64,000 bases of DNA, taken from positions 270,148 to 334,147 of the forward strand of contig JAFCMP010000075.1 of the NCBI GenBank assembly GCA_017506865.1, given 5' to 3'. Origin of the DNA: Tribonema minus. Taxonomy: Eukaryota; Sar; Xanthophyceae; Tribonematales; Tribonemataceae. Made by a program: the position numbers and the translations under genes. The notes below the pieces were generated by a model that had not been told where the DNA came from, searched no databases, and saw only the letters and a list, made by a program, of their open reading frames with translations. The number at the start of each line of letters is the position of its first letter. The first letter of the stretch is position 1. Shown piece after piece: positions 1-64,000 of the stretch.

Positions 1-150
1 ATTACATGGTACTTGACAGGGGCAGCCTGACAGTTGACAGACAAATTGTACTCACCTCCAAGTGCTTGAGCACCTGCTGATGCCGCACATGGCTCCTCAG
101 GGTTAGGGGCAGGGTTAGGGTTGACCCTGAGCGCCCTGCGGACAGAGAAA
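1..150. other. Leader of the non-LTR element, with telomere-like motifs
   Basis: There is no gene here. Positions 98-122 hold a run of degenerate telomere-like units (GGGTTAGGGG, AGGGTTAGGG) ending about 30 bp before the first ATG of the reverse transcriptase ORF. The true 5' end of the element cannot be placed because the window begins here. Confidence 0.5.
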
Positions 151-3100
151 ATGGCATCACATATCGATATTGAGCCAGTCACACACTGTAATATAAGGTG
201 TACCCGCGGGACGGCCGTGGGATGGGCGGACATGGACGTGGACCCGCCGGACGATGCCGCGTCACCGCCCCCCCCGACCACCACCACCAGTGGCAGGCCC
301 TCAAAGCCCCAGGCACGAGCATCCCTGGCTTGGGACCTCTCGACGCCCTCGGTCGTCCACGCACTTGACCAGACCAATGAGGCGGATCTACTGCTGCTGC
401 GGTTCACCACGACTGCCAACCCCTTCCGCACTCAGCTGCAGTGCACCCAGTGGGCACGGCTAGTGGAGCACGCCACACGACTACTGGCGGACGCCACAGA
501 CAGTGCACGTGAGGCGGCACGGGTGCGCCTCCACCATGGTGCCGGGGCGTTTGCTCATCAGGTTTCTCAGACTCTAGTGCAGCGCGGCTACAGGCTGCTG
601 CACCTGCTAGCAGCGATGGCCTTTGGTAGGCAACCGGAGGGAACCGGTATGCCGCCTGCGGCCCGGCTGGCAGCGTTGCTGTCTGGCGACTTCGCGGAGC
701 TACTGAGAAAGACGCTGTCAGCAGCAGCGGCGCTGCGGGCCCCCAAACCAAACAACGCAGCTATGGCGTCGGCACAAACGAACTTCGATGCCGACTGGAC
801 GGAGGCTGACTCCAGGCAGCAAACAGCATGCGCTGCCCTCTCAGGCAAGCGACGGGGGGTAGGCTTGGCTGCCGCACGACTAGAGGCGCGTGAAGCATGC
901 GCCCCAGCAGACGAGGTCACGGCACAGGTGCTGGCAGCAAAGCACCCTGAAACTGGCACCCGGCCGGGGGTAGTCGATACGCCAATGGAGCAAGTGCGCG
1001 GCCTGGTACGCGACGCCCGGCGGCACTGCTTACACAGCGCAGGGGTGGCAACGACCACCGGGCCAGCTGGCAGCGGCAGTCCTGTCTTCGAATCGGGTCA
1101 GGCACATGATCACAGCGATAGGCCTGAGGATGCTGCCAGCGCAGCCGGACGGCGCCTCGAGGTGGAGGCGGCAGACATACTGTCGACCTTGTCCGCAGCA
1201 GGGGCGGGGAAGGCAGGAGGGCTGGACGGCCTACGCTATGAACACCTCTTGATGGCCGCTGGGCCTGGTGCACCAGTGAAAGCAGCCACCCGCCCCGTGA
1301 GCAGTGCCTCGCCAGGACTAGCTGGTGATTCAGAATCAGATGTGATGGAACCGGCATTCGCTCATCACCTGGCCAAGGTGTTCACGACGCTGCTTGTTGA
1401 GCCCGAACTGCTGCCGGAGCAATCGCAACGGCTTCTCCGCGCCGCGGCCCTCTCAGGCATAGGACAGAAGCGGCGTCCGATCGCCTGCTCCAGTGTCTGG
1501 CGCAGACTCCTCGGGTCCACAGCGGCACGGAGTGTCAAGGGCAAGATATCGGGGCTGCTGGCCTCCATGTCGCAGTTTGGCGTAGGATACCGGTCTGGCG
1601 TCGAGCATGTGGCAGCGCGCGCGCGCGTGTGGCACGAGCTGTATGGCACCACTATCCAACTGGACTGTGAGAACGCATTTAACAGTGTGGATCGCGCCGC
1701 CATTGTGCGGGGGCTTATGCTCTTCTGTCCGGAGCTGCTCCCGCACTTTGAGTCCGTATACTGTGGTGACACTGCCCCAGAGATGCGGGTGGAGGTGAAC
1801 GGTGAAGCTCGCATTATCTGCTCCCACCTAGGGTGCCAGCAAGGGGACCCTCTAGGGCCGCTGTACTTTGCAGTGGCAGCGGCCTTCCTACTCTTCTACC
1901 CTGATGGAGTGAATGCGACGCCCGGCAGTATGCCGGCCTACGGCCACAGCACAGCGGAACCGCCAGCCCCGCACTGCGCTTTCCTGGATGACCTCAACGT
2001 GCTGCAAGCTGCCTACTTCGACGATGCAGCGGCCGCTGGGGTGGCAGAGGTGATCCGCCGGCTGGCGGCAGGGGGCCTACGCGTTCGACCAGACAAGTCG
2101 CTGGCCATCGCCATGCGCGGCACAGTGTTTGATGAAGCGGCCAGAGCACGCCTGCGCGCCCTTGACATACCGTTTGTGGACACCACCATGCCAGAATCCA
2201 GTCAGGGCTTTACATCGGTCGGGGTACCGGTAGGGCACCCAGCCTATGTGCACGCTGCCATGAGCAAGCATCTTGTCGACGCAGGGACATGGCGATTGTC
2301 GTGGCAGCTAGCTGGAATGGCGCGGCATCACCTACAGGCAGCACAGTTCATTCTACGCAGGTCACTGACGAAGCGCATGGGCTTCTTAGCTCGGGTCGTT
2401 GACACGGCTTTGAGTGAGACATGGTTGCACGCGTTTGACGGGTTCTGTGCATGGACGCTCGAACGCATGCTGCATCTGCACGGCTGCTCTACCGCGGCAG
2501 CCATGAAGTCACACCTGCTGGCCGCCTGCACTGCTGGTGACAATGAGGAAGCCAGCAGTGGCAGCGTGCTGGTATTGCCGCGCTTGGGCCCGCCAGAACT
2601 CACGGACATCGCAGTGCCACTGCGGGCGTCACGGTTGCCGGAGCGACGAGGCGGTCTGGGCATGCCGCTTTTGGGGCTACTGGCACCAGCCGCATACACG
2701 GCCCAGGCATGCACAACACTGAGGCCGGCAATAATTCATGCCACTGTGGCAGCAGGGGCCCTGAGGCTCGGCACTGACGAACACGGCGCAGTCACCTGGT
2801 TCGCGCAGCACTCATGCGCAATACGCGAGGACCAGGGACTGCCGCCAATCATCGAGGCCGTGCGACGCTCTACGCGAGCGCTGACAGCTGATGGCGGCGA
2901 AAAATCACGCACAGCTGTGGCCGAGCAGCTCCCAGCATCGTTGCTACGGTGGGCAGCAGATACGACGGCCGCAGCGTCGACGCTCCCCACTGCGGTGCAA
3001 GCGATCTACGCCGCAACTGCCGTCACGGAGACAGTGACCACTGAGCCAGCCCCACACACCCACGGCATTGTGCCTGGCGCCGAGGCGGCCGCTGCGGCGG

Positions 3101-4293
3101 CGACCGTACCTGGCCCTCAAGCCGCTGCCGCGGCTGCCCCTTCCACGCCCGCTAAAACACAAACTAGCGCGGAAGAAAGCAGCTGCAGCGGCGGGCAGGA
3201 GGACGACGACGACGACTGGGAGGCCTATGCTGATGAGATCTGCAGGAAGGTAGTGCCCCGCCGCCGGCGCGGTCACTTCACGCACGGACTACAAGCCGGC
3301 CTTTCAAATGTTCTTCGACGTCAATACGAGGATTGCCTGGTGGAGGACCTAGAGGCTGCCTCGGCTGGTGCCGTGGGCAAGCCGACGCAGGCTGCACCTA
3401 TTGGTGACTCGCGCGACACCAGCCGCCGCCGCCAACAGGCTAGCGCACGGGTCCTGGCGCAGCTGCGCAGCCAGCGTGCGTCCGGGGCAATGGCGTGGAT
3501 GAGCGTGCCACCCACTGCCAATGACCGCCCGGGTGCGGCGCCCATGTCCAGTATGGCAGCAGCCACGATGATTTTGATTGCGATCTTCATAGACGGGTGG
3601 GGCATACAGGGCGAGGTGTGCCCATGGCGGTGCAGTGATGTGAGCCCCACCTCCACGCATGCGATCAGCTGCCCCAGCCAGCACATACGGGGGCACAACG
3701 CGACACACACTGCCCAAAAGCGGTGCCTGCAGCGCATCTTGAGACAGCACCATGTCTCTATTGTCCGCAATGAGGACGCTAGCGTCTTCAAGGTACCGGG
3801 GTATCGGGCGGACACAGTCATTGACCCAGGGTGTCTGCACTTTAGCAGTGCATACCGTAACAAGGGAATAGTGCTAGACACAAGTGTGCGCGCGCCCACA
3901 GCGAGCTCGAACCTGACAGGCAGAACAAATGCCTCGAACACGGACGGCTATGCTGCTGGGGTGGGGGAGGACGCGAAGGTCAAGCACCACACCGGCACCT
4001 TGACGTCATCTTGGGCTTTTGTGCCATTCGTGCAGGAGTCGTACGGACGGCTGGGCAAGCAGACAAGCCTTTTTGTTAAGGAGTTGGCAATGCACTCAGC
4101 ACTGTGCTCAGGGGGGGGGAAGGCAGATGTGTTACGCAAGGCCGGGTTAGCTAAGCGTCAGATCCTCATTGAGCTGAGCATATCGCTGGCGCGGGAGTTG
4201 GCGGAGCGCGTTATGGCGTACACACGTGGAGCGCGAATGCTGGGCTGTGTTGCGGCGCCGGTATCCAAGCTCCTAGGGCACAGCGCAGACTAG
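151..4293 (+). CDS. Non-LTR retrotransposon reverse transcriptase with C-terminal zinc knuckle and endonuclease-like domain
   Basis: The ORF encodes about 1380 aa and is uninterrupted. Reverse transcriptase motifs run in order: a GKAGGLDGL box near nt 1207, the first catalytic Asp in QLDCENAFNSVD (about 1660-1695), the GCQQGDPLGPLYF turn (about 1834) and the FLDD active site (1981-1992). Near the C-terminus a C-x3-C-x8-H-x3-C knuckle (about 3618-3660) precedes a YRAD...GIVLDTSV...ESYG stretch that looks like the restriction-like (PD-D/ExK) endonuclease of R2/CRE-type elements; that last assignment is inference. No LTRs or RNase H are seen. A poly-Asp patch and Ala-rich linkers lie between the RT and the knuckle. 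The first ATG in frame is at 151, a second at 232. The ORF is intact, so the copy may be young. It mobilises itself by target-primed reverse transcription if active. Confidence 0.82.
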   Translation: MASHIDIEPVTHCNIRCTRGTAVGWADMDVDPPDDAASPPPPTTTTSGRPSKPQARASLAWDLSTPSVVHALDQTNEADLLLLRFTTTANPFRTQLQCTQWARLVEHATRLLADATDSAREAARVRLHHGAGAFAHQVSQTLVQRGYRLLHLLAAMAFGRQPEGTGMPPAARLAALLSGDFAELLRKTLSAAAALRAPKPNNAAMASAQTNFDADWTEADSRQQTACAALSGKRRGVGLAAARLEAREACAPADEVTAQVLAAKHPETGTRPGVVDTPMEQVRGLVRDARRHCLHSAGVATTTGPAGSGSPVFESGQAHDHSDRPEDAASAAGRRLEVEAADILSTLSAAGAGKAGGLDGLRYEHLLMAAGPGAPVKAATRPVSSASPGLAGDSESDVMEPAFAHHLAKVFTTLLVEPELLPEQSQRLLRAAALSGIGQKRRPIACSSVWRRLLGSTAARSVKGKISGLLASMSQFGVGYRSGVEHVAARARVWHELYGTTIQLDCENAFNSVDRAAIVRGLMLFCPELLPHFESVYCGDTAPEMRVEVNGEARIICSHLGCQQGDPLGPLYFAVAAAFLLFYPDGVNATPGSMPAYGHSTAEPPAPHCAFLDDLNVLQAAYFDDAAAAGVAEVIRRLAAGGLRVRPDKSLAIAMRGTVFDEAARARLRALDIPFVDTTMPESSQGFTSVGVPVGHPAYVHAAMSKHLVDAGTWRLSWQLAGMARHHLQAAQFILRRSLTKRMGFLARVVDTALSETWLHAFDGFCAWTLERMLHLHGCSTAAAMKSHLLAACTAGDNEEASSGSVLVLPRLGPPELTDIAVPLRASRLPERRGGLGMPLLGLLAPAAYTAQACTTLRPAIIHATVAAGALRLGTDEHGAVTWFAQHSCAIREDQGLPPIIEAVRRSTRALTADGGEKSRTAVAEQLPASLLRWAADTTAAASTLPTAVQAIYAATAVTETVTTEPAPHTHGIVPGAEAAAAAATVPGPQAAAAAAPSTPAKTQTSAEESSCSGGQEDDDDDWEAYADEICRKVVPRRRRGHFTHGLQAGLSNVLRRQYEDCLVEDLEAASAGAVGKPTQAAPIGDSRDTSRRRQQASARVLAQLRSQRASGAMAWMSVPPTANDRPGAAPMSSMAAATMILIAIFIDGWGIQGEVCPWRCSDVSPTSTHAISCPSQHIRGHNATHTAQKRCLQRILRQHHVSIVRNEDASVFKVPGYRADTVIDPGCLHFSSAYRNKGIVLDTSVRAPTASSNLTGRTNASNTDGYAAGVGEDAKVKHHTGTLTSSWAFVPFVQESYGRLGKQTSLFVKELAMHSALCSGGGKADVLRKAGLAKRQILIELSISLARELAERVMAYTRGARMLGCVAAPVSKLLGHSAD

Positions 4294-5265
4294 GCTGCTG
4301 CGTTGACGCAAGCTTTTCGATTGCATAGGCAACCCGGCCTCCCTTGGGCCTTTATAAATACAAGTCCATACGTACACTAGGCTCTCAAACTGACCGTTGA
4401 CCACATGGTCGCAAGTGGCAGACCGTGAGGATGATGTAGCCATGCTCAACTGCTAGTTGGTGTGGCACACAGTGCTTGCTGACAGCAGGCTGATCTTTTG
4501 TCAAAGTTGAAAAGTTTTGGAACAATTACAGGGGGTGACAGCGTAATGTTCTGCGGCTTTACGGTTTGAAAGGTCTAGTTCGCGCGCTACAACAGTTATG
4601 GCAGTTGAGTCCGGGGTTAACACTGTGGCATAGCTGTGGTGTGGCAACTGACCCAACACCGGCTTATATTCTCGAGAATATAGGATGACGCACGCTAGAT
4701 TCTCGCGGCAACAGGTTGACGCGCGGTATATTCCCAGGTCAACACTGCCGACACCCGCTTCACTCTTCAGCCCCGCGGCTTCTGACCTGCGGACTACAAC
4801 AGCGCCACCGGCAGCTAATCACAAGACCACAGGTACGCCGCCATGAAGTTCCGCACTGCACCTCACAGCACTTGCATTCCGCAGGCTAGTGTTGCTCGAG
4901 CAGTAGTGTATTCCCCAGACTTGACGGGAGTGCTTGGAGTGTTGCTGTAGGGCATCACTGTAATCCGCAGACTCTGGTATGGTGGTTAGAGTATTGACAT
5001 TTGCACAGGCATGCTGCTTAGGCCTATGTGTACTAAGTATGTGTATTAAGTGAAGTCGTCGTCATCGGCAACGATAGGTGTGGCTCAGACTGTGCGCCGC
5101 TGTGTCTATCTCCCACCCGTGAGGTGCAATGGCGTCAACTTCAGGGCAAAATGTTTTGTGTTACTTCACAATGTACACATGGCTCAGTTGGAAGAGTTTC
5201 TTCTAGCATTAGTGCTCACATGCCTTACTAACACATTGCATCTCCCCCCGTTCATGCAGGCAACG
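4294..5265. other. 3' tail of the element, intergenic DNA and likely 5'UTR intron
   Basis: There is no coding region. An 18-bp perfect palindrome, TATATTCTC plus its reverse complement, lies at 4665-4682. A plausible donor (ACAG/GTACGCC, about 4831) and an acceptor (TTCATGCAG, ending about 5259, six bases before the ATG of the next gene) suggest a 5'UTR intron for that gene. Confidence 0.4.
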
Positions 5266-7173
5266 ATGGCCTTGAGCGACATTGTCGGTGTCAATGCTGC
5301 GGCTCGCAGGAGCAAGTACCTCAGCGGCAAGATCAAGGCTCGTATGACCACGCTCGTGCCTGCAAAGGCCGGCGACAACATGGGCATTGCGATAGAGAAA
5401 GACAAGAGAATCAAGTTGCGCAAGGTGACGCAGCGCAAGGTCGGCGAGACGTTCGCATTCCTGGAGTCAATCATTGAGAGCGAGGTGAGAGCTGCAGCGC
5501 GCACAATGTTATACACCTGCTCTGCGCACCTGATTTTGTCTGATCTACGCACGCGCAGCGCTGTACGCTTTACACCCGCCCTGTGCCTCGCTTGTGCACA
5601 ATGGTCTTATGATATGGATCGTGTTGCGCTGATCTGTGCGTGTGCAGCGCTATACACATCGCTTGTGCGCATCAGTTGTATCTAACATGAGTGCGGTAAA
5701 CCATGTGCACTCTGCCTGTGTCTGGCACCGCACAATATCCACCACCGACTTGCGACCATTGCCTTACACATGTGCATGCTCTTCACCTCCATAATCGCAC
5801 TTTGCACAGATCTCATGGGTCAAGAGCGAGAGGCATTCAACAGAGCTGCTCAGCACGAACGTGGTGAACCCAGGCACCAACGAGAAGATGCTTCTCTACT
5901 CTACGCAAGAACCGTCAACAGCAGAGCAGGAGGTCGTCTTCAAGTACGCCAGGTTCGCAGATGTGGAAGCGTATGGCCTGAAGAGCGGCAAGACCCGTCT
6001 CGACGACGGCGGCTTGTTCGTTGGCACCAAGGGGCAGTCCATGGTGGTCAGCTACGGCACGTCGGCTCCCCCATCGATGCCGCGCGCTGCGCGCCCTTCT
6101 GCGCGCCCTGCTGTGCCTGCTTCTGCGCCTGCACTGCCCCCAGGTCCCGAGCAGCAGTACGACCCCGTCCCGTCCCGGAGCTGCCGTTTGACTTCGCCAC
6201 ATCATTCGGCAACTACAGGGTCTTCTTCTACAAGGACGAGCACTGGAAGAGCGGGCGAGTGGTCCAGTGCGTGCTTAACACGGGGAGGACTGCATCGTGC
6301 ACGCTCTGCGTAATGGTGTACGTGGAGATCGGTAAAGACAGGCTCGAGACGCGCGTTGCTGAGCCATACATGGAGACAAGCTTTAGAGTCATCCACACTG
6401 CGTACCATGGCAGTTGCGTGCTCGACGCCGGCAGCAACGGCCGCTGGTTCCTCCGCAAGAAAGCCTCCACCACCCTGCCTGTGGACAGGTGAGGGCATGA
6501 TTCGCAACTCCTGTACTTTCAAGTCCAGCGCTTGCGCTATCACATGCTAATGAACATGCGTACCTGAAGCATGGAACCCCTGCTAACGTTACATTTTGCT
6601 TGTGCACCTGTACATACTTGGAGCACGACTGGTAGAGGTGCTATTGACACTATCTACACGTTGCTCTTGCATGTGCCCGTGCTTGAAGTAGAAGTGTGTA
6701 ATAGTGCTACTGATGTTTTGTCGCTCTTGCTCAAGTACACGCCTCTAGGTACAAGAAGTAGATGTATAGCTCGTTCAGATGTTATATTTTTTTCTCTCAC
6801 ACAGGTGCAAATGTGAACAAGAGCTGTCGTTACGGTATGTGTTGCATGAGCATGCACTGACAGAAGAGTGGAGTGCATACACTCACATGCATCTTTCTAA
6901 CACTTCAACTCTCCACCCGCTCTGTATGTCAACAGGTCGGTCACCCCACCCCCGCCTACCGCCGCACCGCCCACGCCCACGCCCGCGCCTGCCGCCCCGA
7001 AAGCACCAGCGCCCACCGCCGCCACATCTTCAACCAGCCGCACGGATGAGCACGCCCTGTCGTATGTCCTTGCACACGCGCTGCCAGGGCAGGGTGTTGT
7101 GTCCCTCGGAGACGCGTGGCGCAAGTTCCTGCTTCAGCGCGCTGTCATCGTCTTCAACGGCTGTTCTTCTTGA
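5266..7173 (+). CDS. Four-exon gene of unknown function (about 350 aa)
   Basis: I do not recognise the family. My model is exons 5266-5484, 5810-6060, 6144-6488 and 6936-7173, which adds up to 1053 bp and 350 aa with all phases closing. Intron 1 (GTGAG...CACAG) and intron 3 (GTGAGG...CAACAG) are convincing. The 83-bp intron 2 has a poor donor (GTCGGC) and rests on frame continuity. The product is soluble with no membrane segment. It has a basic N-terminal part (MALSDIVGVNAAARRSKY), a central region rich in beta-type sequence (FGNYRVFFYKDEHWKSGRVV) and, after a Pro/Ala/Thr-rich linker, a short C-terminal module (DEHALSYVLAHALPGQG...). The ATG at 5266 is chosen because a splice acceptor lies just upstream. 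The stop overlaps by 21 bp a possible convergent minus-strand exon. Confidence 0.6.
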
Positions 7174-7305
7174 ACTTGGCTGAGTCGAGGCGCTTGTTGG
7201 TCTTCTTGGACCTGTCCGGGTCGGTGGTGTAGTCGTGGAAGATGAATGAGGGGTCCCATTGATATCCCTTTGAAAAAGTCTCTTTGATTTTGGGACAGCC
7301 TGGCC
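7153..7305 (-). CDS. Possible last exon of a minus-strand gene
   Basis: On the minus strand an open stretch reads PKIKETFSKGYQWDPSFIF, continues HDYTTDPDRSKKTNKRLD and ends at a TGA (7153-7155). The composition (aromatic core followed by a Lys/Arg-rich tail) looks like a real protein end, not a frame shadow. The upstream boundary is guessed from a CAG acceptor near 7305. It overlaps the end of the plus-strand gene tail to tail. No family is recognised. Confidence 0.33.
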
Positions 7306-8509
7306 TGTCAGTGGGCGCTCAACGGCGTAATGGCTGAGAGGATCGTCGCGCTGGCAGCACTGAGCAACAGGAGCAAGCTACGTCAAAGAAATTGATAATT
7401 GCTGCAAGTAGCAACTGACAAGTGCTGCAAACTAGCAATTCCGTCATTCTGTGCAAGTGACACAACCGCAAGCTATGCTGCGCAACCTGCTGCAAACGCG
7501 GGAGTTAGGTGAGCATGGCCATGTACCAGTCGCAGCAGAGGCAGGCACAGGCATCGTCGCCGGCACCAGATGGCTGACCTGCACCACAGCAAGTGAGTTT
7601 TTAAGCGAGGGATCCCAAAGGCGGAGGTTCAGGCGAACGTGAGGGATGCTGGGGCCTGGTCACGGAGCCTTGATGTATCGTGCGTACGCGCTTGCGTAAA
7701 TTCAAAATTGATTTTGTAGCACACTTCAGGTGGCGCTGATGCCGGAAGAGTACTGCTACTGCTGCCTTAGCCTGCTGTACGTATCTTGACACCATCATCT
7801 CATGTAGTGGGTGGCGTGCGGTGAGGTCACCCATGTTTGCATGCGTAGGCCAAGGAACGACGTCCAGCAAAGGAAAATGGGAACCCTAGAACAGTAAAAC
7901 CTCCCCTTGTCTGCCGAAGTACGCGCATCCTCTCAACTCATACTGCTTGACTTGTTCCTACAGGCTCGTGATTATTTGCTGCAGAGTGGTTCATGTACAT
8001 CATTCTTCAGATCCACGTGTACTTGATCCGTGCCAGAGCTTGAGGTGTGCGCGATCAAAGGGGATGACGCAGCACACATGGTTATGCTCTGAAACTAACT
8101 GCCACAATCAAACAGCAGTTGCAACCGCAATGAGGCCAGTCTCACAGACTTGCAAGTCCTGCTCCACCGTGACTGATAGGACTGATTGACACATCTCTTA
8201 CAATGAAGCGACGCAAGTAGTCGACACAAGGAGCGATGAACAATGTTGTCAGGGGAAGCATTGGTTTATACTTTCGGAAGCCTTCAGCATGTCTTGCCCA
8301 GGATGTATCCCTCAAACGAAGCGACCGGCACTCCAGGCGCATTTTGTTGATTGAGTACCATCAGAGGTGCCACACACTTGAGCAGTGCTGGCGCGGCGAC
8401 CCAGGGCAAAAGCAAGTGAAATGCATCAAGACCAAAAACCTCACAATACCAAAGTTGAAAGTTGAGAAAAAATGAATAAAAAGGAATCGCCCCGTGCCTG
8501 TGAGCTTAC
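7306..8509. other. Spacer or intron with no supported gene
   Basis: I see no reading frame with coding character. If the minus-strand exons at 8510-8783 and 7153-7305 belong to one gene, this is intronic; their phases do not match directly, so at least one more exon would be needed. Confidence 0.35.
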
Positions 8510-8783
8510 CTTGTTCTGCTGCGCGCGGCTTATCTCGTCCATAAGGCAGTCCATGTGGTGGTCAAAATCCTTTTCCAACTCTTCCAGCTGTGCCAGCTGC
8601 TGACCTTCTCAGTCTTTGATGTAAGCCGCGAATACCCTCTGCTGCTCTGGCAGGTCTCTCGTCATAGCTATCAGGACCTTTATGACGTCTGTCACTGCTT
8701 CCAGGGTCTCCGTGGAACTAGCTGTGGGCTGGACGACGGGATGCGATGTGAAGCGCACATAATCGATTTGGCGCGAGCACTAT
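8510..8783 (-). pseudogene. Minus-strand exon with one in-frame TGA, family unknown
   Basis: The minus strand reads YVRFTSHPVVQPTASS, then LEAVTDVIKVLIAMTRDLPE, then QQRVFAAYIKD, a TGA (8609-8611), and in the same frame GQQLAQLEELEKDFDHHMD and CLMDEISRAQQNK. It ends at a consensus donor (AACAAG/GTAAG). The acceptor is probably TAATAG at about 8784. The helical, heptad-like pattern runs on both sides of the TGA, so the frame is coding and the stop is secondary (decay, sequencing error or a hidden splice). I cannot name the protein. Confidence 0.42.
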
Positions 8784-9074
8784 TAGGCAGCAGCACAAGT
8801 GCAGCAGACTGTTGACAACTGTGTGGTGGGGGGAAAACCATCCTCACGGGGAACGCATGGCCGCAACCGCGCAATGGGTTGCCACACAAAACGCCCGGGT
8901 GGGTGGGAGGATTTTGCAATCAGTCTCCGCCTGAGCTGCAAGCTCCACGTGCCACCTTGGGCAACGTTGGCGTGACTGCTGCATGTCAGCCAGAGACTGC
9001 GCCGCGTGTGACTGCACACCAAGACCATAACCCCCTTCCTCCTCATGCCCCCTGCTGGTTCCTGGTTTTTGGCT

Positions 9075-9369
9075 TCATTTTGTGCCAAAAATGCCGAAAA
9101 CTTTGAACTTTGTGACGGGACCCTGCTCGTCTGCTGCGACAGGACTCTGGTCTGCTGCTGTGACTGGCACCGCATTGGCCTGAGACGGAGGTGACGCTGC
9201 AAGCTCTGCTGTGAGGGACTGCTCGTTTGTCGCTGGAGCTCTTGACGTTGGGCGTGGCCCCCTCGAAGATGTCTTGCGTGTACGCCTCCAAAACCTCATC
9301 ATGCTGGCTCGCGCCACACTCCGCAGCAGGGTGCTCTTGGGCCCAGCCAGCTATGACGATGTGTTGCAC
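9075..9369 (-). CDS. Possible 5' exon(s) of a minus-strand gene divergent from syntaxin
   Basis: Two overlapping minus-strand frames look partly coding. One reads HDEVLEAYTQDIFEGATPNV from about 9369. The other reads ATNEQSLTAELAASPPSQAN and ends FKVFGIFGTK at 9075. A one-base frame change or tiny intron near 9235 would join them. It lies head to head with the syntaxin gene. This is weak evidence and no family is recognised. Confidence 0.28.
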
Positions 9370-9551
9370 ATACTACTGCGCGCAAGCAGAGAACGAGAGA
9401 GTGGCAGACACGGGTACGATCGACGCAGTACAGGTCGTGCCGAACAAAGTGCCACAACAACTAACTTCGTTTATTCTTACGCAACTTCTCGAAGAATAAG
9501 TTGAACTACAGTTCGTGTTGGAAAAGTGTGTGTGAGTTTGGAAGGGAGGAC

Positions 9552-10883
9552 ATGATCGATAGAACCGCAGAGTTTCAAGGGTGTATCAGAGTGCTGCACC
9601 AGCACGATGGTCGGCCAGACCAGCGACCGCAATATGAAGCACCGCAGCCAACGGACTTTACGAAAGCTGTGTCTGCTCTGGCACTTAGCCTGGAGGGGAC
9701 CGCCAAGCTGATCGAGCAGCTAATGAGGCTGGTGGGCCGGAAGGGCACCAGCAATGATCCCACTATGGAGATCACGGACGTGAGCAGGCTTTTCAAAGGT
9801 GACATGGACGCTGTGCAGCAGGAGCTCAGCGCTCTGCAGGCGTTCATTGACGGGCGATCGGGCAAGCGAGGGGCCCCTGCGCCCGGCAGTCAGCGCCACA
9901 AGCACTCACTTTATATGCTGGACGCGCTGAAGCAGCTGGCGCAGGAGCAGGTGGCAGCTTTTCAGGCAGCCTTGAAGCAGCGGAACGCCGTCATGAGGGA
10001 ACTCAACGACAGGCGGAAAGTCTACTCGACGACACGCAGCGTGGGCCTGAGCGTGCAGATGAACTCCCCGCTTTTCGGACACCATGCCGTTGCCAGCAAG
10101 GGCCACGCCAGCCCAGCAGGGCCCGCGGCCGCCTTCAACGCCTCACCAGGGCAGGCGAGATCAGGGTCTCTTCCTGGGCAGGGTCCCCGACCACAACCCC
10201 CGCCCTCATCCTACAACGGCGCGCACCAACACCAGCCGTCGCAACAGCGGCAGCCAGATGCGGAAGCAGTAGCAATGCGGCAGCGGCCATTCGCGTCGCC
10301 TCCGCTGCGCCCCCCCCCGCCATGGGCATCGCCCGCCGGTCACGCCGACAGCAGCCCCTACGTCGGCAAGTCGCCGCCGCCGCCGCTGCTGCCGCCGCCG
10401 CCGCCGCAACAGCACCCCACGCCCCCTCTGCCGCTGCCGTATCCTGCGGCAGCAGGTGGGGCCACCAGCACGCCTCCGCCGTCGCAGGCGCAGCCCAACA
10501 GCGGCGGCGGCGGATCAATGGGCCTGCGCCGGAGAGCTGCGGGGGGGGGGGACGCGGGGGGGGCGGTGGTGGCGGGGAATGCCGCGTGGCAGGTGCAGGA
10601 GCTGGAGCGTCACTCCACGAACCGGCTGGACGAGGCGCGCAAGGTGGAGAGCATGATCGGCGAGCTGGGCCACATGTTCAGCAAGTTCAGCGCGCTGGTC
10701 GCGGCGCAGGAGGAGACGGTCGTGCACATTGAGGACGACGTGGAGATGGCGCACGGGTTTGCGGTGGACGGGCACGCGCACCTGTCGCGCTACTACCAGA
10801 CCATCTCCGGCAACCGCGGCATCATCGTCAAGGTGCTGATCCTGCTGGCGTTCTTTGTGTGGGTGTTCACCATTGCCTTCTAG
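9552..10883 (+). CDS. Syntaxin-5 / Sed5-type Qa-SNARE
   Basis: This single exon encodes 443 aa. The N-terminus MIDRTAEF matches the Sed5/syntaxin-5 N-peptide (DRTxEF) that in other eukaryotes binds the SM protein Sly1. Helical Habc-type sequence follows (about residues 30-175), then a long Pro/Gly/Ala/Gln-rich linker (about 200-335) with perfect CCG/GCC runs. The SNARE helix (about 350-415) has the ionic-layer Gln in LVAAQEETV, and a C-terminal membrane anchor (GIIVKVLILLAFFVWVFTIAF, 21 residues with its first Gly) ends the protein with almost no lumenal tail. From family knowledge it drives ER-Golgi and intra-Golgi fusion. The start at 9552 is set by the N-peptide. The linker is much longer than usual and contains G-runs at nt 10540-10565 that could hide indels, but the frame is intact. 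Confidence 0.9.
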   Translation: MIDRTAEFQGCIRVLHQHDGRPDQRPQYEAPQPTDFTKAVSALALSLEGTAKLIEQLMRLVGRKGTSNDPTMEITDVSRLFKGDMDAVQQELSALQAFIDGRSGKRGAPAPGSQRHKHSLYMLDALKQLAQEQVAAFQAALKQRNAVMRELNDRRKVYSTTRSVGLSVQMNSPLFGHHAVASKGHASPAGPAAAFNASPGQARSGSLPGQGPRPQPPPSSYNGAHQHQPSQQRQPDAEAVAMRQRPFASPPLRPPPPWASPAGHADSSPYVGKSPPPPLLPPPPPQQHPTPPLPLPYPAAAGGATSTPPPSQAQPNSGGGGSMGLRRRAAGGGDAGGAVVAGNAAWQVQELERHSTNRLDEARKVESMIGELGHMFSKFSALVAAQEETVVHIEDDVEMAHGFAVDGHAHLSRYYQTISGNRGIIVKVLILLAFFVWVFTIAF

Positions 10884-12344
10884 TGTAGTCTTGAGTGGTG
10901 CAGGTGTGTGTGTACATTGTATGTCGGCGTACTGCGCACAATCATCACATTAACAGCAGCGGGCCAGTGGCGCGACTTCTGCTTCATATCCCCTGCCTCT
11001 GCCCTGTTTTTGTGTAGCACATGGTGCAGCTCAATGTCAGTTGAGCGCTGTCACGCCCCATCAGCATGCACACGGCAACTGTGCGAACTGGCCTTCTACG
11101 CCTGGTGCATCTGTCAGAATTCACTTGCTCCAAAGGCTGCCATGCACTCCTGCGCCAGAAGCATGTACTGATGTGAGTCCGCTTGTTGTGTGCGAACGCG
11201 GTGCCAGGCCTTGGCCAATGAGGTCATCTTGCTGCTGTACATCACAGTGAGTATATTCATCCTGCTGCTTGTACTTTTATTAATTTCGCTTCGCAAGGGG
11301 CGCGAAAAGCCCTCTCTTTGGATGTGCACTCAATGCAACATTCCTTCTCCGAAGAGAGACTCAAACGCAAACAGGCTTCCCCCTCTTCACACTACCACCA
11401 ACACCCCACAACCAAACCCTACTTAGGGTTGCCCAGCCGTGAGGCACACTTGTCCCGTCTTGAAAAAGATTTATGCACTCCTGGGTCGCCTTTGACAGCG
11501 CCCAGAACTGAGGACCATGCTGACACGTCTGCTTGTACATCACAGTGAGTAATTGATGTCATTGGTGACAGCTACGGGTACTAGGCTTGGTAATGGTAGC
11601 GCTAACTGAGTTATGTAAGATGTGTCTCTCGTAGCTCAAATGTGCGGTTCTTGGTTTGCATTGGGCAGGGTGGTGGGGGTTTTGCAAGAGTGTGTGCAAT
11701 GGCTTGTCAAGATTTGCGCTGCAGCATAGGTATATCGGGAGTCGTTGCACTTGCGCCTTTTGATGCATGCCAGCACACACGCACGTTAGGCATATGAATG
11801 GATCAGACATTGCTGGAAGGCGAAAGCGTACTGGTTTGCGATCTTTATTGATCAATGCGCCTCAAATCAGGTCAAACAACTCATACTTGAGAGATTCGGC
11901 ACCACTGCATTACTCAAGACAACTCAATGTTCTGCCTCTAGCGAGGTAAAAGCATGAAGCGCACAGGCATCTATCTGCGCATGCACAGAGCAGCAATGGC
12001 AGCATCTAACATCATGTGTCATGCCTTAAGATAGATGTTATTAATGCATCTTGGTGGCAGCCGTCGCACTTGCAGTACTTGCCGTTTCTACATGAAGGCG
12101 CGGCTCTGAGGAAGCCGCTGCTGCTGTACTGAGTGCTGCTGCAATGCGCACAGCAGCACACAGCCTGTGGCATGCTGCAGCCGCCTGTATAGCTTGATGT
12201 GACAAAACTTCGATCAAACTGTATATCTGTTCTCACAAGACACGTCAACATGCTGTTCACGCTCTGATGGCAAAACCCTGCATCAGGTGCCACCTGAGTG
12301 ACGCTACTACTGCAACCCCACAGCTTCAGTTGAAGTTGCTGCTG
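10884..12344. other. Intergenic DNA between convergent genes
   Basis: No gene is supported. A short phrase, CTTGTACATCACAGTGAGTA or a near match, occurs twice (about 11233 and 11532), and one telomere-like CCCTACTTAGGG lies near 11418. The rest is unremarkable. Confidence 0.4.
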
Positions 12345-15300
12345 TTACTTCATGCGCTTGATGTCATCGACGGTCAGCACATTTGCTCCTGTCTCTGAGG
12401 GCAGACGCACGGTCACGCCAGCGGTTGCCGTGCCGGCAGCGCACCTCGAGGCCTGACAAAATCACAAGCACGGGGGTACAAGAAGGTGGGCATTATTGAA
12501 GACAACGAGGGGGTATAAGGAGGTCATGAGCATTCATGAACTGGCCTTGTGGAGCCAGAACACACTGAATTTGCGTCAGCAAGTGTGCATCTTGTTGAAG
12601 GGCATGTGGACTTGTAGATGGCAGCATTGTGTACCACTGCAAGCATGCATCGGAACATGTCCAATGGGTGCAGCGACATCGATGCTGTCTGTGCCACACA
12701 TAAGCAACAACACCTTCGTGCGCATGTCCACATTGCGCGCTTCTGCTACCGCGGCATTTCTTGCTTGTAAGCTAGCAAATTACTTGTCTAACCTCTGACT
12801 TAAAATCGAAGTGGTTTGACAATTGCAATCCACGTGCAGAAGCGCTGTGTGTGGATCGAACAGCACCAGCGTCTCTCCAACTGTCGCTCTCAACCGCTGC
12901 TTGTGGTGATGGCAGGAGCACAAGCTCAGCAGGACAACATCGTCGCACATGAAATTGAAGTATATGAAATGTGGCAGTGACTCACCGCAAATGCCACCTC
13001 ATCGACGCTCAGCGGCTGAGTGTATACGGTGTCGGCCAATGGCAGGCCGCTGTTGGCCAGCCGCTTGATGGGGTTCATGGCGGTGATCTGGCGAAACGTG
13101 GCAGAATGTGGCAGAAGCGCACAACAAGACGCGGTTCAGCAGAAACAGATGCAGTCACATCGGTACCTACCTGTGGCATACACAGGTCTACTGCTGCTGA
13201 TCACACTAAACATGACATGCCAAATTCACCGTCCAGTGGCAATTGTGACGGTCATTCCATGATAAGTGACAACTGCATTGTTGAGGAGCGATCTATGTCA
13301 GAGCTCACATGCAGTAATCGAGATCTAGATGTGAAGGTTGGGTGATTAGAGTGTGCAGGGTTATCACCTGGTCATGCAGCACTTTTGCGGCATGCCTTCA
13401 GTAGAACCTCGACAGGCTGAACAGCGCCTCCAACTGAACACTTCGAGAGCAGTGCGCGCCATTCAGACAATAGAGGGCAAGGTGACAACGGCCAGAAAAA
13501 TCTTACTCTCAGCAGCAGTTACCGCTGGCTGACAGCAAGTGGGGGCCTCACCTTGGCGCAAGTGTTGAAACTTCTGAGTCTGGGTAAGGGCTGCTCCAAT
13601 GAGGGTCCCCGCTAAGGGTGAGAGCAAATGCAAAACATTCACTTGGGTGATGGTGACGGTTAGGGTTAGGGTTGGCGAAACTGAATGGCTCACCTTTGCA
13701 GCCGGCTCCCCAATCTTCTCCAGCGGCAGTGTAACGGTCTTCTTCTCATAAGAGAACGGGTTGGTGAAAGTCACCTGTAACGTCCAGATCATCCACATAC
13801 GTATACTTGCAGGTCAGCTCGAGGACGGTTACAGAGGGTCAGATAAGGGAAATAGAGATAGCAGAGTTGATGTGCAGCTGGCCTTCATGACAATACAGAA
13901 TGGAAACCAATGCTTCTTGAATGGTGACAGCCAGTGCACCATGGCCACATGCATTGTGCTTGCTTGATGTTCGCACGAGTAATGGCATTCTATTGGAGTT
14001 CACGGACGAGACTCAAGCACCCCAGCACCAACTCAGACACTGACTGAGCCCACTACATGAGAACTGACGGGAGAAACATGCTGGCTTTTGTCCCCTAGAG
14101 TGCAGCGGGCAACTTTCACAGGTTTCATTCACTATCAAGTTGCCTCTTGCAGGGCCTCAGGTAGCAGAGCCCCAGAAGTGTGGCACTGACAGAACAGTCA
14201 TACTGACATACCAGCACTGCCTCGCAATTGCCCGGCACAACGGTGACTTGCCAGAGACTGCTGACACGTGCTACAAACAGTAAGTCTAGTACTTCAAAGT
14301 ACTTCAAGGTACTTCAACAGAGAAACTTTGCGCACCTTCTTCTGGCCGTAGATGAATGCCGGCCGCAGCACATAGCCATCAGCGCCATACAGCTCGCCAA
14401 TGCGCGCCTCCGCCCTGCGCTTGCCCGCAAAGTACCCCGTTCGCGCTACTGCCGTGGGCAGCTTGTACTCGTGCACGCTGACAAACACAAACCGCGGCAC
14501 TCCGGCCTCCTGGCAGGCAGCAAAGCATGCGTTGAGCATCGCTGTCAGTCGCTGCGGACGTAATGCGAGCCTCCGCAACAGCGCACAGAAATGACATGTT
14601 GTGGCCATGTCCTTGATGTAAAGTACGTCTGGACGAGCGTCCCTGCTATTGTCTGACATTTTACGAGCAATCACAGACACACTCTAACGTACCGAGCACA
14701 GTGTGGTTCACAGAACATGGCGCAACATGACGTGTGGATCACTGCAATGTTCGTGTTCTGTTCACATGGCGCAACATTACGCGTGGATCACTGCAATGTT
14801 CGTGTTCTGTTCATGGCAGAGTACAAGTCTGCTGTGATCAGACCATCAGATGCTCAGCACTGCACTGATTTTGACGTGGGCGGCAGATACACTCTCGTCC
14901 AAAAGCTGACTGCGGCAGGCAGCTGCTGGCGCTGTGTTGCACCAGGCTCTTCATGGTGGTGCGACTTCAACATGTGGTGCAACTTCAATTCAGCAGACAC
15001 ATGCTAGAGTACCATGTCCAGCAACTCATAACCCGCATGCCACAATACTGCGACCATGAACATGTGTTTGAGTAATGACATTCGGCAAATCCGCATGCTT
15101 CAGGGAAAAGCGACGGTTTGGTGCTCACCTTGGCAGCTTCGCACAGCTTTATGGTGCAATCACCGTTGACCAGATTCAGGTATGAGTCCGTAGCGCCAAA
15201 GCCCCCTATGCAGCTCACCACGCTATCACACCCCTCCAGAGCGCTGTTGCATAAGCACGCCGTAGCAAGAGCATAGCAGCGCATGCAGTCAGAGTCAAAT

Positions 15301-16535
15301 GGGGCAGGTCAATGGCTGAGGCTCTGCATTGAGTTGAAGTTCAGCAGAAGTTATGGAAGAATTGAGCTTGAGTCAACAGAGAAAAAGCTGAATGCAGAAA
15401 GCTGGCGAACTCGGGCGTATACAAGCCAGCACTGTGGAGGCTTAAGCTAAGGTTAACTAGTGATGCAGTCGACCAGGCGCAGGTGTGCATGGCAGATCTA
15501 AGCAAGAATGAAAATAAGAGCCAGCATAACACAATTGCACATGGAGTAATGGTGTCAGCTGCTAAAGTCAACGAGCAGTTGCTTAGTACCTGCAGCCGCT
15601 GGCGCCTGATACTAACAGTGGTGTTTGCGGGTCTAGTCTCGTCAACTACACAGAGCACTGACACAAAGTGGTATACTTCTATATGCATAACTCACACAAG
15701 TGCTGTGGAACCAGTGTAGAGCAGCAAGTATTTGTGCAACATGAACAGATGCAGGCGACGTAAATAGCAGAGAGCTGACTCAGCGCACTGCCAACAACGG
15801 CAGATTTCTGTGTCGTCTGTGTCGATTTAACGGTCGTTTGAACTCAACGGCAGTGAAGCAGCTCATCAAGAACTGCCGTCAGCTTTCATGATTAATGGCT
15901 TGAAGATGGCGATAGCGAAAGCAGCACTTCAGCTCCCGAGGGTGAAGCCTCAAACCTTCAGGTGAAGCCTCTGTGATCCAGTGCTACATGGTTGGGTAGG
16001 TAGCGCTGCTTCACAAATTGGCACAATTTGGCAAAAGTGCAGGCGAAGCTGAAGCTCACCTTTTGTAAGAGTCAACGTCCAGCGCGCTGGCAGCGATCCA
16101 TGCCTCCACATCGTCCTCCCACCATTCGGCTTCGGTGGGCTTGCGCTTGCCGCTGCGAGAAAGGCCCACCACCTTCGCGCCCTGCTTGATCAGCTCCTGG
16201 CACACCTTGGAACCCACAAATCCCGTGGCCCCAGCAACGAAAACTTTGCCTGTGAATGGCGCAGGCTCGGTGACGATAGGTCTCTCATCGGACATTTGTA
16301 CAGGGGACACATCACTCGGCGCAGTGTCCTCTTCGATGAGTACCACCTTCTTCTCGATCGGCACGGCGTCTACGAAAGAAGCGTCAATAAACTCCGGTTC
16401 TGAGGAGGACATGGCGACCTGGTGGTGGCGCCTGTAAGGCTGCTGTCGCGTCAACAACGCAGAAGGCGTCTGGAATGCCTGAAGAGCCGGCAACAGGGCC
16501 AAGCCTGCCGCAGCGTACACGATCCTCTGCACCAT
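12345..16535 (-). CDS. Plastid-targeted NAD(P)-binding SDR / epimerase-like protein (7 exons)
   Basis: Minus-strand exons are 16535-16060, 15243-15129, 14551-14336, 13774-13694, 13611-13552, 13087-12986 and 12452-12345. They total 1158 bp (385 aa), all with GT-AG introns and matching phases. The N-terminus MVQRIVYAAAGLALLPALQAF is a signal peptide with Phe just after the predicted cleavage site, followed by a Ser/Thr/Arg-rich transit-like stretch. That is the bipartite import signal of complex plastids. The Rossmann motif GATGFVGSKVC and a GYFAGKRRAE segment place it with atypical extended SDRs such as plant At1g32220 (plastoglobule) and yeast Coq11. The substrate is unknown. The end ...DDIKRMK is followed by TAA at 12345. 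It is divergent from the ammonium transporter, sharing a spacer of about 236 bp. Confidence 0.85.
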
Positions 16536-16771
16536 GCTGCTGTGCTAGTCTGTAAAGTTTCAATTCCAGCCCCTCAATAGTAATGCTTGCAGCTGCGCGA
16601 GAGACGCCGTGACTCAGCTGGATCTGCGTTTTTGCTTGTGGATCTTCGATCGACTTTGCTCGCCTAGGCCTGGGGATGACAGTCCAACCGAGGGTCACGC
16701 TGGGGCTGGCGGCGGGCGCGGCAGCTTGGTTTCCCACGCGTGCAGCGGGCGGCGCTCTTGGACGCGTAGCC
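16536..16771. promoter_or_regulatory. Divergent promoter region of the SDR and AMT genes
   Basis: The two start codons face away from each other across 236 bp, so both promoters must lie here or in untranslated exons. No TATA box or clear element was recognised. An in-frame ATG at 16676 could extend the AMT N-terminus by 32 residues. Confidence 0.5.
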
Positions 16772-19700
16772 ATGGCGGATTCGCAGCTGTGCAAGGAAGG
16801 CGCGGACTTCACCGCATGTGTAAACTCGCACCTGGCCGCCTCCATGGCGACCGCGGACAGCATCGCAGGCAAGGCAGCCACACACCCTTGTCAAGCCATA
16901 GTGTCATGCTGAAGCGGTTTTGACACACCTGATTATGCTACTTGACGTCAGCGTTCCCTGCATGCTGCTGGCCGCCGCACCGCCGAGATTACGGGCCAGA
17001 AAGGATGCATTTTCATGTGCGTTCAACGTCGGCAGCACCATGCAGTAGCAAGCTTATAGCAACCATGCATATACAGTCAAATCGGCCGCTGCATGGAGTC
17101 ACTCATATCCTGCCGTTTTGCACATAACTGTTTCGGACGGGGTTAGCTGCATGATCACTTCCATGGTACTTCCTGTGCGTCTCTGGCCTTGCGCGGCTCC
17201 TGTTTCACTCGAAAAGCTCACTTGATCGTAGCCTCCGCAACCACATGATTGCTTCCATCGAAATATGTAGTGCAATGGTCATCCCTTCAAATACCTTCAG
17301 ATGCTCAAGGTTTTGTCATTTCTGTCGCTTCCTGCCTCTTGCATGCCCTGCAGTGTCAATGGACACTTTCTGGCTCCTCTTCGGCGCGTGAGTACCATGT
17401 TTGTGATTGCGGTGCAGCAGTCAGAGCATGCCGCTGTACTCTGTGCAGCTGCTCACCAGTCAACCGCTGCGACGCAGACATCTGGTGGTGCACATGTGCG
17501 AGTCATTTCCGATATTTGTTGCTGTCGTGTCGAAGCGACGGGCACCAGACTCACTGTTACACTTGAAGATCATGGCACGATGCACCCATAATGGGTGCAG
17601 CTGCAACTGTATAGGCCTCGCACTGCATGCCTGATGTTGGTGGCGTAAATGGAGCTTAATTTTACAGCCCGTGCATGGTGCCGCATCGGGTCTTGCTTAT
17701 GGATGTTCAGCATGCAATCATGCATACTGAAGCAAGACAGATGCATGATGACGTAGATCCATGGTGATTCAGTTAACAGTGTTGTCGTGAGCTTTATTCC
17801 TGCATGCTCGATAGAGCACGTGTTCTGATGTTGTGCCAGGCTGATGCTGTGATGCAAGCACGCAACTGCCTGCCGGTGCTGATGCAGCAATCTGACGAAG
17901 CCTTTGCTGCATATGTAGAGAGCTTGCGTTGTGAGGCAGGGATCCTTGCACATAGTGCCACTGCGCCAAATGACAAGGCCACGAAGGACCAAGCAAGTGC
18001 TGGCTTGATGGTCTCTCTTACCACCGTATCTGTGTTTATTCTTGTTCTTGCAGCATACTGGTGTTCTTCATGCAGGCTGGCTTTGCATTCTTGGAGGTGG
18101 GATGGTAAGGAGCTGTTGACCCGTGACATGTGTCATTAGGAAGTAACAATGCATGGTTGTTTCAAGATGTGCACATTGATGCCAAAGTCAGCGCTTTTGG
18201 ATCGCGTGTCATTTTGTCATCGTCATCGTGTCATGTGGAGCTGCCTGCACGTTTGCGTGCGCGTCTGATGATGGTAAACGGCAGAAGTACGTATGCAACA
18301 CAGCCATGACTTTGCTCAATTCAGTTTGGTTGTAGCCACTAGTATGGCAGTGTGCCTGCTGCTGAGTGTCCTTGGCTGATGATGTCACTGCGCGCAGCTA
18401 CTTGGGATTCATCAAGCCTAGACTACTGTTGCTGGTGTGTTCAACTCGCGCATGGCAGGGAGCATCAGTGCGCTTGTTGCACGTGATGCTGCATTGACAA
18501 CGAGCACATACTGTGTCAAGCAGCCCTGCATCGTGCCAATTGCAATGCGACGATGATGTAATCAACCTGAGCCTCCAGCTTTTCTAGACGCTGACCTGCT
18601 GCTGTGCTCTGTCGGCTTTGCCTGGGTTGGCCATTGTTTCCACAGCGTGCAGTCCAAGAATCAGAAGAATATTCTGGTGAAGAACGTCTTTGACGCGTCC
18701 ATCGGGGCCATAGCGTGGTGAGTTGGTGCTTTCGCACTCATGATTGATTCATCGGTGCCATTCATGGCAAGCTTGTGTCTATGCGCACAGCCACCAATGC
18801 AAGGTCAAGGGTAGGCGTAGGTCCATGCCGTCAGAGTCTGTGCTGCATGTTCAGGTTGGCAGAAGGCTGATGTCTGCGTTGATGTACACGTTTACTGCTT
18901 GAGCTGCTGTGGGTCCTGCCTTCAAGCAACTTCAAGGCAACTTCAAGGCGCGTGACTCAGCGCTCGCTCGTCGTGCATCGCTAGCTGCACGCAGTGGCAC
19001 CTCCGTCGTACTGCAACTGCCATTACTTACAGCCCATGATCAAGGGGTGACAAAATGGGCCGCGTACATAAACAATCGCTCAATTCACTTGACAGATCGA
19101 AGATGTGGAGTGACACTCCATCTTTGCCGGCCCAAGCCATTACACGGTCTGGCCGAGTCGCGCTCAAGGCAAGACAGTAACGGGCTGCTGTACGCAATGT
19201 GCATCTACTGCCCTTGGCTGCAGACAAGCAGCATCATAACTTGAAGCTGCAGGCCCACACGGACACCTTTTAAGCACAATTTTCAACCATAGTGAGCCGA
19301 CATCGCCCGCGGCTGACTGCCTGAGCCACTGGCCCGCGCTCTGATGCCTGCCTCTGACACCTACCTCTGTATACGTAACGGTAACATTCTTGCAACAAGC
19401 GTGCATGTGACCTAATCTGATACCTAGCTACCTTCTCTGCACGTACGGTATGCACCTGCATCTAGTATCTGGACACCCACCCCTGATACCTACCTACCCT
19501 CTCCTGCAGGTACATCACGGGCTACGGCATCGCTTTCGGCCACGACGCGTACGCCGAGGACGGCACCACAAATGGCTTCATTGGCACCACCGGCTACTTT
19601 CTCGCGGGCGACCACTTCCGCTCCGATGATGCCACGGATGAGCAGTTGGGATACGAGTGGGCCAACTGGCTGTTCCAATGGGCGTTTGCGGCGACGTCCG

Positions 19701-22700
19701 CCACCATTGTGTCGGGCGCGGTGATGGAGCGCATATCGTTCGGCTGCTACCTGATCTATGCTGGTGAGCACTGTGGCAGTTGTGGGTATGTATATGGGCT
19801 CTGTGCGTGCCGTTGGTTGTGGTGCCTGCAGAGCATCAGGTGCACCGGATTACAGGCGATAGTAACAGTTTCACTAATGCATTGATGAGAGTCGATCATG
19901 TAGTCACACCCTTGACGGCTCACAAACTGTGTCCTGGTGTGCACCAAAGGGATAAGGCTTGCATATGCATGTATGCACGAAAGAAAATCACACGTGCAGG
20001 CTAGCACGCCACACCGCACCAATGCATAGCACAGAGGCTAACGGAGGCAGACACAAGGGTGATCCACACACAACCGGAAAGGAAGGTGGTGAAGGAAGCT
20101 GAAGGAAGTGATGTTACTATCAACAGCAAACCTGCGCGATCCAGCTCAGGATTGCTGAGTCACCTACATGATGATCTGGAGCTGATCTCGAACAGCTCGC
20201 AAACAAAACTGCACTTCAACTACAACCTCAAGTGCAAATCTCAACTAAGGCATCTAACCCTAATTGTGCAACAGCGCCATATCGTAACAGCACTGATGCG
20301 GTTACAACCGGTGTCATCACAATGCTTGTCATTGTGCCGCTCTGAGGACTGCCCCTGTCCTGTGACTTATTGCAAGGAGCAACTCTGGAGTTATGAGTCT
20401 GGAGTTACAGCCGATGCCTTGCAAAAACGTAATGATGCCATTGACACCCCCCCCCCTCCCCCCCCCCGCCCCCCCTCGACCCCCCCTCCCCTTCCCCCTT
20501 GCAGTGACGCTCATTGGCTTCATCTACCCCATTGTGGTGCACATGACGTGGAACTCCGGCGGGTGGATGTCCGCCTTCCGCCAGGACCACCTGCTCTCGC
20601 GCTGCGGCGTCGTAGACTTTGCCGGCTCGGGCGTCGTGCATATGACAGGCGGCGTAGCGGCGCTCGTGGGCGCTGTCATGGTGGGACCCCGGTTCGGCAG
20701 GTTCGGGCCCAACGGCGAAGTGCGAGCGCTGCCGCAGCTGTCGTGGGTGTACCAGGCCATCGGCACGCTGTTCCTTTGGTTCGGATGGTACGTGCCGTGC
20801 AGTGCTCAGCAGAATTTGTTGAACCTCCAGTGCGCAGCAGTCTACCTGCGTATGTGTATGTGCTCTGTGCAGAAGTAGACGGATAGTGCAGTGGTGCTGG
20901 TTGTTGGCATCGATGACGGTGATGACTTTTGGTGAAAAGATTCCTAAGACCACGTAGAGCACAGTATGACTCACAGACAGGAGAGCTGGTGAGGACCCGG
21001 CTCTAGTCTGCTCCATCATTACCAATACCCTGGTCATATGCGCAACATCACTGCCGGCGAGGCCACTTGTGGTTAGGGTAAGGGGTAGGGGTAGGGTTAG
21101 CAGCAGGGCGCCAATCACTGCACTCTTCTCTACTCTTGGTGGCATAGATGCACCACCACTGTGTATTTTTTCAATCCTGATGGCTTGACAGACCCCCATG
21201 TGCGGTTATTCTACTTGGTGTCAAGCAGGCATTGCTTTCAAGGTGTGAGCTCCTCCTCTTGCATTCAACGCAAATACTGAGTAGCCAAGTACAGTCTACC
21301 TATTCTAGCACTCTCCATCCCCAGTGCCTCAGAGGCACCCGCATCTATTCTCACCTTCGTACTTGCAGGTATGGCTTTAACGGCGTAAGCTCCCTCTACA
21401 TTGTCGGCAAGGGGCTAGTCGCTGCCAAGACCATGATCAACTCCACACTGTCAGGCGCCATCGGCGGACTGTCGTCAACGCTCGTGGCGCAGGTCTTAGA
21501 CGGCTTCATTGATCCTGCAGCCGCCAATAACGGCATTTTGAGCGGCTTTGTGGCCATTACGGCGGGCAGTGGGGTGGCACAGCCTGAGGGTGCTATCCTC
21601 ATTGGCTTTATTGCTGGCATCATATACCAGGTGAGCGCTGCGCGCGGCGTCGAATGGGTGCATACATACATGCCCTTCGTGTAAGCGCGCCTGTGGTGGA
21701 TGCCACTCGGAGATGCTTGCATGCCTTCAAATGAAGAAAAAGCACAACTGAAGTGCACGTTGCGGGCAAAAGGATGAGTCTTCTTCAACTTGACATGGCC
21801 GCGCCAGCCTCAGTTGCATGAAGTGTCACATGTCTGCGCAGATTTCTGGTCAAGCAGTTGCAGATGCGTGCTGTTCTTGTTGGTTGCCCCACACCCCCAC
21901 CTTTGCAAGAACGTTGTCTTGTTCGACATGAATACTCTCACCGCGGCACACTAGCGTGAGCAGCAGTGCCGCCGCTGGCTTCGGTGCGAGCATTCCGTGC
22001 ACGCACACTGCTCTGACACACTGACCAACACGCAGCACGTCGCCCCCTAAGTCCACCTCTGAACTTCAACAGGCGACGTCCAAGCTGCTGCTCAAGCTGC
22101 GCATCGACGACGTGGTCAACGCCGCCCCCGTACACCTCTTCTGCGGCATGTGGGGCATGTTCGCAGTGGGCCTACTGGCTGAGCCCAACAACTACGGGCG
22201 CGTGTACTACGAGGACCGCTCCGGCATCTGCTGCGGCGCGTTCTACGGCTGCGGCGGGAGCCAGCTCGGGGCACAGATTGTGTTCATCCTCGTCAATCTG
22301 GCATGGACAGGTGCGTCACCACTCTTTTGAAGTTGAGGTAGGGTGTGCTACGAGGACGGCACTGGCATCTGCTGCGGCGCGCTCTACGGGTGCGGCGACA
22401 ACCAGCTCGGGGCGCAGATTGTGTTTATCCTCGTCAACCTAGCTTGGACAGGTGCGTCGTCACTCTCTTGAAGTTGAAGTAGGGTGTACTACGAGGACCG
22501 CGCCGACATCTGCTGCGTAACTCTCTTGAAGTTGAGGTAGGGTGTGGTACAAGGACCGCTCCGGCATCTGCTGCGGCGCGTTCTACAGCTGCGGCGGCAA
22601 CAGCTCGGGGCGCAGATGGTGTTCGTACTCGTCAATCTGGCTTGGACAGGTGCGTCATCACTCACTTGAAGTTGAAGTGAAGCAGCAATCAGCTCGGGGC

Positions 22701-23627
22701 GCAGATTTTGTTAATTCTTGTCAATCTGGCGTGGACAGGTGCGCGTGCGCGCGTGTGTGCGTGCACTTGTCTGAGATGGCACCTACTTGAAGCATTCACT
22801 TGAAGTTGAAGTACACGGTTCTGCTGCAGCCAGTTTTTGTGGTGGTACACCAGCTCGCAGCGCGGATCGCGTAAGTGCTCACTGGACAGGTGCGGTCACC
22901 GTATAGCATTGAAGTATGGCACACATGGTCGAGTTTCAAGCAGTCAGAGCTGCAGACGGCGACGAGCTGCACTTACAGGTTGACAGATTGTTGACAAGTG
23001 TCAGCGCTGAAGGGTATTGCTGCTGACGATGTATGCCCACGACATTATGTGTCTTTGAAGCAGTTGCGGGTGTCGCACGCAGCACCACTACCTACCGCAG
23101 TACCTACCGCAGCGCATGCAAGGGTGATGCGCCATGTGCGCCAGTCATACTCAACATGCCATCTGGCACGGCAGTGCGCGCAACTTCACATCGCACTGTG
23201 ACGCCATGCATGCTTCGGGATGACAATGCATGCATCCACAGCCACCAGGCATCAATGAAGTGGATTTTGTACTACGTCACAAACAAGACTGCGTGTGCGC
23301 CATCGCGCGTTACTGTCCTCCCCATTGCCAAGCTCCCCACCAATAAGCGCCTACGTTAATCCACCGCTCCACTAATAATACTGCCATTCTGCTACAACAG
23401 GTGTCACTTCAGCGCTCATGTTCACCGTGGCCAAGTACACTGTCGGCCTGCGCGTATCGAAGGAGATCGAGGAGCTCGGCATGGACACGTCCAAGCACGG
23501 CGGCATGGCGGACTACGTGCACCACGTGGGCGAGAGCTCGCTAGACAACTCGCGCACCAGCGCCGCGCCGTTCCCCGTGGGCCCCGCAGGCGCCCCCGTC
23601 ATCACCAACAACACCACGATCGCGTGA
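16772..23627 (+). CDS. AMT1-type ammonium transporter (9 exons)
   Basis: Exons are 16772-16868, 17354-17387, 18054-18104, 18646-18717, 19510-19763, 20505-20787, 21369-21630, 22073-22310 and 23401-23627. They total 1518 bp (505 aa) with all phases closing. Intron 1 uses a GC donor (GCAG/GCAAGG); the others are GT-AG. Family hallmarks are FFMQAGFAFLEVG in TM1, the signature DFAGSGVVHMTGG with the first pore His, and PVHLFCGMWG with the second (twin-His pair). The cytosolic tail LRVSKEIEELGMDTSKHGG corresponds to the conserved allosteric C-terminus, where a Thr is phosphorylated in plant AMTs. Eleven TM helices are expected; the protein imports ammonium across the plasma membrane as a trimer. 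Intron 8 contains decayed tandem copies of the end of exon 8. Confidence 0.93.
22202..22740 (+). repeat. Tandem partial-exon duplications at the end of AMT exon 8
   Basis: The unit is about 141 bp: the last about 108 bp of exon 8 (from GTGTACTACGAGGAC to TGGACAG), the donor GTGCGT, and about 33 bp of intron ending in TTGAAGTTGAGGTAGGG. After the genuine copy (22202) come copies starting at 22343 (open frame and intact donor), 22484 (internally deleted) and 22542 (one-base deletion in the frame), and a truncated copy near 22684. Weaker traces extend to about 22890. Confidence 0.85.
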
Positions 23628-24790
23628 TGGCCGCACTCTATAGAGATGCAACATACGGCGGTATTAACAGCGCATTGCGGCTGGTCAAGACCAGCAGCGT
23701 GGCCATGAGGTGTCAGCGCAGGAGCACCTGCGCGCGAAGTATGCGTTGTGGCAGCGGCAGTGGCTGCCACGGTGGACCTGGCAGCAGCGGCGGCGGCAGT
23801 GGTATTGCTGCCGCAGCCCGTGTCCGTTGTGCATCGCGGGTACTTTCAGCATCGCGGAGGTTTCTTGTCCCAGTAGTTCCGAGCACAGACGGAAGTGCGT
23901 GGCATCACAGAGAGAGAGTGTGTGTGGCAGTGTACACATGCACTGCTACTGCGCTACGGCAGCTTCGACGCAGGTAGAGCGCGGGAAAGGTGTGTGCGCT
24001 GCGGCGCCGGCGCAGTGCTGAAGTCGTCAACTCCCATTCACAATTGCTGCTGAGAGCATCCGGCGTATGTGCCGCAGCTGGTATGGGAGCTGCGTGCTGT
24101 GTAGTGTTGTTTTGGCTAGGCTTGAGCAGTGTGTTGGTCGCCTGGTGTTACGGCTCACCGTCCACACCACATCGATGGATCCGCCTTCCAGCCCCCCCTC
24201 CCCCCCCCCCCCCCCCCCACATGGCCTGCACTGGCACACCCCCACAGGTGTTCCACTGCGTACTTTCTGCCATTGCGTAAGAAGCTAGAGTCCAAGGCTG
24301 TTGTCAGCTAGCTGGTGTTGCCTGCACACCGTTCCACCCCCATCACATTCACAGCCCCCCCAATGCATGTTGTGGCTCACAGCTACTGCTGTGAGTGAGT
24401 CCGCATGCAAAATGGTCAGTCGTCCTTATCATCACATATGGTTGGACTTGAGCGAGTGGTGCTCTATCATGTTGCTTTGCCACCGCTGCTGCTCTGTGCA
24501 CAATCACTTGGTGAGGCATTCGACATGCGGGATTGCTGAAAGAAGATATGTTAGCTTCCGAGAGGTTGGCCAGGCTCGTTCGCTGGCACGGGTGCTCTGC
24601 TCTCCTGGTCTGCTACTGCACAGCATTGGTTTGTCGCAACTTGTCTGATGATGTCTGAGGAATTCAAGTCAAAACAGTTTATGTGGGGCGCAGAAGTGAG
24701 GTGCGAGCGTAACTTCAAGTGGGACCCCCACACACCGTTCGTCAGTTACACCAAACTCGCACTCGCAAAACAAGCTGACAGCAAGCGACA
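23628..24790. other. Intergenic DNA
   Basis: No gene is supported. There is a long C-rich tract (about 24188-24221) and GCA/GGC trinucleotide-rich sequence near 23740-23810. Nothing else stands out. Confidence 0.4.
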
Positions 24791-25681
24791 ATGAGAGGAC
24801 CACGACGTGCAGCTTACAGGCTTGTACTTTACATGCTTCTTTGCGCTGTCTTGATGGCCAATGGATCCTCGGGGAGCGCAATGACGATGCTCGGCAATAA
24901 TGGCAGCAATTTCCGGAGTGCATGGGTGAGTGACGGTGTGAACACAAGCGCCATTGGCAGCTGCACGAACGTTACAGGTGTGCGGGTGCCTGACTAAAAT
25001 GCGACAAGTATGCGGGTACCCAGGTGGTTTATGCGATAATGCGATAGAAGCGAGCCAACAGAACTTGAGTGAAAAAATCAATCTAGGTCAGCCGTGGCAC
25101 ATCATGAAGAGCGCGTGGTCGTGTGCTGTGCTGGCTACGAGCATTGCTACGAGCCCTGCTGTGCGGTGTGATATCGCCGGCCTAGTGCAAGCGCGCTACA
25201 ATTTGAAGGTGCAGCTGTAGCGTCGTCAAAGCAGCGGAAGTGCGCACCACGTGGTGGCAGGGAAGCACAGACACATGCACATTAATAGCATGCATTTGGG
25301 CCACTTTGTGCTGCCCGCAACCAGCCCTGCTATGCTTGCTGTGCAGGCATAAGAGCATCAAGCATGGCCAGATCTGTGAAGCATCAAGTGACGCGGGCTT
25401 GAGCCAGCACCTCCTGCTGCCGTTCACTTTTGCGGAAAGGCTTCGATCCACAAGCAATGAATTTGCATAGTACAAGTGACAGTTCATCGCGCACCGCTGA
25501 TCATGCCGTCATTTCTCAAACACAGGAACTGCGCAATGGTGTCACATTTGTGAGCGGCGATGACTGGCCCTGCGCCATGGAGACGAATGCCGATCGCCAA
25601 CATCCGTGGCTGGCAACATTCATCAGCGTGGTCTTCCTCATAGTCATCGTCGTAGTCATTTTGTTCAAGTTTGGCAATTGA
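24791..25681 (+). CDS. Small single-pass membrane protein with signal peptide (2 exons)
   Basis: Exon 1 (24791-24925, 45 codons) begins MRGPRRAAYRLVLYMLLCAV, a signal peptide, and ends at TGG/GTGAGT. Exon 2 (25526-25681) follows a CACAG acceptor in phase 0, encodes GDDWPCAMETNADRQHPW, then a strong TM helix (TFISVVFLIVIVVVILFKF) and stops after GN. The joined product is 96 aa, type I topology with a tiny cytosolic tail. Extra exons inside the 600-bp intron cannot be excluded. I do not recognise the family. Confidence 0.5.
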
Positions 25682-25740
25682 CGCTTGCAAGGCAGCCACA
25701 GGAAAGTCACCGAGGAAGGCAAACAGGGTTTTGCGGAACA

Positions 25741-25915
25741 GCAGCAGCATCAGTCGCGGCGGCAGCAGCGGCGGCGGCAGCAGCAGCATCAGGCGCGGCG
25801 GCAGCAGCGGCGGCGGCAGCAGCAGCGTCAGGCGCGGCGGCAGCAGCAGCGGCAACACCAGCAGCATCAGTCGCTGCACCATTGCAGCAGCAGCAGCAGA
25901 CGCGCAGCAGAGACA
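25741..25915 (+). repeat. CAG/GGC trinucleotide repeat tract
   Basis: The tract mixes CAGCAGCAT, CGGCGGCAG and GCGGCAGCAG units in blocks of about 48 bp, with three near-copies of AGCATCAGGCGCGGCGGCAG or AGCGTCAGGCGC in a row. Poly-Ala or poly-Gln ORFs in all frames are by-products of the repeat. Confidence 0.7.
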
Positions 25916-26660
25916 AGCCGGGCACCAGGACCAGGGGGGCCAACCGCAGGGATGCCACTACGCAGTGTGGTGTTCGAGCTCCCAGAAAACACGACCACCG
26001 CACCAGTGAACATGTGCTCACAACAGATGCATCGGGCGAAGAGGCAAGCACATGATAGCACTGCTAGCCTTAAGCTCAGGACTGGATGAGACATAACCCA
26101 AGGGAGCTCAAAGGCAAGTAAACCTCATGAAACTCAAGGCATGAGATGACAACAATTGACATGCCCCTGGCCTTGCCAAGCCTGCGACAGAGTGCAAGAC
26201 CTTGGGCATGCAGCAGTGCTCGGAGGCACCAACCAGGAATTGCTTATGTATCCCAGCAAACATCATGTCACTCTGAGCGTAGCAGTCCGTCTGGGCTGCA
26301 GCATGTGCAAGCGGCATCGCGTGCTTGCGCAGAAGGCTGCAGGACAATAGAAGACGCGACACCTTGGCAACACCATTCGACAAGACCCGGACTGTCAATT
26401 CTCACAGCGTGCTGTCTTCGTGCAATGTTCACCATGCCGTCTACACTTGAAGCCTGCCTGCGTGGCTTGCATCTGCCTGCGCGCATTTGCTGCTGGTACC
26501 ATGGACGTCAGAATGACGCAAATGTATGATGAAACAAGGGATGGGCCTTATGCCTGACTGGGTGGCTGCCAGTGTTGATCCTTGTGCATCGTGGCTTATT
26601 CAGTGTTCTTATTCAGTGTCACATGACGTCTGCAGTTTAGGTGCAACGTGATGCTTCGAA
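25916..26660. other. Intergenic DNA up to the virus-like element
   Basis: No gene is supported. This is the left host flank of the integrated element. Confidence 0.4.
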
Positions 26661-26665
26661 CTTCT
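26661..26665. repeat. Left target site duplication (CTTCT)
   Basis: CTTCT directly abuts the outer end of the left terminal palindrome; the identical pentamer abuts the right end at 55246-55250. Confidence 0.8.
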
Positions 26666-26695
26666 TGCACAGGTAGAGAATTCTCTACCTGTGCA
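26666..26695. repeat. Left terminal 30-bp perfect palindrome
   Basis: The half-site TGCACAGGTAGAGAA (26666-26680) is followed immediately by its exact reverse complement (26681-26695). The same 30 bp forms the right tip. Candidate telomere-resolvase target with its centre between 26680 and 26681. Confidence 0.9.
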
Positions 26696-27060
26696 TACCA
26701 CGGAATACCGTTACATACCGTTACGTACCGTTACATACCGGGCCTCCAAACCCTAGTTAGCATTAGGGCTTTGTTATACATATGATATACCGGCCATATA
26801 CCGTATATGCTATGTAGTACGTGTGGTATACCGGTCATATATCGACCGTGGGTAGGACGCTGGTATAACCAGATTTCGACGCCCTTAAGCCCTTCCGCCA
26901 GCGGCGGCTGTATACGGTCATGTCCGGGTCTGACTTTCGGAGGAGCCACATGGGGTGTGTCTGAACGACAGGGTGTGTGATTACTGCTGGCGGCGGCTGC
27001 CTGATGTCAAGTGAAAGTGTGGTGATGCTCAGCTGCCGACATAGTGGTGATGCTCAGCTG

Positions 27061-27300
27061 CCTCCCATCACTCGCGCATTGCCATGATGCTCGCAAATTG
27101 CCTCCCATCACTCGCGCATTGCCTTGATGCTCGCGGATTGCCTCCCATCACTCGCGCATTGCCATGATGCTCGCGGATTGCCTCCCATCACTCGCGCATT
27201 GCCATGATGCTCGCGGATTGCCTCCCATCACTCGCGCATTGCCATGATGCTCGCGGATTGCCTCCCATCACTCGCGGATAGTGCCATGATGCTCGTGGGG
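27061..27300 (+). repeat. 40-bp tandem array in the left TIR (six copies)
   Basis: The unit begins CCTCCCATCACTCGCGCATT and continues GCCATGATGCTCGCGGATTG. Copies start at 27061, 27101, 27141, 27181, 27221 and 27261, the last one divergent. The right TIR has only three. Confidence 0.92.
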
Positions 27301-27952
27301 CTGCCATGGTTCATCGCGGCATCGTCATGATGCGTCGCGTGGCTGCCGTGGCGCTGATGGCACTGATGCTATCATGCCCTGATGAGTGAGGCCTGTGGGG
27401 ATGTCTCGAGGTGCTGCCTCGCTCTGGCGCCGTCACGGTATCTCGAGGTGCCTCGCGGCGTCGGCATGTGAACGATAATTGCTCGAACCGTGGGCCACAG
27501 ACCACTCGTCCTCCTTTACTCGCGTATCAGCAGCTTGCCACATGACACATTTTCTCGACCTCGTTAAGAAAATTGATAAAGATGAGAGATGGGGGCTTTC
27601 GGAACTTTTAGAATTCGTGCATTTGCCCTCGTCAATCGATTCTCGGAATGCGTCAGTAGATGTTCTCATTTTGCCCATCTCTCGCCTTTTCATCCTAAAG
27701 AAAGCATTGTTAGCATACACACCCGAGGGCACGGAGTGACCTACCACCCCTCTCGCCTTGTTAACGGACACTTGAACGTGGCGATCGATGAGCATCGGTG
27801 TGTATGAGGCCTACCAACCCACTCGTCCTCCTCTACGGATGTCCCGATGTGCTCCGTGAGGCAGCGCAGAACGGTGCTGGAACGTGCCTCACGCCCAGAG
27901 TGTTCTGAGGCGCCCTTTTTTTGCGTCAGCTCCATCACTCCCGACGATCATC

Positions 27953-30900
27953 ATGGCATCTCTACAGGACTACCCCCAGCTAAAACCTCGTGTAGTGGCA
28001 GAGCGGGTCCATGAGCACGTGCTCGATGCCTTCATCGAGGCTGCCGACCTCGTGGCTGCCATGGACCGCCGTCACAAAGCCGGAATACTGGCTGAGAGTG
28101 ATGGCAGTCCCAACGGACATCAGAAGAGCTTGCTGAAACGTAATCTCTACAACGATCTCAAGACTTGCAAGAGCTTGCCGCGTGTGGACGGCTGCCGGCT
28201 GGTGCGTTACAACTTCGCCAGCAACAGCAAATTCGGCCGATTGTTTGCGGGCGGGGCGTCCCTACAAACGTTTCCCCGTGACATCCGCGCGGCCCTCACG
28301 TGTGGACTGCTCCACGACCTCGACATGGTGAACTGCCACATGCACATCATCGCCCACTGCTGCCGGAGCCATGGCATCGACTGCCCGTTGCTCACGGAGT
28401 ACATCGCCTGCCGCGAGGCGGTGCTGTCGCGCATCGCCATGGCCAATGGGCTGATGCGCGACGACGTCAAGTGTGTGATTCTGAAGGTCACATACGGAAG
28501 CAGGGCGACGTACGACTCGCGCCCCGTGCACGACACGTGGCTGGGCATGTACGCGATGGAATGCAAGCGCATCGCGAAACAGCTGTGTGGCTGTGCCGAA
28601 TCGCCACACGCCGACTTGGTCACCAAATCAAAGACTAGCAACCCGCTCTTCTCTGCAGTGAGCAAGCTAGCTTGCGGGGTGGAGAACTGTGCGCTCGGCA
28701 TCGCTCTGTCGATCTTGCCTACCACAACTCAAGCGGCCGCTCTCGCGTTCGACGGCTTTATGCTGTGTGGCGACATGCCCGCTGGCCTGCAGGAGCGCAT
28801 GACGGACAAGATATACGAGAAGATCGGTGCGCGCTTGCCCTTTGTGGAAAAAGCTATACCGCATACGACTGTGGACATGCTGCGCGCCAAGTTCAAGGTG
28901 CCAGTCGCGGTCGTGACAGCAATGCCGGGCGCGATGCCGGATTGGATGGAGGAGGACTTCACACCAGACTTCGATGTCGATGCAGAGGAGCAAGCAAACG
29001 AGGCGAACGAGGCATACGAGACGGAGAGCGTCGACGGAGTTGAGCAGGATGAGCCCGACCGTTACTTGGCGGACGGTATCATTTTGCTCTGCCCGGCGGC
29101 GATGATCTCGATCGCTGCGGGCATGGGAGACGGCAAAACGTGTGCGATAATGGCTTTCGTCGAGCACGCGGTCAGGGAGGGAAAGACCGTCGTGTTTGCG
29201 ACCCAGCGACGTATCATGATCCTCTCTACACTCGGGAAAGAGCTCAGACAGCGAGGCATCCCGTTCACAGACTACAGGGACATCAATGGCGCCATCAACG
29301 TGGCGGATCATCAGGTGCTGCTCATCGAGTACGAGTCACTGCATCGTCTCCTAGCCGGCACGTACCACTGCGTCATCTACGATGAGTTCCGCTCCATCAT
29401 CAACACCATGAACAGCTCCACCAACGGGGTTTTCAAGATCGATAACTACGAGCGCTTCGCCGACTTGGTGGTGACCGCGGACAAGAATGTCTTCACCGAT
29501 AGGATCCGCTCCGCCCATCCGCGACCCTGAAACCCAAAAAGCAACCGAGCACTTATGCTATAGTGAGGTCAGTCAAGACCCTCAAACTGTTGAAGTTAGA
29601 TAAAATAAGGTTGTTGGCCTCACTCAGACGCACCAGAAGAGCTCTTGGTTGTTGAAGTTGAGATTGGTGGAGCCATGCTATTGCACGTTGAGCAGTGATA
29701 TGACAGTTGAAGTTAGCATGAAGTTGAAGTTTAAATATCACCGTTGAATTTCAATACCACATCAGGATCAATATCAACTTCAACAAGCGAGTAGTCGGCA
29801 GATGCCCCTGACATGGGGCTACAGCATGCCATAACCCAACTTCAATACCAGTTCTGTCCTGGAGACTTTACTACTGGACAAGCGCCTCGGTTGCTTCTTG
29901 GCTTTCAGGGTCGCGGATGAGCGGAGCGGATCCTCGATGCAGACATCACGACGGATGGTGCCTGTTGTCAAATCGAGGACCGCTTGGCAGAGAGACGGGC
30001 GAAGGTGCGGACGGACGAGTACATGCGCCTGGCCCGCGCTACCCGCGACGCCGGGCGTGATCCTACAGATCTACTCGCGCAAGCATTGAATAGCGTGCCC
30101 GAGCCAGTAATGAGGTTCGATCCCCAGATCCGCCGCATGTGTCGGACAGCCAACTTCGAGCAGGCCGTCTGGCGTGCACGCGCTGATCTGCACAAGGGTC
30201 GTCGCATCATGATTGCGTGCGGCTCTAGGGAGATGGCTACGGTGCTGGAGCAGCTGCTCATTCCCTACCTCACGACTGGCTCCATGGGCCTGTACACTAG
30301 TGAGACGGATAACACTGCCGACCTCATCAACATCGACGACGTCTGGGATGGGCACCAGTGTATCATATTCACCACAGTCATCACCACCGGCATCGACTAC
30401 AACACCCTGATCCACCGCATCTTCATCGTCCCGTGTGCCAACACGGCGACAGCCCGCGACGCATTCCAGCAGGGAGGGAGGGGTCGGAACGTCCTGACCA
30501 ATGAAATCTGGATAGCTGTCAAAGAGGGCGCGTACCAGGAAGCCCTGCAGAAGCCTTTGACTCGCTGTGAGATTGACAAAACCGCTCAAGAGGAGATGGA
30601 TCGCATCGCTGCGGGTGGCGTCATCATGGCGCGTAGCACTGTGGACGCTGCGGCAGCACTGGTGCTCACAATCGGGGCGGAGGCGGTGACTGTCAACTAC
30701 CGCCGAGCGCATCCCGACCTGGTAGTTGCCGCCGGCTACTCTAGCATGGAGTCGCGGTTCTGCGCCACCATAGTGGACTACGTCCGCATGATGCTCTACC
30801 TACTCAACACGAAGGGCTACATCGCCACGACCAACTTGCACCCGCTACCGCGCGCCGCTCGTGAGGTGCTCCCTATCATCAAAGAAGAGATCAGCAGCAT

Positions 30901-31590
30901 ACGCGACGGCTCCAAGCTGCTGAAACAGCAGGCGATGGACGCGATAGACGTGTCCGGCGTCGTCGCTTCAAAGGAGGACATGCGAACGCTGGAGGCATTG
31001 GCGGCTAGGCGCAGGATCCCGGAGGACGTCAGAATCGCCTTCAACGAGAGGTACGGTCACATGTCCCCATCGGAGCTGCGTGCTACCCAGCTGAAGGCGC
31101 GGACGGCTCTAATGTTCCCCAGTGTCGAGGCTCTGCAGCTCGGCGTGCTGGCGCACAAAGTCGAACGTCACATGCATGTGCTACAGAACATCGGCATCAT
31201 CGAGAGACCTGATACAGCGGTGAGAACGCTGGGCTTCTTCAACGATGCGCACAAGGCGCCCGAGCTGGGCACCATACACTCCGTGCCGGAGTTACTGCTT
31301 CTCAACGAGGTCACCACTGCCATCGGCATGGACTGCTCGACAATCACACAATCGTCCTTCAGCAAAGCATCGATCACGCGAAGCTCGACGGCGCGCTCCA
31401 CGAACTGCGCTCGCTGGGTTGTGGCGTGGGTGTCAAGGGCACCAGCTTCCGAATCGTGTGCGCTAAGAAGATTTTGAAGCGCGCCCTCGGACTGAACGTG
31501 GTCATCAAGAAGCCGACCGCCTACGTGCCCGCAGTGCAGGAGCTGCTCGACATGAAGCCAACGTGGCTCTCTGGTCAGGAGTGGTATTAG
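27953..31590 (+). pseudogene. TV-Pol-like (family A-like) DNA polymerase fused to SF2-type helicase, broken by a MITE and a frameshift
   Basis: The N-terminal domain shows three palm-type motifs in order: HDLDMVNCH (motif A, about residue 122), KCVILKVTYG (motif B) and ALAFDGFML (motif C). This is the pattern of the transposon-virophage polymerases related to family A. The helicase part follows: Walker A GMGDGKT (about nt 29121-29141), a VLLIEYESLHRL motif and a YDEF Walker B (about 29377) as in origin-binding-type helicases, then after the insertion TTGIDYN and the arginine-finger motif QQGGRGRN (about 30466). A 434-bp MITE (29501-29934) brings in a TGA at 29528; removing it with one 4-bp duplication restores the frame exactly. 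Near 31340 a one-base shift moves the frame; the tail then runs to TAG at 31588-31590. Probable role: replication of the viral genome. Confidence 0.78.
29501..29934. mobile_element. 434-bp MITE-like element inside the polymerase/helicase gene
   Basis: The ends are inverted repeats of about 50 bp (AGGATCCGCTCCG... and ...CGGAGCGGATCCT), flanked by a CGAT duplication (29497-29500 and 29935-29938). The interior has no coding capacity and contains TTGAAGTTGAAGT-type motifs seen elsewhere in the window. It is non-autonomous; its transposase family cannot be told from this copy. Confidence 0.85.
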
Positions 31591-32197
31591 CAGACATACG
31601 GCAGCAAGGCGCCAGCCCACAACGCGCACTGGCCCAAGGCCACGATGAGCGAAGGCGAGCTGCGCAGGACTCTCGATGTCCTGAGGAAGAAGCCCGGATA
31701 TGAGCGGGCGGTACGAGAAGGTGCGGCACTGCTACACAAGAAGGTCGGAAACAAGCGGGGTGCGGAGGCCCTCGAGGACGCGGCCAGGGGGTCAAAGAAA
31801 CCGACGCAGGTGTGGAGTGCCGAAAGTTGAAATAGTTGTCGACGACCACTGCATTGCCAAATACAATACGCAACCCCTCCGGGGCTATCATATCGCAATG
31901 CCACGTATTCTTGCATGCTTGCCCCTCATAATGTTGCCGTGCGCCCCAGTGCAGCAGTGCGTTGATGCTTGCTTTTCTGTTGCGCTCGCGCGCGAGTCCA
32001 AGAGGCGTAAGACCCCTCGCGTTGAAGGCATTGATGTCCGACCCTGCTTCAATTAGCGCATCGATGACATGGCGTTTGCATCCCATGGCGGCTATGTGTA
32101 GGGGCGTGTTGCCGTCGGCATCTCGCGCCGACACGTCGATGTGCGCGATGCGTGCCACCTGGAAATGGTGAGGCGTAGCTCGCGGCTTGACTGCCAT
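31505..32197 (-). CDS. Ankyrin-repeat protein
   Basis: The first about 115 residues contain at least two ankyrin repeats (DGNTPLHIAAMGCKRHVIDA, then ARGLTPLGLARERNRKASIN), with the typical TPLH/TPLG turns. The reading frame stays open to 31505, but below about 31840 the composition turns Pro/Arg/Ser-rich and it overlaps plus-strand coding sequence, so the real protein may end near 31830 through a lost frame. It is divergent from the zinc-finger ORF with a spacer of about 100 bp. Ankyrin proteins are common accessory genes of large DNA viruses; the target here is unknown. Confidence 0.6.
   Translation of the reverse strand: MAVKPRATPHHFQVARIAHIDVSARDADGNTPLHIAAMGCKRHVIDALIEAGSDINAFNARGLTPLGLARERNRKASINALLHWGARQHYEGQACKNTWHCDMIAPEGLRIVFGNAVVVDNYFNFRHSTPASVSLTPWPRPRGPPHPACFRPSCVAVPHLLVPPAHIRASSSGHRESCAARLRSSWPWASARCGLAPCCRMSANTTPDQRATLASCRAAPALRARRRSAS
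31645..31830 (+). CDS. Small basic protein of unknown function
   Basis: A 61-aa ORF starts MSEGELRRTLDVLRKKPGYE, 54 bp after the polymerase/helicase stop and on the same strand. It is helical and lysine-rich. It overlaps the low-complexity tail of the antisense ankyrin ORF, and only one of the two is likely real there. Confidence 0.4.
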   Translation: MSEGELRRTLDVLRKKPGYERAVREGAALLHKKVGNKRGAEALEDAARGSKKPTQVWSAES

Positions 32198-32842
32198 GTC
32201 GCGCTTGACATGTACGCAACATTTTAACAGTCAGAGAGTGTCTCACGATGTGAGACCGTCTTGGCCATATGCGTTTTGTCAAGCGCTTTCATTGTGACCA
32301 TGGGCGGCAAGAGATTGCGGAGGACGTCTGTCGCGGAAGGGAACGCGTCTGCGCGACTACCGAGCGAAGTCGTGCGCCACATTCTCGATTACAAATTGCA
32401 GTTCGAACAGGTAGGTGCCTTGGCGTGTCGCCTTCGATGCTGTCGTAAAGCAGATACGGCTGGGGTTGCAGCTCGGATGGCGTGGTCTCCTCAAGAGGAC
32501 GACAAAAATATGCGTCTGCTGCCGGCACAATTACAGCACGCTGGAGGATATGGTCCGTGGATGTGTGTGCGACATCTGTTACACCATGGTGTGCATGCGT
32601 CGGGGCAGACATGGCGAGTGGACGACACTCGAGATGCTGCTCGTAACGACGCTGCGTCGCATCGACGAACCAATGTACTGACGCAGTTTTCTCTCTGTGC
32701 CTTGTGCCTCGCCATGTCTGATGCTGATATCATGCGCCGTATCCGCGCAGCATACAGCGCTGTTATGAACGATGTACAGGGCTCGAGCTGGCGTGATGAA
32801 CTGAGATCAACGTCTGAACAGTGCGTCAGACTCTGTTGTAAA

Positions 32843-33204
32843 TGATCCGAAAGGAAAGGCCTCTGGGGATGCTCCATGAGCAGGCCAAGCCCTTCTGGGA
32901 AACAGGAGCTCACTCTCAGGATGTAGGCTAACCACTTGCATGGAGAAAAGACCACACACCTGGTGTATCGGTGATGGCTCAGCTCCAATGAGTCCCTGCT
33001 GTCCAGCAGCTGGCTAGCAAGAGTTAGTACCCAAGCAAGCCACAGAGATGCTGCCCCAGATTGTTCTGTGCAAGTAGTTCCTGGAACAGTCCAAGCAAAT
33101 TCCTAGGAACGGTCCTCAGGTGAACTGGCCTGAAGTACACTTGTACAGTACAGTCAAAGGTGTACACAGCACTTGAACTGCACTGTGACATGGACTTTGT
33201 ATCA
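32843..33204 (-). repeat. 3' LTR of the gypsy element
   Basis: It is 362 bp and matches 42365-42726 except for three visible substitutions. On the minus strand it starts TGATACAAAGTCC and ends GGATCA. Confidence 0.92.
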
Positions 33205-33216
33205 TCCCTCTTCTTT
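33205..33216 (-). other. Polypurine tract of the gypsy element
   Basis: The minus strand reads AAAGAAGAGGGA directly before the 3' LTR, the expected plus-strand priming site. Confidence 0.75.
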
Positions 33217-33450
33217 GAAAGGGCCGCCGTCCACGGCGCGCCCATGAGACGCACGGCGTTTTATGATACTTGTTAAACGCAGAAGACAGCATCGGTGTTC
33301 ATTGTCGCATCATCACCACCACGGTACACGCTCTCAAGTCCCTCATTGGCCGGCTACGCGGCGCGTGTCAAACCCTAGGCGGTCTGGCGTGCACCGGGTG
33401 CGTGACGATGACACTGCTCTCCAGTGCTAACGCACAGGGTCAGCACAGCT

Positions 33451-36198
33451 TCAACGGCGACGCGGGCGTTTGCGCGGTCCTAGGTCATTCTGGCCCAACG
33501 CAACCTGAGGTTCTATGGGAGTGTGGGGGGTTTCAGGCTGCTCTATGACTTCCTGTGCCAATAGCAGGTTCCACGAGGAAGGTTCAGCGTTGCGATCGTC
33601 GCGGTAGTACTCTTGGCGGAGCTTCAGGCGCCTCTCCATCGGCCTGTTTCCGCGCGTATTGGGGAACTCTACATCAAATACGTGCTCCCCGCGCTCACGG
33701 TTCGATGAGATGTGCCTTAGCAGTTTGCCACGGCTCCAGCCCGTTGGGAACCTGTAGCGCAGTACTTGCCCGACGTACAGTGGCCCAAAGTTGGTGGGAA
33801 CGTGGGGGCACACCGTGACTCGCACGCCTGGGGGCGGGTCAGCTGTAACATCTGCAGCATGCTCAGCAGGGTCAGGCTTGCCTCGTTCACGCGCCAGCCT
33901 GCGTAGCCTGTCTCGCACACCTTCTGCTAGCAACTTCCCCGAGCGTACCTGTGCCGATGTCAGGTCCTCCCAAATTCCATCCGTGTAACGCACTCGCCAC
34001 TTAAATCGTACGAAGTCGCGCACTTGGCCCCAAATGTACTCAGTGGTCTCGGGATCGGCACCTGAAATTTGCCTTACCACCTGAGTGCCACAAGGGTAGC
34101 GCTTCAACGCTTCGTCTTTAGGTAGTGAGCGGTCCTCACGTGGGCTAGGGCGTTCTGCGTACGACGGCATGTGACCTTCGTGTTGGATCTCATAGAGGGC
34201 ATGAAAAGTGTCTAGCACCCAGGACGGCACTATGAAACTCTCTGCAAACTCCTTCTCATGAATCCACTCAGACGAGGTACCGTCGCGTGCCAGCCACTTG
34301 TATGACCAGCCACCGTCCTCATTAGCCCTGCGGTCTAGAATTCTCTGTAACCGCTGATCAAGGTCCAGTTCTTTCAGCTGCTCTGGGTCTACGGCGGCGT
34401 GTACTCCGTCGCTGACCAGTCTAGCAGGCCTAGGGTGATACGGCTTCATGTTTTCCACGTGTGCATCAGTGAGCCGCACACGCGCGCCATTGAGTTGACA
34501 TTGAAATGACAGCCCTGAGTCACCGTAGGGTGCTATCAGCCTCCAGGGTCCGGTGAAGCGCTCCTCCAGGCCACTCGCGCGTCCTTCAGAGGGCGGCTTT
34601 TTGACCCATACATAGTCGCCTACACTTACATGCAGGGTGCGTTGAATCTTGTCGTTACGAGCTTGGATGCGCTCAGCCCTGGAGCTTAACGCCTCGCCTA
34701 TGACAGACTCTGCCAGCTTCAGATTCTCTTGTAACCGCTTCACCTCTATGTGCAGATCTGTCGTGCACTCTGGCTTAGAGATGAGGGCATCTAGGGGGAA
34801 TCTGGCCTCGCGACCGAAGACACAGAAGAAAGGCGTAAGGCCTGTCTCTTCCCTGGGAGTGTTCCTCAGTGCAAACTGTACGATGTCAACTTGTTCGTGC
34901 CAACGGTTCTGGTAGTGCGAGCACACTCTGGCCAGGGCCCTCTTGACACGACCATTCAAGTTCTCAGCGACACCGTTAGACTGGGGGTGGTACGCGCTAG
35001 TCTCTACCTTCTGAACAGCAAAGGCCCGGCAGAGGCTAGTCACCAACGCACCCACAAATTCCTTGGCTCCGTCCGAGCACAACTCCTCCACCAGTGTGCC
35101 ACATTCAAGCAGCACCTTCGCAAGCAGGGGAGCTACCTCAGCAGCGGATCTCTTTTTAGTGGGGAAAATCCAGCAATAGCCAGACCTGGCTTCCACTATC
35201 ACGAGTAGGTAGCGGTGCCCCTCAAGAGATATGACTCCTGGCTCAGTGAAGTCTACGTGAAGACGCTGCCACATGCGCTGAGGGGGCATGAGCACTTGCT
35301 TGTACTGAGCTGTCGTCTGAGGTTTGGTCTGTTGGCACGCTATGCAACTGCGCACGTAGTCGCGAATGTCAGCTCCCATGCCGCGCCAGTAGAAGTTCTC
35401 AAACACCTTGGCGTGCGTGGCGGCGGTCGATGGGTGCTGAGCGCTGCCATCGTCGTGACACATGCGTAGCACCAGGGGCTTCAGTGCCTCAGGGGTGACC
35501 CACTGTGTGATCAGGGCTCCCCTCTTGGGGCGACTGGCTGCGAAGTGCACCAACAGGCCATCAGGCTCTAGCGTGAAGAATTCTTGGTTCTGGGGTATGA
35601 ACTTTGCCAACTTGGCATCAGAAGGTTCATTGCGGTCCTCTAGGTAATTCCTCACAGCCATGCAGAAAGAGTCACGCCCTTGCCATTGCACAAATTTATC
35701 GCGCTCAAGCACTGCGGGCTGACCTGAGCTTCCTCCTGCAAGGTCCCCAGGGTGTTCCGAGGTTGCTGGCGCGGGGGGTTGAACAGGGCTATCAACTGAC
35801 ATCATGTCTACTTGAAGTTGAGGTTCCTGCTCGCTGCTGCTTTCACAGTTCTCGGTTTCGGTACGCTCACCCGTTTGCTGTGCCAAGAGTGATGCGCAGC
35901 TATCCCACACGCCATCTGGGTACACTCCGGTGCGCAGATTGCAAAGCATTGACGCCAGCGCCAGCTCCTGCAGCTCCGGCTCCGACTGCTCCGGCTGCTC
36001 ACCTCCCTCTTCTTTGAAAAGCACGGCGTCCCCACTGCTGCTTTCAAGCGAGGTGTCAAACAAAGCATCTTGCACTTGTGCGGGGTTAAGTTTGAGCATG
36101 GCCTCGCTCAGGTCTGGGGATACCTGTGCGACTTTGTTAAAGCGCATGCCAGGGCCATCTGGGTATGAGGCATAAGCCCCAATCCACAGGGCTATCAA
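33451..36198 (-). CDS. Gypsy ORF3: integrase with chromodomain-like tail
   Basis: The ORF is 915 aa. The zinc-binding HHCC module (about 35340-35465, ending CIACQQTK) precedes the catalytic core with Asp in HVDFTEP, Asp in LCSDGAKEFVG and Glu in GVAENLNGRVKRA. Downstream, RILDRRANEDGG...YKWLARDGTSSEWIH resembles a chromodomain, which in chromoviruses steers insertion to marked chromatin. The ORF starts inside a 403-bp duplicated block and is probably the detached C-terminal half of a single pol polyprotein. Confidence 0.88.
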   Translation of the reverse strand: MIALWIGAYASYPDGPGMRFNKVAQVSPDLSEAMLKLNPAQVQDALFDTSLESSSGDAVLFKEEGGEQPEQSEPELQELALASMLCNLRTGVYPDGVWDSCASLLAQQTGERTETENCESSSEQEPQLQVDMMSVDSPVQPPAPATSEHPGDLAGGSSGQPAVLERDKFVQWQGRDSFCMAVRNYLEDRNEPSDAKLAKFIPQNQEFFTLEPDGLLVHFAASRPKRGALITQWVTPEALKPLVLRMCHDDGSAQHPSTAATHAKVFENFYWRGMGADIRDYVRSCIACQQTKPQTTAQYKQVLMPPQRMWQRLHVDFTEPGVISLEGHRYLLVIVEARSGYCWIFPTKKRSAAEVAPLLAKVLLECGTLVEELCSDGAKEFVGALVTSLCRAFAVQKVETSAYHPQSNGVAENLNGRVKRALARVCSHYQNRWHEQVDIVQFALRNTPREETGLTPFFCVFGREARFPLDALISKPECTTDLHIEVKRLQENLKLAESVIGEALSSRAERIQARNDKIQRTLHVSVGDYVWVKKPPSEGRASGLEERFTGPWRLIAPYGDSGLSFQCQLNGARVRLTDAHVENMKPYHPRPARLVSDGVHAAVDPEQLKELDLDQRLQRILDRRANEDGGWSYKWLARDGTSSEWIHEKEFAESFIVPSWVLDTFHALYEIQHEGHMPSYAERPSPREDRSLPKDEALKRYPCGTQVVRQISGADPETTEYIWGQVRDFVRFKWRVRYTDGIWEDLTSAQVRSGKLLAEGVRDRLRRLARERGKPDPAEHAADVTADPPPGVRVTVCPHVPTNFGPLYVGQVLRYRFPTGWSRGKLLRHISSNRERGEHVFDVEFPNTRGNRPMERRLKLRQEYYRDDRNAEPSSWNLLLAQEVIEQPETPHTPIEPQVALGQNDLGPRKRPRRR

Positions 36199-36588
36199 CT
36201 GACATCATGTCTACTTGAAGTTGAGGTTCCTGCTCGCTGCTGCTTTCACAGTTCTCGGTTTCGGTACGCTCACCCGTTTGCTGTGCCAAGAGTGATGCGC
36301 AGCTATCCCACACGCCATCTGGGTACACTCCGGTGCGCAGATTGCAAAGCATTGACGCCAGCGCCAGCTCCTGCAGCTCCGGCTCCGACTGCTCCGGCTG
36401 CTCACCTCCCTCTTCTTTGAAAAGCACGGCGTCCCCACTGCTGCTTTCAAGCGAGGTGTCAAACAAAGCATCTTGCACTTGTGCGGGGTTAAGTTTGAGC
36501 ATGGCCTCGCTCAGGTCTGGGGATACCTGTGCGACTTTGTTAAAGCGCATGCCAGGGCCATCTGGGTATGAGGCATAAGCCCCAATCC
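35784..36588. repeat. 403-bp tandem duplication splitting the pol gene
   Basis: 35784-36186 and 36187-36588 are near-identical direct copies (period 403, not a multiple of three). ORF2 reads through one copy, shifts frame at the junction and stops; ORF3 picks up within the other copy. Confidence 0.9.
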
Positions 36589-38950
36589 TGCCTATATTCG
36601 CGGGGGAATCCACGACTTCTTCGCTCTCAAAGCGTACCCCAGTAGGCGGAGCAGGTCCTGCATCCGTACAGTCTGGCCACTGCTCATCAGCGTGGTCATA
36701 CTCTCTGGGGCCCAGGATTTCCGTCATTTGAGGCATTCGTGAGGGGCAGTCCGCATTGCCATTGTCCTTACCAGGGCGGTGTACGACCATGACGTCATAT
36801 TCCTGGAGGCGCATGGCCCAGTGCAGGAGTTTGCTATTATGGTTATTCAGTTTTAGCAACCAGCGCAGTGCCGACGCATCTGTAATGACGGTTACTGGCC
36901 TACCCCACACGTATGAGCGGAAGTTGTTCAGGGCCAGCACTACAGCAAGGCACTCCAGCGCGGTGGCACCTAGCTTTGCGTCTTGCACTGAATTGACTTT
37001 GCTGCAAAATGCTACAACTACCTCTCTGGCTGGCTTACCATCCACCGTCTTGGCACGGCGGGTGTGAGCCCATGGAAAATCTTTGTGCCGCTCTCGAAGC
37101 TTCTCAAGTGGCACAAACTGGGATAGCACTCCAGCGACTGCCAACTTGCTAGCATCTGTGTGTACTATGAATGGCAGGTCAAAATCTGGGTGCATGATAA
37201 CGGGTGCGCTCGACATCGCGCGTTTGAGCTCTGCGAGTGCATCTCGACGGCGTTTATTCCATGTCATGTCAGCACCGTCCCTGGTACACTCCATCAATGG
37301 CGCCGCGATGGACGCAAATCGGTGAATGTAGCGCCTGTAGTAGTTGAAACATCCCATCAAGACTTGCATGAGACGTTTGTCAACCTTGCCGTCCTTACCG
37401 AGCGGGGGCATCATGTCCACCATGGCCTTGACCTTGTCTTCACACGGCCTAATGCCATACCGGCCGACTTTGTGACCTAGGTATGTCACTTCCTCGGCGA
37501 AGAGTTGACACTTGTGCCTTGACACACTCATGCCATACTCCTCCACGCGACGCAGCACATCGTCCAAGTGAGCTATGTGATCTTCAAGCCCTTTGCTGTG
37601 AACCAGCACATCATCCACATACACGCACGCATGAGTCTGTCTGGCAGCGCCTAACAGCTCGTGCATGCAGCGCGTGAAAATGCTGGGCAGACATACTAGT
37701 CCAAACGGCGCGACCTTGTACTCCCATAGGGAGCCATCGGGCCCTCGGAAAGCCGTCTTGCAAGAGGACTCTTTGGTCATGGGAATTTGCCTATAGCCTG
37801 AGGCAAAGTCCAGAGCTGAGAAAATTCTTGAACTTGCCACCTTTTGAATCAAGTCCTCCATGTTGCCTAAGCCGTATTCGTCACGTCTTGTGACCTTATT
37901 AAGCGGTATGTAGTCAACACAGAAGCGTATCTTGCCCTTTTGAGCCACCAGCACAGGGTTGCTGGCCCATGGCCCACTAGCAGGTCTGATTTGCCCACGC
38001 TTCCTTTCGTCCTGAATCGCTTGAAAAATGATTTTGGCCTCGCGCTCGGCCCAACGCCGCGCCTTGTCGGCTATGGGGGCCGCGTCTCCGGTATCAATGT
38101 CCACGTCAAAGCGATCCGTGACCCTAGGGTTTTTGGGGTCTTTTGCAAAGGCAGCACGTCTGCGGCGTAGCACTTCCATGACCCGATCGTAGTACTTAAC
38201 ACCGTCTTTGTCGCGCTCTTCCAACATAGGTATCACCTTACCATCCCGCTTCAGCACGTCTGCCAGCTCCTCGTCCGTGCAGAGCTCTAAGGTGGCATTG
38301 TGCTCCTCAGCTACCTTACGCCTGTGAGCGGTGCGTTCCGCCTCAGCCTGTGTGGTTGCTGTGGGATTTGAGCTAGGCTTCACCTGATTTACGGTTGGGG
38401 GGTCGCTAGAAAGCCGGCTGAGCGCTATGCGCGTGAGGTTAGCTGTGAGCGTCTCTTGGTCAACGTCTAGACCGCACACCATCTCCGGTGCTTCAACAGC
38501 GCCTAGTATTGCTCCCTTACGGATGAGCACTGGCATTGTGGAAGTGTTTTCAGCCATGAGCCTGAGTGGTTTGTTCGGCATGGCAGTATCTACTGAGTCC
38601 AGCAACACAACGCCTTGCTCGGCCAACTTGTTCACGGCCGTCACCGCTTCTGGGACGTCTGGGGTTAGCAGCACCTCTACAGGACCTGTGCACTGCAGTG
38701 GCGGGTGAGACACCACTTCCAGCGTGTGCGCGGTGTCAGCGTCAATGACCTGGTTTGAGGCTGCTCTGAGAAGATATTTGCGTTCTGGCAGTACAGGCTT
38801 GTCCTTGGTGTGTATCCTTGCTGAGCCTATCTTGATGGAGTTTGCTTCGGGGGGCTCCAAGGCTCCAACGCGCGCACGTTCACGCATGGGCACAGCGGGG
38901 CCTGACGAGCCAGCGGGATAGAATTTCATCCCGTGCTCGTAGGAGATCAC
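36137..38950 (-). CDS. Gypsy ORF2: reverse transcriptase and RNase H
   Basis: The ORF is 937 aa. RT motifs: YIPLNKVTRRDEYGLGNMED, FSALDFASGYRQIPM with the first Asp, FGLVCLPSIFTRCM, and the YVDD catalytic box (plus-strand 37610-37621). RNase H follows with VHTDASKLAVAGVLSQ, a Glu in TALECLAVVLAL and an Asp in VITDASALRWLL. The start overlaps the end of ORF1 by 71 bp in the frame one base downstream, consistent with a +1 frameshift during translation. The last about 20 residues are an artefact of the 403-bp duplication. Confidence 0.92.
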   Translation of the reverse strand: MISYEHGMKFYPAGSSGPAVPMRERARVGALEPPEANSIKIGSARIHTKDKPVLPERKYLLRAASNQVIDADTAHTLEVVSHPPLQCTGPVEVLLTPDVPEAVTAVNKLAEQGVVLLDSVDTAMPNKPLRLMAENTSTMPVLIRKGAILGAVEAPEMVCGLDVDQETLTANLTRIALSRLSSDPPTVNQVKPSSNPTATTQAEAERTAHRRKVAEEHNATLELCTDEELADVLKRDGKVIPMLEERDKDGVKYYDRVMEVLRRRRAAFAKDPKNPRVTDRFDVDIDTGDAAPIADKARRWAEREAKIIFQAIQDERKRGQIRPASGPWASNPVLVAQKGKIRFCVDYIPLNKVTRRDEYGLGNMEDLIQKVASSRIFSALDFASGYRQIPMTKESSCKTAFRGPDGSLWEYKVAPFGLVCLPSIFTRCMHELLGAARQTHACVYVDDVLVHSKGLEDHIAHLDDVLRRVEEYGMSVSRHKCQLFAEEVTYLGHKVGRYGIRPCEDKVKAMVDMMPPLGKDGKVDKRLMQVLMGCFNYYRRYIHRFASIAAPLMECTRDGADMTWNKRRRDALAELKRAMSSAPVIMHPDFDLPFIVHTDASKLAVAGVLSQFVPLEKLRERHKDFPWAHTRRAKTVDGKPAREVVVAFCSKVNSVQDAKLGATALECLAVVLALNNFRSYVWGRPVTVITDASALRWLLKLNNHNSKLLHWAMRLQEYDVMVVHRPGKDNGNADCPSRMPQMTEILGPREYDHADEQWPDCTDAGPAPPTGVRFESEEVVDSPANIGRIGAYASYPDGPGMRFNKVAQVSPDLSEAMLKLNPAQVQDALFDTSLESSSGDAVLFKEEGGEQPEQSEPELQELALASMLCNLRTGVYPDGVWDSCASLLAQQTGERTETENCESSSEQEPQLQVDMMSVDSPVDWGLCLIPRWPWHAL

Positions 38951-41696
38951 GATCTCCTACGGAGCCGTACTTGCCAAAGAAGTTTGACCCTAAGATTGCC
39001 TGGTAAGGCAGGTCCACGACGTAGAATCGGTGCGTCAGCAGGTGGTCTTTGAAGCGTACCTGAGCGTGCACCACCCCTTCTACAGGTACCGACTTCTTGG
39101 CGTCAGCGAGCTCCACCGTAGTGAAGTCCCCATCAGCCAGAGGGCAGATGGTGCCCGGCGGCAGCTTGTGCGCTGAATCTTTGTTGATGAACTCAGCCTC
39201 CGCGCCGCAATCCACCAGTGTATCCAGACCAAACTCTTGCACGGCATCGCCCACCTGTGTGCGCATGGTCATGTGCACAAAGCCATTCTTGCGTGGCCTC
39301 CCTACCGGGGTGACTCTGTGGAGTGGCATGGGCGCTTTGCCTCTTGCTGCCCACCTAGGTTCCAACTCGTGCAGTGTTATGCGAGTCTGCAGTGGTGTCG
39401 CTGAGTCAGAGTCAGGGTTAGCGCTCTCTTCTACCATCGGCGTCTTGGGTGTTGCAGTCGACTGAGGCACTGCTGGCTCAACGGTTACTCTTGGTGAGTC
39501 AGAATCAGAGTCAGACTCGTCGTCACCGCGTTGCCACTGTACTTCATTTAATTGCACTGGCTCACCTTGGCGCAGCGAAGCAAGAAACGCTCTCCCTTTC
39601 TCCCAACACCAGTTCGCAGCACTCCCTAGCGCGCTTGAGCAGGTCCCGGCGATCCTCAGTAGTGCTGGCTGCGATGCGTCCACGACCCACTCCGGCGGCG
39701 GCGCCGTGTGATCATGCACTGTTACCTCTCCAGGAGTTACGTCAGGGCCAGCGGGGGCAGGTCTCTCCCAACAATTGGGCAGAGAGGCAACGGCATGAAC
39801 ACACTGCATCAGGGCGCTTACAGCCGCGGGCTGTACTAGGTCAGCGGCCCACTTGCGTCTCTGGGTGAGTGTGCCTTCAGGGTAGGGCTCATGGTAGCCC
39901 AGGCACTCCATCACCTGTTCAGGCGAGAGTATCAATGCGTCCTTTGTAGGACCGGCATCCTTGGCTCTCTGTACGTACCTTGTGGGACCCTTGCCAGGTT
40001 GGCGAGTCACAGGGCTAGGCAGTGGCATGTCAGTAGAAAGCACGCCAGCACGGTGCGGTTGACGAGGATCCCAGTAAAATGTGTCCTCCATGCAACCAGT
40101 GCAATCGCGCACAGTCTTTGGAGTACTGCTGCGAAAGCGCTCATTCAACAGGGCATTCAGGCGGGCAAAACGTGCAGGGGTGGCCTGGGTGTTGCACGCA
40201 GACACAGTATAGATGCGCTCGCGTGAACTTCCACCATCAACATCAGTGCCACGAAATTGCACCTCAAAGGTCGAATACCCCGCCTGACGCATGTGGCCGT
40301 CGGCGCAGCCCCATGCCCCAGACAACAGCATTCGAGGCACATTCTCGTGAAAGACCAATTTTGGCCGTACATTTACAGCAAGCTGTGCAACGGAGGGCAA
40401 CACGCTGGCCGCTTCGCCTTCAACGCCCTTGCCCGAGGGCGAGAAGTCAACACATGGGGCAGTGACCCAGAATGCATCGGGTTCCAGCTGCTTGAGGCGC
40501 TTGAGCACTGCTGGACTGGCGATGTCTGCACATAGAACTTCTGTGCCAGGGAACTGGTGCTTGTACGCCTCGCATGTGTATTCGGCCCTATCTACAGCAA
40601 GGACCACTTCAGCCTTGACACCTGTGAGTCTGGCAAAGTCCTCTAACCCCCTATGTACACCCCCCACCCCGCAACAAAGCTCTGCCACTCGCAGTGGTCT
40701 GGCCGTCACGTCGGGTTCTCCGTCGTGAGCGCACGCATCCCCCTTCCTAGTCTGCAAGTGCACGAAAGTGTCACGGGGGGTGGCGCACAGATCGGAAGCA
40801 AGGTCAGTGAGATCGGCATTCCCACTTACCGCTGTAGACGCCGCGTACGGCACGCTGCGTTTGCGCTTTGCGTCAGCTCTGGCGTCGGTGTCATGGTCAT
40901 TGCACCTAGCCACGCAACAGGCGCACATGATAGCTGCTAGCATGCGAGTACCGACCTCACGGCTTAGCAAATGGTTACGCGTGCCAGTGACTTCGCAGGC
41001 TGCGGGATCAGCCTCTGGGTTCACCTGAGCAGTTGCATCACCGGCCACTTTGCTGCTCTCGACGGTGGTGTTGATGCGTTGATCCAGCGCGCGCTCAAGC
41101 TCCTGGACCGTCGCTTCCAGCTCTGCCGCGGTGGGCACCGCAGTGAGGGAAGGAGGCAGAGTCGTGCGCGTGGCGAAAGGGTCTGGTGCGTGGTAGAAGG
41201 GCGCGAAGCCTGGCGTGAAGGAGGGGCGCGCTGATGAGGCCGGCGAACGAGTGCCGAGAAATGAGACGGGGGACGTCATCTCGGCCGCCTCCTTGACGGC
41301 GCGTCCCGCGAGCTGAGCCAGGGCGCCCTCTGGCATCAGCGGCAGGGCGCGACGCAGCCCTTGCAGTATCTCGTTGAAGTCGGGTTGAGGAGCGGAGGTC
41401 GTAGGCGGGACGCCAAGACCCGCGCCGGAGGGGTCCGTGGAAGCAGGGAGCGACACCGGGGCGGCTCCGGTTGCGGGGGCGGTGGTGGTCGCCGTCACTG
41501 CGACGGTCGAGGGGGCGGCGCTCGACGTCGCTGATGAGGTTAGACCGGCCGACGACGTGAAGGGTTGCGTCGCCGGCTGCTGCTCGGGGGGCACGAGCGC
41601 TTGCTGCTGCACACCGCCACCGTTCCCCTCGCCTCCCGGGGTCGTTCCAGCCTCCCCGGAGCTGTCCGTCGCCGATCTTGATACGCTATCCGCCAT
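38880..41696 (-). CDS. Gypsy ORF1: Gag-like region, cytosine-5 DNA methyltransferase and aspartic protease
   Basis: The ORF is 938 aa. Residues 1-320 are Ser/Ala/Pro/Thr-rich; no zinc knuckle was found, so Gag identity is only inferred from position. Residues about 334-640 form a full C5-MTase: motif I RVAELCCGVGG, catalytic motif IV APCVDFSPSG, motif VI HENVPRM, motif VIII SSRERIYTVS and a C-terminal LSPEQVMECLGYHEPYP...PAAVSAL region. Residues about 808-905 are a retropepsin with LVDCGAEAEF and AILGSNFF. Catalytic residues look intact. Methyltransferases have been reported in retrotransposons of a few algae and dinoflagellates (work of de Mendoza and colleagues); here the domain lies between the N-terminal region and the protease. 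Confidence 0.88.
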   Translation of the reverse strand: MADSVSRSATDSSGEAGTTPGGEGNGGGVQQQALVPPEQQPATQPFTSSAGLTSSATSSAAPSTVAVTATTTAPATGAAPVSLPASTDPSGAGLGVPPTTSAPQPDFNEILQGLRRALPLMPEGALAQLAGRAVKEAAEMTSPVSFLGTRSPASSARPSFTPGFAPFYHAPDPFATRTTLPPSLTAVPTAAELEATVQELERALDQRINTTVESSKVAGDATAQVNPEADPAACEVTGTRNHLLSREVGTRMLAAIMCACCVARCNDHDTDARADAKRKRSVPYAASTAVSGNADLTDLASDLCATPRDTFVHLQTRKGDACAHDGEPDVTARPLRVAELCCGVGGVHRGLEDFARLTGVKAEVVLAVDRAEYTCEAYKHQFPGTEVLCADIASPAVLKRLKQLEPDAFWVTAPCVDFSPSGKGVEGEAASVLPSVAQLAVNVRPKLVFHENVPRMLLSGAWGCADGHMRQAGYSTFEVQFRGTDVDGGSSRERIYTVSACNTQATPARFARLNALLNERFRSSTPKTVRDCTGCMEDTFYWDPRQPHRAGVLSTDMPLPSPVTRQPGKGPTRYVQRAKDAGPTKDALILSPEQVMECLGYHEPYPEGTLTQRRKWAADLVQPAAVSALMQCVHAVASLPNCWERPAPAGPDVTPGEVTVHDHTAPPPEWVVDASQPALLRIAGTCSSALGSAANWCWEKGRAFLASLRQGEPVQLNEVQWQRGDDESDSDSDSPRVTVEPAVPQSTATPKTPMVEESANPDSDSATPLQTRITLHELEPRWAARGKAPMPLHRVTPVGRPRKNGFVHMTMRTQVGDAVQEFGLDTLVDCGAEAEFINKDSAHKLPPGTICPLADGDFTTVELADAKKSVPVEGVVHAQVRFKDHLLTHRFYVVDLPYQAILGSNFFGKYGSVGDRDLLRARDEILSRWLVRPRCAHA

Positions 41697-42337
41697 GATT
41701 CTCCTTATGTACTCCCGTTACGCTTGTTGCAGGTCGCTCTGCATGGCATAGCAATGACAACATGTCCCGTGCATGCGTACGTCAGGCAGGCTCTCGCCCC
41801 TCGGATACAGCATGTTTGACATGATTGCCAAGACACTTTGCCCATGATTAAATCCAGCTGTCAACACCCCCTCTTTGCAGAAGACGCTGAATCTTCAGTG
41901 GGTGTATTGCTGGGCCTGCATCGGCTATGTAAAATGCCTAGCAGTCAGGGCTGGGTAGCAACGACGTTCCCGGCGTCGTCCAGGCCTGTACGCGGCAGTG
42001 TGATCAGTACTACCGCGTGCCTTCCTTGCCATGAGGACTACCGCTGTAGCACCCGTTCGACAGTGTCCAGTCGTAAGGGGGTTGAGCGCACATGCGATGT
42101 TGCTACGAGCATGCATGTCGCGGCTCCAGGTGCAACGTTCTGGGCTCGGCCTTTGATCGCCGCGTTGCATGTCATGCAGATCTGAGTTATTCCGTTGCAA
42201 ACACTGTGCCGCTACTCGTCGGGCTAAGCGCAGTAGCAAGCCTGGCATGGTAGTGTGCAACTCATCAATGCAACTTCTCTGGGAGGACGTCACATTGGGT
42301 ATACGGCGCGCTAAAAGTGATTCCGCGCTACGCTGGT

Positions 42338-42364
42338 GTTATCCCGAGAGTTGGAGCTGAGCCA
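42338..42364 (-). other. Primer binding site of the gypsy element
   Basis: Directly after the 5' LTR the minus strand reads TGGCTCAGCTCCAACTCTCG, starting with TGG as expected for pairing to a tRNA CCA end. The tRNA was not identified. Confidence 0.45.
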
Positions 42365-42726
42365 TGATCCGAAAGGAAAGGCCTCTGGGGATGCTCCACG
42401 AGCAGGCCAAGCCCTTCTGGGAAACAGGAGCTCACTCTCAGGATTTTGGCTAACCACTTGCATGGAGAAAAGACCACACACCTGGTGTATCGGTGATGGC
42501 TCAGCTCCAATGAGTCCCTGCTGTCCAGCAGCTGGCTAGCAAGAGTTAGTACCCAAGCAAGCCACAGAGATGCTGCCCCAGATTGTTCTGTGCAAGTAGT
42601 TCCTGGAACAGTCCAAGCAAATTCCTAGGAACGGTCCTCAGGTGAACTGGCCTGAAGTACACTTGTACAGTACAGTCAAAGGTGTACACAGCACTTGAAC
42701 TGCACTGTGACATGGACTTTGTATCA
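42365..42726 (-). repeat. 5' LTR of the gypsy element
   Basis: It is 362 bp and pairs with 32843-33204. The flanking TAAA (32839-32842 and 42727-42730) is the target duplication. Confidence 0.92.
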
Positions 42727-42935
42727 TAAACACGACATGCTGTTGCACCTCATGCATAACGGCGTAAGTGACATGTGTTTATCCAGTGTCTGCTGGAGAC
42801 GATGTCCGAAGGACATGAACACGAAGTGCTCGCCCGGACAATGGCAGACGCAGACAGAGCTGTGTGCTTACGCAGTACGCTACGATCAGGCGCCGACGTA
42901 CCACTTCTAACCGTCCTGTACATTGACGCGTCAGC

Positions 42936-44369
42936 TTAAGCAGCACGTTGAGCGCGCCACTGCTCGGTCTTTTGCTTCCACGCCGTGAGAGCCTCGGGAT
43001 CTTGGAACTCACGCACGTGTTTGTCACGATCTCCGCCGGCCGCCTGATCCACCTTCACCACGTCTCCCCTCGTCAATAGTCTGGGAAAGTCCTCGAGCTT
43101 CACGAAGTAACTTCAAGTTGGATGCGCTGTAATAAACGACTCGGTAAAGCTGTTGACCGTACCTCGGGCCATGACTGCTTTTCAGCGTGTGAGCCTTCTT
43201 GGCAGCAGCCATCTTCGGGTGCAATGCGGTCATTGTCACACGCACCATGTCGCCAGCTTTTAACGGGAAATTGTACTTGGCTGAGGGGTCGTTGCCCGAG
43301 GCGTTCGCACGCAGCCTCTTGCGCACTGTCTTCAGTATCTGTTCTGGCAGATCAGCTACCGCCAGATCCATTGAGCGAAATCCATGAGCCGAATTCACTG
43401 AACCGTTAGCCGCTGCAACTGCCCTGCGTAGCGCCACGGCCTGGTAGGCGGCCCCCTTGTCGCCCTGCAGGCTATAAAGAAAAACTTTCACGATCTTGTT
43501 TGCCCCCTCTACTTGCCCTTGTGATGTTGGCGAGTGCGGCGGCCCGAAAACCATCTTGAAGCCCTTGCGCGCTGCCAGGTCAGTCATGAGAGCGTTGTCG
43601 AACTCCTGTTGTCATCGAGGAGTGCAAGGCGGCGTGTTAGCTATTATCAGATCAGTCACATGCATCAACAAGACTTCGTATACAGGCAGAAGCGTGCACT
43701 ACTCACTTTTCCGTTGTCACACTTGAAGGTTCGAATCGGAAAGGGCATGGAGTCTAGGATTCGTTCGATTGCAGGTACGATGGTCTCACTTTTCTTACCC
43801 CTAACTACGACGGCATATATCTGCTTGGTGAACGCGTCAACGAGAACGAGTGCGCGCCGTGCCAGGTTGCCATCCCTCAAGGCGCCCCCCTCGTCGACGG
43901 CAGCCTTGGCCAAATCAGTCAAGTCACAGTACACGATCTTGCCAGGCGCAGTGGGCACAACGGGCCTGGCGCTCTGTGATCTGTGCTTGTTGCGGAACTG
44001 GCTGTGCTCGTCGTTAATGGCCAAAAACCTCCTGACTTGAGAGAGAGAGACGCCGATGTACTTGCTCTTCACAATGCCGTACAATTTGTGGACTCCAAGA
44101 CTTTTTGGCAAGTCCTTGAACTCAGCCTCGAGAACCCTGAACACTAATGGCGCATCACGATCATGCGGTCCATGTACATGTAAACGCCTTCACCTTGATC
44201 ATGAAGCTCGCCCAAGTTCTTGTGGCCAGCGAGCCAGCAAGTCACTCGTGGAACAGAACTTGAACCGAGCAACGAGATTCAAGTGCGCCGTCTCATCTTT
44301 CGTGACGGGGGCAATCGATGATACACCTGTCGTCGCTTTTTCGAGGAGCACATCTGGACATGGTGACAT
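42936..44369 (-). pseudogene. Polinton-type rve (DDE) integrase with one intron, two TGA codons and a frameshift
   Basis: The core is in two minus-strand exons, 44144-43707 and 43605 downward, joined in phase 0 across a 101-bp GTGAGT...ACAG intron. The triad is Asp in YCDLTDL, Asp in FKCDNGK/EFDNAL across the splice, and Glu in SQGQVEGANK. Upstream in the same frame 44369-44202 reads MSPCPDVLLEKATTG...; two TGA codons (44199-44201 and 44190-44192) separate it from the core. Near 43110 a one-base shift occurs, after which the other frame gives YFVKLEDFPRLLTRGDVVKV and ends WRAQRAA, TAA at 42936-42938. The 5-bp target duplication and TG...CA ends are the expected signature of this enzyme. Confidence 0.82.
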
Positions 44370-44453
44370 GTGAACGTCCTTTCTGAGAGTTAATATATTA
44401 TTGTCGACACAGATTCTAAGTTCCTCGTGACACACACACAATGACGTGACGTC

Positions 44454-44828
44454 TCACACCACCTGCAGGTTCGACGGATCTTCGGTGAGCGCATTCGTGC
44501 CCAGATTAAAACTTACGAGATGGTTGATGAGGTTGACTTGGCTAAAGTTGTTGGTGGTAGCCTCCCACACGCCCTTCGTAATGTTCTTGTTTGCAACTTC
44601 ACATCCCAATTGCGGCTGGCCCGCGGTGCCCGCCTGATTTCGGGTCCATAACGTCTGAAGCAACCCATAGAGCAGACGCTCAGCGCTGTCCCCTGTGCCA
44701 ATAGAGCCCGTGCCCGAGATTACCGCGTTGATGGCGCTCACAGGAATGATGTAAGAGGCGGACGAGATGCTCACCGTGCCCGTCGTCGCGTACGCCGCCG
44801 TCGGCAGGAAAGTGGCGATGGCCACCAT
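44454..44828 (-). CDS. Small virion-type protein of unknown function
   Basis: It is 124 aa (MVAIATFLPTAAYATTGTVS...), Ser/Thr/Asn/Gly-rich with beta-type alternation and no membrane segment. It sits in the leftward structural gene run between the fibre-like gene (43 bp upstream) and the integrase. The family is not recognised; a capsid or fibre accessory role is inferred from position. Confidence 0.55.
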   Translation of the reverse strand: MVAIATFLPTAAYATTGTVSISSASYIIPVSAINAVISGTGSIGTGDSAERLLYGLLQTLWTRNQAGTAGQPQLGCEVANKNITKGVWEATTNNFSQVNLINHLVSFNLGTNALTEDPSNLQVV

Positions 44829-44870
44829 ATTTCTCACACGACAACATTTTCCTCATGCCAGGTGCGTGAT

Positions 44871-45844
44871 CTACACAAAGTGCGAGATACGTATGTTGTT
44901 CACGGTTCCTGTAGCTATCATGTTCGTAGCCGGGCCCACCACCATCGCGAGAGTGTACGATAGCCCGGCGGTGACGGCTAGCGCCGCATTGCAATCATGA
45001 ACGAGATCGTGGCATACGTAGGGCCGTAGGTGCATACCGCATACGTAATCATCGTCGATCCGACGTATACAGCGCTCCGCTTGCTCTGCCATTGGAACGT
45101 GAGCCCTGCGTTGCAGGTGCTCGTCGTCGTGTAGTTGACATCGGCTTCGACGAGCATGCTACTCCCCAAGGCCGTGACCGTGGTAGATGGCACATCGAAG
45201 CGCGTGGAGGCACTGACGTTCACGTATGTCTGCGAAGTCAACATCAGCTGACGACCGAGCAAGCCACCGAGATCCCCACCCGTGATCGCTCCCGTATTAC
45301 TGATGGCCATCACTTCGGTGCCCCCCGAGCAGAAGCTGAACTTCGCTGCCGGATACGCATTGAAAAACATCGTGTTGCCATTTATTCCGATTGTATAGTC
45401 GTTCGTAGATGCCGACGCGCCATACGGATAGAGACAGAGTCTCGCACCGGCAGCGGTGCCCGGCGGCCCCACCGTTGTGCCGAAGACCGCAGCGCCGGTG
45501 AGCGTCGTCACACCCGTCACAGCCAGTGTGGAGCTGAGTGTTGCAGCCCCCGTGACGGCCGCTGTGCCCCCCACTGTCAAGTTGCCGGCGACGTTGCCGA
45601 CGTTCTGGTCCACGTAGCGCTTTGTCGTCTTCCAGAGGTCACGTGCCAGCACCGGCTTGGTGTCTCGTTTGGCGTCCTGCGCAACGCTCAGGGCGAGCCT
45701 GGCCCGCTTGTCCGGCGGCGCTTCCATCGTCGGTTTCTCGCCTCGGGCTATGCGCGTTTCAATTTCCGCCGCTGTCATCGTGGCGCCGCCGTTCGTCACG
45801 AAAAAGTTCGAAGCATCTGCCCCCGAGTTTGTGATTGTTGCCAT
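44871..45844 (-). pseudogene. Fibre / receptor-binding-like structural protein, frameshifted near its C-terminus
   Basis: An N-terminal about 85-residue region rich in charged helix precedes a shaft with short repeats (GNLTVGGTAAVTGAATLSST, LAVTGVTTLTGAAVFGTTV) typical of trimeric beta-helical fibres. A beta-rich C-terminal head follows. The long frame stops at 44978, but the neighbouring frame carries on with NAALAVTAGLSYTLAMVVGP and ends IRISHFV at 44871, so a one-base shift near 44990 is likely. It starts 4 bp after the end of the upstream gene, suggesting co-expression. Confidence 0.65.
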
Positions 45845-45848
45845 TTTT

Positions 45849-47471
45849 TCAGCCTACGAAATGTACACCTCTATTTTCGCCGCGCTTGGCGGCGCGCTTC
45901 GTGCGTTCGCTCTCGGCGCGCGCCTTGGCTCGCGTCTTGGTCCCTTCCACGATGTGGGTTTTCGGTGGCTTCCTCTTGTCTTTCCCAGCTGCTGCCGTCT
46001 CCCTCTCCTGCAGACCGAACGCCTGTCTTGCCACCTCCAGCTGCTTCGCCTGCTTGATCAGCTTCAACGACTCCATTGTGAGCGCCATCAGGTCTGGACT
46101 TTTCCCCTTGAGTGCATCGGTCGCCGTGTTCGCCGCAGCGATCAGCGTGGCGTCGCCGTGCGTTCTCCCTTGGTGGTAGAGGTGGTCAAATAACTTGTTG
46201 AGTACGCGCTTGCTCTTCGGCTTGGGCGGCGCCTCGAACGGCGCTGCGTCGGGCGCCGGCCCCATCGATGCGGCGGCGTTGAAGTCCGGTAGCGGCGCCG
46301 CTGCGGGCGCTGGGGGCGCGGCGGCGCGCATCGCCTCCATCGCCGCTGCCACCGCCGCTGCAGCTTCTGCGGGGTGTTGCGCGGGCGGCGGCGGCGGCAC
46401 GACGGCGGCGGCGGCGTCAAAATCCACGGATGAATCTCCAGGCACGTCGTCCCCCTTGTCCTGGTAAACCACGAGGTCTCCAGGTCCAGCGTTGACGGGT
46501 CCCGCCGGCATGCCGCTCGGCGGGACATGGCGCGGCAGCTCGCCTCGGAGGGTATCGAAAAGCGTCCTCACCTCCCTCTTCGCCTCACGGTTCTCGCCGA
46601 TTATCGAGTTGCCGAACTGGATCTGTTGCTGAGCGATCATTCTCGTGACACTCGAAGCGTCACCGAAGCCGCGTTGAAGATCTGCGATCATACGCTGGAT
46701 GGGGGCGATCGCATCGCGCAGTGCAGACGCCACGCCGGGTGGCACATGGGGAAGCGCGTCGTCTACTTGCATCGGCGCCTCGAGAGCCAGCATCGGCGCC
46801 GTCGAACCGTCGTTCAGCGTCATCGGTCTGGTCTGGGCACCTGTGTGAGTCATCCGCCGATTCGATGTCTGCGATCCCCTCGCTGTGAGCGACTGCTGCA
46901 CTTGCGTGCCGATGGCGTTCATCGAGGCAGGGCGCGTCTGCGACCCGACCGCAGCAGTCGAGGGGTCAAGCGTCTGCGATGCGCTCACGTCAGTCGAAGG
47001 CGTCGCCTGAACGCCACGTTCAGCACTTCTCACGGGATAATCTGGGAGCGCGAACGAGTCGGCGTCCTCAGCCTGCATGTCACGCAGCGACGTTACTGCC
47101 GGTGGTGGCGTTACCGTAGGCCGCGTTCCCGTAGGGAACATGGCGGCTGCGTCATGTCCTCCGGACGCATTCGGCCACTCAGGAGCTGTGGTGACGGGCG
47201 GGACGTCCGAAGGACGCTGTGGCGGTATCAGAAATGGCAGCAGTGGCATGATGTCGCCACCACCGCCGCTGCTGCTCGCTCCACCGCCGCTCCCTCCGCC
47301 GCCGCTCACGACGACAGGCGCAGCGCCCACAGGCGCAGTGCCCCCTCCGACACGGACGTTCACCTTGGTGATCTGACTTCTGTTGATGCTCTTCTTCTTC
47401 ACGACGAGCACCTTGCGTCTCTTGACGAGGAGACGCCGCTTTCTCCGGTACAGAACCTTCTTCGTACTCAT
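45849..47471 (-). CDS. Large Pro/Gly/Ala-rich virion-type protein of unknown function
   Basis: It is 540 aa from the ATG at 47471. The first 35 residues are strongly basic (MSTKKVLYRRKRRLLVKRRK), suited to nucleic-acid binding or nuclear import. Next come a Gly/Ser spacer, low-complexity Pro/Ala segments, a helical stretch (IAPIQRMIADLQRGF...NREAKREVRTLFDTLRGE) and a second helical region near the end (KSKRVLNKLFDHLYHQGRTH), with a Lys/Arg-rich tail. A core or scaffold role is a guess from position between the ATPase and the fibre gene. No family is recognised. Confidence 0.6.
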   Translation of the reverse strand: MSTKKVLYRRKRRLLVKRRKVLVVKKKSINRSQITKVNVRVGGGTAPVGAAPVVVSGGGGSGGGASSSGGGGDIMPLLPFLIPPQRPSDVPPVTTAPEWPNASGGHDAAAMFPTGTRPTVTPPPAVTSLRDMQAEDADSFALPDYPVRSAERGVQATPSTDVSASQTLDPSTAAVGSQTRPASMNAIGTQVQQSLTARGSQTSNRRMTHTGAQTRPMTLNDGSTAPMLALEAPMQVDDALPHVPPGVASALRDAIAPIQRMIADLQRGFGDASSVTRMIAQQQIQFGNSIIGENREAKREVRTLFDTLRGELPRHVPPSGMPAGPVNAGPGDLVVYQDKGDDVPGDSSVDFDAAAAVVPPPPPAQHPAEAAAAVAAAMEAMRAAAPPAPAAAPLPDFNAAASMGPAPDAAPFEAPPKPKSKRVLNKLFDHLYHQGRTHGDATLIAAANTATDALKGKSPDLMALTMESLKLIKQAKQLEVARQAFGLQERETAAAGKDKRKPPKTHIVEGTKTRAKARAESERTKRAAKRGENRGVHFVG

Positions 47472-47499
47472 CGCTTGTACTGTCAACATATTTAAAAAA

Positions 47500-48320
47500 T
47501 CAGAAACTGTTGGTTATCGTCTGCCTCGGCAAGTCGCACCACATGTAGCCAATAGGTTCGTTCGTGTACCATCTGAACCTGCGCTCGAACTCGACCTTGG
47601 TGCAAAATCCCGACGCTGCTCCCACATCTCTTCCATCTCCTTATCGTTCATTGTCTTGAAGAACGCCCAGTGAGTGGACTTCAATCGCAACACCCTAGGG
47701 ACACCAGACCGAATATCGTTTGGGCTGTCATGATGACAGAACAACCGAGGCCATTGGCGATGTGTCTTGAGGTCAAAACGAAGTTCGGAAATGGATTCTT
47801 CGACCCCCTGCTAAAGAGCGCCGATTGTTGACTATCGTCGACGAAGAGCAGAAAGCTGGGCCGCCTCGGGACGAGTGGCATGAAGCCCCTGCCCTCCAGC
47901 AGCATCTCGTCGACGGGGGGTGACCGGCTCGCCCCTCGTGTACCGAGCGAGAGCTACACTGTACTCCAACTGCTGTTTGTAAACCTCTGCTGCGGCCTCG
48001 CACGTAGCTGTTATCTCGTTGAGAGAGTCGAAGACGGCAGGGCCGATGTCGCTGTACACCTTGTCCCCTCGAGCGGGGTTGATGATGTTGCGGTACAGCG
48101 TGTTACTAGCAGCAGTTGGGGAAATAACGAACACTTGCGTACAAGACCCCTCCCGTTGGAGAAGTTGAATGAGTCCGATGGCTAGCCACGATTTGCCACA
48201 ACCAGTGTGTCCTGAGATGCAGTAGGCGTCCGGAGGACATAACCCCAGAGGGGTTGCGAAATGCGATGTTATTAATGTTGTGGATGACGACAATCGAAGA
48301 ACAGCTAAGGGCGCATGCAC
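47500..48320 (-). pseudogene. Genome-packaging ATPase (FtsK/HerA, A32-like) with multiple frameshifts
   Basis: Walker A is SGHTGCGKSWLA, followed by VFVISPTAASNTLYRN, as in A32-type packaging ATPases. A one-base change in a C-run near 47920 moves the frame to DEMLLEGRGF...PSFLLFVDD (Walker B) and GCSVIMTAQ. A second shift near 47725 leads to DIRSGVPRVLRLKSTHWAFF. A third near 47615 leads to the natural end FERRFRWYTNEPIGYMW...TITNSF and TGA at 47500-47502. All pieces are collinear, so this is one gene broken by small indels (or several assembly errors). The first ATG is uncertain; 48320 is a GTG. Confidence 0.78.
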
Positions 48321-48479
48321 ATAACCACGGATGTGTGCTCACCTGCAATTGTCAATATCGCTGGAATCCGTGAGAGGTAGCGACTCGTGAGGGGCTCGAC
48401 TTTTGGGTGGTTGGCATTGAGATCTGGCAACACCCGTGATCGTTTCATTTACACCTCGCTCAGCACAAAAACACCGAGT

Positions 48480-48932
48480 TCATACAAAGTTGATTGCGTG
48501 TGCCTTGCTGAAGTTCGCTTGACGCATATCTGCAACCACACGACCCTGTCCGGCCTTGAGCAATGCGAGCTCTTCTTTGATATCCTCGAGTTGTCCTGTG
48601 TGCGCATGAATGTAATCGAGCAACTCCTCCGCATCCACAAACTCGAGGTCGTCTTCCGGTTCCGAAGGAGTTGTGGCGGCGCCATGTCCTTTGGACGCGG
48701 TCGCCGGGGGGGGCGAAGTCCTCGCCGCAATGTCCGAAGGACGTGATTCGACTGTCGTTTCAGCATCAAGTGGTGCGGACATGTTCGCTACAGCAGCGCC
48801 TTCAGCGTCCGGTGGTGCGGACACGGATACATCGGCCGGCGGTGTCGGCGGGCGTTCCTTGGCTTCCAGTGAAGCCCGGCGCGCAGCGAGGCACTTAGCA
48901 AATGCAGCTTGTTGAGCTGCAGTTCGTGCCAT
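48480..48932 (-). CDS. 150-aa protein with C-terminal coiled coil, unknown function
   Basis: It begins MARTAAQQAAFAKCLAARRA (helical), has a Pro/Ala/Ser/Thr-rich middle and ends with an acidic then heptad-like helix (DAEELLDYIHAHTGQLEDIK...). It is the first gene of the leftward run, only 33 bp from a divergent ORF. The family is not recognised. Confidence 0.55.
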   Translation of the reverse strand: MARTAAQQAAFAKCLAARRASLEAKERPPTPPADVSVSAPPDAEGAAVANMSAPLDAETTVESRPSDIAARTSPPPATASKGHGAATTPSEPEDDLEFVDAEELLDYIHAHTGQLEDIKEELALLKAGQGRVVADMRQANFSKAHAINFV

Positions 48933-48965
48933 TTATTTTCTGTGATACAGTGTGTCGATATAATA

Positions 48966-49178
48966 ATGGACACCATCGTGTCGGTCGACATCTTCAAGTT
49001 CATATGCTCCGACACACCCGTCAACGCTGACAAACACAAGCGAGTCGTCGACAACATCCGGCGAACGGAGGCGAAGCAGACGAGAGAGCTGCAAAAAATT
49101 TTAGTCCAGCGATTATCAGAGAGAAAGCATGCGTCCTTCGGACATGACGACGCAGTCGTTGCTGTCCTTGCCTCTTGA
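48966..49178 (+). CDS. 70-aa charged protein of unknown function
   Basis: It begins MDTIVSVDIFKFICSDTPVN and continues with a Lys/Arg-rich helix. It is the first gene of the rightward structural run, and its 3' end overlaps the start of the penton-type gene by 35 bp in a different frame. Confidence 0.5.
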   Translation: MDTIVSVDIFKFICSDTPVNADKHKRVVDNIRRTEAKQTRELQKILVQRLSERKHASFGHDDAVVAVLAS

Positions 49179-49935
49179 CTCCAACGTTTACATCAGTAGC
49201 ACGCAGAGCACTCGGACAGGCGCCTATCACAACGACGTCGAGGTGGTGGTGCCGCGGCCAATCATCGCCGCCGACGGCTACAGCCTCCGCATGAGCCTAC
49301 ACTCCATGACTCTCCCGAACACGCAGACGTGCATCAACCTCTATAACAACTCACCGTCGATATCGGGGCTCACGAAGGTGCTCGAGCCGGGTAACTATTC
49401 TGCGTCTACATTGGCGTCGGCACTGGCGACTGCATTCCCCGCTCGCTCTGTTTCGTTCAACGTCTTGACATCGAAGATGACCTTCTCCAGCCCCACGACC
49501 ATGTCCATCAGCGGATCCATGTGCTCCGTGCTAGACATCGCCGAGGGCTCTAGCGGTATCGTACTCTCGAGCCAGAATAATGTTGACTTGAGTGCATCTC
49601 AGATCGTATATGTCTACTCTTCACTCGGAGTCGACAGCCTCGACACGACACCGGCGCGGAAGCGAGGACTTCTCGCCAGCATCCAAAATACAGTCGGCCC
49701 CCTCGCCGTGCTCCACTACAGCGACCCTGACGGACGGCAAGGGGGGCTCATCAGCGATCGTACGGTATGCGCAGTGCACTTACAACTGGTTGACAGTGGC
49801 GGGCGCCCTCTATTGGCTTCGCTGCCATTTTTTTGCATGATCAAATTCTCGCAGGTCCCTACAGGGCAGCGGGATCTGCAACTGGATCGCCCGGAGTCGC
49901 TCGCTGTCAGCTTGAGTGATTATAATGTCGTGTGA
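49144..49935 (+). CDS. Penton-type minor capsid protein (single jelly roll)
   Basis: It is 263 aa from MTTQSLLSLPLDSNVYISS; an in-frame ATG at 49129 is possible. The alternating beta pattern, the FSSPTTMSISGSMCSVLDIA core, the VDLSASQIVYVYSSLGVDSL strand pair and the late ISDRTVCAVHLQLVDSGGRP match the minor capsid (penton) proteins of PLVs and virophages by general pattern. Its position between small structural genes and the major capsid gene supports this. The frame is intact. Confidence 0.72.
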   Translation: MTTQSLLSLPLDSNVYISSTQSTRTGAYHNDVEVVVPRPIIAADGYSLRMSLHSMTLPNTQTCINLYNNSPSISGLTKVLEPGNYSASTLASALATAFPARSVSFNVLTSKMTFSSPTTMSISGSMCSVLDIAEGSSGIVLSSQNNVDLSASQIVYVYSSLGVDSLDTTPARKRGLLASIQNTVGPLAVLHYSDPDGRQGGLISDRTVCAVHLQLVDSGGRPLLASLPFFCMIKFSQVPTGQRDLQLDRPESLAVSLSDYNVV

Positions 49936-49956
49936 GATGCAAAGATCACAAAGCAC

Positions 49957-50325
49957 GTGGGATTCGGAAGCTGGCTCAGTAAGAAGATCTTCAGGCCCGC
50001 TGGTCGTTTTCTTGGCAAGGCTGTGAAAGGTGTTGCCACAGCTGGCAAATGGATCGGCAAACACGCTCTCCCCGCTTTACGTGTGGGCACTGGCATCTTA
50101 AGGGACGTCGCCTCCAATCCGCTGGCTCAAAAATTGGCGAGCGCGGTGCTGGGGCCCGAAGCGGGGCTCGCAATGAACGCCCTGAGTGCCGGGGCTGGGT
50201 TCGCCCACCAGGTTACGAACGCTGCGCCGAACATAGTCAGCGGGTTTCAAACGCCGCACGGCGCGCAGAGATCTGTACAGGATCTGGCCCGGCTACAACA
50301 GCAGTACCGAACTTCACGAGGCTGA
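49957..50325 (+). CDS. Small hydrophobic/amphipathic virion-type protein
   Basis: The frame opens at a GTG (49957) and encodes about 122 aa: GFGSWLSKKIFRPAGRFLGK, AVKGVATAGKWIGK..., then an Ala/Leu-rich helix. The Gly/Lys/Trp amphipathic start resembles membrane-active minor capsid proteins (adenovirus pVI/pX-like in style, not shown by homology). No ATG is in frame; an ATG 19 bp upstream is in another frame, so a one-base indel may have removed the true start. Confidence 0.5.
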   Translation: MGFGSWLSKKIFRPAGRFLGKAVKGVATAGKWIGKHALPALRVGTGILRDVASNPLAQKLASAVLGPEAGLAMNALSAGAGFAHQVTNAAPNIVSGFQTPHGAQRSVQDLARLQQQYRTSRG

Positions 50326-50368
50326 GTGTTTCCATCAATAAAATGTTGTATTGAGATCAAACTGCGAG

Positions 50369-52065
50369 ATGAGTGTACTTGCATCCCTGGCTTATCCCCA
50401 AGACAAGAATGTCGCTGTACAGGTAGGATTTTGTTGTTGTCAATAAAGGCTGCATAATTCACTCTCACCAAGTCCAAACGGTGCACAGGCATTGAAAGCC
50501 CCCATACACGTCATATGCGCACATGTTGGCACCTTCGATTTTGCAGGAATCGTTTTTACGGTGGATATACGTCACATATGCGCCGTATATTGTTCGCGAA
50601 CATACTTGTTTTGCAACCCTGTATGCAGGCGGTGAGCTCCAAGTTCAGTAGCGTCCCCGTGTCAGGGACGAGTTTTGCGGGGGGAAGTGTGGTTTCCATC
50701 GACATTGCAGGATCGGGTCAACGCAATTGTTGGTTAGATCCGAGTGGCACTGCTACCCTGCTTACCTTCACAATAACAGTTAATTTGACAGCGGGTACTG
50801 CTCCTACCTGGGCGGCGCACGGATACAACTTCATCCAGTCTCTATCGTTATCGGCCAGTGCGGGAAGCAACCAGGTCGAGCAAATCAGTCAGAAGAGTCT
50901 CACTGACGTGTATGGTGCGCTGGACTGTGTACGCGTTCGGAGAACATGTTCCCGTAGGGAACGCGTCGTCCGGACATAAACGCGCAGCGTTTGCATGCTG
51001 CATCACGCGCTGATCACATTGCTCGCTTTTGATGCAACGCAACATCGTGTACTCACTCACTTCTCTCATTGCTCGAATATCTTGTAGTACAATGCGCTGC
51101 ACGCGGCGCTGCGCGACTGCTGCACCAGCCAGGACATGGTCAGGACGAGAGACTCGATCACCCTCGGATCTGACCCAACGAGGCTGCGCTCGCCGGTTCC
51201 CAATGTCTACGGTACGACGACGAGCCTCTCGTTCACCATACCGCTCGTGAGCGTCATAGGGACGTTGAGTAACACCGAACGGTACCTACCCCTCCACGCC
51301 TTGAGTGCACCGCTGCGTCTCGACCTGGAGCTGGCGAACGCTTCAACCGCAATCGCTTCAGGCGGAACAGCAGCGGCAACTGCTGCGACGTACGCAGTGA
51401 CGAACGTTACGTTGGATTGTCAGTACGTGACTTTGGCCGACGATGCTCATCGGGCCATTGTTGCTCTGACGAATAACCGGTACGATTGGTCGAGTTCGCA
51501 ATGGCGCATGTATAGGACAGTTCACAGTGCGGGGCAACTGAGCAACGCTATTCTCATTCCCAGCCGGGTGACGTCGATGAAGTCTCGTCTTATTGCTCAG
51601 AGAGAATCGGCTGCCGAATACGACATTTCAAAGTCCAGCGTCACACAGCGGCTCAGGAACAACCTCAGGAGCTACCAAGTCCGCTGCGGCAGTCAGTACA
51701 TCAACGCTACTCCGGTCAGCTGCATCGGATCTGCTTTGCCTGCTTACGTGGAGACAACGAAGGTTTTTTCCAATCCGGCCAGTGAGTCAGGCTGCGGCCT
51801 CTTCGCCTCGGATAGCTGGACAGTTGATGGTAACGTTCCGCCCACTTCGACCTCTGTCGAGGGCAGCTTCCTCGCCGGCGTAGAGCTCGAGGCGTTCAGC
51901 AATCAGACTAAGCTCATCAGCGGCTAATCGACCTCGGCTAACAGCCTCGTAGCTGAGATCACATACAGCGCGGCACCGCTGGCGTGTAATATCGACTGTT
52001 TCTGCGAGGCGGATGCGAGCTTCGTTATAGACGGGGCCAGTAAACAATTTACAGTTGCTGCCTAG
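50369..52065 (+). pseudogene. Major capsid protein (double jelly roll), three exons, with one in-frame TAA
   Basis: Exons are 50369-50422 (MSVLASLAYPQDKNVAVQ), 50629-50928 and 51088-52065, joined in phase 0 with GT-AG introns of 206 and 159 bp. They give 443 codons. Features: VPVSGTSFAGGSVVSIDIAG, the FTITVNL strand, then YLPLHALSAPLRLDLELANA and a C-terminal strand set. A TAA at 51925-51927 (codon 398) interrupts the frame, which continues SLVAEITYSAAPLACNIDCF and ends FTVAA at TAG 52063-52065. Size, position after the penton gene and strand pattern fit PLV major capsid proteins. The TAA would remove the last 45 residues of the second jelly roll. Confidence 0.75.
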
Positions 52066-52067
52066 GT

Positions 52068-52466
52068 TTACACAGGCTCGAAGTGCATCAGGATGAGGTG
52101 CTCACCGGGAGCGGCAACTGCCGCTGTAGCCTACACGATCATGAACGTCACATCGATGCGCTCTGGGGCCGTGCTAAAGTAGAGAATACCAGGCTCTGCT
52201 TGTTGTTGGCCGTTGAAACAGCAGAGTGCCGTCGTCGTCGACACGCATCGGGTCAGCGCCGGCGACTTGATGAGCATGGCGTAGGCCAGCGTCACAGTCA
52301 GACTCGCTGCGATGAAACGCGTAGTGCATTTGTAAGCCCTCTTCGGGAGATCGACGGGGAGCGCGACAGTGTAGCCCGACGACGTGCCGGCGATGCGGTC
52401 GAGGCTGTTGACAGTGACGACCCAGCTGTCGGCGCCTGAGTTGCAGTCCTTCGTTTTGCTCGCCAT
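52068..52466 (-). pseudogene. Small beta-rich capsid-type protein with in-frame TAG
   Basis: It begins MASKTKDCNSGADSWVVTVN, runs through LPKRAYKCTTRFIAASLTVT, and reaches a TAG at 52131-52133 after VTFMIV. The same frame then continues ATAAVAAPGEHLILMHFEPV to TAA at 52068-52070, two bases from the convergent major capsid stop. The pattern of a central jelly-roll-like domain and an HFEPV-type end is common in small PLV structural proteins; the family is not proven. Confidence 0.55.
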
Positions 52467-52528
52467 TTGTACCTTACAATGCACTAGCATTTTTTCAACG
52501 CCACAGAGCGAAGTCATGCAAAAGTTTT

Positions 52529-52624
52529 ACACGCGACGTTCATGCATCATGTGACACGCGACGTTCATGAATCATGTGACACGCGACACTCATGCATCAT
52601 GTGACACGCGACACCCATGTGACG
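52529..52624. repeat. 25-bp direct repeats (3.8 copies)
   Basis: The unit is ACACGCGACGTTCATGCATC plus ATGTG, with copies starting at 52529, 52554, 52579 and 52604. It is the only sizeable non-coding block among the right-hand genes, between the small capsid-type gene (minus) and the resolvase 3' end. Confidence 0.8.
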
Positions 52625-52747
52625 ACACACCAAGGCGCGAGGCGAGTCGGCCACAGACATTGTAAGCACACACTTCTTCATTTACATGACATGGCGTCTT
52701 GAGCGTGGGTCACATGTATGCGTGCTGCACGAAACATTCGCAAACAC

Positions 52748-54067
52748 TCAATATGTCTCCAGCGCCTCGCAGGCAGACTTCAACGCTGCGGCTTTGCGAA
52801 GCTGCTCGGATGCCCTCTGGCGCGACTCTGCCTCGTCCGCCCTCAATTTCTCGATTGACGCACGGAAGCCGCTATCGTCGACCGTGACGTTTGCCGCGAG
52901 CTTCGCACGCTTGCGCGATATGATGTCCTCGGCTGATCCGCCCTCCGTGTTGATGGGACCGAAGTCACTGCCAATTTCCGCAGGGGGGGCCGCATTCATC
53001 CTGACGTTCTCTGAGTTCTCGGCAGCGTTCGGGGCAGCGTCAGCGGTCGCGGCGATGGCGGCGATGGCGGCGATGGTGTCGGCTGTCTGGTGATCGATGT
53101 TGCAGTACGCAAGAGTTACCTCCAGCGTCTTGTGCGCGAAGACTTCCTTGCAGCACAAGCCCATCTCCTTCCCCACGTGGTTGTTGAAAAAGTAGCTGGC
53201 CAGGTAGACGGCACGCATGCGGTGGGGCGTGAAGCACTCGTCGAACTTCCCGGCGTACGCCACGGACAGGTCCTTGAGCTGGGGGATCGAGCGCAGCTTA
53301 TTGCGGGCATCGAGTTGCACAGTTGTCTCGTGTCCGGCGCTGATGCGACGCAGTCAGGTGATGGCCTGGCAGTACTCCTGCGGTGACACCCCGACGATAG
53401 GGAAGCTGTGATCCTTCACCACCACCTGCTTCTTGGAGAGCCGAGACGCTATGACGTGGGTGTCTGGCTTGTCGGGGTCGACGATGAACGTGATGACATC
53501 GGAGACAGCGCCCAGTTCCTCCACAAACCGCCGACCGCCGCAGCCACGAACTGCAATACTCAGCTTCCATGCCTCACGCCATGCTCCGTCGTCTGTCTCG
53601 TCGTCTTCGCCGGCTGACAGGGCGGCCTCGTATGCGCGTGCGGCCAGCAGGGACTCCTCACGGCACCAGTCGATGAGAGGCGCCGTGTCGTACACGAGGC
53701 GGCCCTCATTAGCGCGCGCGTTGCGGGTTTCTGTGCTCTTGACGCGCCTCTGGGCGGTGGCCTTCGCTGCATATACGTGATCCTTGAACTTGGCAAAGTC
53801 TGGCACCGCTGGGTCCATGGCTAGTATGTTGGCCCGCGTGAATAGCCATGCCTGACTGAAAGAGGATATCGTGATGGTAGGGAAATCTGGGTTGACACAG
53901 TCTTCCTTGTCACCACAGTACAACAGAGAGAGGGCATTCACCATGGCCTGGACGTCCTCTCGTGACATGGCCGCTCGGACAGCAGGATCGAGTGCTGTCC
54001 ACCTCAGAGTCTCCACGAAGACATTGCCCATGTCTACGACACGAGGGGTGGTTTGACTGAAGCCCAT
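52748..54067 (-). pseudogene. Tyrosine recombinase resembling telomere resolvases (protelomerases), with one in-frame TGA
   Basis: The frame is 439 codons from ATG 54067. Catalytic-type motifs in order: an Arg in RGCGGRRFVEELG (about residue 177; compare the TGRRxxE box of protelomerases), a candidate Lys in SRLSKKQVVV, H-x-x-R in TPHRMRAVYL (His 282, Arg 285), a second His in VFAHKTLEVT, and the nucleophile Tyr 321 in TLAYCNID. The HxxRAxY spelling is closer to telomere resolvases than to phage integrases (HxLRHT). A TGA at codon 238 (53354-53356) splits the gene in one frame; everything downstream, including the His/Arg/Tyr cluster, stays in frame. A charged C-terminal extension of about 110 residues follows. 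It lies just inside the right TIR and is transcribed inwards. Confidence 0.7.
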
Positions 54068-54133
54068 GGCGGATGGTTGTGTGCAACGTGTGTATAAAAG
54101 AAACAAGGGGTTCGTAGCGTGAGGTATTCCACT

Positions 54134-55245
54134 GGCGTGAGGCAGCACGTTCCAGCACCGTTCTGCGCTGCCTCACGGAGCACATCGGGACATCCGTAGA
54201 GGAGGACGAGTGGGGTGGTAGGCCTCATACACACCGATGCTCATCGATCGCCACGTGCAAGTGTCCGTTAACAAGGCGAGAGGGGTGGTAGGTCACTCCG
54301 TGCCCTCGAGTGTGTATGCTAACAATGCTTTCTTTAGGATGAAAAGGCGAGAGATGGGCAAAATGAGAACATCTACTGACGCATTCCGAGAATCGATTGA
54401 CGAGGGCGAATGCACGAATCTAAAAGTTCCGAAAGCCCCCATCTCTCATCTTTATCAATTTTCTTATCGAGGTCGAGAAAATGTGTCATGTGGCAAGCTG
54501 CTGGTACGCGAGTAAAGGAGGACGAGTGGTCTGTGGCCCACGGTTCGAGCAATTATCGTTCACATGCCGACGCCGCGAGGCACCTCGAGATACCGAGACG
54601 GCGCCAGAGCGAGGCAGCACCTCGAGACATCCCCACAGGCCTCACTCATCAGGGCATGATAGCATCAGTGCCATCAGCGCCACGGCAGCCACGCGACGCA
54701 TCATGACGATGCCGCGATGAACCATGGCAGCCCCACGAGCATCATGGCACTATCCGCGAGTGATGGGAGGCAATCCGCGAGCATCATGGCAATGCGCGAG
54801 TGATGGGAGGCAATCCGCGAGCATCATGGCAATGCGCGAGTGATGGGAGGCAGCTGAGCATCACCACTATGTCGGCAGCTGAGCATCACCACACTTTCAC
54901 TTGACATCAGGCAGCCGCCGCCAGCAGTAATCACACACCCTGTCGTTCAGACACACCCCATGTGGCTCCTCCGAAAGTCAGACCCGGACATGACCGTATA
55001 CAGCCGCCGCTGGCGGAAGGGCTTAAGGGCGTCGAAATCTGGTTATACCAGCGTCATACCCACGGTCGATATATGACCGGTATACCACACGTACTACATA
55101 GCATATACGGTATATGGCCGGTATATCATATGTATAACAAAGCCCTACTGCTAACTAGGGTTTGGAGGCCCGGTATGTAACGGTACGTAACGGTATGTAA
55201 CGGTATTCCGTGGTATGCACAGGTAGAGAATTCTCTACCTGTGCA
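54134..55245 (-). repeat. Right terminal inverted repeat (about 1,112 bp)
   Basis: Counterpart of 26666-27895, with three rather than six 40-bp units (about 54743-54853), which accounts for the length difference. Its inner edge lies 66 bp upstream of the resolvase ATG. Confidence 0.9.
55216..55245. repeat. Right terminal 30-bp perfect palindrome
   Basis: It is identical to the left tip, with the half-site TGCACAGGTAGAGAA at 55216-55230 and its reverse complement at 55231-55245. Host sequence begins with the CTTCT duplication. Confidence 0.9.
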
Positions 55246-55250
55246 CTTCT
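55246..55250. repeat. Right target site duplication (CTTCT)
   Basis: It matches 26661-26665. Confidence 0.8.
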
Positions 55251-56022
55251 GCCTATCTCATGCGCCACTCTGTTGAGGTTGCCAATTGTGGTGCCGCGCG
55301 CTGGCAGCAGGGCCGGCAAGTGACCTATGTACTTTGTATTTGTTGACTGTTCACAGCTGTGGCAGTCAGCACATTGTGTCCGGGCTTGTGCCAGAGTTTT
55401 ATTCTGCTGCACAAAAGCGCTTGCTAAGCGCCTTGTAATTTCTCATCCATAGGATAGGCAATGATTTTCCCCTTCGTTTAGATTCTGTCCTGCAAACTGG
55501 TATTATAGTGCACCGTCTGAAAAAAACAAAGCAGAGTTGCAGATCGAGTTGAAGGTACGATGCAAAGAATACACGTACCCCGCAGACTTGTTCTGCTCCC
55601 CGATTTTCTAGTTCAATCATCCGCTGGTTGAGGGCTACTTTTCCTGGTTAATTACAATGCTGTGCGCCCCCATCTGAAGTGCATGACTTCAAGCTGAATG
55701 CTTCTTCAACTTGAAGTGGGGTTCGAAGAAGGGTGAGAAGAGCTCGCCGCAGGGTTGATTGCGCCAATAATTGACGTTTGCATCGGAACAATTTCAGCAG
55801 CTATAGACAGCAGAGAGCGCCACAAGCGCGCAACGGGGAAAGCTGACGCGGATGGTGATGGTCCTGATCATTTATTCCTGCGGTGTTCGCAGTGCTGGCG
55901 GAGAAGCGCGCGCTACCCAAATGCGCCTGGAGCGTTTGCCGATCTAAGCATCGCAGAATGCGGCCTTTGTGCGACTACGCGTGACAGGGCCTGTGCCGCC
56001 CATCTCAGCGGTGCACGCGTGC
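55251..56022. other. Host flank upstream of the LRR gene
   Basis: Mostly featureless. A frame at about 55755-56065 contains a C-x2-C...C-x2-C pair (RCSQCW...ECGLCATTRD) that could be a zinc-binding 5' exon of the LRR gene, but it has no ATG and no convincing splice sites. Confidence 0.3.
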
Positions 56023-57642
56023 ATGAACACGAGGGTACTCTCGCTGGAGCTCAGCGGCTCGTTTGACATCGATCCTCTTGCCTCCATAGCCGTCGCCTCC
56101 CATGCCGGCTGTGCCCGAGACGCCCTCAGAATCGTGCTTGGACATGCGCGGACCCTTATTCTTAACAGCTTTCGAGGTCCCCTCGCCTACCCGCCGCACA
56201 CTCTGCAGGTCATGCGTGTCGACGAGTCCGATCTCTCCAGCGTTTCGGCGCTGTCCCTGGGCTCCTCAACTACGCATGCACAGGGAGGAGAGCTGACAGC
56301 AGCCCCAAATGCGGCACTCGCATTGCCGACCGAATCGCTGCGCCCGTCCCTCAGCATCCGCAAGCTGGCACTGCTGACAGAACTTAAACTCCACCGCTGC
56401 AACACCCTCACCGGCCTGCCAGACAGCATTGGCGAGTTGACATCGCTACGCACGCTGGCAGTGCTGAACTGCGCCAGCCTCAGGAGCCTGCCCGAGAGCA
56501 TCGGCGACCTTGCAGCGCTGACAACGCTCAACCTGGGGGACTGCCTCCAGCTCAGTGGCCTGCCGCAGCGGATCGGCGACTTGACGGCGCTTTCGATACT
56601 CGACCTGGCCTTCTGCCGTGCGCTGCAGAGGCTGCCCGACCGCATTGGCGATCTGGCAGCGCTCACCGCGCTTGACGTGAACTTCTGCGCTGAGCTCGCG
56701 GAGCTTCCAGAGCGCATCGGCGACCTTGCAGCGCTGACGGTCCTCAATATGCACAGCTGCGACGCCCTGGTGACCATTCCGGCGCAAATCGGCAAGCTCG
56801 CGGCGTTAACGTCCCTGCGCGTGTCCGGCAGGTGCCTGCGGAGCCTTCCAGACAGCATCTGCGGCATGCCGGCGCTTCAATGGCTTTGTATCAGCTCCTC
56901 CCCCAGTATGGCGCGTTTGCCGCACCGCATTGGCGACCTACCCGCACTGGAGCACCTGGACGTCCACCTCCACGATAGCATGGAGAGTCTGCCCAGCAGC
57001 ATCGGAGCGCTGTCGCGATTGCAGGGGCTTCAAGTCGGTGACGGACTCGCAGGCCTGCCGGACAGCATCGGCGGGCTCGCAGCGCTCACGACGCTCAATC
57101 TGCAGCGCTGCGGCTTCGCCGCGCTGCCCGAGAGCATTGGCGCTCTCGCCGCGCTGACGCGGCTGGAGGCGTGGTTGTGCCAGCGGCTGACGCGCCTGCT
57201 GGACTCCATAGGCAGCCTGACAGCACTCCGCACGCTCGCTCTCTACCATTGCAGAGCGCTGACGTGCCTGCCAAACACCATCGGCGGCCTGCTGGCGCTG
57301 CGGTCGCTGTGCCTGCAGGGGTGCGTCGCGCTGGCGTGCCTCCCGGACGCCATCGGAGCGCTGCAGGCGCTGACAGCGCTCAGCGTCTGCGAAATGAGTC
57401 TCACAGCGCTGCCGGACAGCGTCAGTGACCTGCGGGCTTTGCGCGAGCTTGATGTGAGCTGGTGCGAGCGGATGGTGACGCTGCCCGATAGGATCAGCAA
57501 CTTGGCAGCACTCAAGAAGCTAGATATCAGCAAAAGCGGCATCCATGGCGTGCCTGAGGGTGTGGGCGAGCTGCCGCTGCTGAGCATCATAAATGACGCG
57601 GCCCGCGAGAGCTGTTACTTCTTCAGGTATCGTGACACTTAG
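56023..57642 (+). CDS. Leucine-rich-repeat protein (17 repeats)
   Basis: The single exon encodes 539 aa from ATG 56023. After an N-terminal part of about 115 residues without clear features come 17 tandem LRRs of 23-25 residues with the consensus LPDSIGDLAALTTLNL, the type found in plant intracellular Ras-group LRR and many protist proteins. No kinase, NB-ARC, TM or signal peptide is visible. The last repeat is followed by a short cap (GVGELPLLSIIND...) and TAG. It is probably an intracellular protein-interaction scaffold; the partner is unknown. The frame remains open upstream of the ATG, so an upstream exon is possible. Confidence 0.8.
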   Translation: MNTRVLSLELSGSFDIDPLASIAVASHAGCARDALRIVLGHARTLILNSFRGPLAYPPHTLQVMRVDESDLSSVSALSLGSSTTHAQGGELTAAPNAALALPTESLRPSLSIRKLALLTELKLHRCNTLTGLPDSIGELTSLRTLAVLNCASLRSLPESIGDLAALTTLNLGDCLQLSGLPQRIGDLTALSILDLAFCRALQRLPDRIGDLAALTALDVNFCAELAELPERIGDLAALTVLNMHSCDALVTIPAQIGKLAALTSLRVSGRCLRSLPDSICGMPALQWLCISSSPSMARLPHRIGDLPALEHLDVHLHDSMESLPSSIGALSRLQGLQVGDGLAGLPDSIGGLAALTTLNLQRCGFAALPESIGALAALTRLEAWLCQRLTRLLDSIGSLTALRTLALYHCRALTCLPNTIGGLLALRSLCLQGCVALACLPDAIGALQALTALSVCEMSLTALPDSVSDLRALRELDVSWCERMVTLPDRISNLAALKKLDISKSGIHGVPEGVGELPLLSIINDAARESCYFFRYRDT

Positions 57643-58770
57643 AGGCTTTCGCGGGCCACTCATAGCTCTCTGTAGTGACTAGTCATGAGGTCACAGGCCT
57701 GTAGCATTGCGTTGGGAACATGCGACACGCGTTGCAGATTACATGATGTTGCACCTTCCAAGCATGCACAGGGTCAATCGTCTTATTAAGCTTAGCGCTT
57801 TGCTTCAATACACGCTCTTGTATCCTGATTGAGCTTGCATATTGACTGCTACGATTTTGTTTGTCTTGATGTGGTCACGCAGCAACGCTGGTCGCTTTCA
57901 GCTTTGTTCAACCAGCAGTAGTCAGCAGGAAGACAACAGCCAGCACTGCAAGGATGCAATGTGGGGTCAGTACACTTTTGTGGTGGCCAAGAGGCAGACA
58001 AGAGAGGCTGGCCATGGCTGCAGCCTGGCAGGCAACTTGGTCCGAGTAGTCTGAAGTGCATGGGTGTGCATTGCAAGCAATCTGGCATGCGTATGGTCAA
58101 CAAGGCAAGTAATGTGAGAGGCTCAAGTTGCCCCAATGCTTGTGGTGCACTGTTGCAGTGCAGCAGTGTGTCGGTGCTCAGTTGCGCGCATTGAGACGCG
58201 CGCTGCATCATACGCGTTGATGCAAGCATACGCTGCGCCTTGCTCCATTTCGGGCATGCGATTCCTCCATTTCGGGCATGCGATTCATGCTACAATATGT
58301 CAGTAGCCAAATCCTGCCGCCCTGGTTAGTGAAAAAACAGCACATCGAGGGTTTTTGCCCCATCAGCCCTCAACCTTGCTCAGCATCAGCCCAGGGGCAT
58401 AAGCGCACCGCCGCAGCAGCAGCGGCAGCATTGCGGCGGCGCCCCGTCGCTGGCAGGCACGCGCACACTGGCATGGCGGTGAACAGACTGCAGCAGACTG
58501 CTGCCGCTATTGAGAGGGCATTCAACGCGACAGTTGTTGGTACGGTCGTTGTGTGGTCCGCTAGATGGATCCTCATACGGCCTAGTGACAGCGCAACTCG
58601 CAGCGCATGCCCCGTCGGCGCCGCCGCGCGCCACTTGCAGCGGCACCTAGGTTGATTTGCCAACATCAACCACCACTCAAATTTGTGTCACAGACCAGCG
58701 GCCTCCGCTGGCTCTGTGCACTGCTTGAGCCAACTTCAAGCTCGTTGCCGTGACAAAAGCCACTCTCGCC
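57643..58770. other. Intergenic DNA
   Basis: No gene is supported. A 22-bp phrase containing TCCATTTCGGGCATGCGATTC is tandemly duplicated at about 58245-58288. A frame at 58278-58655 lacks coding character. Confidence 0.4.
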
Positions 58771-61733
58771 ATGGCACAGCAGCCCTGGCTATTACTGCCA
58801 TGCAGGTTACGACTGATGTTTCTGCTGCTGCTGCTGGCGCTGGGGTCGTCAGGCTCTCATGCGACCTCGCTGGAGCCCGGAGTTCAATCGGGCAATGAGG
58901 CACAGCAAACCCTTGAGGCCAGGCGTGTATGGCTGGATTTCGATGTGTCTGCGGGACTGCATCAAAGGGATATAGGCAAGTGCAGCAGGATCAAGCATCA
59001 TTTGGTGCGAATAATAGTTAGACTCTCTCAAATCAATCAACTCTGCTGCGCTGAAGTGCCTGCAATTCGCTGACATCAGCTTCTAGCCCTATTTCAGCTT
59101 CGCGCACACTATGTGTCACAATGATGTGCCCAGGCAAGTCCGTTTAAGGGCGCTGCTTGGACCGTGAGTTACGCACTCCGGCAGCGTGCTGTAAAAGTCA
59201 TTTCAAGCAATTATCAGGTCATTCATCGTCTTTTGGTGCTATGCTAGGTAGTCATCGAGAAACCAGGATTAGGCACTGTATGTCACCACAAGGTAGCTGC
59301 GGCATTGCAGATGGGTGAGTTAAGGGCATGTTATGTCAAAAAGAATGCGCCCCACCCACGATGCGACCTGCTGCCACAACCGCTCCTCGATTGGTCTAGC
59401 AGCAGCAGACCATGCCACGGCCTACCGTCTAGGCTGTTGCATGCTAATTGCCATCTCTTGGAGCTGCAGTTTTTTATTCTCAGTTCAGTACTGCTATCAC
59501 AGGACTTGACCAGTGTTTAGATTAACTTTGCAGAACGACGGCTGCAGCATTTGACTTTGCAGATGTGCACGATGGAGTTTTGTCAAAAGCACGCGCAGCT
59601 TGAACAGCTCAGACAACATTTCTGGGGCTGGCAGATGTGCGTTGCTATGTACACCGTGCTGCACAAACCGAAGCCTCAGAGTAGTGGTTTTGACAATAGC
59701 ACTGTGACAATCAGATCGCTTTCCCTGTCGAAGAGTTCCTACGATAAACCATACGCTGGGGGTGCTCTTGAATTCTGCCTAGGCAACATATTGGCTGGCA
59801 ACATGTTCGACTCAAACCAGAACATAGCAGCACATAACCGTTCTGGTGCTACTTCAAGACTCCTTGTGAAGCCTAGCTGCGGCGTGTTAATGTTGTCACT
59901 GCCACCACCCTAACCCTAGAACAGCCACAGGGCCATCTGCAGGACTAAGCACCTTCACATTTTGTACTGCCTCTAAAAACAGCCAGAGAAACGCTGCGCT
60001 GTCTTCACAGCCACTGGCCACGCAATCGCAGTGCACACCCTATGCGCATCTGCTGCGACATTCCGACCAAACAGGGTCTGCGACGCTGGCCATTCTGACA
60101 GTTACAATCAATGACAGTTGTCCGCCTCTCTTTGTGACAGCAGATGATGCGCTGTGCCTGCTGGCATGCATCAACAGCCCCGCCGTTGAGCTGGTGGGTG
60201 TGAGCGTCACCTTTGGCAACGCCAACCTGACGGAGATGGTTGACATTGCGCGGGTGAGCACCACTTCGTAGTGCTGAAGTTGACGATCACTCACAACAAC
60301 TGTGCAGCACTGCCAACGGGCTGTGGCCAATGCTGTTTGGCAACACCAATTTGAAGGAGGTGGTTGACATTGCGCGGATGAGCGCCACTGGGTAGTGTTG
60401 AAGTTAACCATCACCGACAACAGATGTGTACAGCCGCCGCCAACTGCTCGTAGGCCGGTTCTGCTTCAATACTTGGTGCACACTGCTCTTGGAAGAGGGA
60501 GTATGCTACACATTTCGCCTGTTGTTGAGCAATAGGGGTGTTGGTGCAGCCCTATGGGTAGGGCATGCCGCCTGTGCCTGGTTCAGTGCAATACAAACCT
60601 AAAGGATAGCTAACGCGACTGAATCACGATGAGCACTTCACGGCTGATGTCGTCGATGCCTTGGCCGTAAGTGTGAAGGCTACTACAGCCTGCTTTATTC
60701 AGATGGCCACCTCCAGGCTTAGCATTACATCAGCTGCAGTGAGGGACCCTCTCTCGCAGCTCGCACTGCATGGCAGCTCCTCCCCCTCCTGACTCTAACC
60801 CCCGAGTACCGTTGGCACAGCTGCTGATGCTCAGAGCACGCGCATCGCTCAGCAATACGCTCTCTGACTCTACACCGGCTGCTGCACCCTGCGCCATCGC
60901 AGGATCTCCTCGACAACTTCCACCCTGCAGGGGATCTCGAGGTCCACGTGGGCGCCGCCGGCCCCGGCCACCACAACGTCACCACGGACGCCGTCGCAGC
61001 GATGCTCAACACAGCAACGCTCGACAATGGCAGCAGCGCGCTGACCATCGTGTGCGCGGGGCCCGCCACCAACGTCGCCTCGCTGCTCACCCTGCACCCC
61101 GGCGTGTCAACTTCAATTCAGGAAGTTGTCGTGGTGGCGGGGCGCCGCCCCGGCCAGCGCTTCACCACGGGCGCCGCCACGGAGCACGGCCACCCGGACC
61201 TGAACTTTGAGAACGACCCGGCGGCGTTCGCGGTGCTGCTGGCGTCGCGCATGCCGCTGACGTACGCGCCGTTTGAGGTGTCGAGCCAGGTGCGCGTGAC
61301 GGAGACGGACCTGGCAGCAGCGCTCGGCAGCGGCGGCGCCGTGGGCGCCTACGTCGCGCGCGTCGGCGCGCCGTGGCTGCGGCTCTGGCGCGACCTCTTC
61401 GACGTCCGCTACTTCCACCCCTTCGACTCGCTCGCGGCGCTGCGAGTCACTCACCCGGAGCTACTCGCGTGCGACGAGTTGGAGTCGTGGGTCGCGCTCG
61501 GCCCCGACGACGCCGCGCACCCGGGGGTCCAGGGCCGTAGCGGAAAGGAACTGGGCGGCGATGAGACATTGAAGCCGTACCTGCTGGTTGGCGATGGCGC
61601 GCCGCCGGGGCACGATGGGCCGTCTAGACGCGTCCTGTACTGTCACACGCCGCTGGAAGGGGCCGTGCAGGCCATATGGGAGTCGATTCTGCCGCCGGTA
61701 AGGGGTGGCGGGGGGGCAGCGGCGGAGCTGTAG
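58771..61733 (+). CDS. Nucleoside hydrolase (IUNH family), secreted or vacuolar type, 3 exons
   Basis: Exons 58771-58975, 60144-60253 and 60903-61733 give 1146 bp (381 aa). Intron 1 uses a GC donor (ATAG/GCAAGT) and rebuilds the Asp cluster RVWLDFDVSAGLHQ...RDIDDALCLLA, the calcium- and ribose-binding signature of the family. Exon 2 supplies VGVSVTFGNANLTEMVDIA. Exon 3 supplies LEVHVGAAGPG, the ALTIVCAGPATNVASLL segment and DLNFENDPAAFAVLLAS. The N-terminus (MAQQPWLLLPCRLRLMFLLL...) is a signal peptide, so the enzyme works outside the cytosol, splitting nucleosides to base and ribose for salvage. The substrate preference cannot be read. The C-terminal tail contains a G-run (61708-61714) but the frame closes at TAG 61731-61733. 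Confidence 0.85.
60336..60425 (+). repeat. Decayed duplicate of the exon-2 end of the nucleoside hydrolase gene
   Basis: TTTGGCAACACCAATTTGAA... through GACATTGCGCGG and the following intron start (TAGTGTTGAAGTTAACCATC) repeats 60212-60300 at a period of 124 bp. The splice donor GGTGAGC has become GATGAGC. Confidence 0.8.
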
Positions 61734-63098
61734 GTCTGCAGGTCTGCAGGACAGAAAGGCTCGTGGGGGTAGTGGTTGAAGTTGAAGTTGCTTGAGCGAA
61801 GGGACGCCGCACCACGGTGCAGCTCCTCTGTGCATGTGTTCCTTTCCGAAGTCCCTGGCCCCGTGTGTTCAGATGTATTTCATGGATCTGCGTCGGAGCA
61901 GCACCTGCACTTGACTGTGGCTGTTACATGTACAGCAGTGCTCCGCATTCGGCGCAGTGACGCGCAGTCTGGCAATCTGGTTTGGTCAACAACCCGCTTC
62001 TGGCCTCACGCAGCCAGCGATTCTGTATGCACACACGGTAGCGTGACGGTTGAATGTCGGTTACATGCACAGCAGTGCTCCTCACACCTGTGGCACAGCG
62101 CACCTGGTTGGTCAACCAGGTGCTGCTGGCCTCAAGGTTTGCAAACGCCCTTGTAAATAGAACGCTGCTGATTACACACAGGTGCAATACTCGTTTGACT
62201 CAATTCAACATGTGCTCCTGCAGTCATGACTGCTGCTCTTAGTCTCAACAATGGTGAGCAACGGGACCAATTCAAGCTGGCCGTGCATGCCGTGCCATCA
62301 TGTGTACTGTCTGATTGTGCGCCATGCATTTGCTGACATTGCATTGCGGAGGAATCACGTACGCCGAGCAGTATGTACTTCGAAGTATGTTTGTTACAGC
62401 TGCATTTGATGAGCATCGCCATCTGCTCCGCGTTGCAGTCAGCGATGCCAAACCCACATCTGGTTGCGGCCTATTCCGTCAGGCACACGCATGCTGCTCT
62501 CGTCAGTGCAGCTCATTGAGATGCGGTAGGCGATATGTATACACGAAGTGTGATTGCATGCAATACATGCTGCACGCCGTACAAGGTGACTCCTGGAGTA
62601 CTCGACAGCATGTGCTGGCAAGCCCCACATTGGCGTTCCGCCAGTCTTGGCCGGAGGCGTTGTCAACGGTGCTGAGCATGTGGCACAACAGAACAACCAA
62701 GAAAACATCATGGACAGCACGAGACCTGCGGACAGATCATACAGCCAGTTTTACTCTCAGCTGCCGCCACTAGACACGGACCTGGGATGACAACTTGACC
62801 CACTGGTTTGAAGGCGGCTCATTCTAATCTGCTCAATCGTGCACAACGCCGATAATGAATACTTTCACCCCACCGCAACGCCAGTAATGATGGCTTTTTC
62901 ACCCCCCACAGACACACCTTAATGGTACATGCCATGTACAGTTCACCGTGGTGCAGTGGTCTGCTGTGCTGATGACACATCTACACCAAAATCACTCATC
63001 TGGAAACTTCAACGTTAAGTACCGGCCGGCGTGCAGCACCGGCCTTTGCCACTTCCACAGAACGAAACATCCAACAGGAGTGTGCATCACAACACATG
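61734..63098. other. Intergenic DNA
   Basis: No gene is supported. Around 61922-62130 two diverged copies of TTACATGTACAGCAGTGCTCC and TGGTTTGGTCAAC-like phrases hint at an old tandem duplication of about 140 bp. Confidence 0.4.
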
Positions 63099-63612
63099 CT
63101 ATCGAGGCAGCAGCGGCTTCTTCATCTGCGCGCGCCGCGTGGACCTCCTCTCTTCACCCTCTTCTTCAACTTGCTCTTCACCCTGCTCGTCAACTCGCTC
63201 ATCAGCTTCCTCTCCAATCCGCACTTCACTCTCAGAGCCACCCCCCCCCACCCCCCACGCCCCCCCTCCCCCCACCCCCCCAGACCCCCCCCGCTCCCCC
63301 CCCGCAGTAGACCCCCCGCCATCCCCCCGCCCAACCGCCACGGCATCCGCCTCGCGGGGCGACGTCGCTGGGGGCGTCACCGGCGCCTCCTTGACGACTT
63401 CAAACGTGGCGCGGCTCATGCGCACGATGCGCAGCGCGTCGGACGCGACGCGCGCGCTGAAGTCCGGCTTGTAGTGCCCCTCGGGCGACAGCAGCGCGTC
63501 CGCGGCGAGCACGGACCACGGCCCGGCGTCCGAAGGGAACTCGTCGCGCCCCGCGGCGACGCTCAGTCGGCCGGTGAGGACCAGCGTGCACGCCGCGCTC
63601 ACGCGGCCGCGC
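63099..63612 (-). CDS. C-terminal exon of a probable CNNM/CorC-type transporter (partial gene)
   Basis: The exon begins after a CAG acceptor and reads GRVSAACTLVLTGRLSVAAG, then GPWSVLAADALL and YKPDFSARVASDALRIVRMS. This matches the cyclic-nucleotide-binding-homology domain at the end of CNNM/Mam3-type magnesium transporters better than true cAMP sensors; a cNMP-domain antiporter is the alternative. A Gly-rich stretch encoded by long C-runs (63241-63310) and an acidic tail ending KKPLLPR and TAG at 63099 follow. The upstream exons lie beyond the window. Confidence 0.6.
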
Positions 63613-64000
63613 CTGCTCCAGGGGGGGGTAGGGTGAAGGTTAGGGTTAGGAGGTTGGGGCACGGGCTGGCTCAGGCGACTCTGTGTGCGTACGGCGGCGG
63701 CGGCGGCGCGGTAGCGGAAAGAAACGCATCGGGAAAGGTAGGTGGTGGATGTCGGGCGCAGCGAGTTGGCCCTTGTTATGGATGCGAGCGGTGCTTTGCA
63801 GCAAAGTGTTCACATGTTGGTATGTGTTGCAGATGTACCTGTGCTGCGAGCTGCCATCAGGACCGGGTTGCACACAGAAAGTGCTTGCGTGGCGCTTCTT
63901 TTTGGTTGCGATGCAGGGTGTGACATGTCTTGACGTAAAAGTCCACACCGACAGTCAGGCAGTCCACACAAACAAATCACACCGCACTCCATAGCAGAAA
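63613..64000. other. Probable intron of the minus-strand transporter gene
   Basis: It contains telomere-like GGTTAGGGTTAGG (about 63638-63650) and a GGC repeat. No exon is recognised up to the window end. Confidence 0.35.

Follow-up and report, generated by a model that had tools for sequence, protein, structure and literature searches.

Telomere resolvases, or protelomerases, are bacterial enzymes that seal DNA ends as hairpins. The locus described here is like those of the N15-like phage protelomerases, Agrobacterium TelA and Borrelia ResT in that a tyrosine recombinase (YR) lies beside a symmetric palindrome, and its site of 29-30 nt is inside the range of the resolvase sites of six phages (22-92 bp). 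It differs from the bacterial and phage systems in that the element is a eukaryotic provirus, the recombinase has an HxxR box, the site stands at the integrated tips and the resolvase role is predicted. PMC13236599 describes Ectocarpus giant viruses with a telomere resolvase, an internal telRL-like site and fold-back reads. These phaeoviruses resemble the Tribonema element in belonging to stramenopile algae, in having a symmetric site and in a hairpin-telomere stage that is inferred for both, but they are giant, and their telomere site is internal to the integrated copy rather than at its tips. According to the same paper, phaeoviruses integrate by a separate YR, in a manner thought to be circle-based with 2-nt homology, which is contrasted there with integration of the type that has terminal inverted repeats (TIRs) and target duplications.

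Polinton-like viruses (PLVs) and virophages, as portrayed in PMC8547959 and PMC12220804, share with the element their TIRs, short target duplications and an rve integrase and/or YR. Mid-GC EMALEs and virophages carry both enzymes, described in PMC8547959 as two predicted integration enzymes; the YR is taken there as a second integrase, whereas for Tribonema we propose a telomere resolvase. The words "hairpin" and "palindrom" are absent from the main texts of PMC4642659, PMC7805220, PMC12220804 and PMC8547959. In a search that did not extend to bioRxiv preprints or to the majority of subscription papers, no literature was found that pairs polintons with protelomerases or Tribonema minus with polintons, and the terms telomere resolvase and protelomerase did not occur in the subset of related papers surveyed under the same limits.

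The window is a stretch of 64,000 nucleotides from the genome of the yellow-green alga T. minus, and a virus-like element lies within it. The features of the element are as follows.

26666-55245: whole virus-like element, within the window that forms the end of contig C75 of Tribonema minus
26661..26665, no strand: target-site duplication CTTCT, left copy (direct reading; flush match with 55246-55250)
26666..26695, no strand: left tip, perfect 30-bp palindrome, proposed telomere-resolution site
26666..27887, plus strand: left TIR, containing a tandem array of 40-bp units (repeat finding)
27884..29530, plus strand: helicase part 1, Herpes_ori_bp family (Pfam PF02399, E 5e-10)
29984..31477, plus strand: helicase part 2, in its own open frame (Pfam PF02399, E 5.6e-4, just under the curated cut-off)
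32842..42663, minus strand: nested LTR retrotransposon of ~9.8 kb, Ty3-like, foreign to the viral element
43024..43587, minus strand: rve integrase, probably its C-terminal part (assigned from position; without Pfam match)
44144-43665, minus strand: rve integrase core (DDE integrase; Pfam rve E 8.6e-5, under the curated cut-off)
47832..48320, minus strand: P-loop ATPase fragment (a number of weak Pfam matches to P-loop families, none reaching the cut-off)
52748..53353, minus strand: C-terminal piece of the YR, after the in-frame stop, with HxxR, HK and Tyr
53354..54067, minus strand: N-terminal piece of the YR, ending in the in-frame stop, with GRRxxE and K
54145..55245, minus strand: right TIR (repeat finding)
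55216..55245, no strand: right tip, perfect 30-bp palindrome
55246..55250, no strand: target-site duplication CTTCT, right copy (direct reading)

As the sequence-only reading had claimed, identical perfect 30-bp palindromes form the outermost tips. The CTTCT duplication abuts both without a gap. The TIRs are ~1.1-1.2 kb long, with a complementarity of 95-99% depending on the segment. No other part of the window holds an inverted repeat of 29-30 nt of the form TG...CA in which no more than one position is unpaired; in 3.2 Mb obtained by simple shuffling of the window there were none, and inverted repeats with arms of at least 13 were likewise absent from 0.85 Mb of shuffled sequence.

The marks of a polinton-like virus are present, namely an rve integrase and YR, TIRs and a short target duplication. 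Classical Polinton/Maverick elements encode a protein-primed DNA polymerase B, whereas the window element has a helicase of the Herpes_ori_bp family; no polymerase of that type was found by Pfam in the 19 distinct window frames scanned, a set restricted to longer, unbroken frames. A candidate for the double-jelly-roll major capsid protein (51136-51924) had no Pfam match and no relevant sequence match in the PDB. The YR had been reported beside one TIR, and all the motifs named are indeed in the minus-strand frame 54067-52748 (GRRFVEE, PHRMRAVY, AHK and LAY), but this frame is split by an in-frame stop at 53354-53356. As the helicase lies in two separate frames, its gene looks broken, and together with the YR stop and the separate frames of the rve integrase this makes the window copy appear dead. 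The LTRs of the nested retrotransposon (32842-33141 and 42364-42663) are 99% identical; it encodes an integrase of its own and RT/RNase H, and in its frame 41696-38880 Pfam recognises a domain of C-5 cytosine DNA methylases (E 5.5e-17).

We consider it probable that the window element is a dead, provirus-like copy from a polinton-like family whose free genome was linear with closed hairpin ends, in which the YR was telomere-resolvase-like and the rve integrase performed insertion. In this proposal the ends of the linear genome would be covalently closed hairpins, and replication would produce TIR-site-TIR junctions, in which an inverted repeat of 29-30 nt links two genome ends. There the YR would make cuts flanking the symmetric centre and reseal the two halves as hairpins. 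Insertion would fall to the rve integrase, whose substrate may be either a dimer junction that is still unresolved or a hairpin that has been opened; it would link the 3' CA that forms the unfolded repeat's outer edge to the target, generating a 5-bp duplication. Because joining would occur at this outer edge, the whole repeat would be retained at each integrated tip. We infer the hairpin ends, their enzymatic resolution and the cutting at CA. The reading of hairpin telomeres combined with DDE integration is supported, not proven, by the co-occurrence of symmetric sites with the gene and by a fold ranking.

Relatives were sought in 158 Mb of host genome (554 contigs). YR relatives were chosen by protein similarity and not by palindromes, and the two window YR pieces were searched separately. 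These pieces matched C511, C157 and C123, with C348 a second copy of the C123 locus, and P0004, a protein found by way of these, led to C92, C490, C2, C290, C544 and C57. More distant YRs reached through P0004 were on C160, C235 (three places), C179, C226 (two) and C353. The sequence-only reading had named related elements with the gene but without terminal palindromes as evidence against it; an inverted repeat of 29 or 30 nt, TG...CA, was near the YR in the window and in 9/9 nearer relatives, whereas C160 and one C235 locus (2/2 distant loci examined) showed no such repeat in the 4.2 and 5 kb covered there. The other two C235 places, C179, both C226 places and C353 lie outside this count. In the nearer relatives the site was 188-4248 bp from the YR frame. 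Of 10 cases, 8 had the site on the 3' side of the gene and 2 on the 5' side. Scans for even-length or even-centred repeats miss the sites of clade B, which require an odd centre to be permitted; once a centre of 1-4 nt was allowed, all five clade B YRs had a site.

The contig C44 also yielded a copy, which was ruled out as a second, independent insertion. Its flank is identical to that of the window over 1500 bp, so it is the same insertion in another haplotype or in an assembly copy, and its YR is broken at the same place. In IMG/VR, scans with the YR, rve and capsid-candidate queries confirmed no relative, and a search of 5.8 billion proteins, in part with ~8000 candidates scored, returned nothing beyond Tribonema proteins and the genome of the window itself. 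The C235 YR (L058 1494-2597) belongs to a multi-copy, more distant family, with similar scores on C179, C226 and C353, and the C57 YR frame (L053 2-1210) has an internal tandem duplication of ~29 residues.

Partner tips were located with the site sequences as genome-wide queries. Including the window, five single-contig elements of 20 to 38 kb had both ends, the other four being as follows.

C511, 868501-888675: element with both ends
C157, 1058050-1095687: element with both ends
C57, 204001-225661: element with both ends
C2, 590591-611577: element with both ends

A sixth element is split across C92 and C110, where inverted TIRs are ~81% alike and both flanked by GTGGC, and we read them as two ends of one insertion. 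Exact 5-bp duplications were flush with the sites in five elements (CTTCT, GACAA, TGTTT, CAGTC and GTGGC), and the C57 duplication is inexact (GTTAG/GCTAG, 4/5 positions by reading). An rve match lies inside all six two-ended elements. Among the matches listed, 8 of 10 YR loci, window included, have one within the element or within ~9 kb (C123 and C544 have none in this list); the rve core matched the host genome at 53 places, with some genes represented by more than one piece. The earlier proposal that the rve integrase is the inserting enzyme was supported: rve and 5-bp duplications accompany the same tips. That the tips arose by chance or as an assembly artefact has a negligible probability: 13 distinct sites over many contigs, six duplications and none in shuffles stand against it, as does the recovery of one insertion in two copies, and we rejected it on these counts.

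The palindromes might instead serve as self-priming hairpins, in a parvovirus-like rolling-hairpin scheme, or as an end-processing signal for the rve integrase, with the YR acting elsewhere. Terminal resolution with hairpin fill-in would leave full palindromes at opened ends, and the TG...CA edge is the integrase joint in 6/6 elements with both ends known. In addition, no YR was found alongside the sites of C126 and C158, or alongside an extra site on C157. We nevertheless regard this explanation as distinctly improbable, since the site adjoins a YR in every one of the nine nearer relatives, and the Pfam scan of 19 distinct window frames (short and broken frames excluded) found no rolling-circle or parvovirus-type nuclease.

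Under our preferred reading, in which the tips are hairpin telomeres, the centre of each site has to be symmetric, a feature that is dispensable in a normal recombination site. We counted 13 distinct site sequences, including those of C126 and C158 and the extra C157 site, and leaving out a rearranged C76 site and a C126 palindrome of 30 bp that does not begin with TG. Across these, 187 of 190 pairs were complementary, and the central three pairs were all complete in 10 sites, with 2 of 3 complete in the remainder. In clade A the symmetry is continuous across the centre, whereas clade B sites are imperfect palindromes of 29 nt with 1-3 unpaired central nucleotides. The arms are strongly lineage-specific, yet both arms change jointly (183 vs 6, and 57 vs 4, in pairwise comparisons that are not independent). 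For example, C290 and C544 of clade B are 84% identical over 2.7 kb and 91% over the final 90 bp before the tip, but their site arms are quite different in sequence and each is symmetric. At its two ends the C157 element carries unlike palindromes, each of them perfect, while its TIRs show 87% identity across 154 columns. This one case could be due to two CpG transitions, which do not account for the differences between lineages.

A Cre/Xer-type site consists of two binding arms with a 6-8-bp spacer, which is compatible with a length of 29-30 bp. The tips could therefore be ordinary sites of this type, at which the YR would recombine the ends and excise a circle that the rve integrase would reinsert elsewhere, an explanation we hold to be unlikely. 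It accords with the site length and with the identical site usually found at both tips, and circularising YRs are assumed in PLV papers (PMC4642659 and PMC12220804). A symmetric spacer is superfluous for such a site, yet the three central pairs are mostly complete, and the unlike centres of the C157 ends would impede exchange, although the two CpG transitions could account for them. The odd centres of two-ended elements point both ways. Those of C92-C110 have opposite states at the two ends (TIRs inverted, centres parallel), which is the direct orientation needed for excision; those of C2 have the same state at both ends and are inverted, against this explanation. The mixture of flip and flop states that hairpin loops allow was thus seen in one of two odd-centred two-ended elements.

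The YR motifs had also been said to resemble those of telomere resolvases. The catalytic set is present across the two window pieces, and in 11 aligned relatives R217, K245, H315 and R318 are invariant and H344 and Y353 nearly so, but motifs alone are insufficient for this assignment, and box II is HxxR in 11/11 aligned sequences where the N15-type consensus has a lysine. No Pfam resolvase match was obtained for the window pieces, clade A or clade B, and no muzzle or stirrup Pfam domain was found in the YRs scanned. The C235 YR matched ResT-TelK_cat below the cut-off (E 0.0017), and for C160 a sub-threshold match to the same family ranked behind Phage_integrase. By hhalign, clade B was about equally close to protelomerases (P 2.4e-6) and six ordinary integrases (4.8e-6), and clade A slightly favoured the integrases (4.4e-4 vs 2.8e-3); a second control of three sequences (lambda, Cre and P2) fitted neither clade (0.016 and 0.41). 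Sequence profiles did not establish resolvase membership, being about equally close to resolvases and ordinary integrases; the profile scores and the HxxR box are integrase-like features that agree with a Cre/Xer-type enzyme.

Sequence searches against solved structures gave no recombinase match. A fold model of an intact clade A relative, of low confidence (mean pLDDT 53.6, low TM scores), placed telomere resolvases first with two aligners, above the listed ordinary tyrosine recombinases including Cre and XerH, in line with the sequence-only reading and against the Cre/Xer explanation; TelA, TelK and ResT were the nearest catalytic-domain folds in this one model. For the clade B model (pLDDT 49.7) no telomere resolvase was among the best 50 of 133 matches, nor was any match among these significant, with a probability for Cre of at most 0.08.

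Whether a eukaryotic virus lineage uses TelA/ResT-like hairpin telomeres for end replication, with the same site cut by a DDE integrase at its outer TG...CA edge so that telomeres persist whole as tips, and whether many "second integrase" YRs of PLVs and virophages may be telomere resolvases, is in our judgement an even proposition. If true, small eukaryotic viruses preserve their DNA ends in a new way and yet still enter chromosomes, and hairpin telomeres, joined with DDE integration, extend to polinton-like elements beyond phages, bacteria and phaeoviruses. The proposal bears on how small eukaryotic DNA viruses that lack a protein-primed polymerase keep their linear ends, and on the role of a YR in elements already equipped with an rve integrase. 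It offers one testable answer to both questions, for which intact relatives, among them the 412-aa protein of C123 (P0002), and exact sites are available in the genome of a single alga.

Several further tips were observed. On C157 (L035 3756-3785), the second TG...CA repeat, of 30 nt, has a single mismatch among its central pairs; it is situated ~265 bp beyond the element and is perhaps the tip of another. On C126, which is absent from the YR and rve match lists, the symmetry of the TG...CA site reaches 34 bp, and 0.7 kb from it there is a further perfect palindrome, of 30 bp and with a start other than TG (L041 768-797). On C290, 73 bp of the tip, including the site, recur as an exact direct repeat 1.56 kb farther out (L051 1812-1884, L075 372-444). 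Finally, C76 (L009 939-1096) has a tip akin to the window TIR in rearranged form, with half-sites in tandem copies and a palindrome of 72 bp, which looks like a fusion of two telomere halves.
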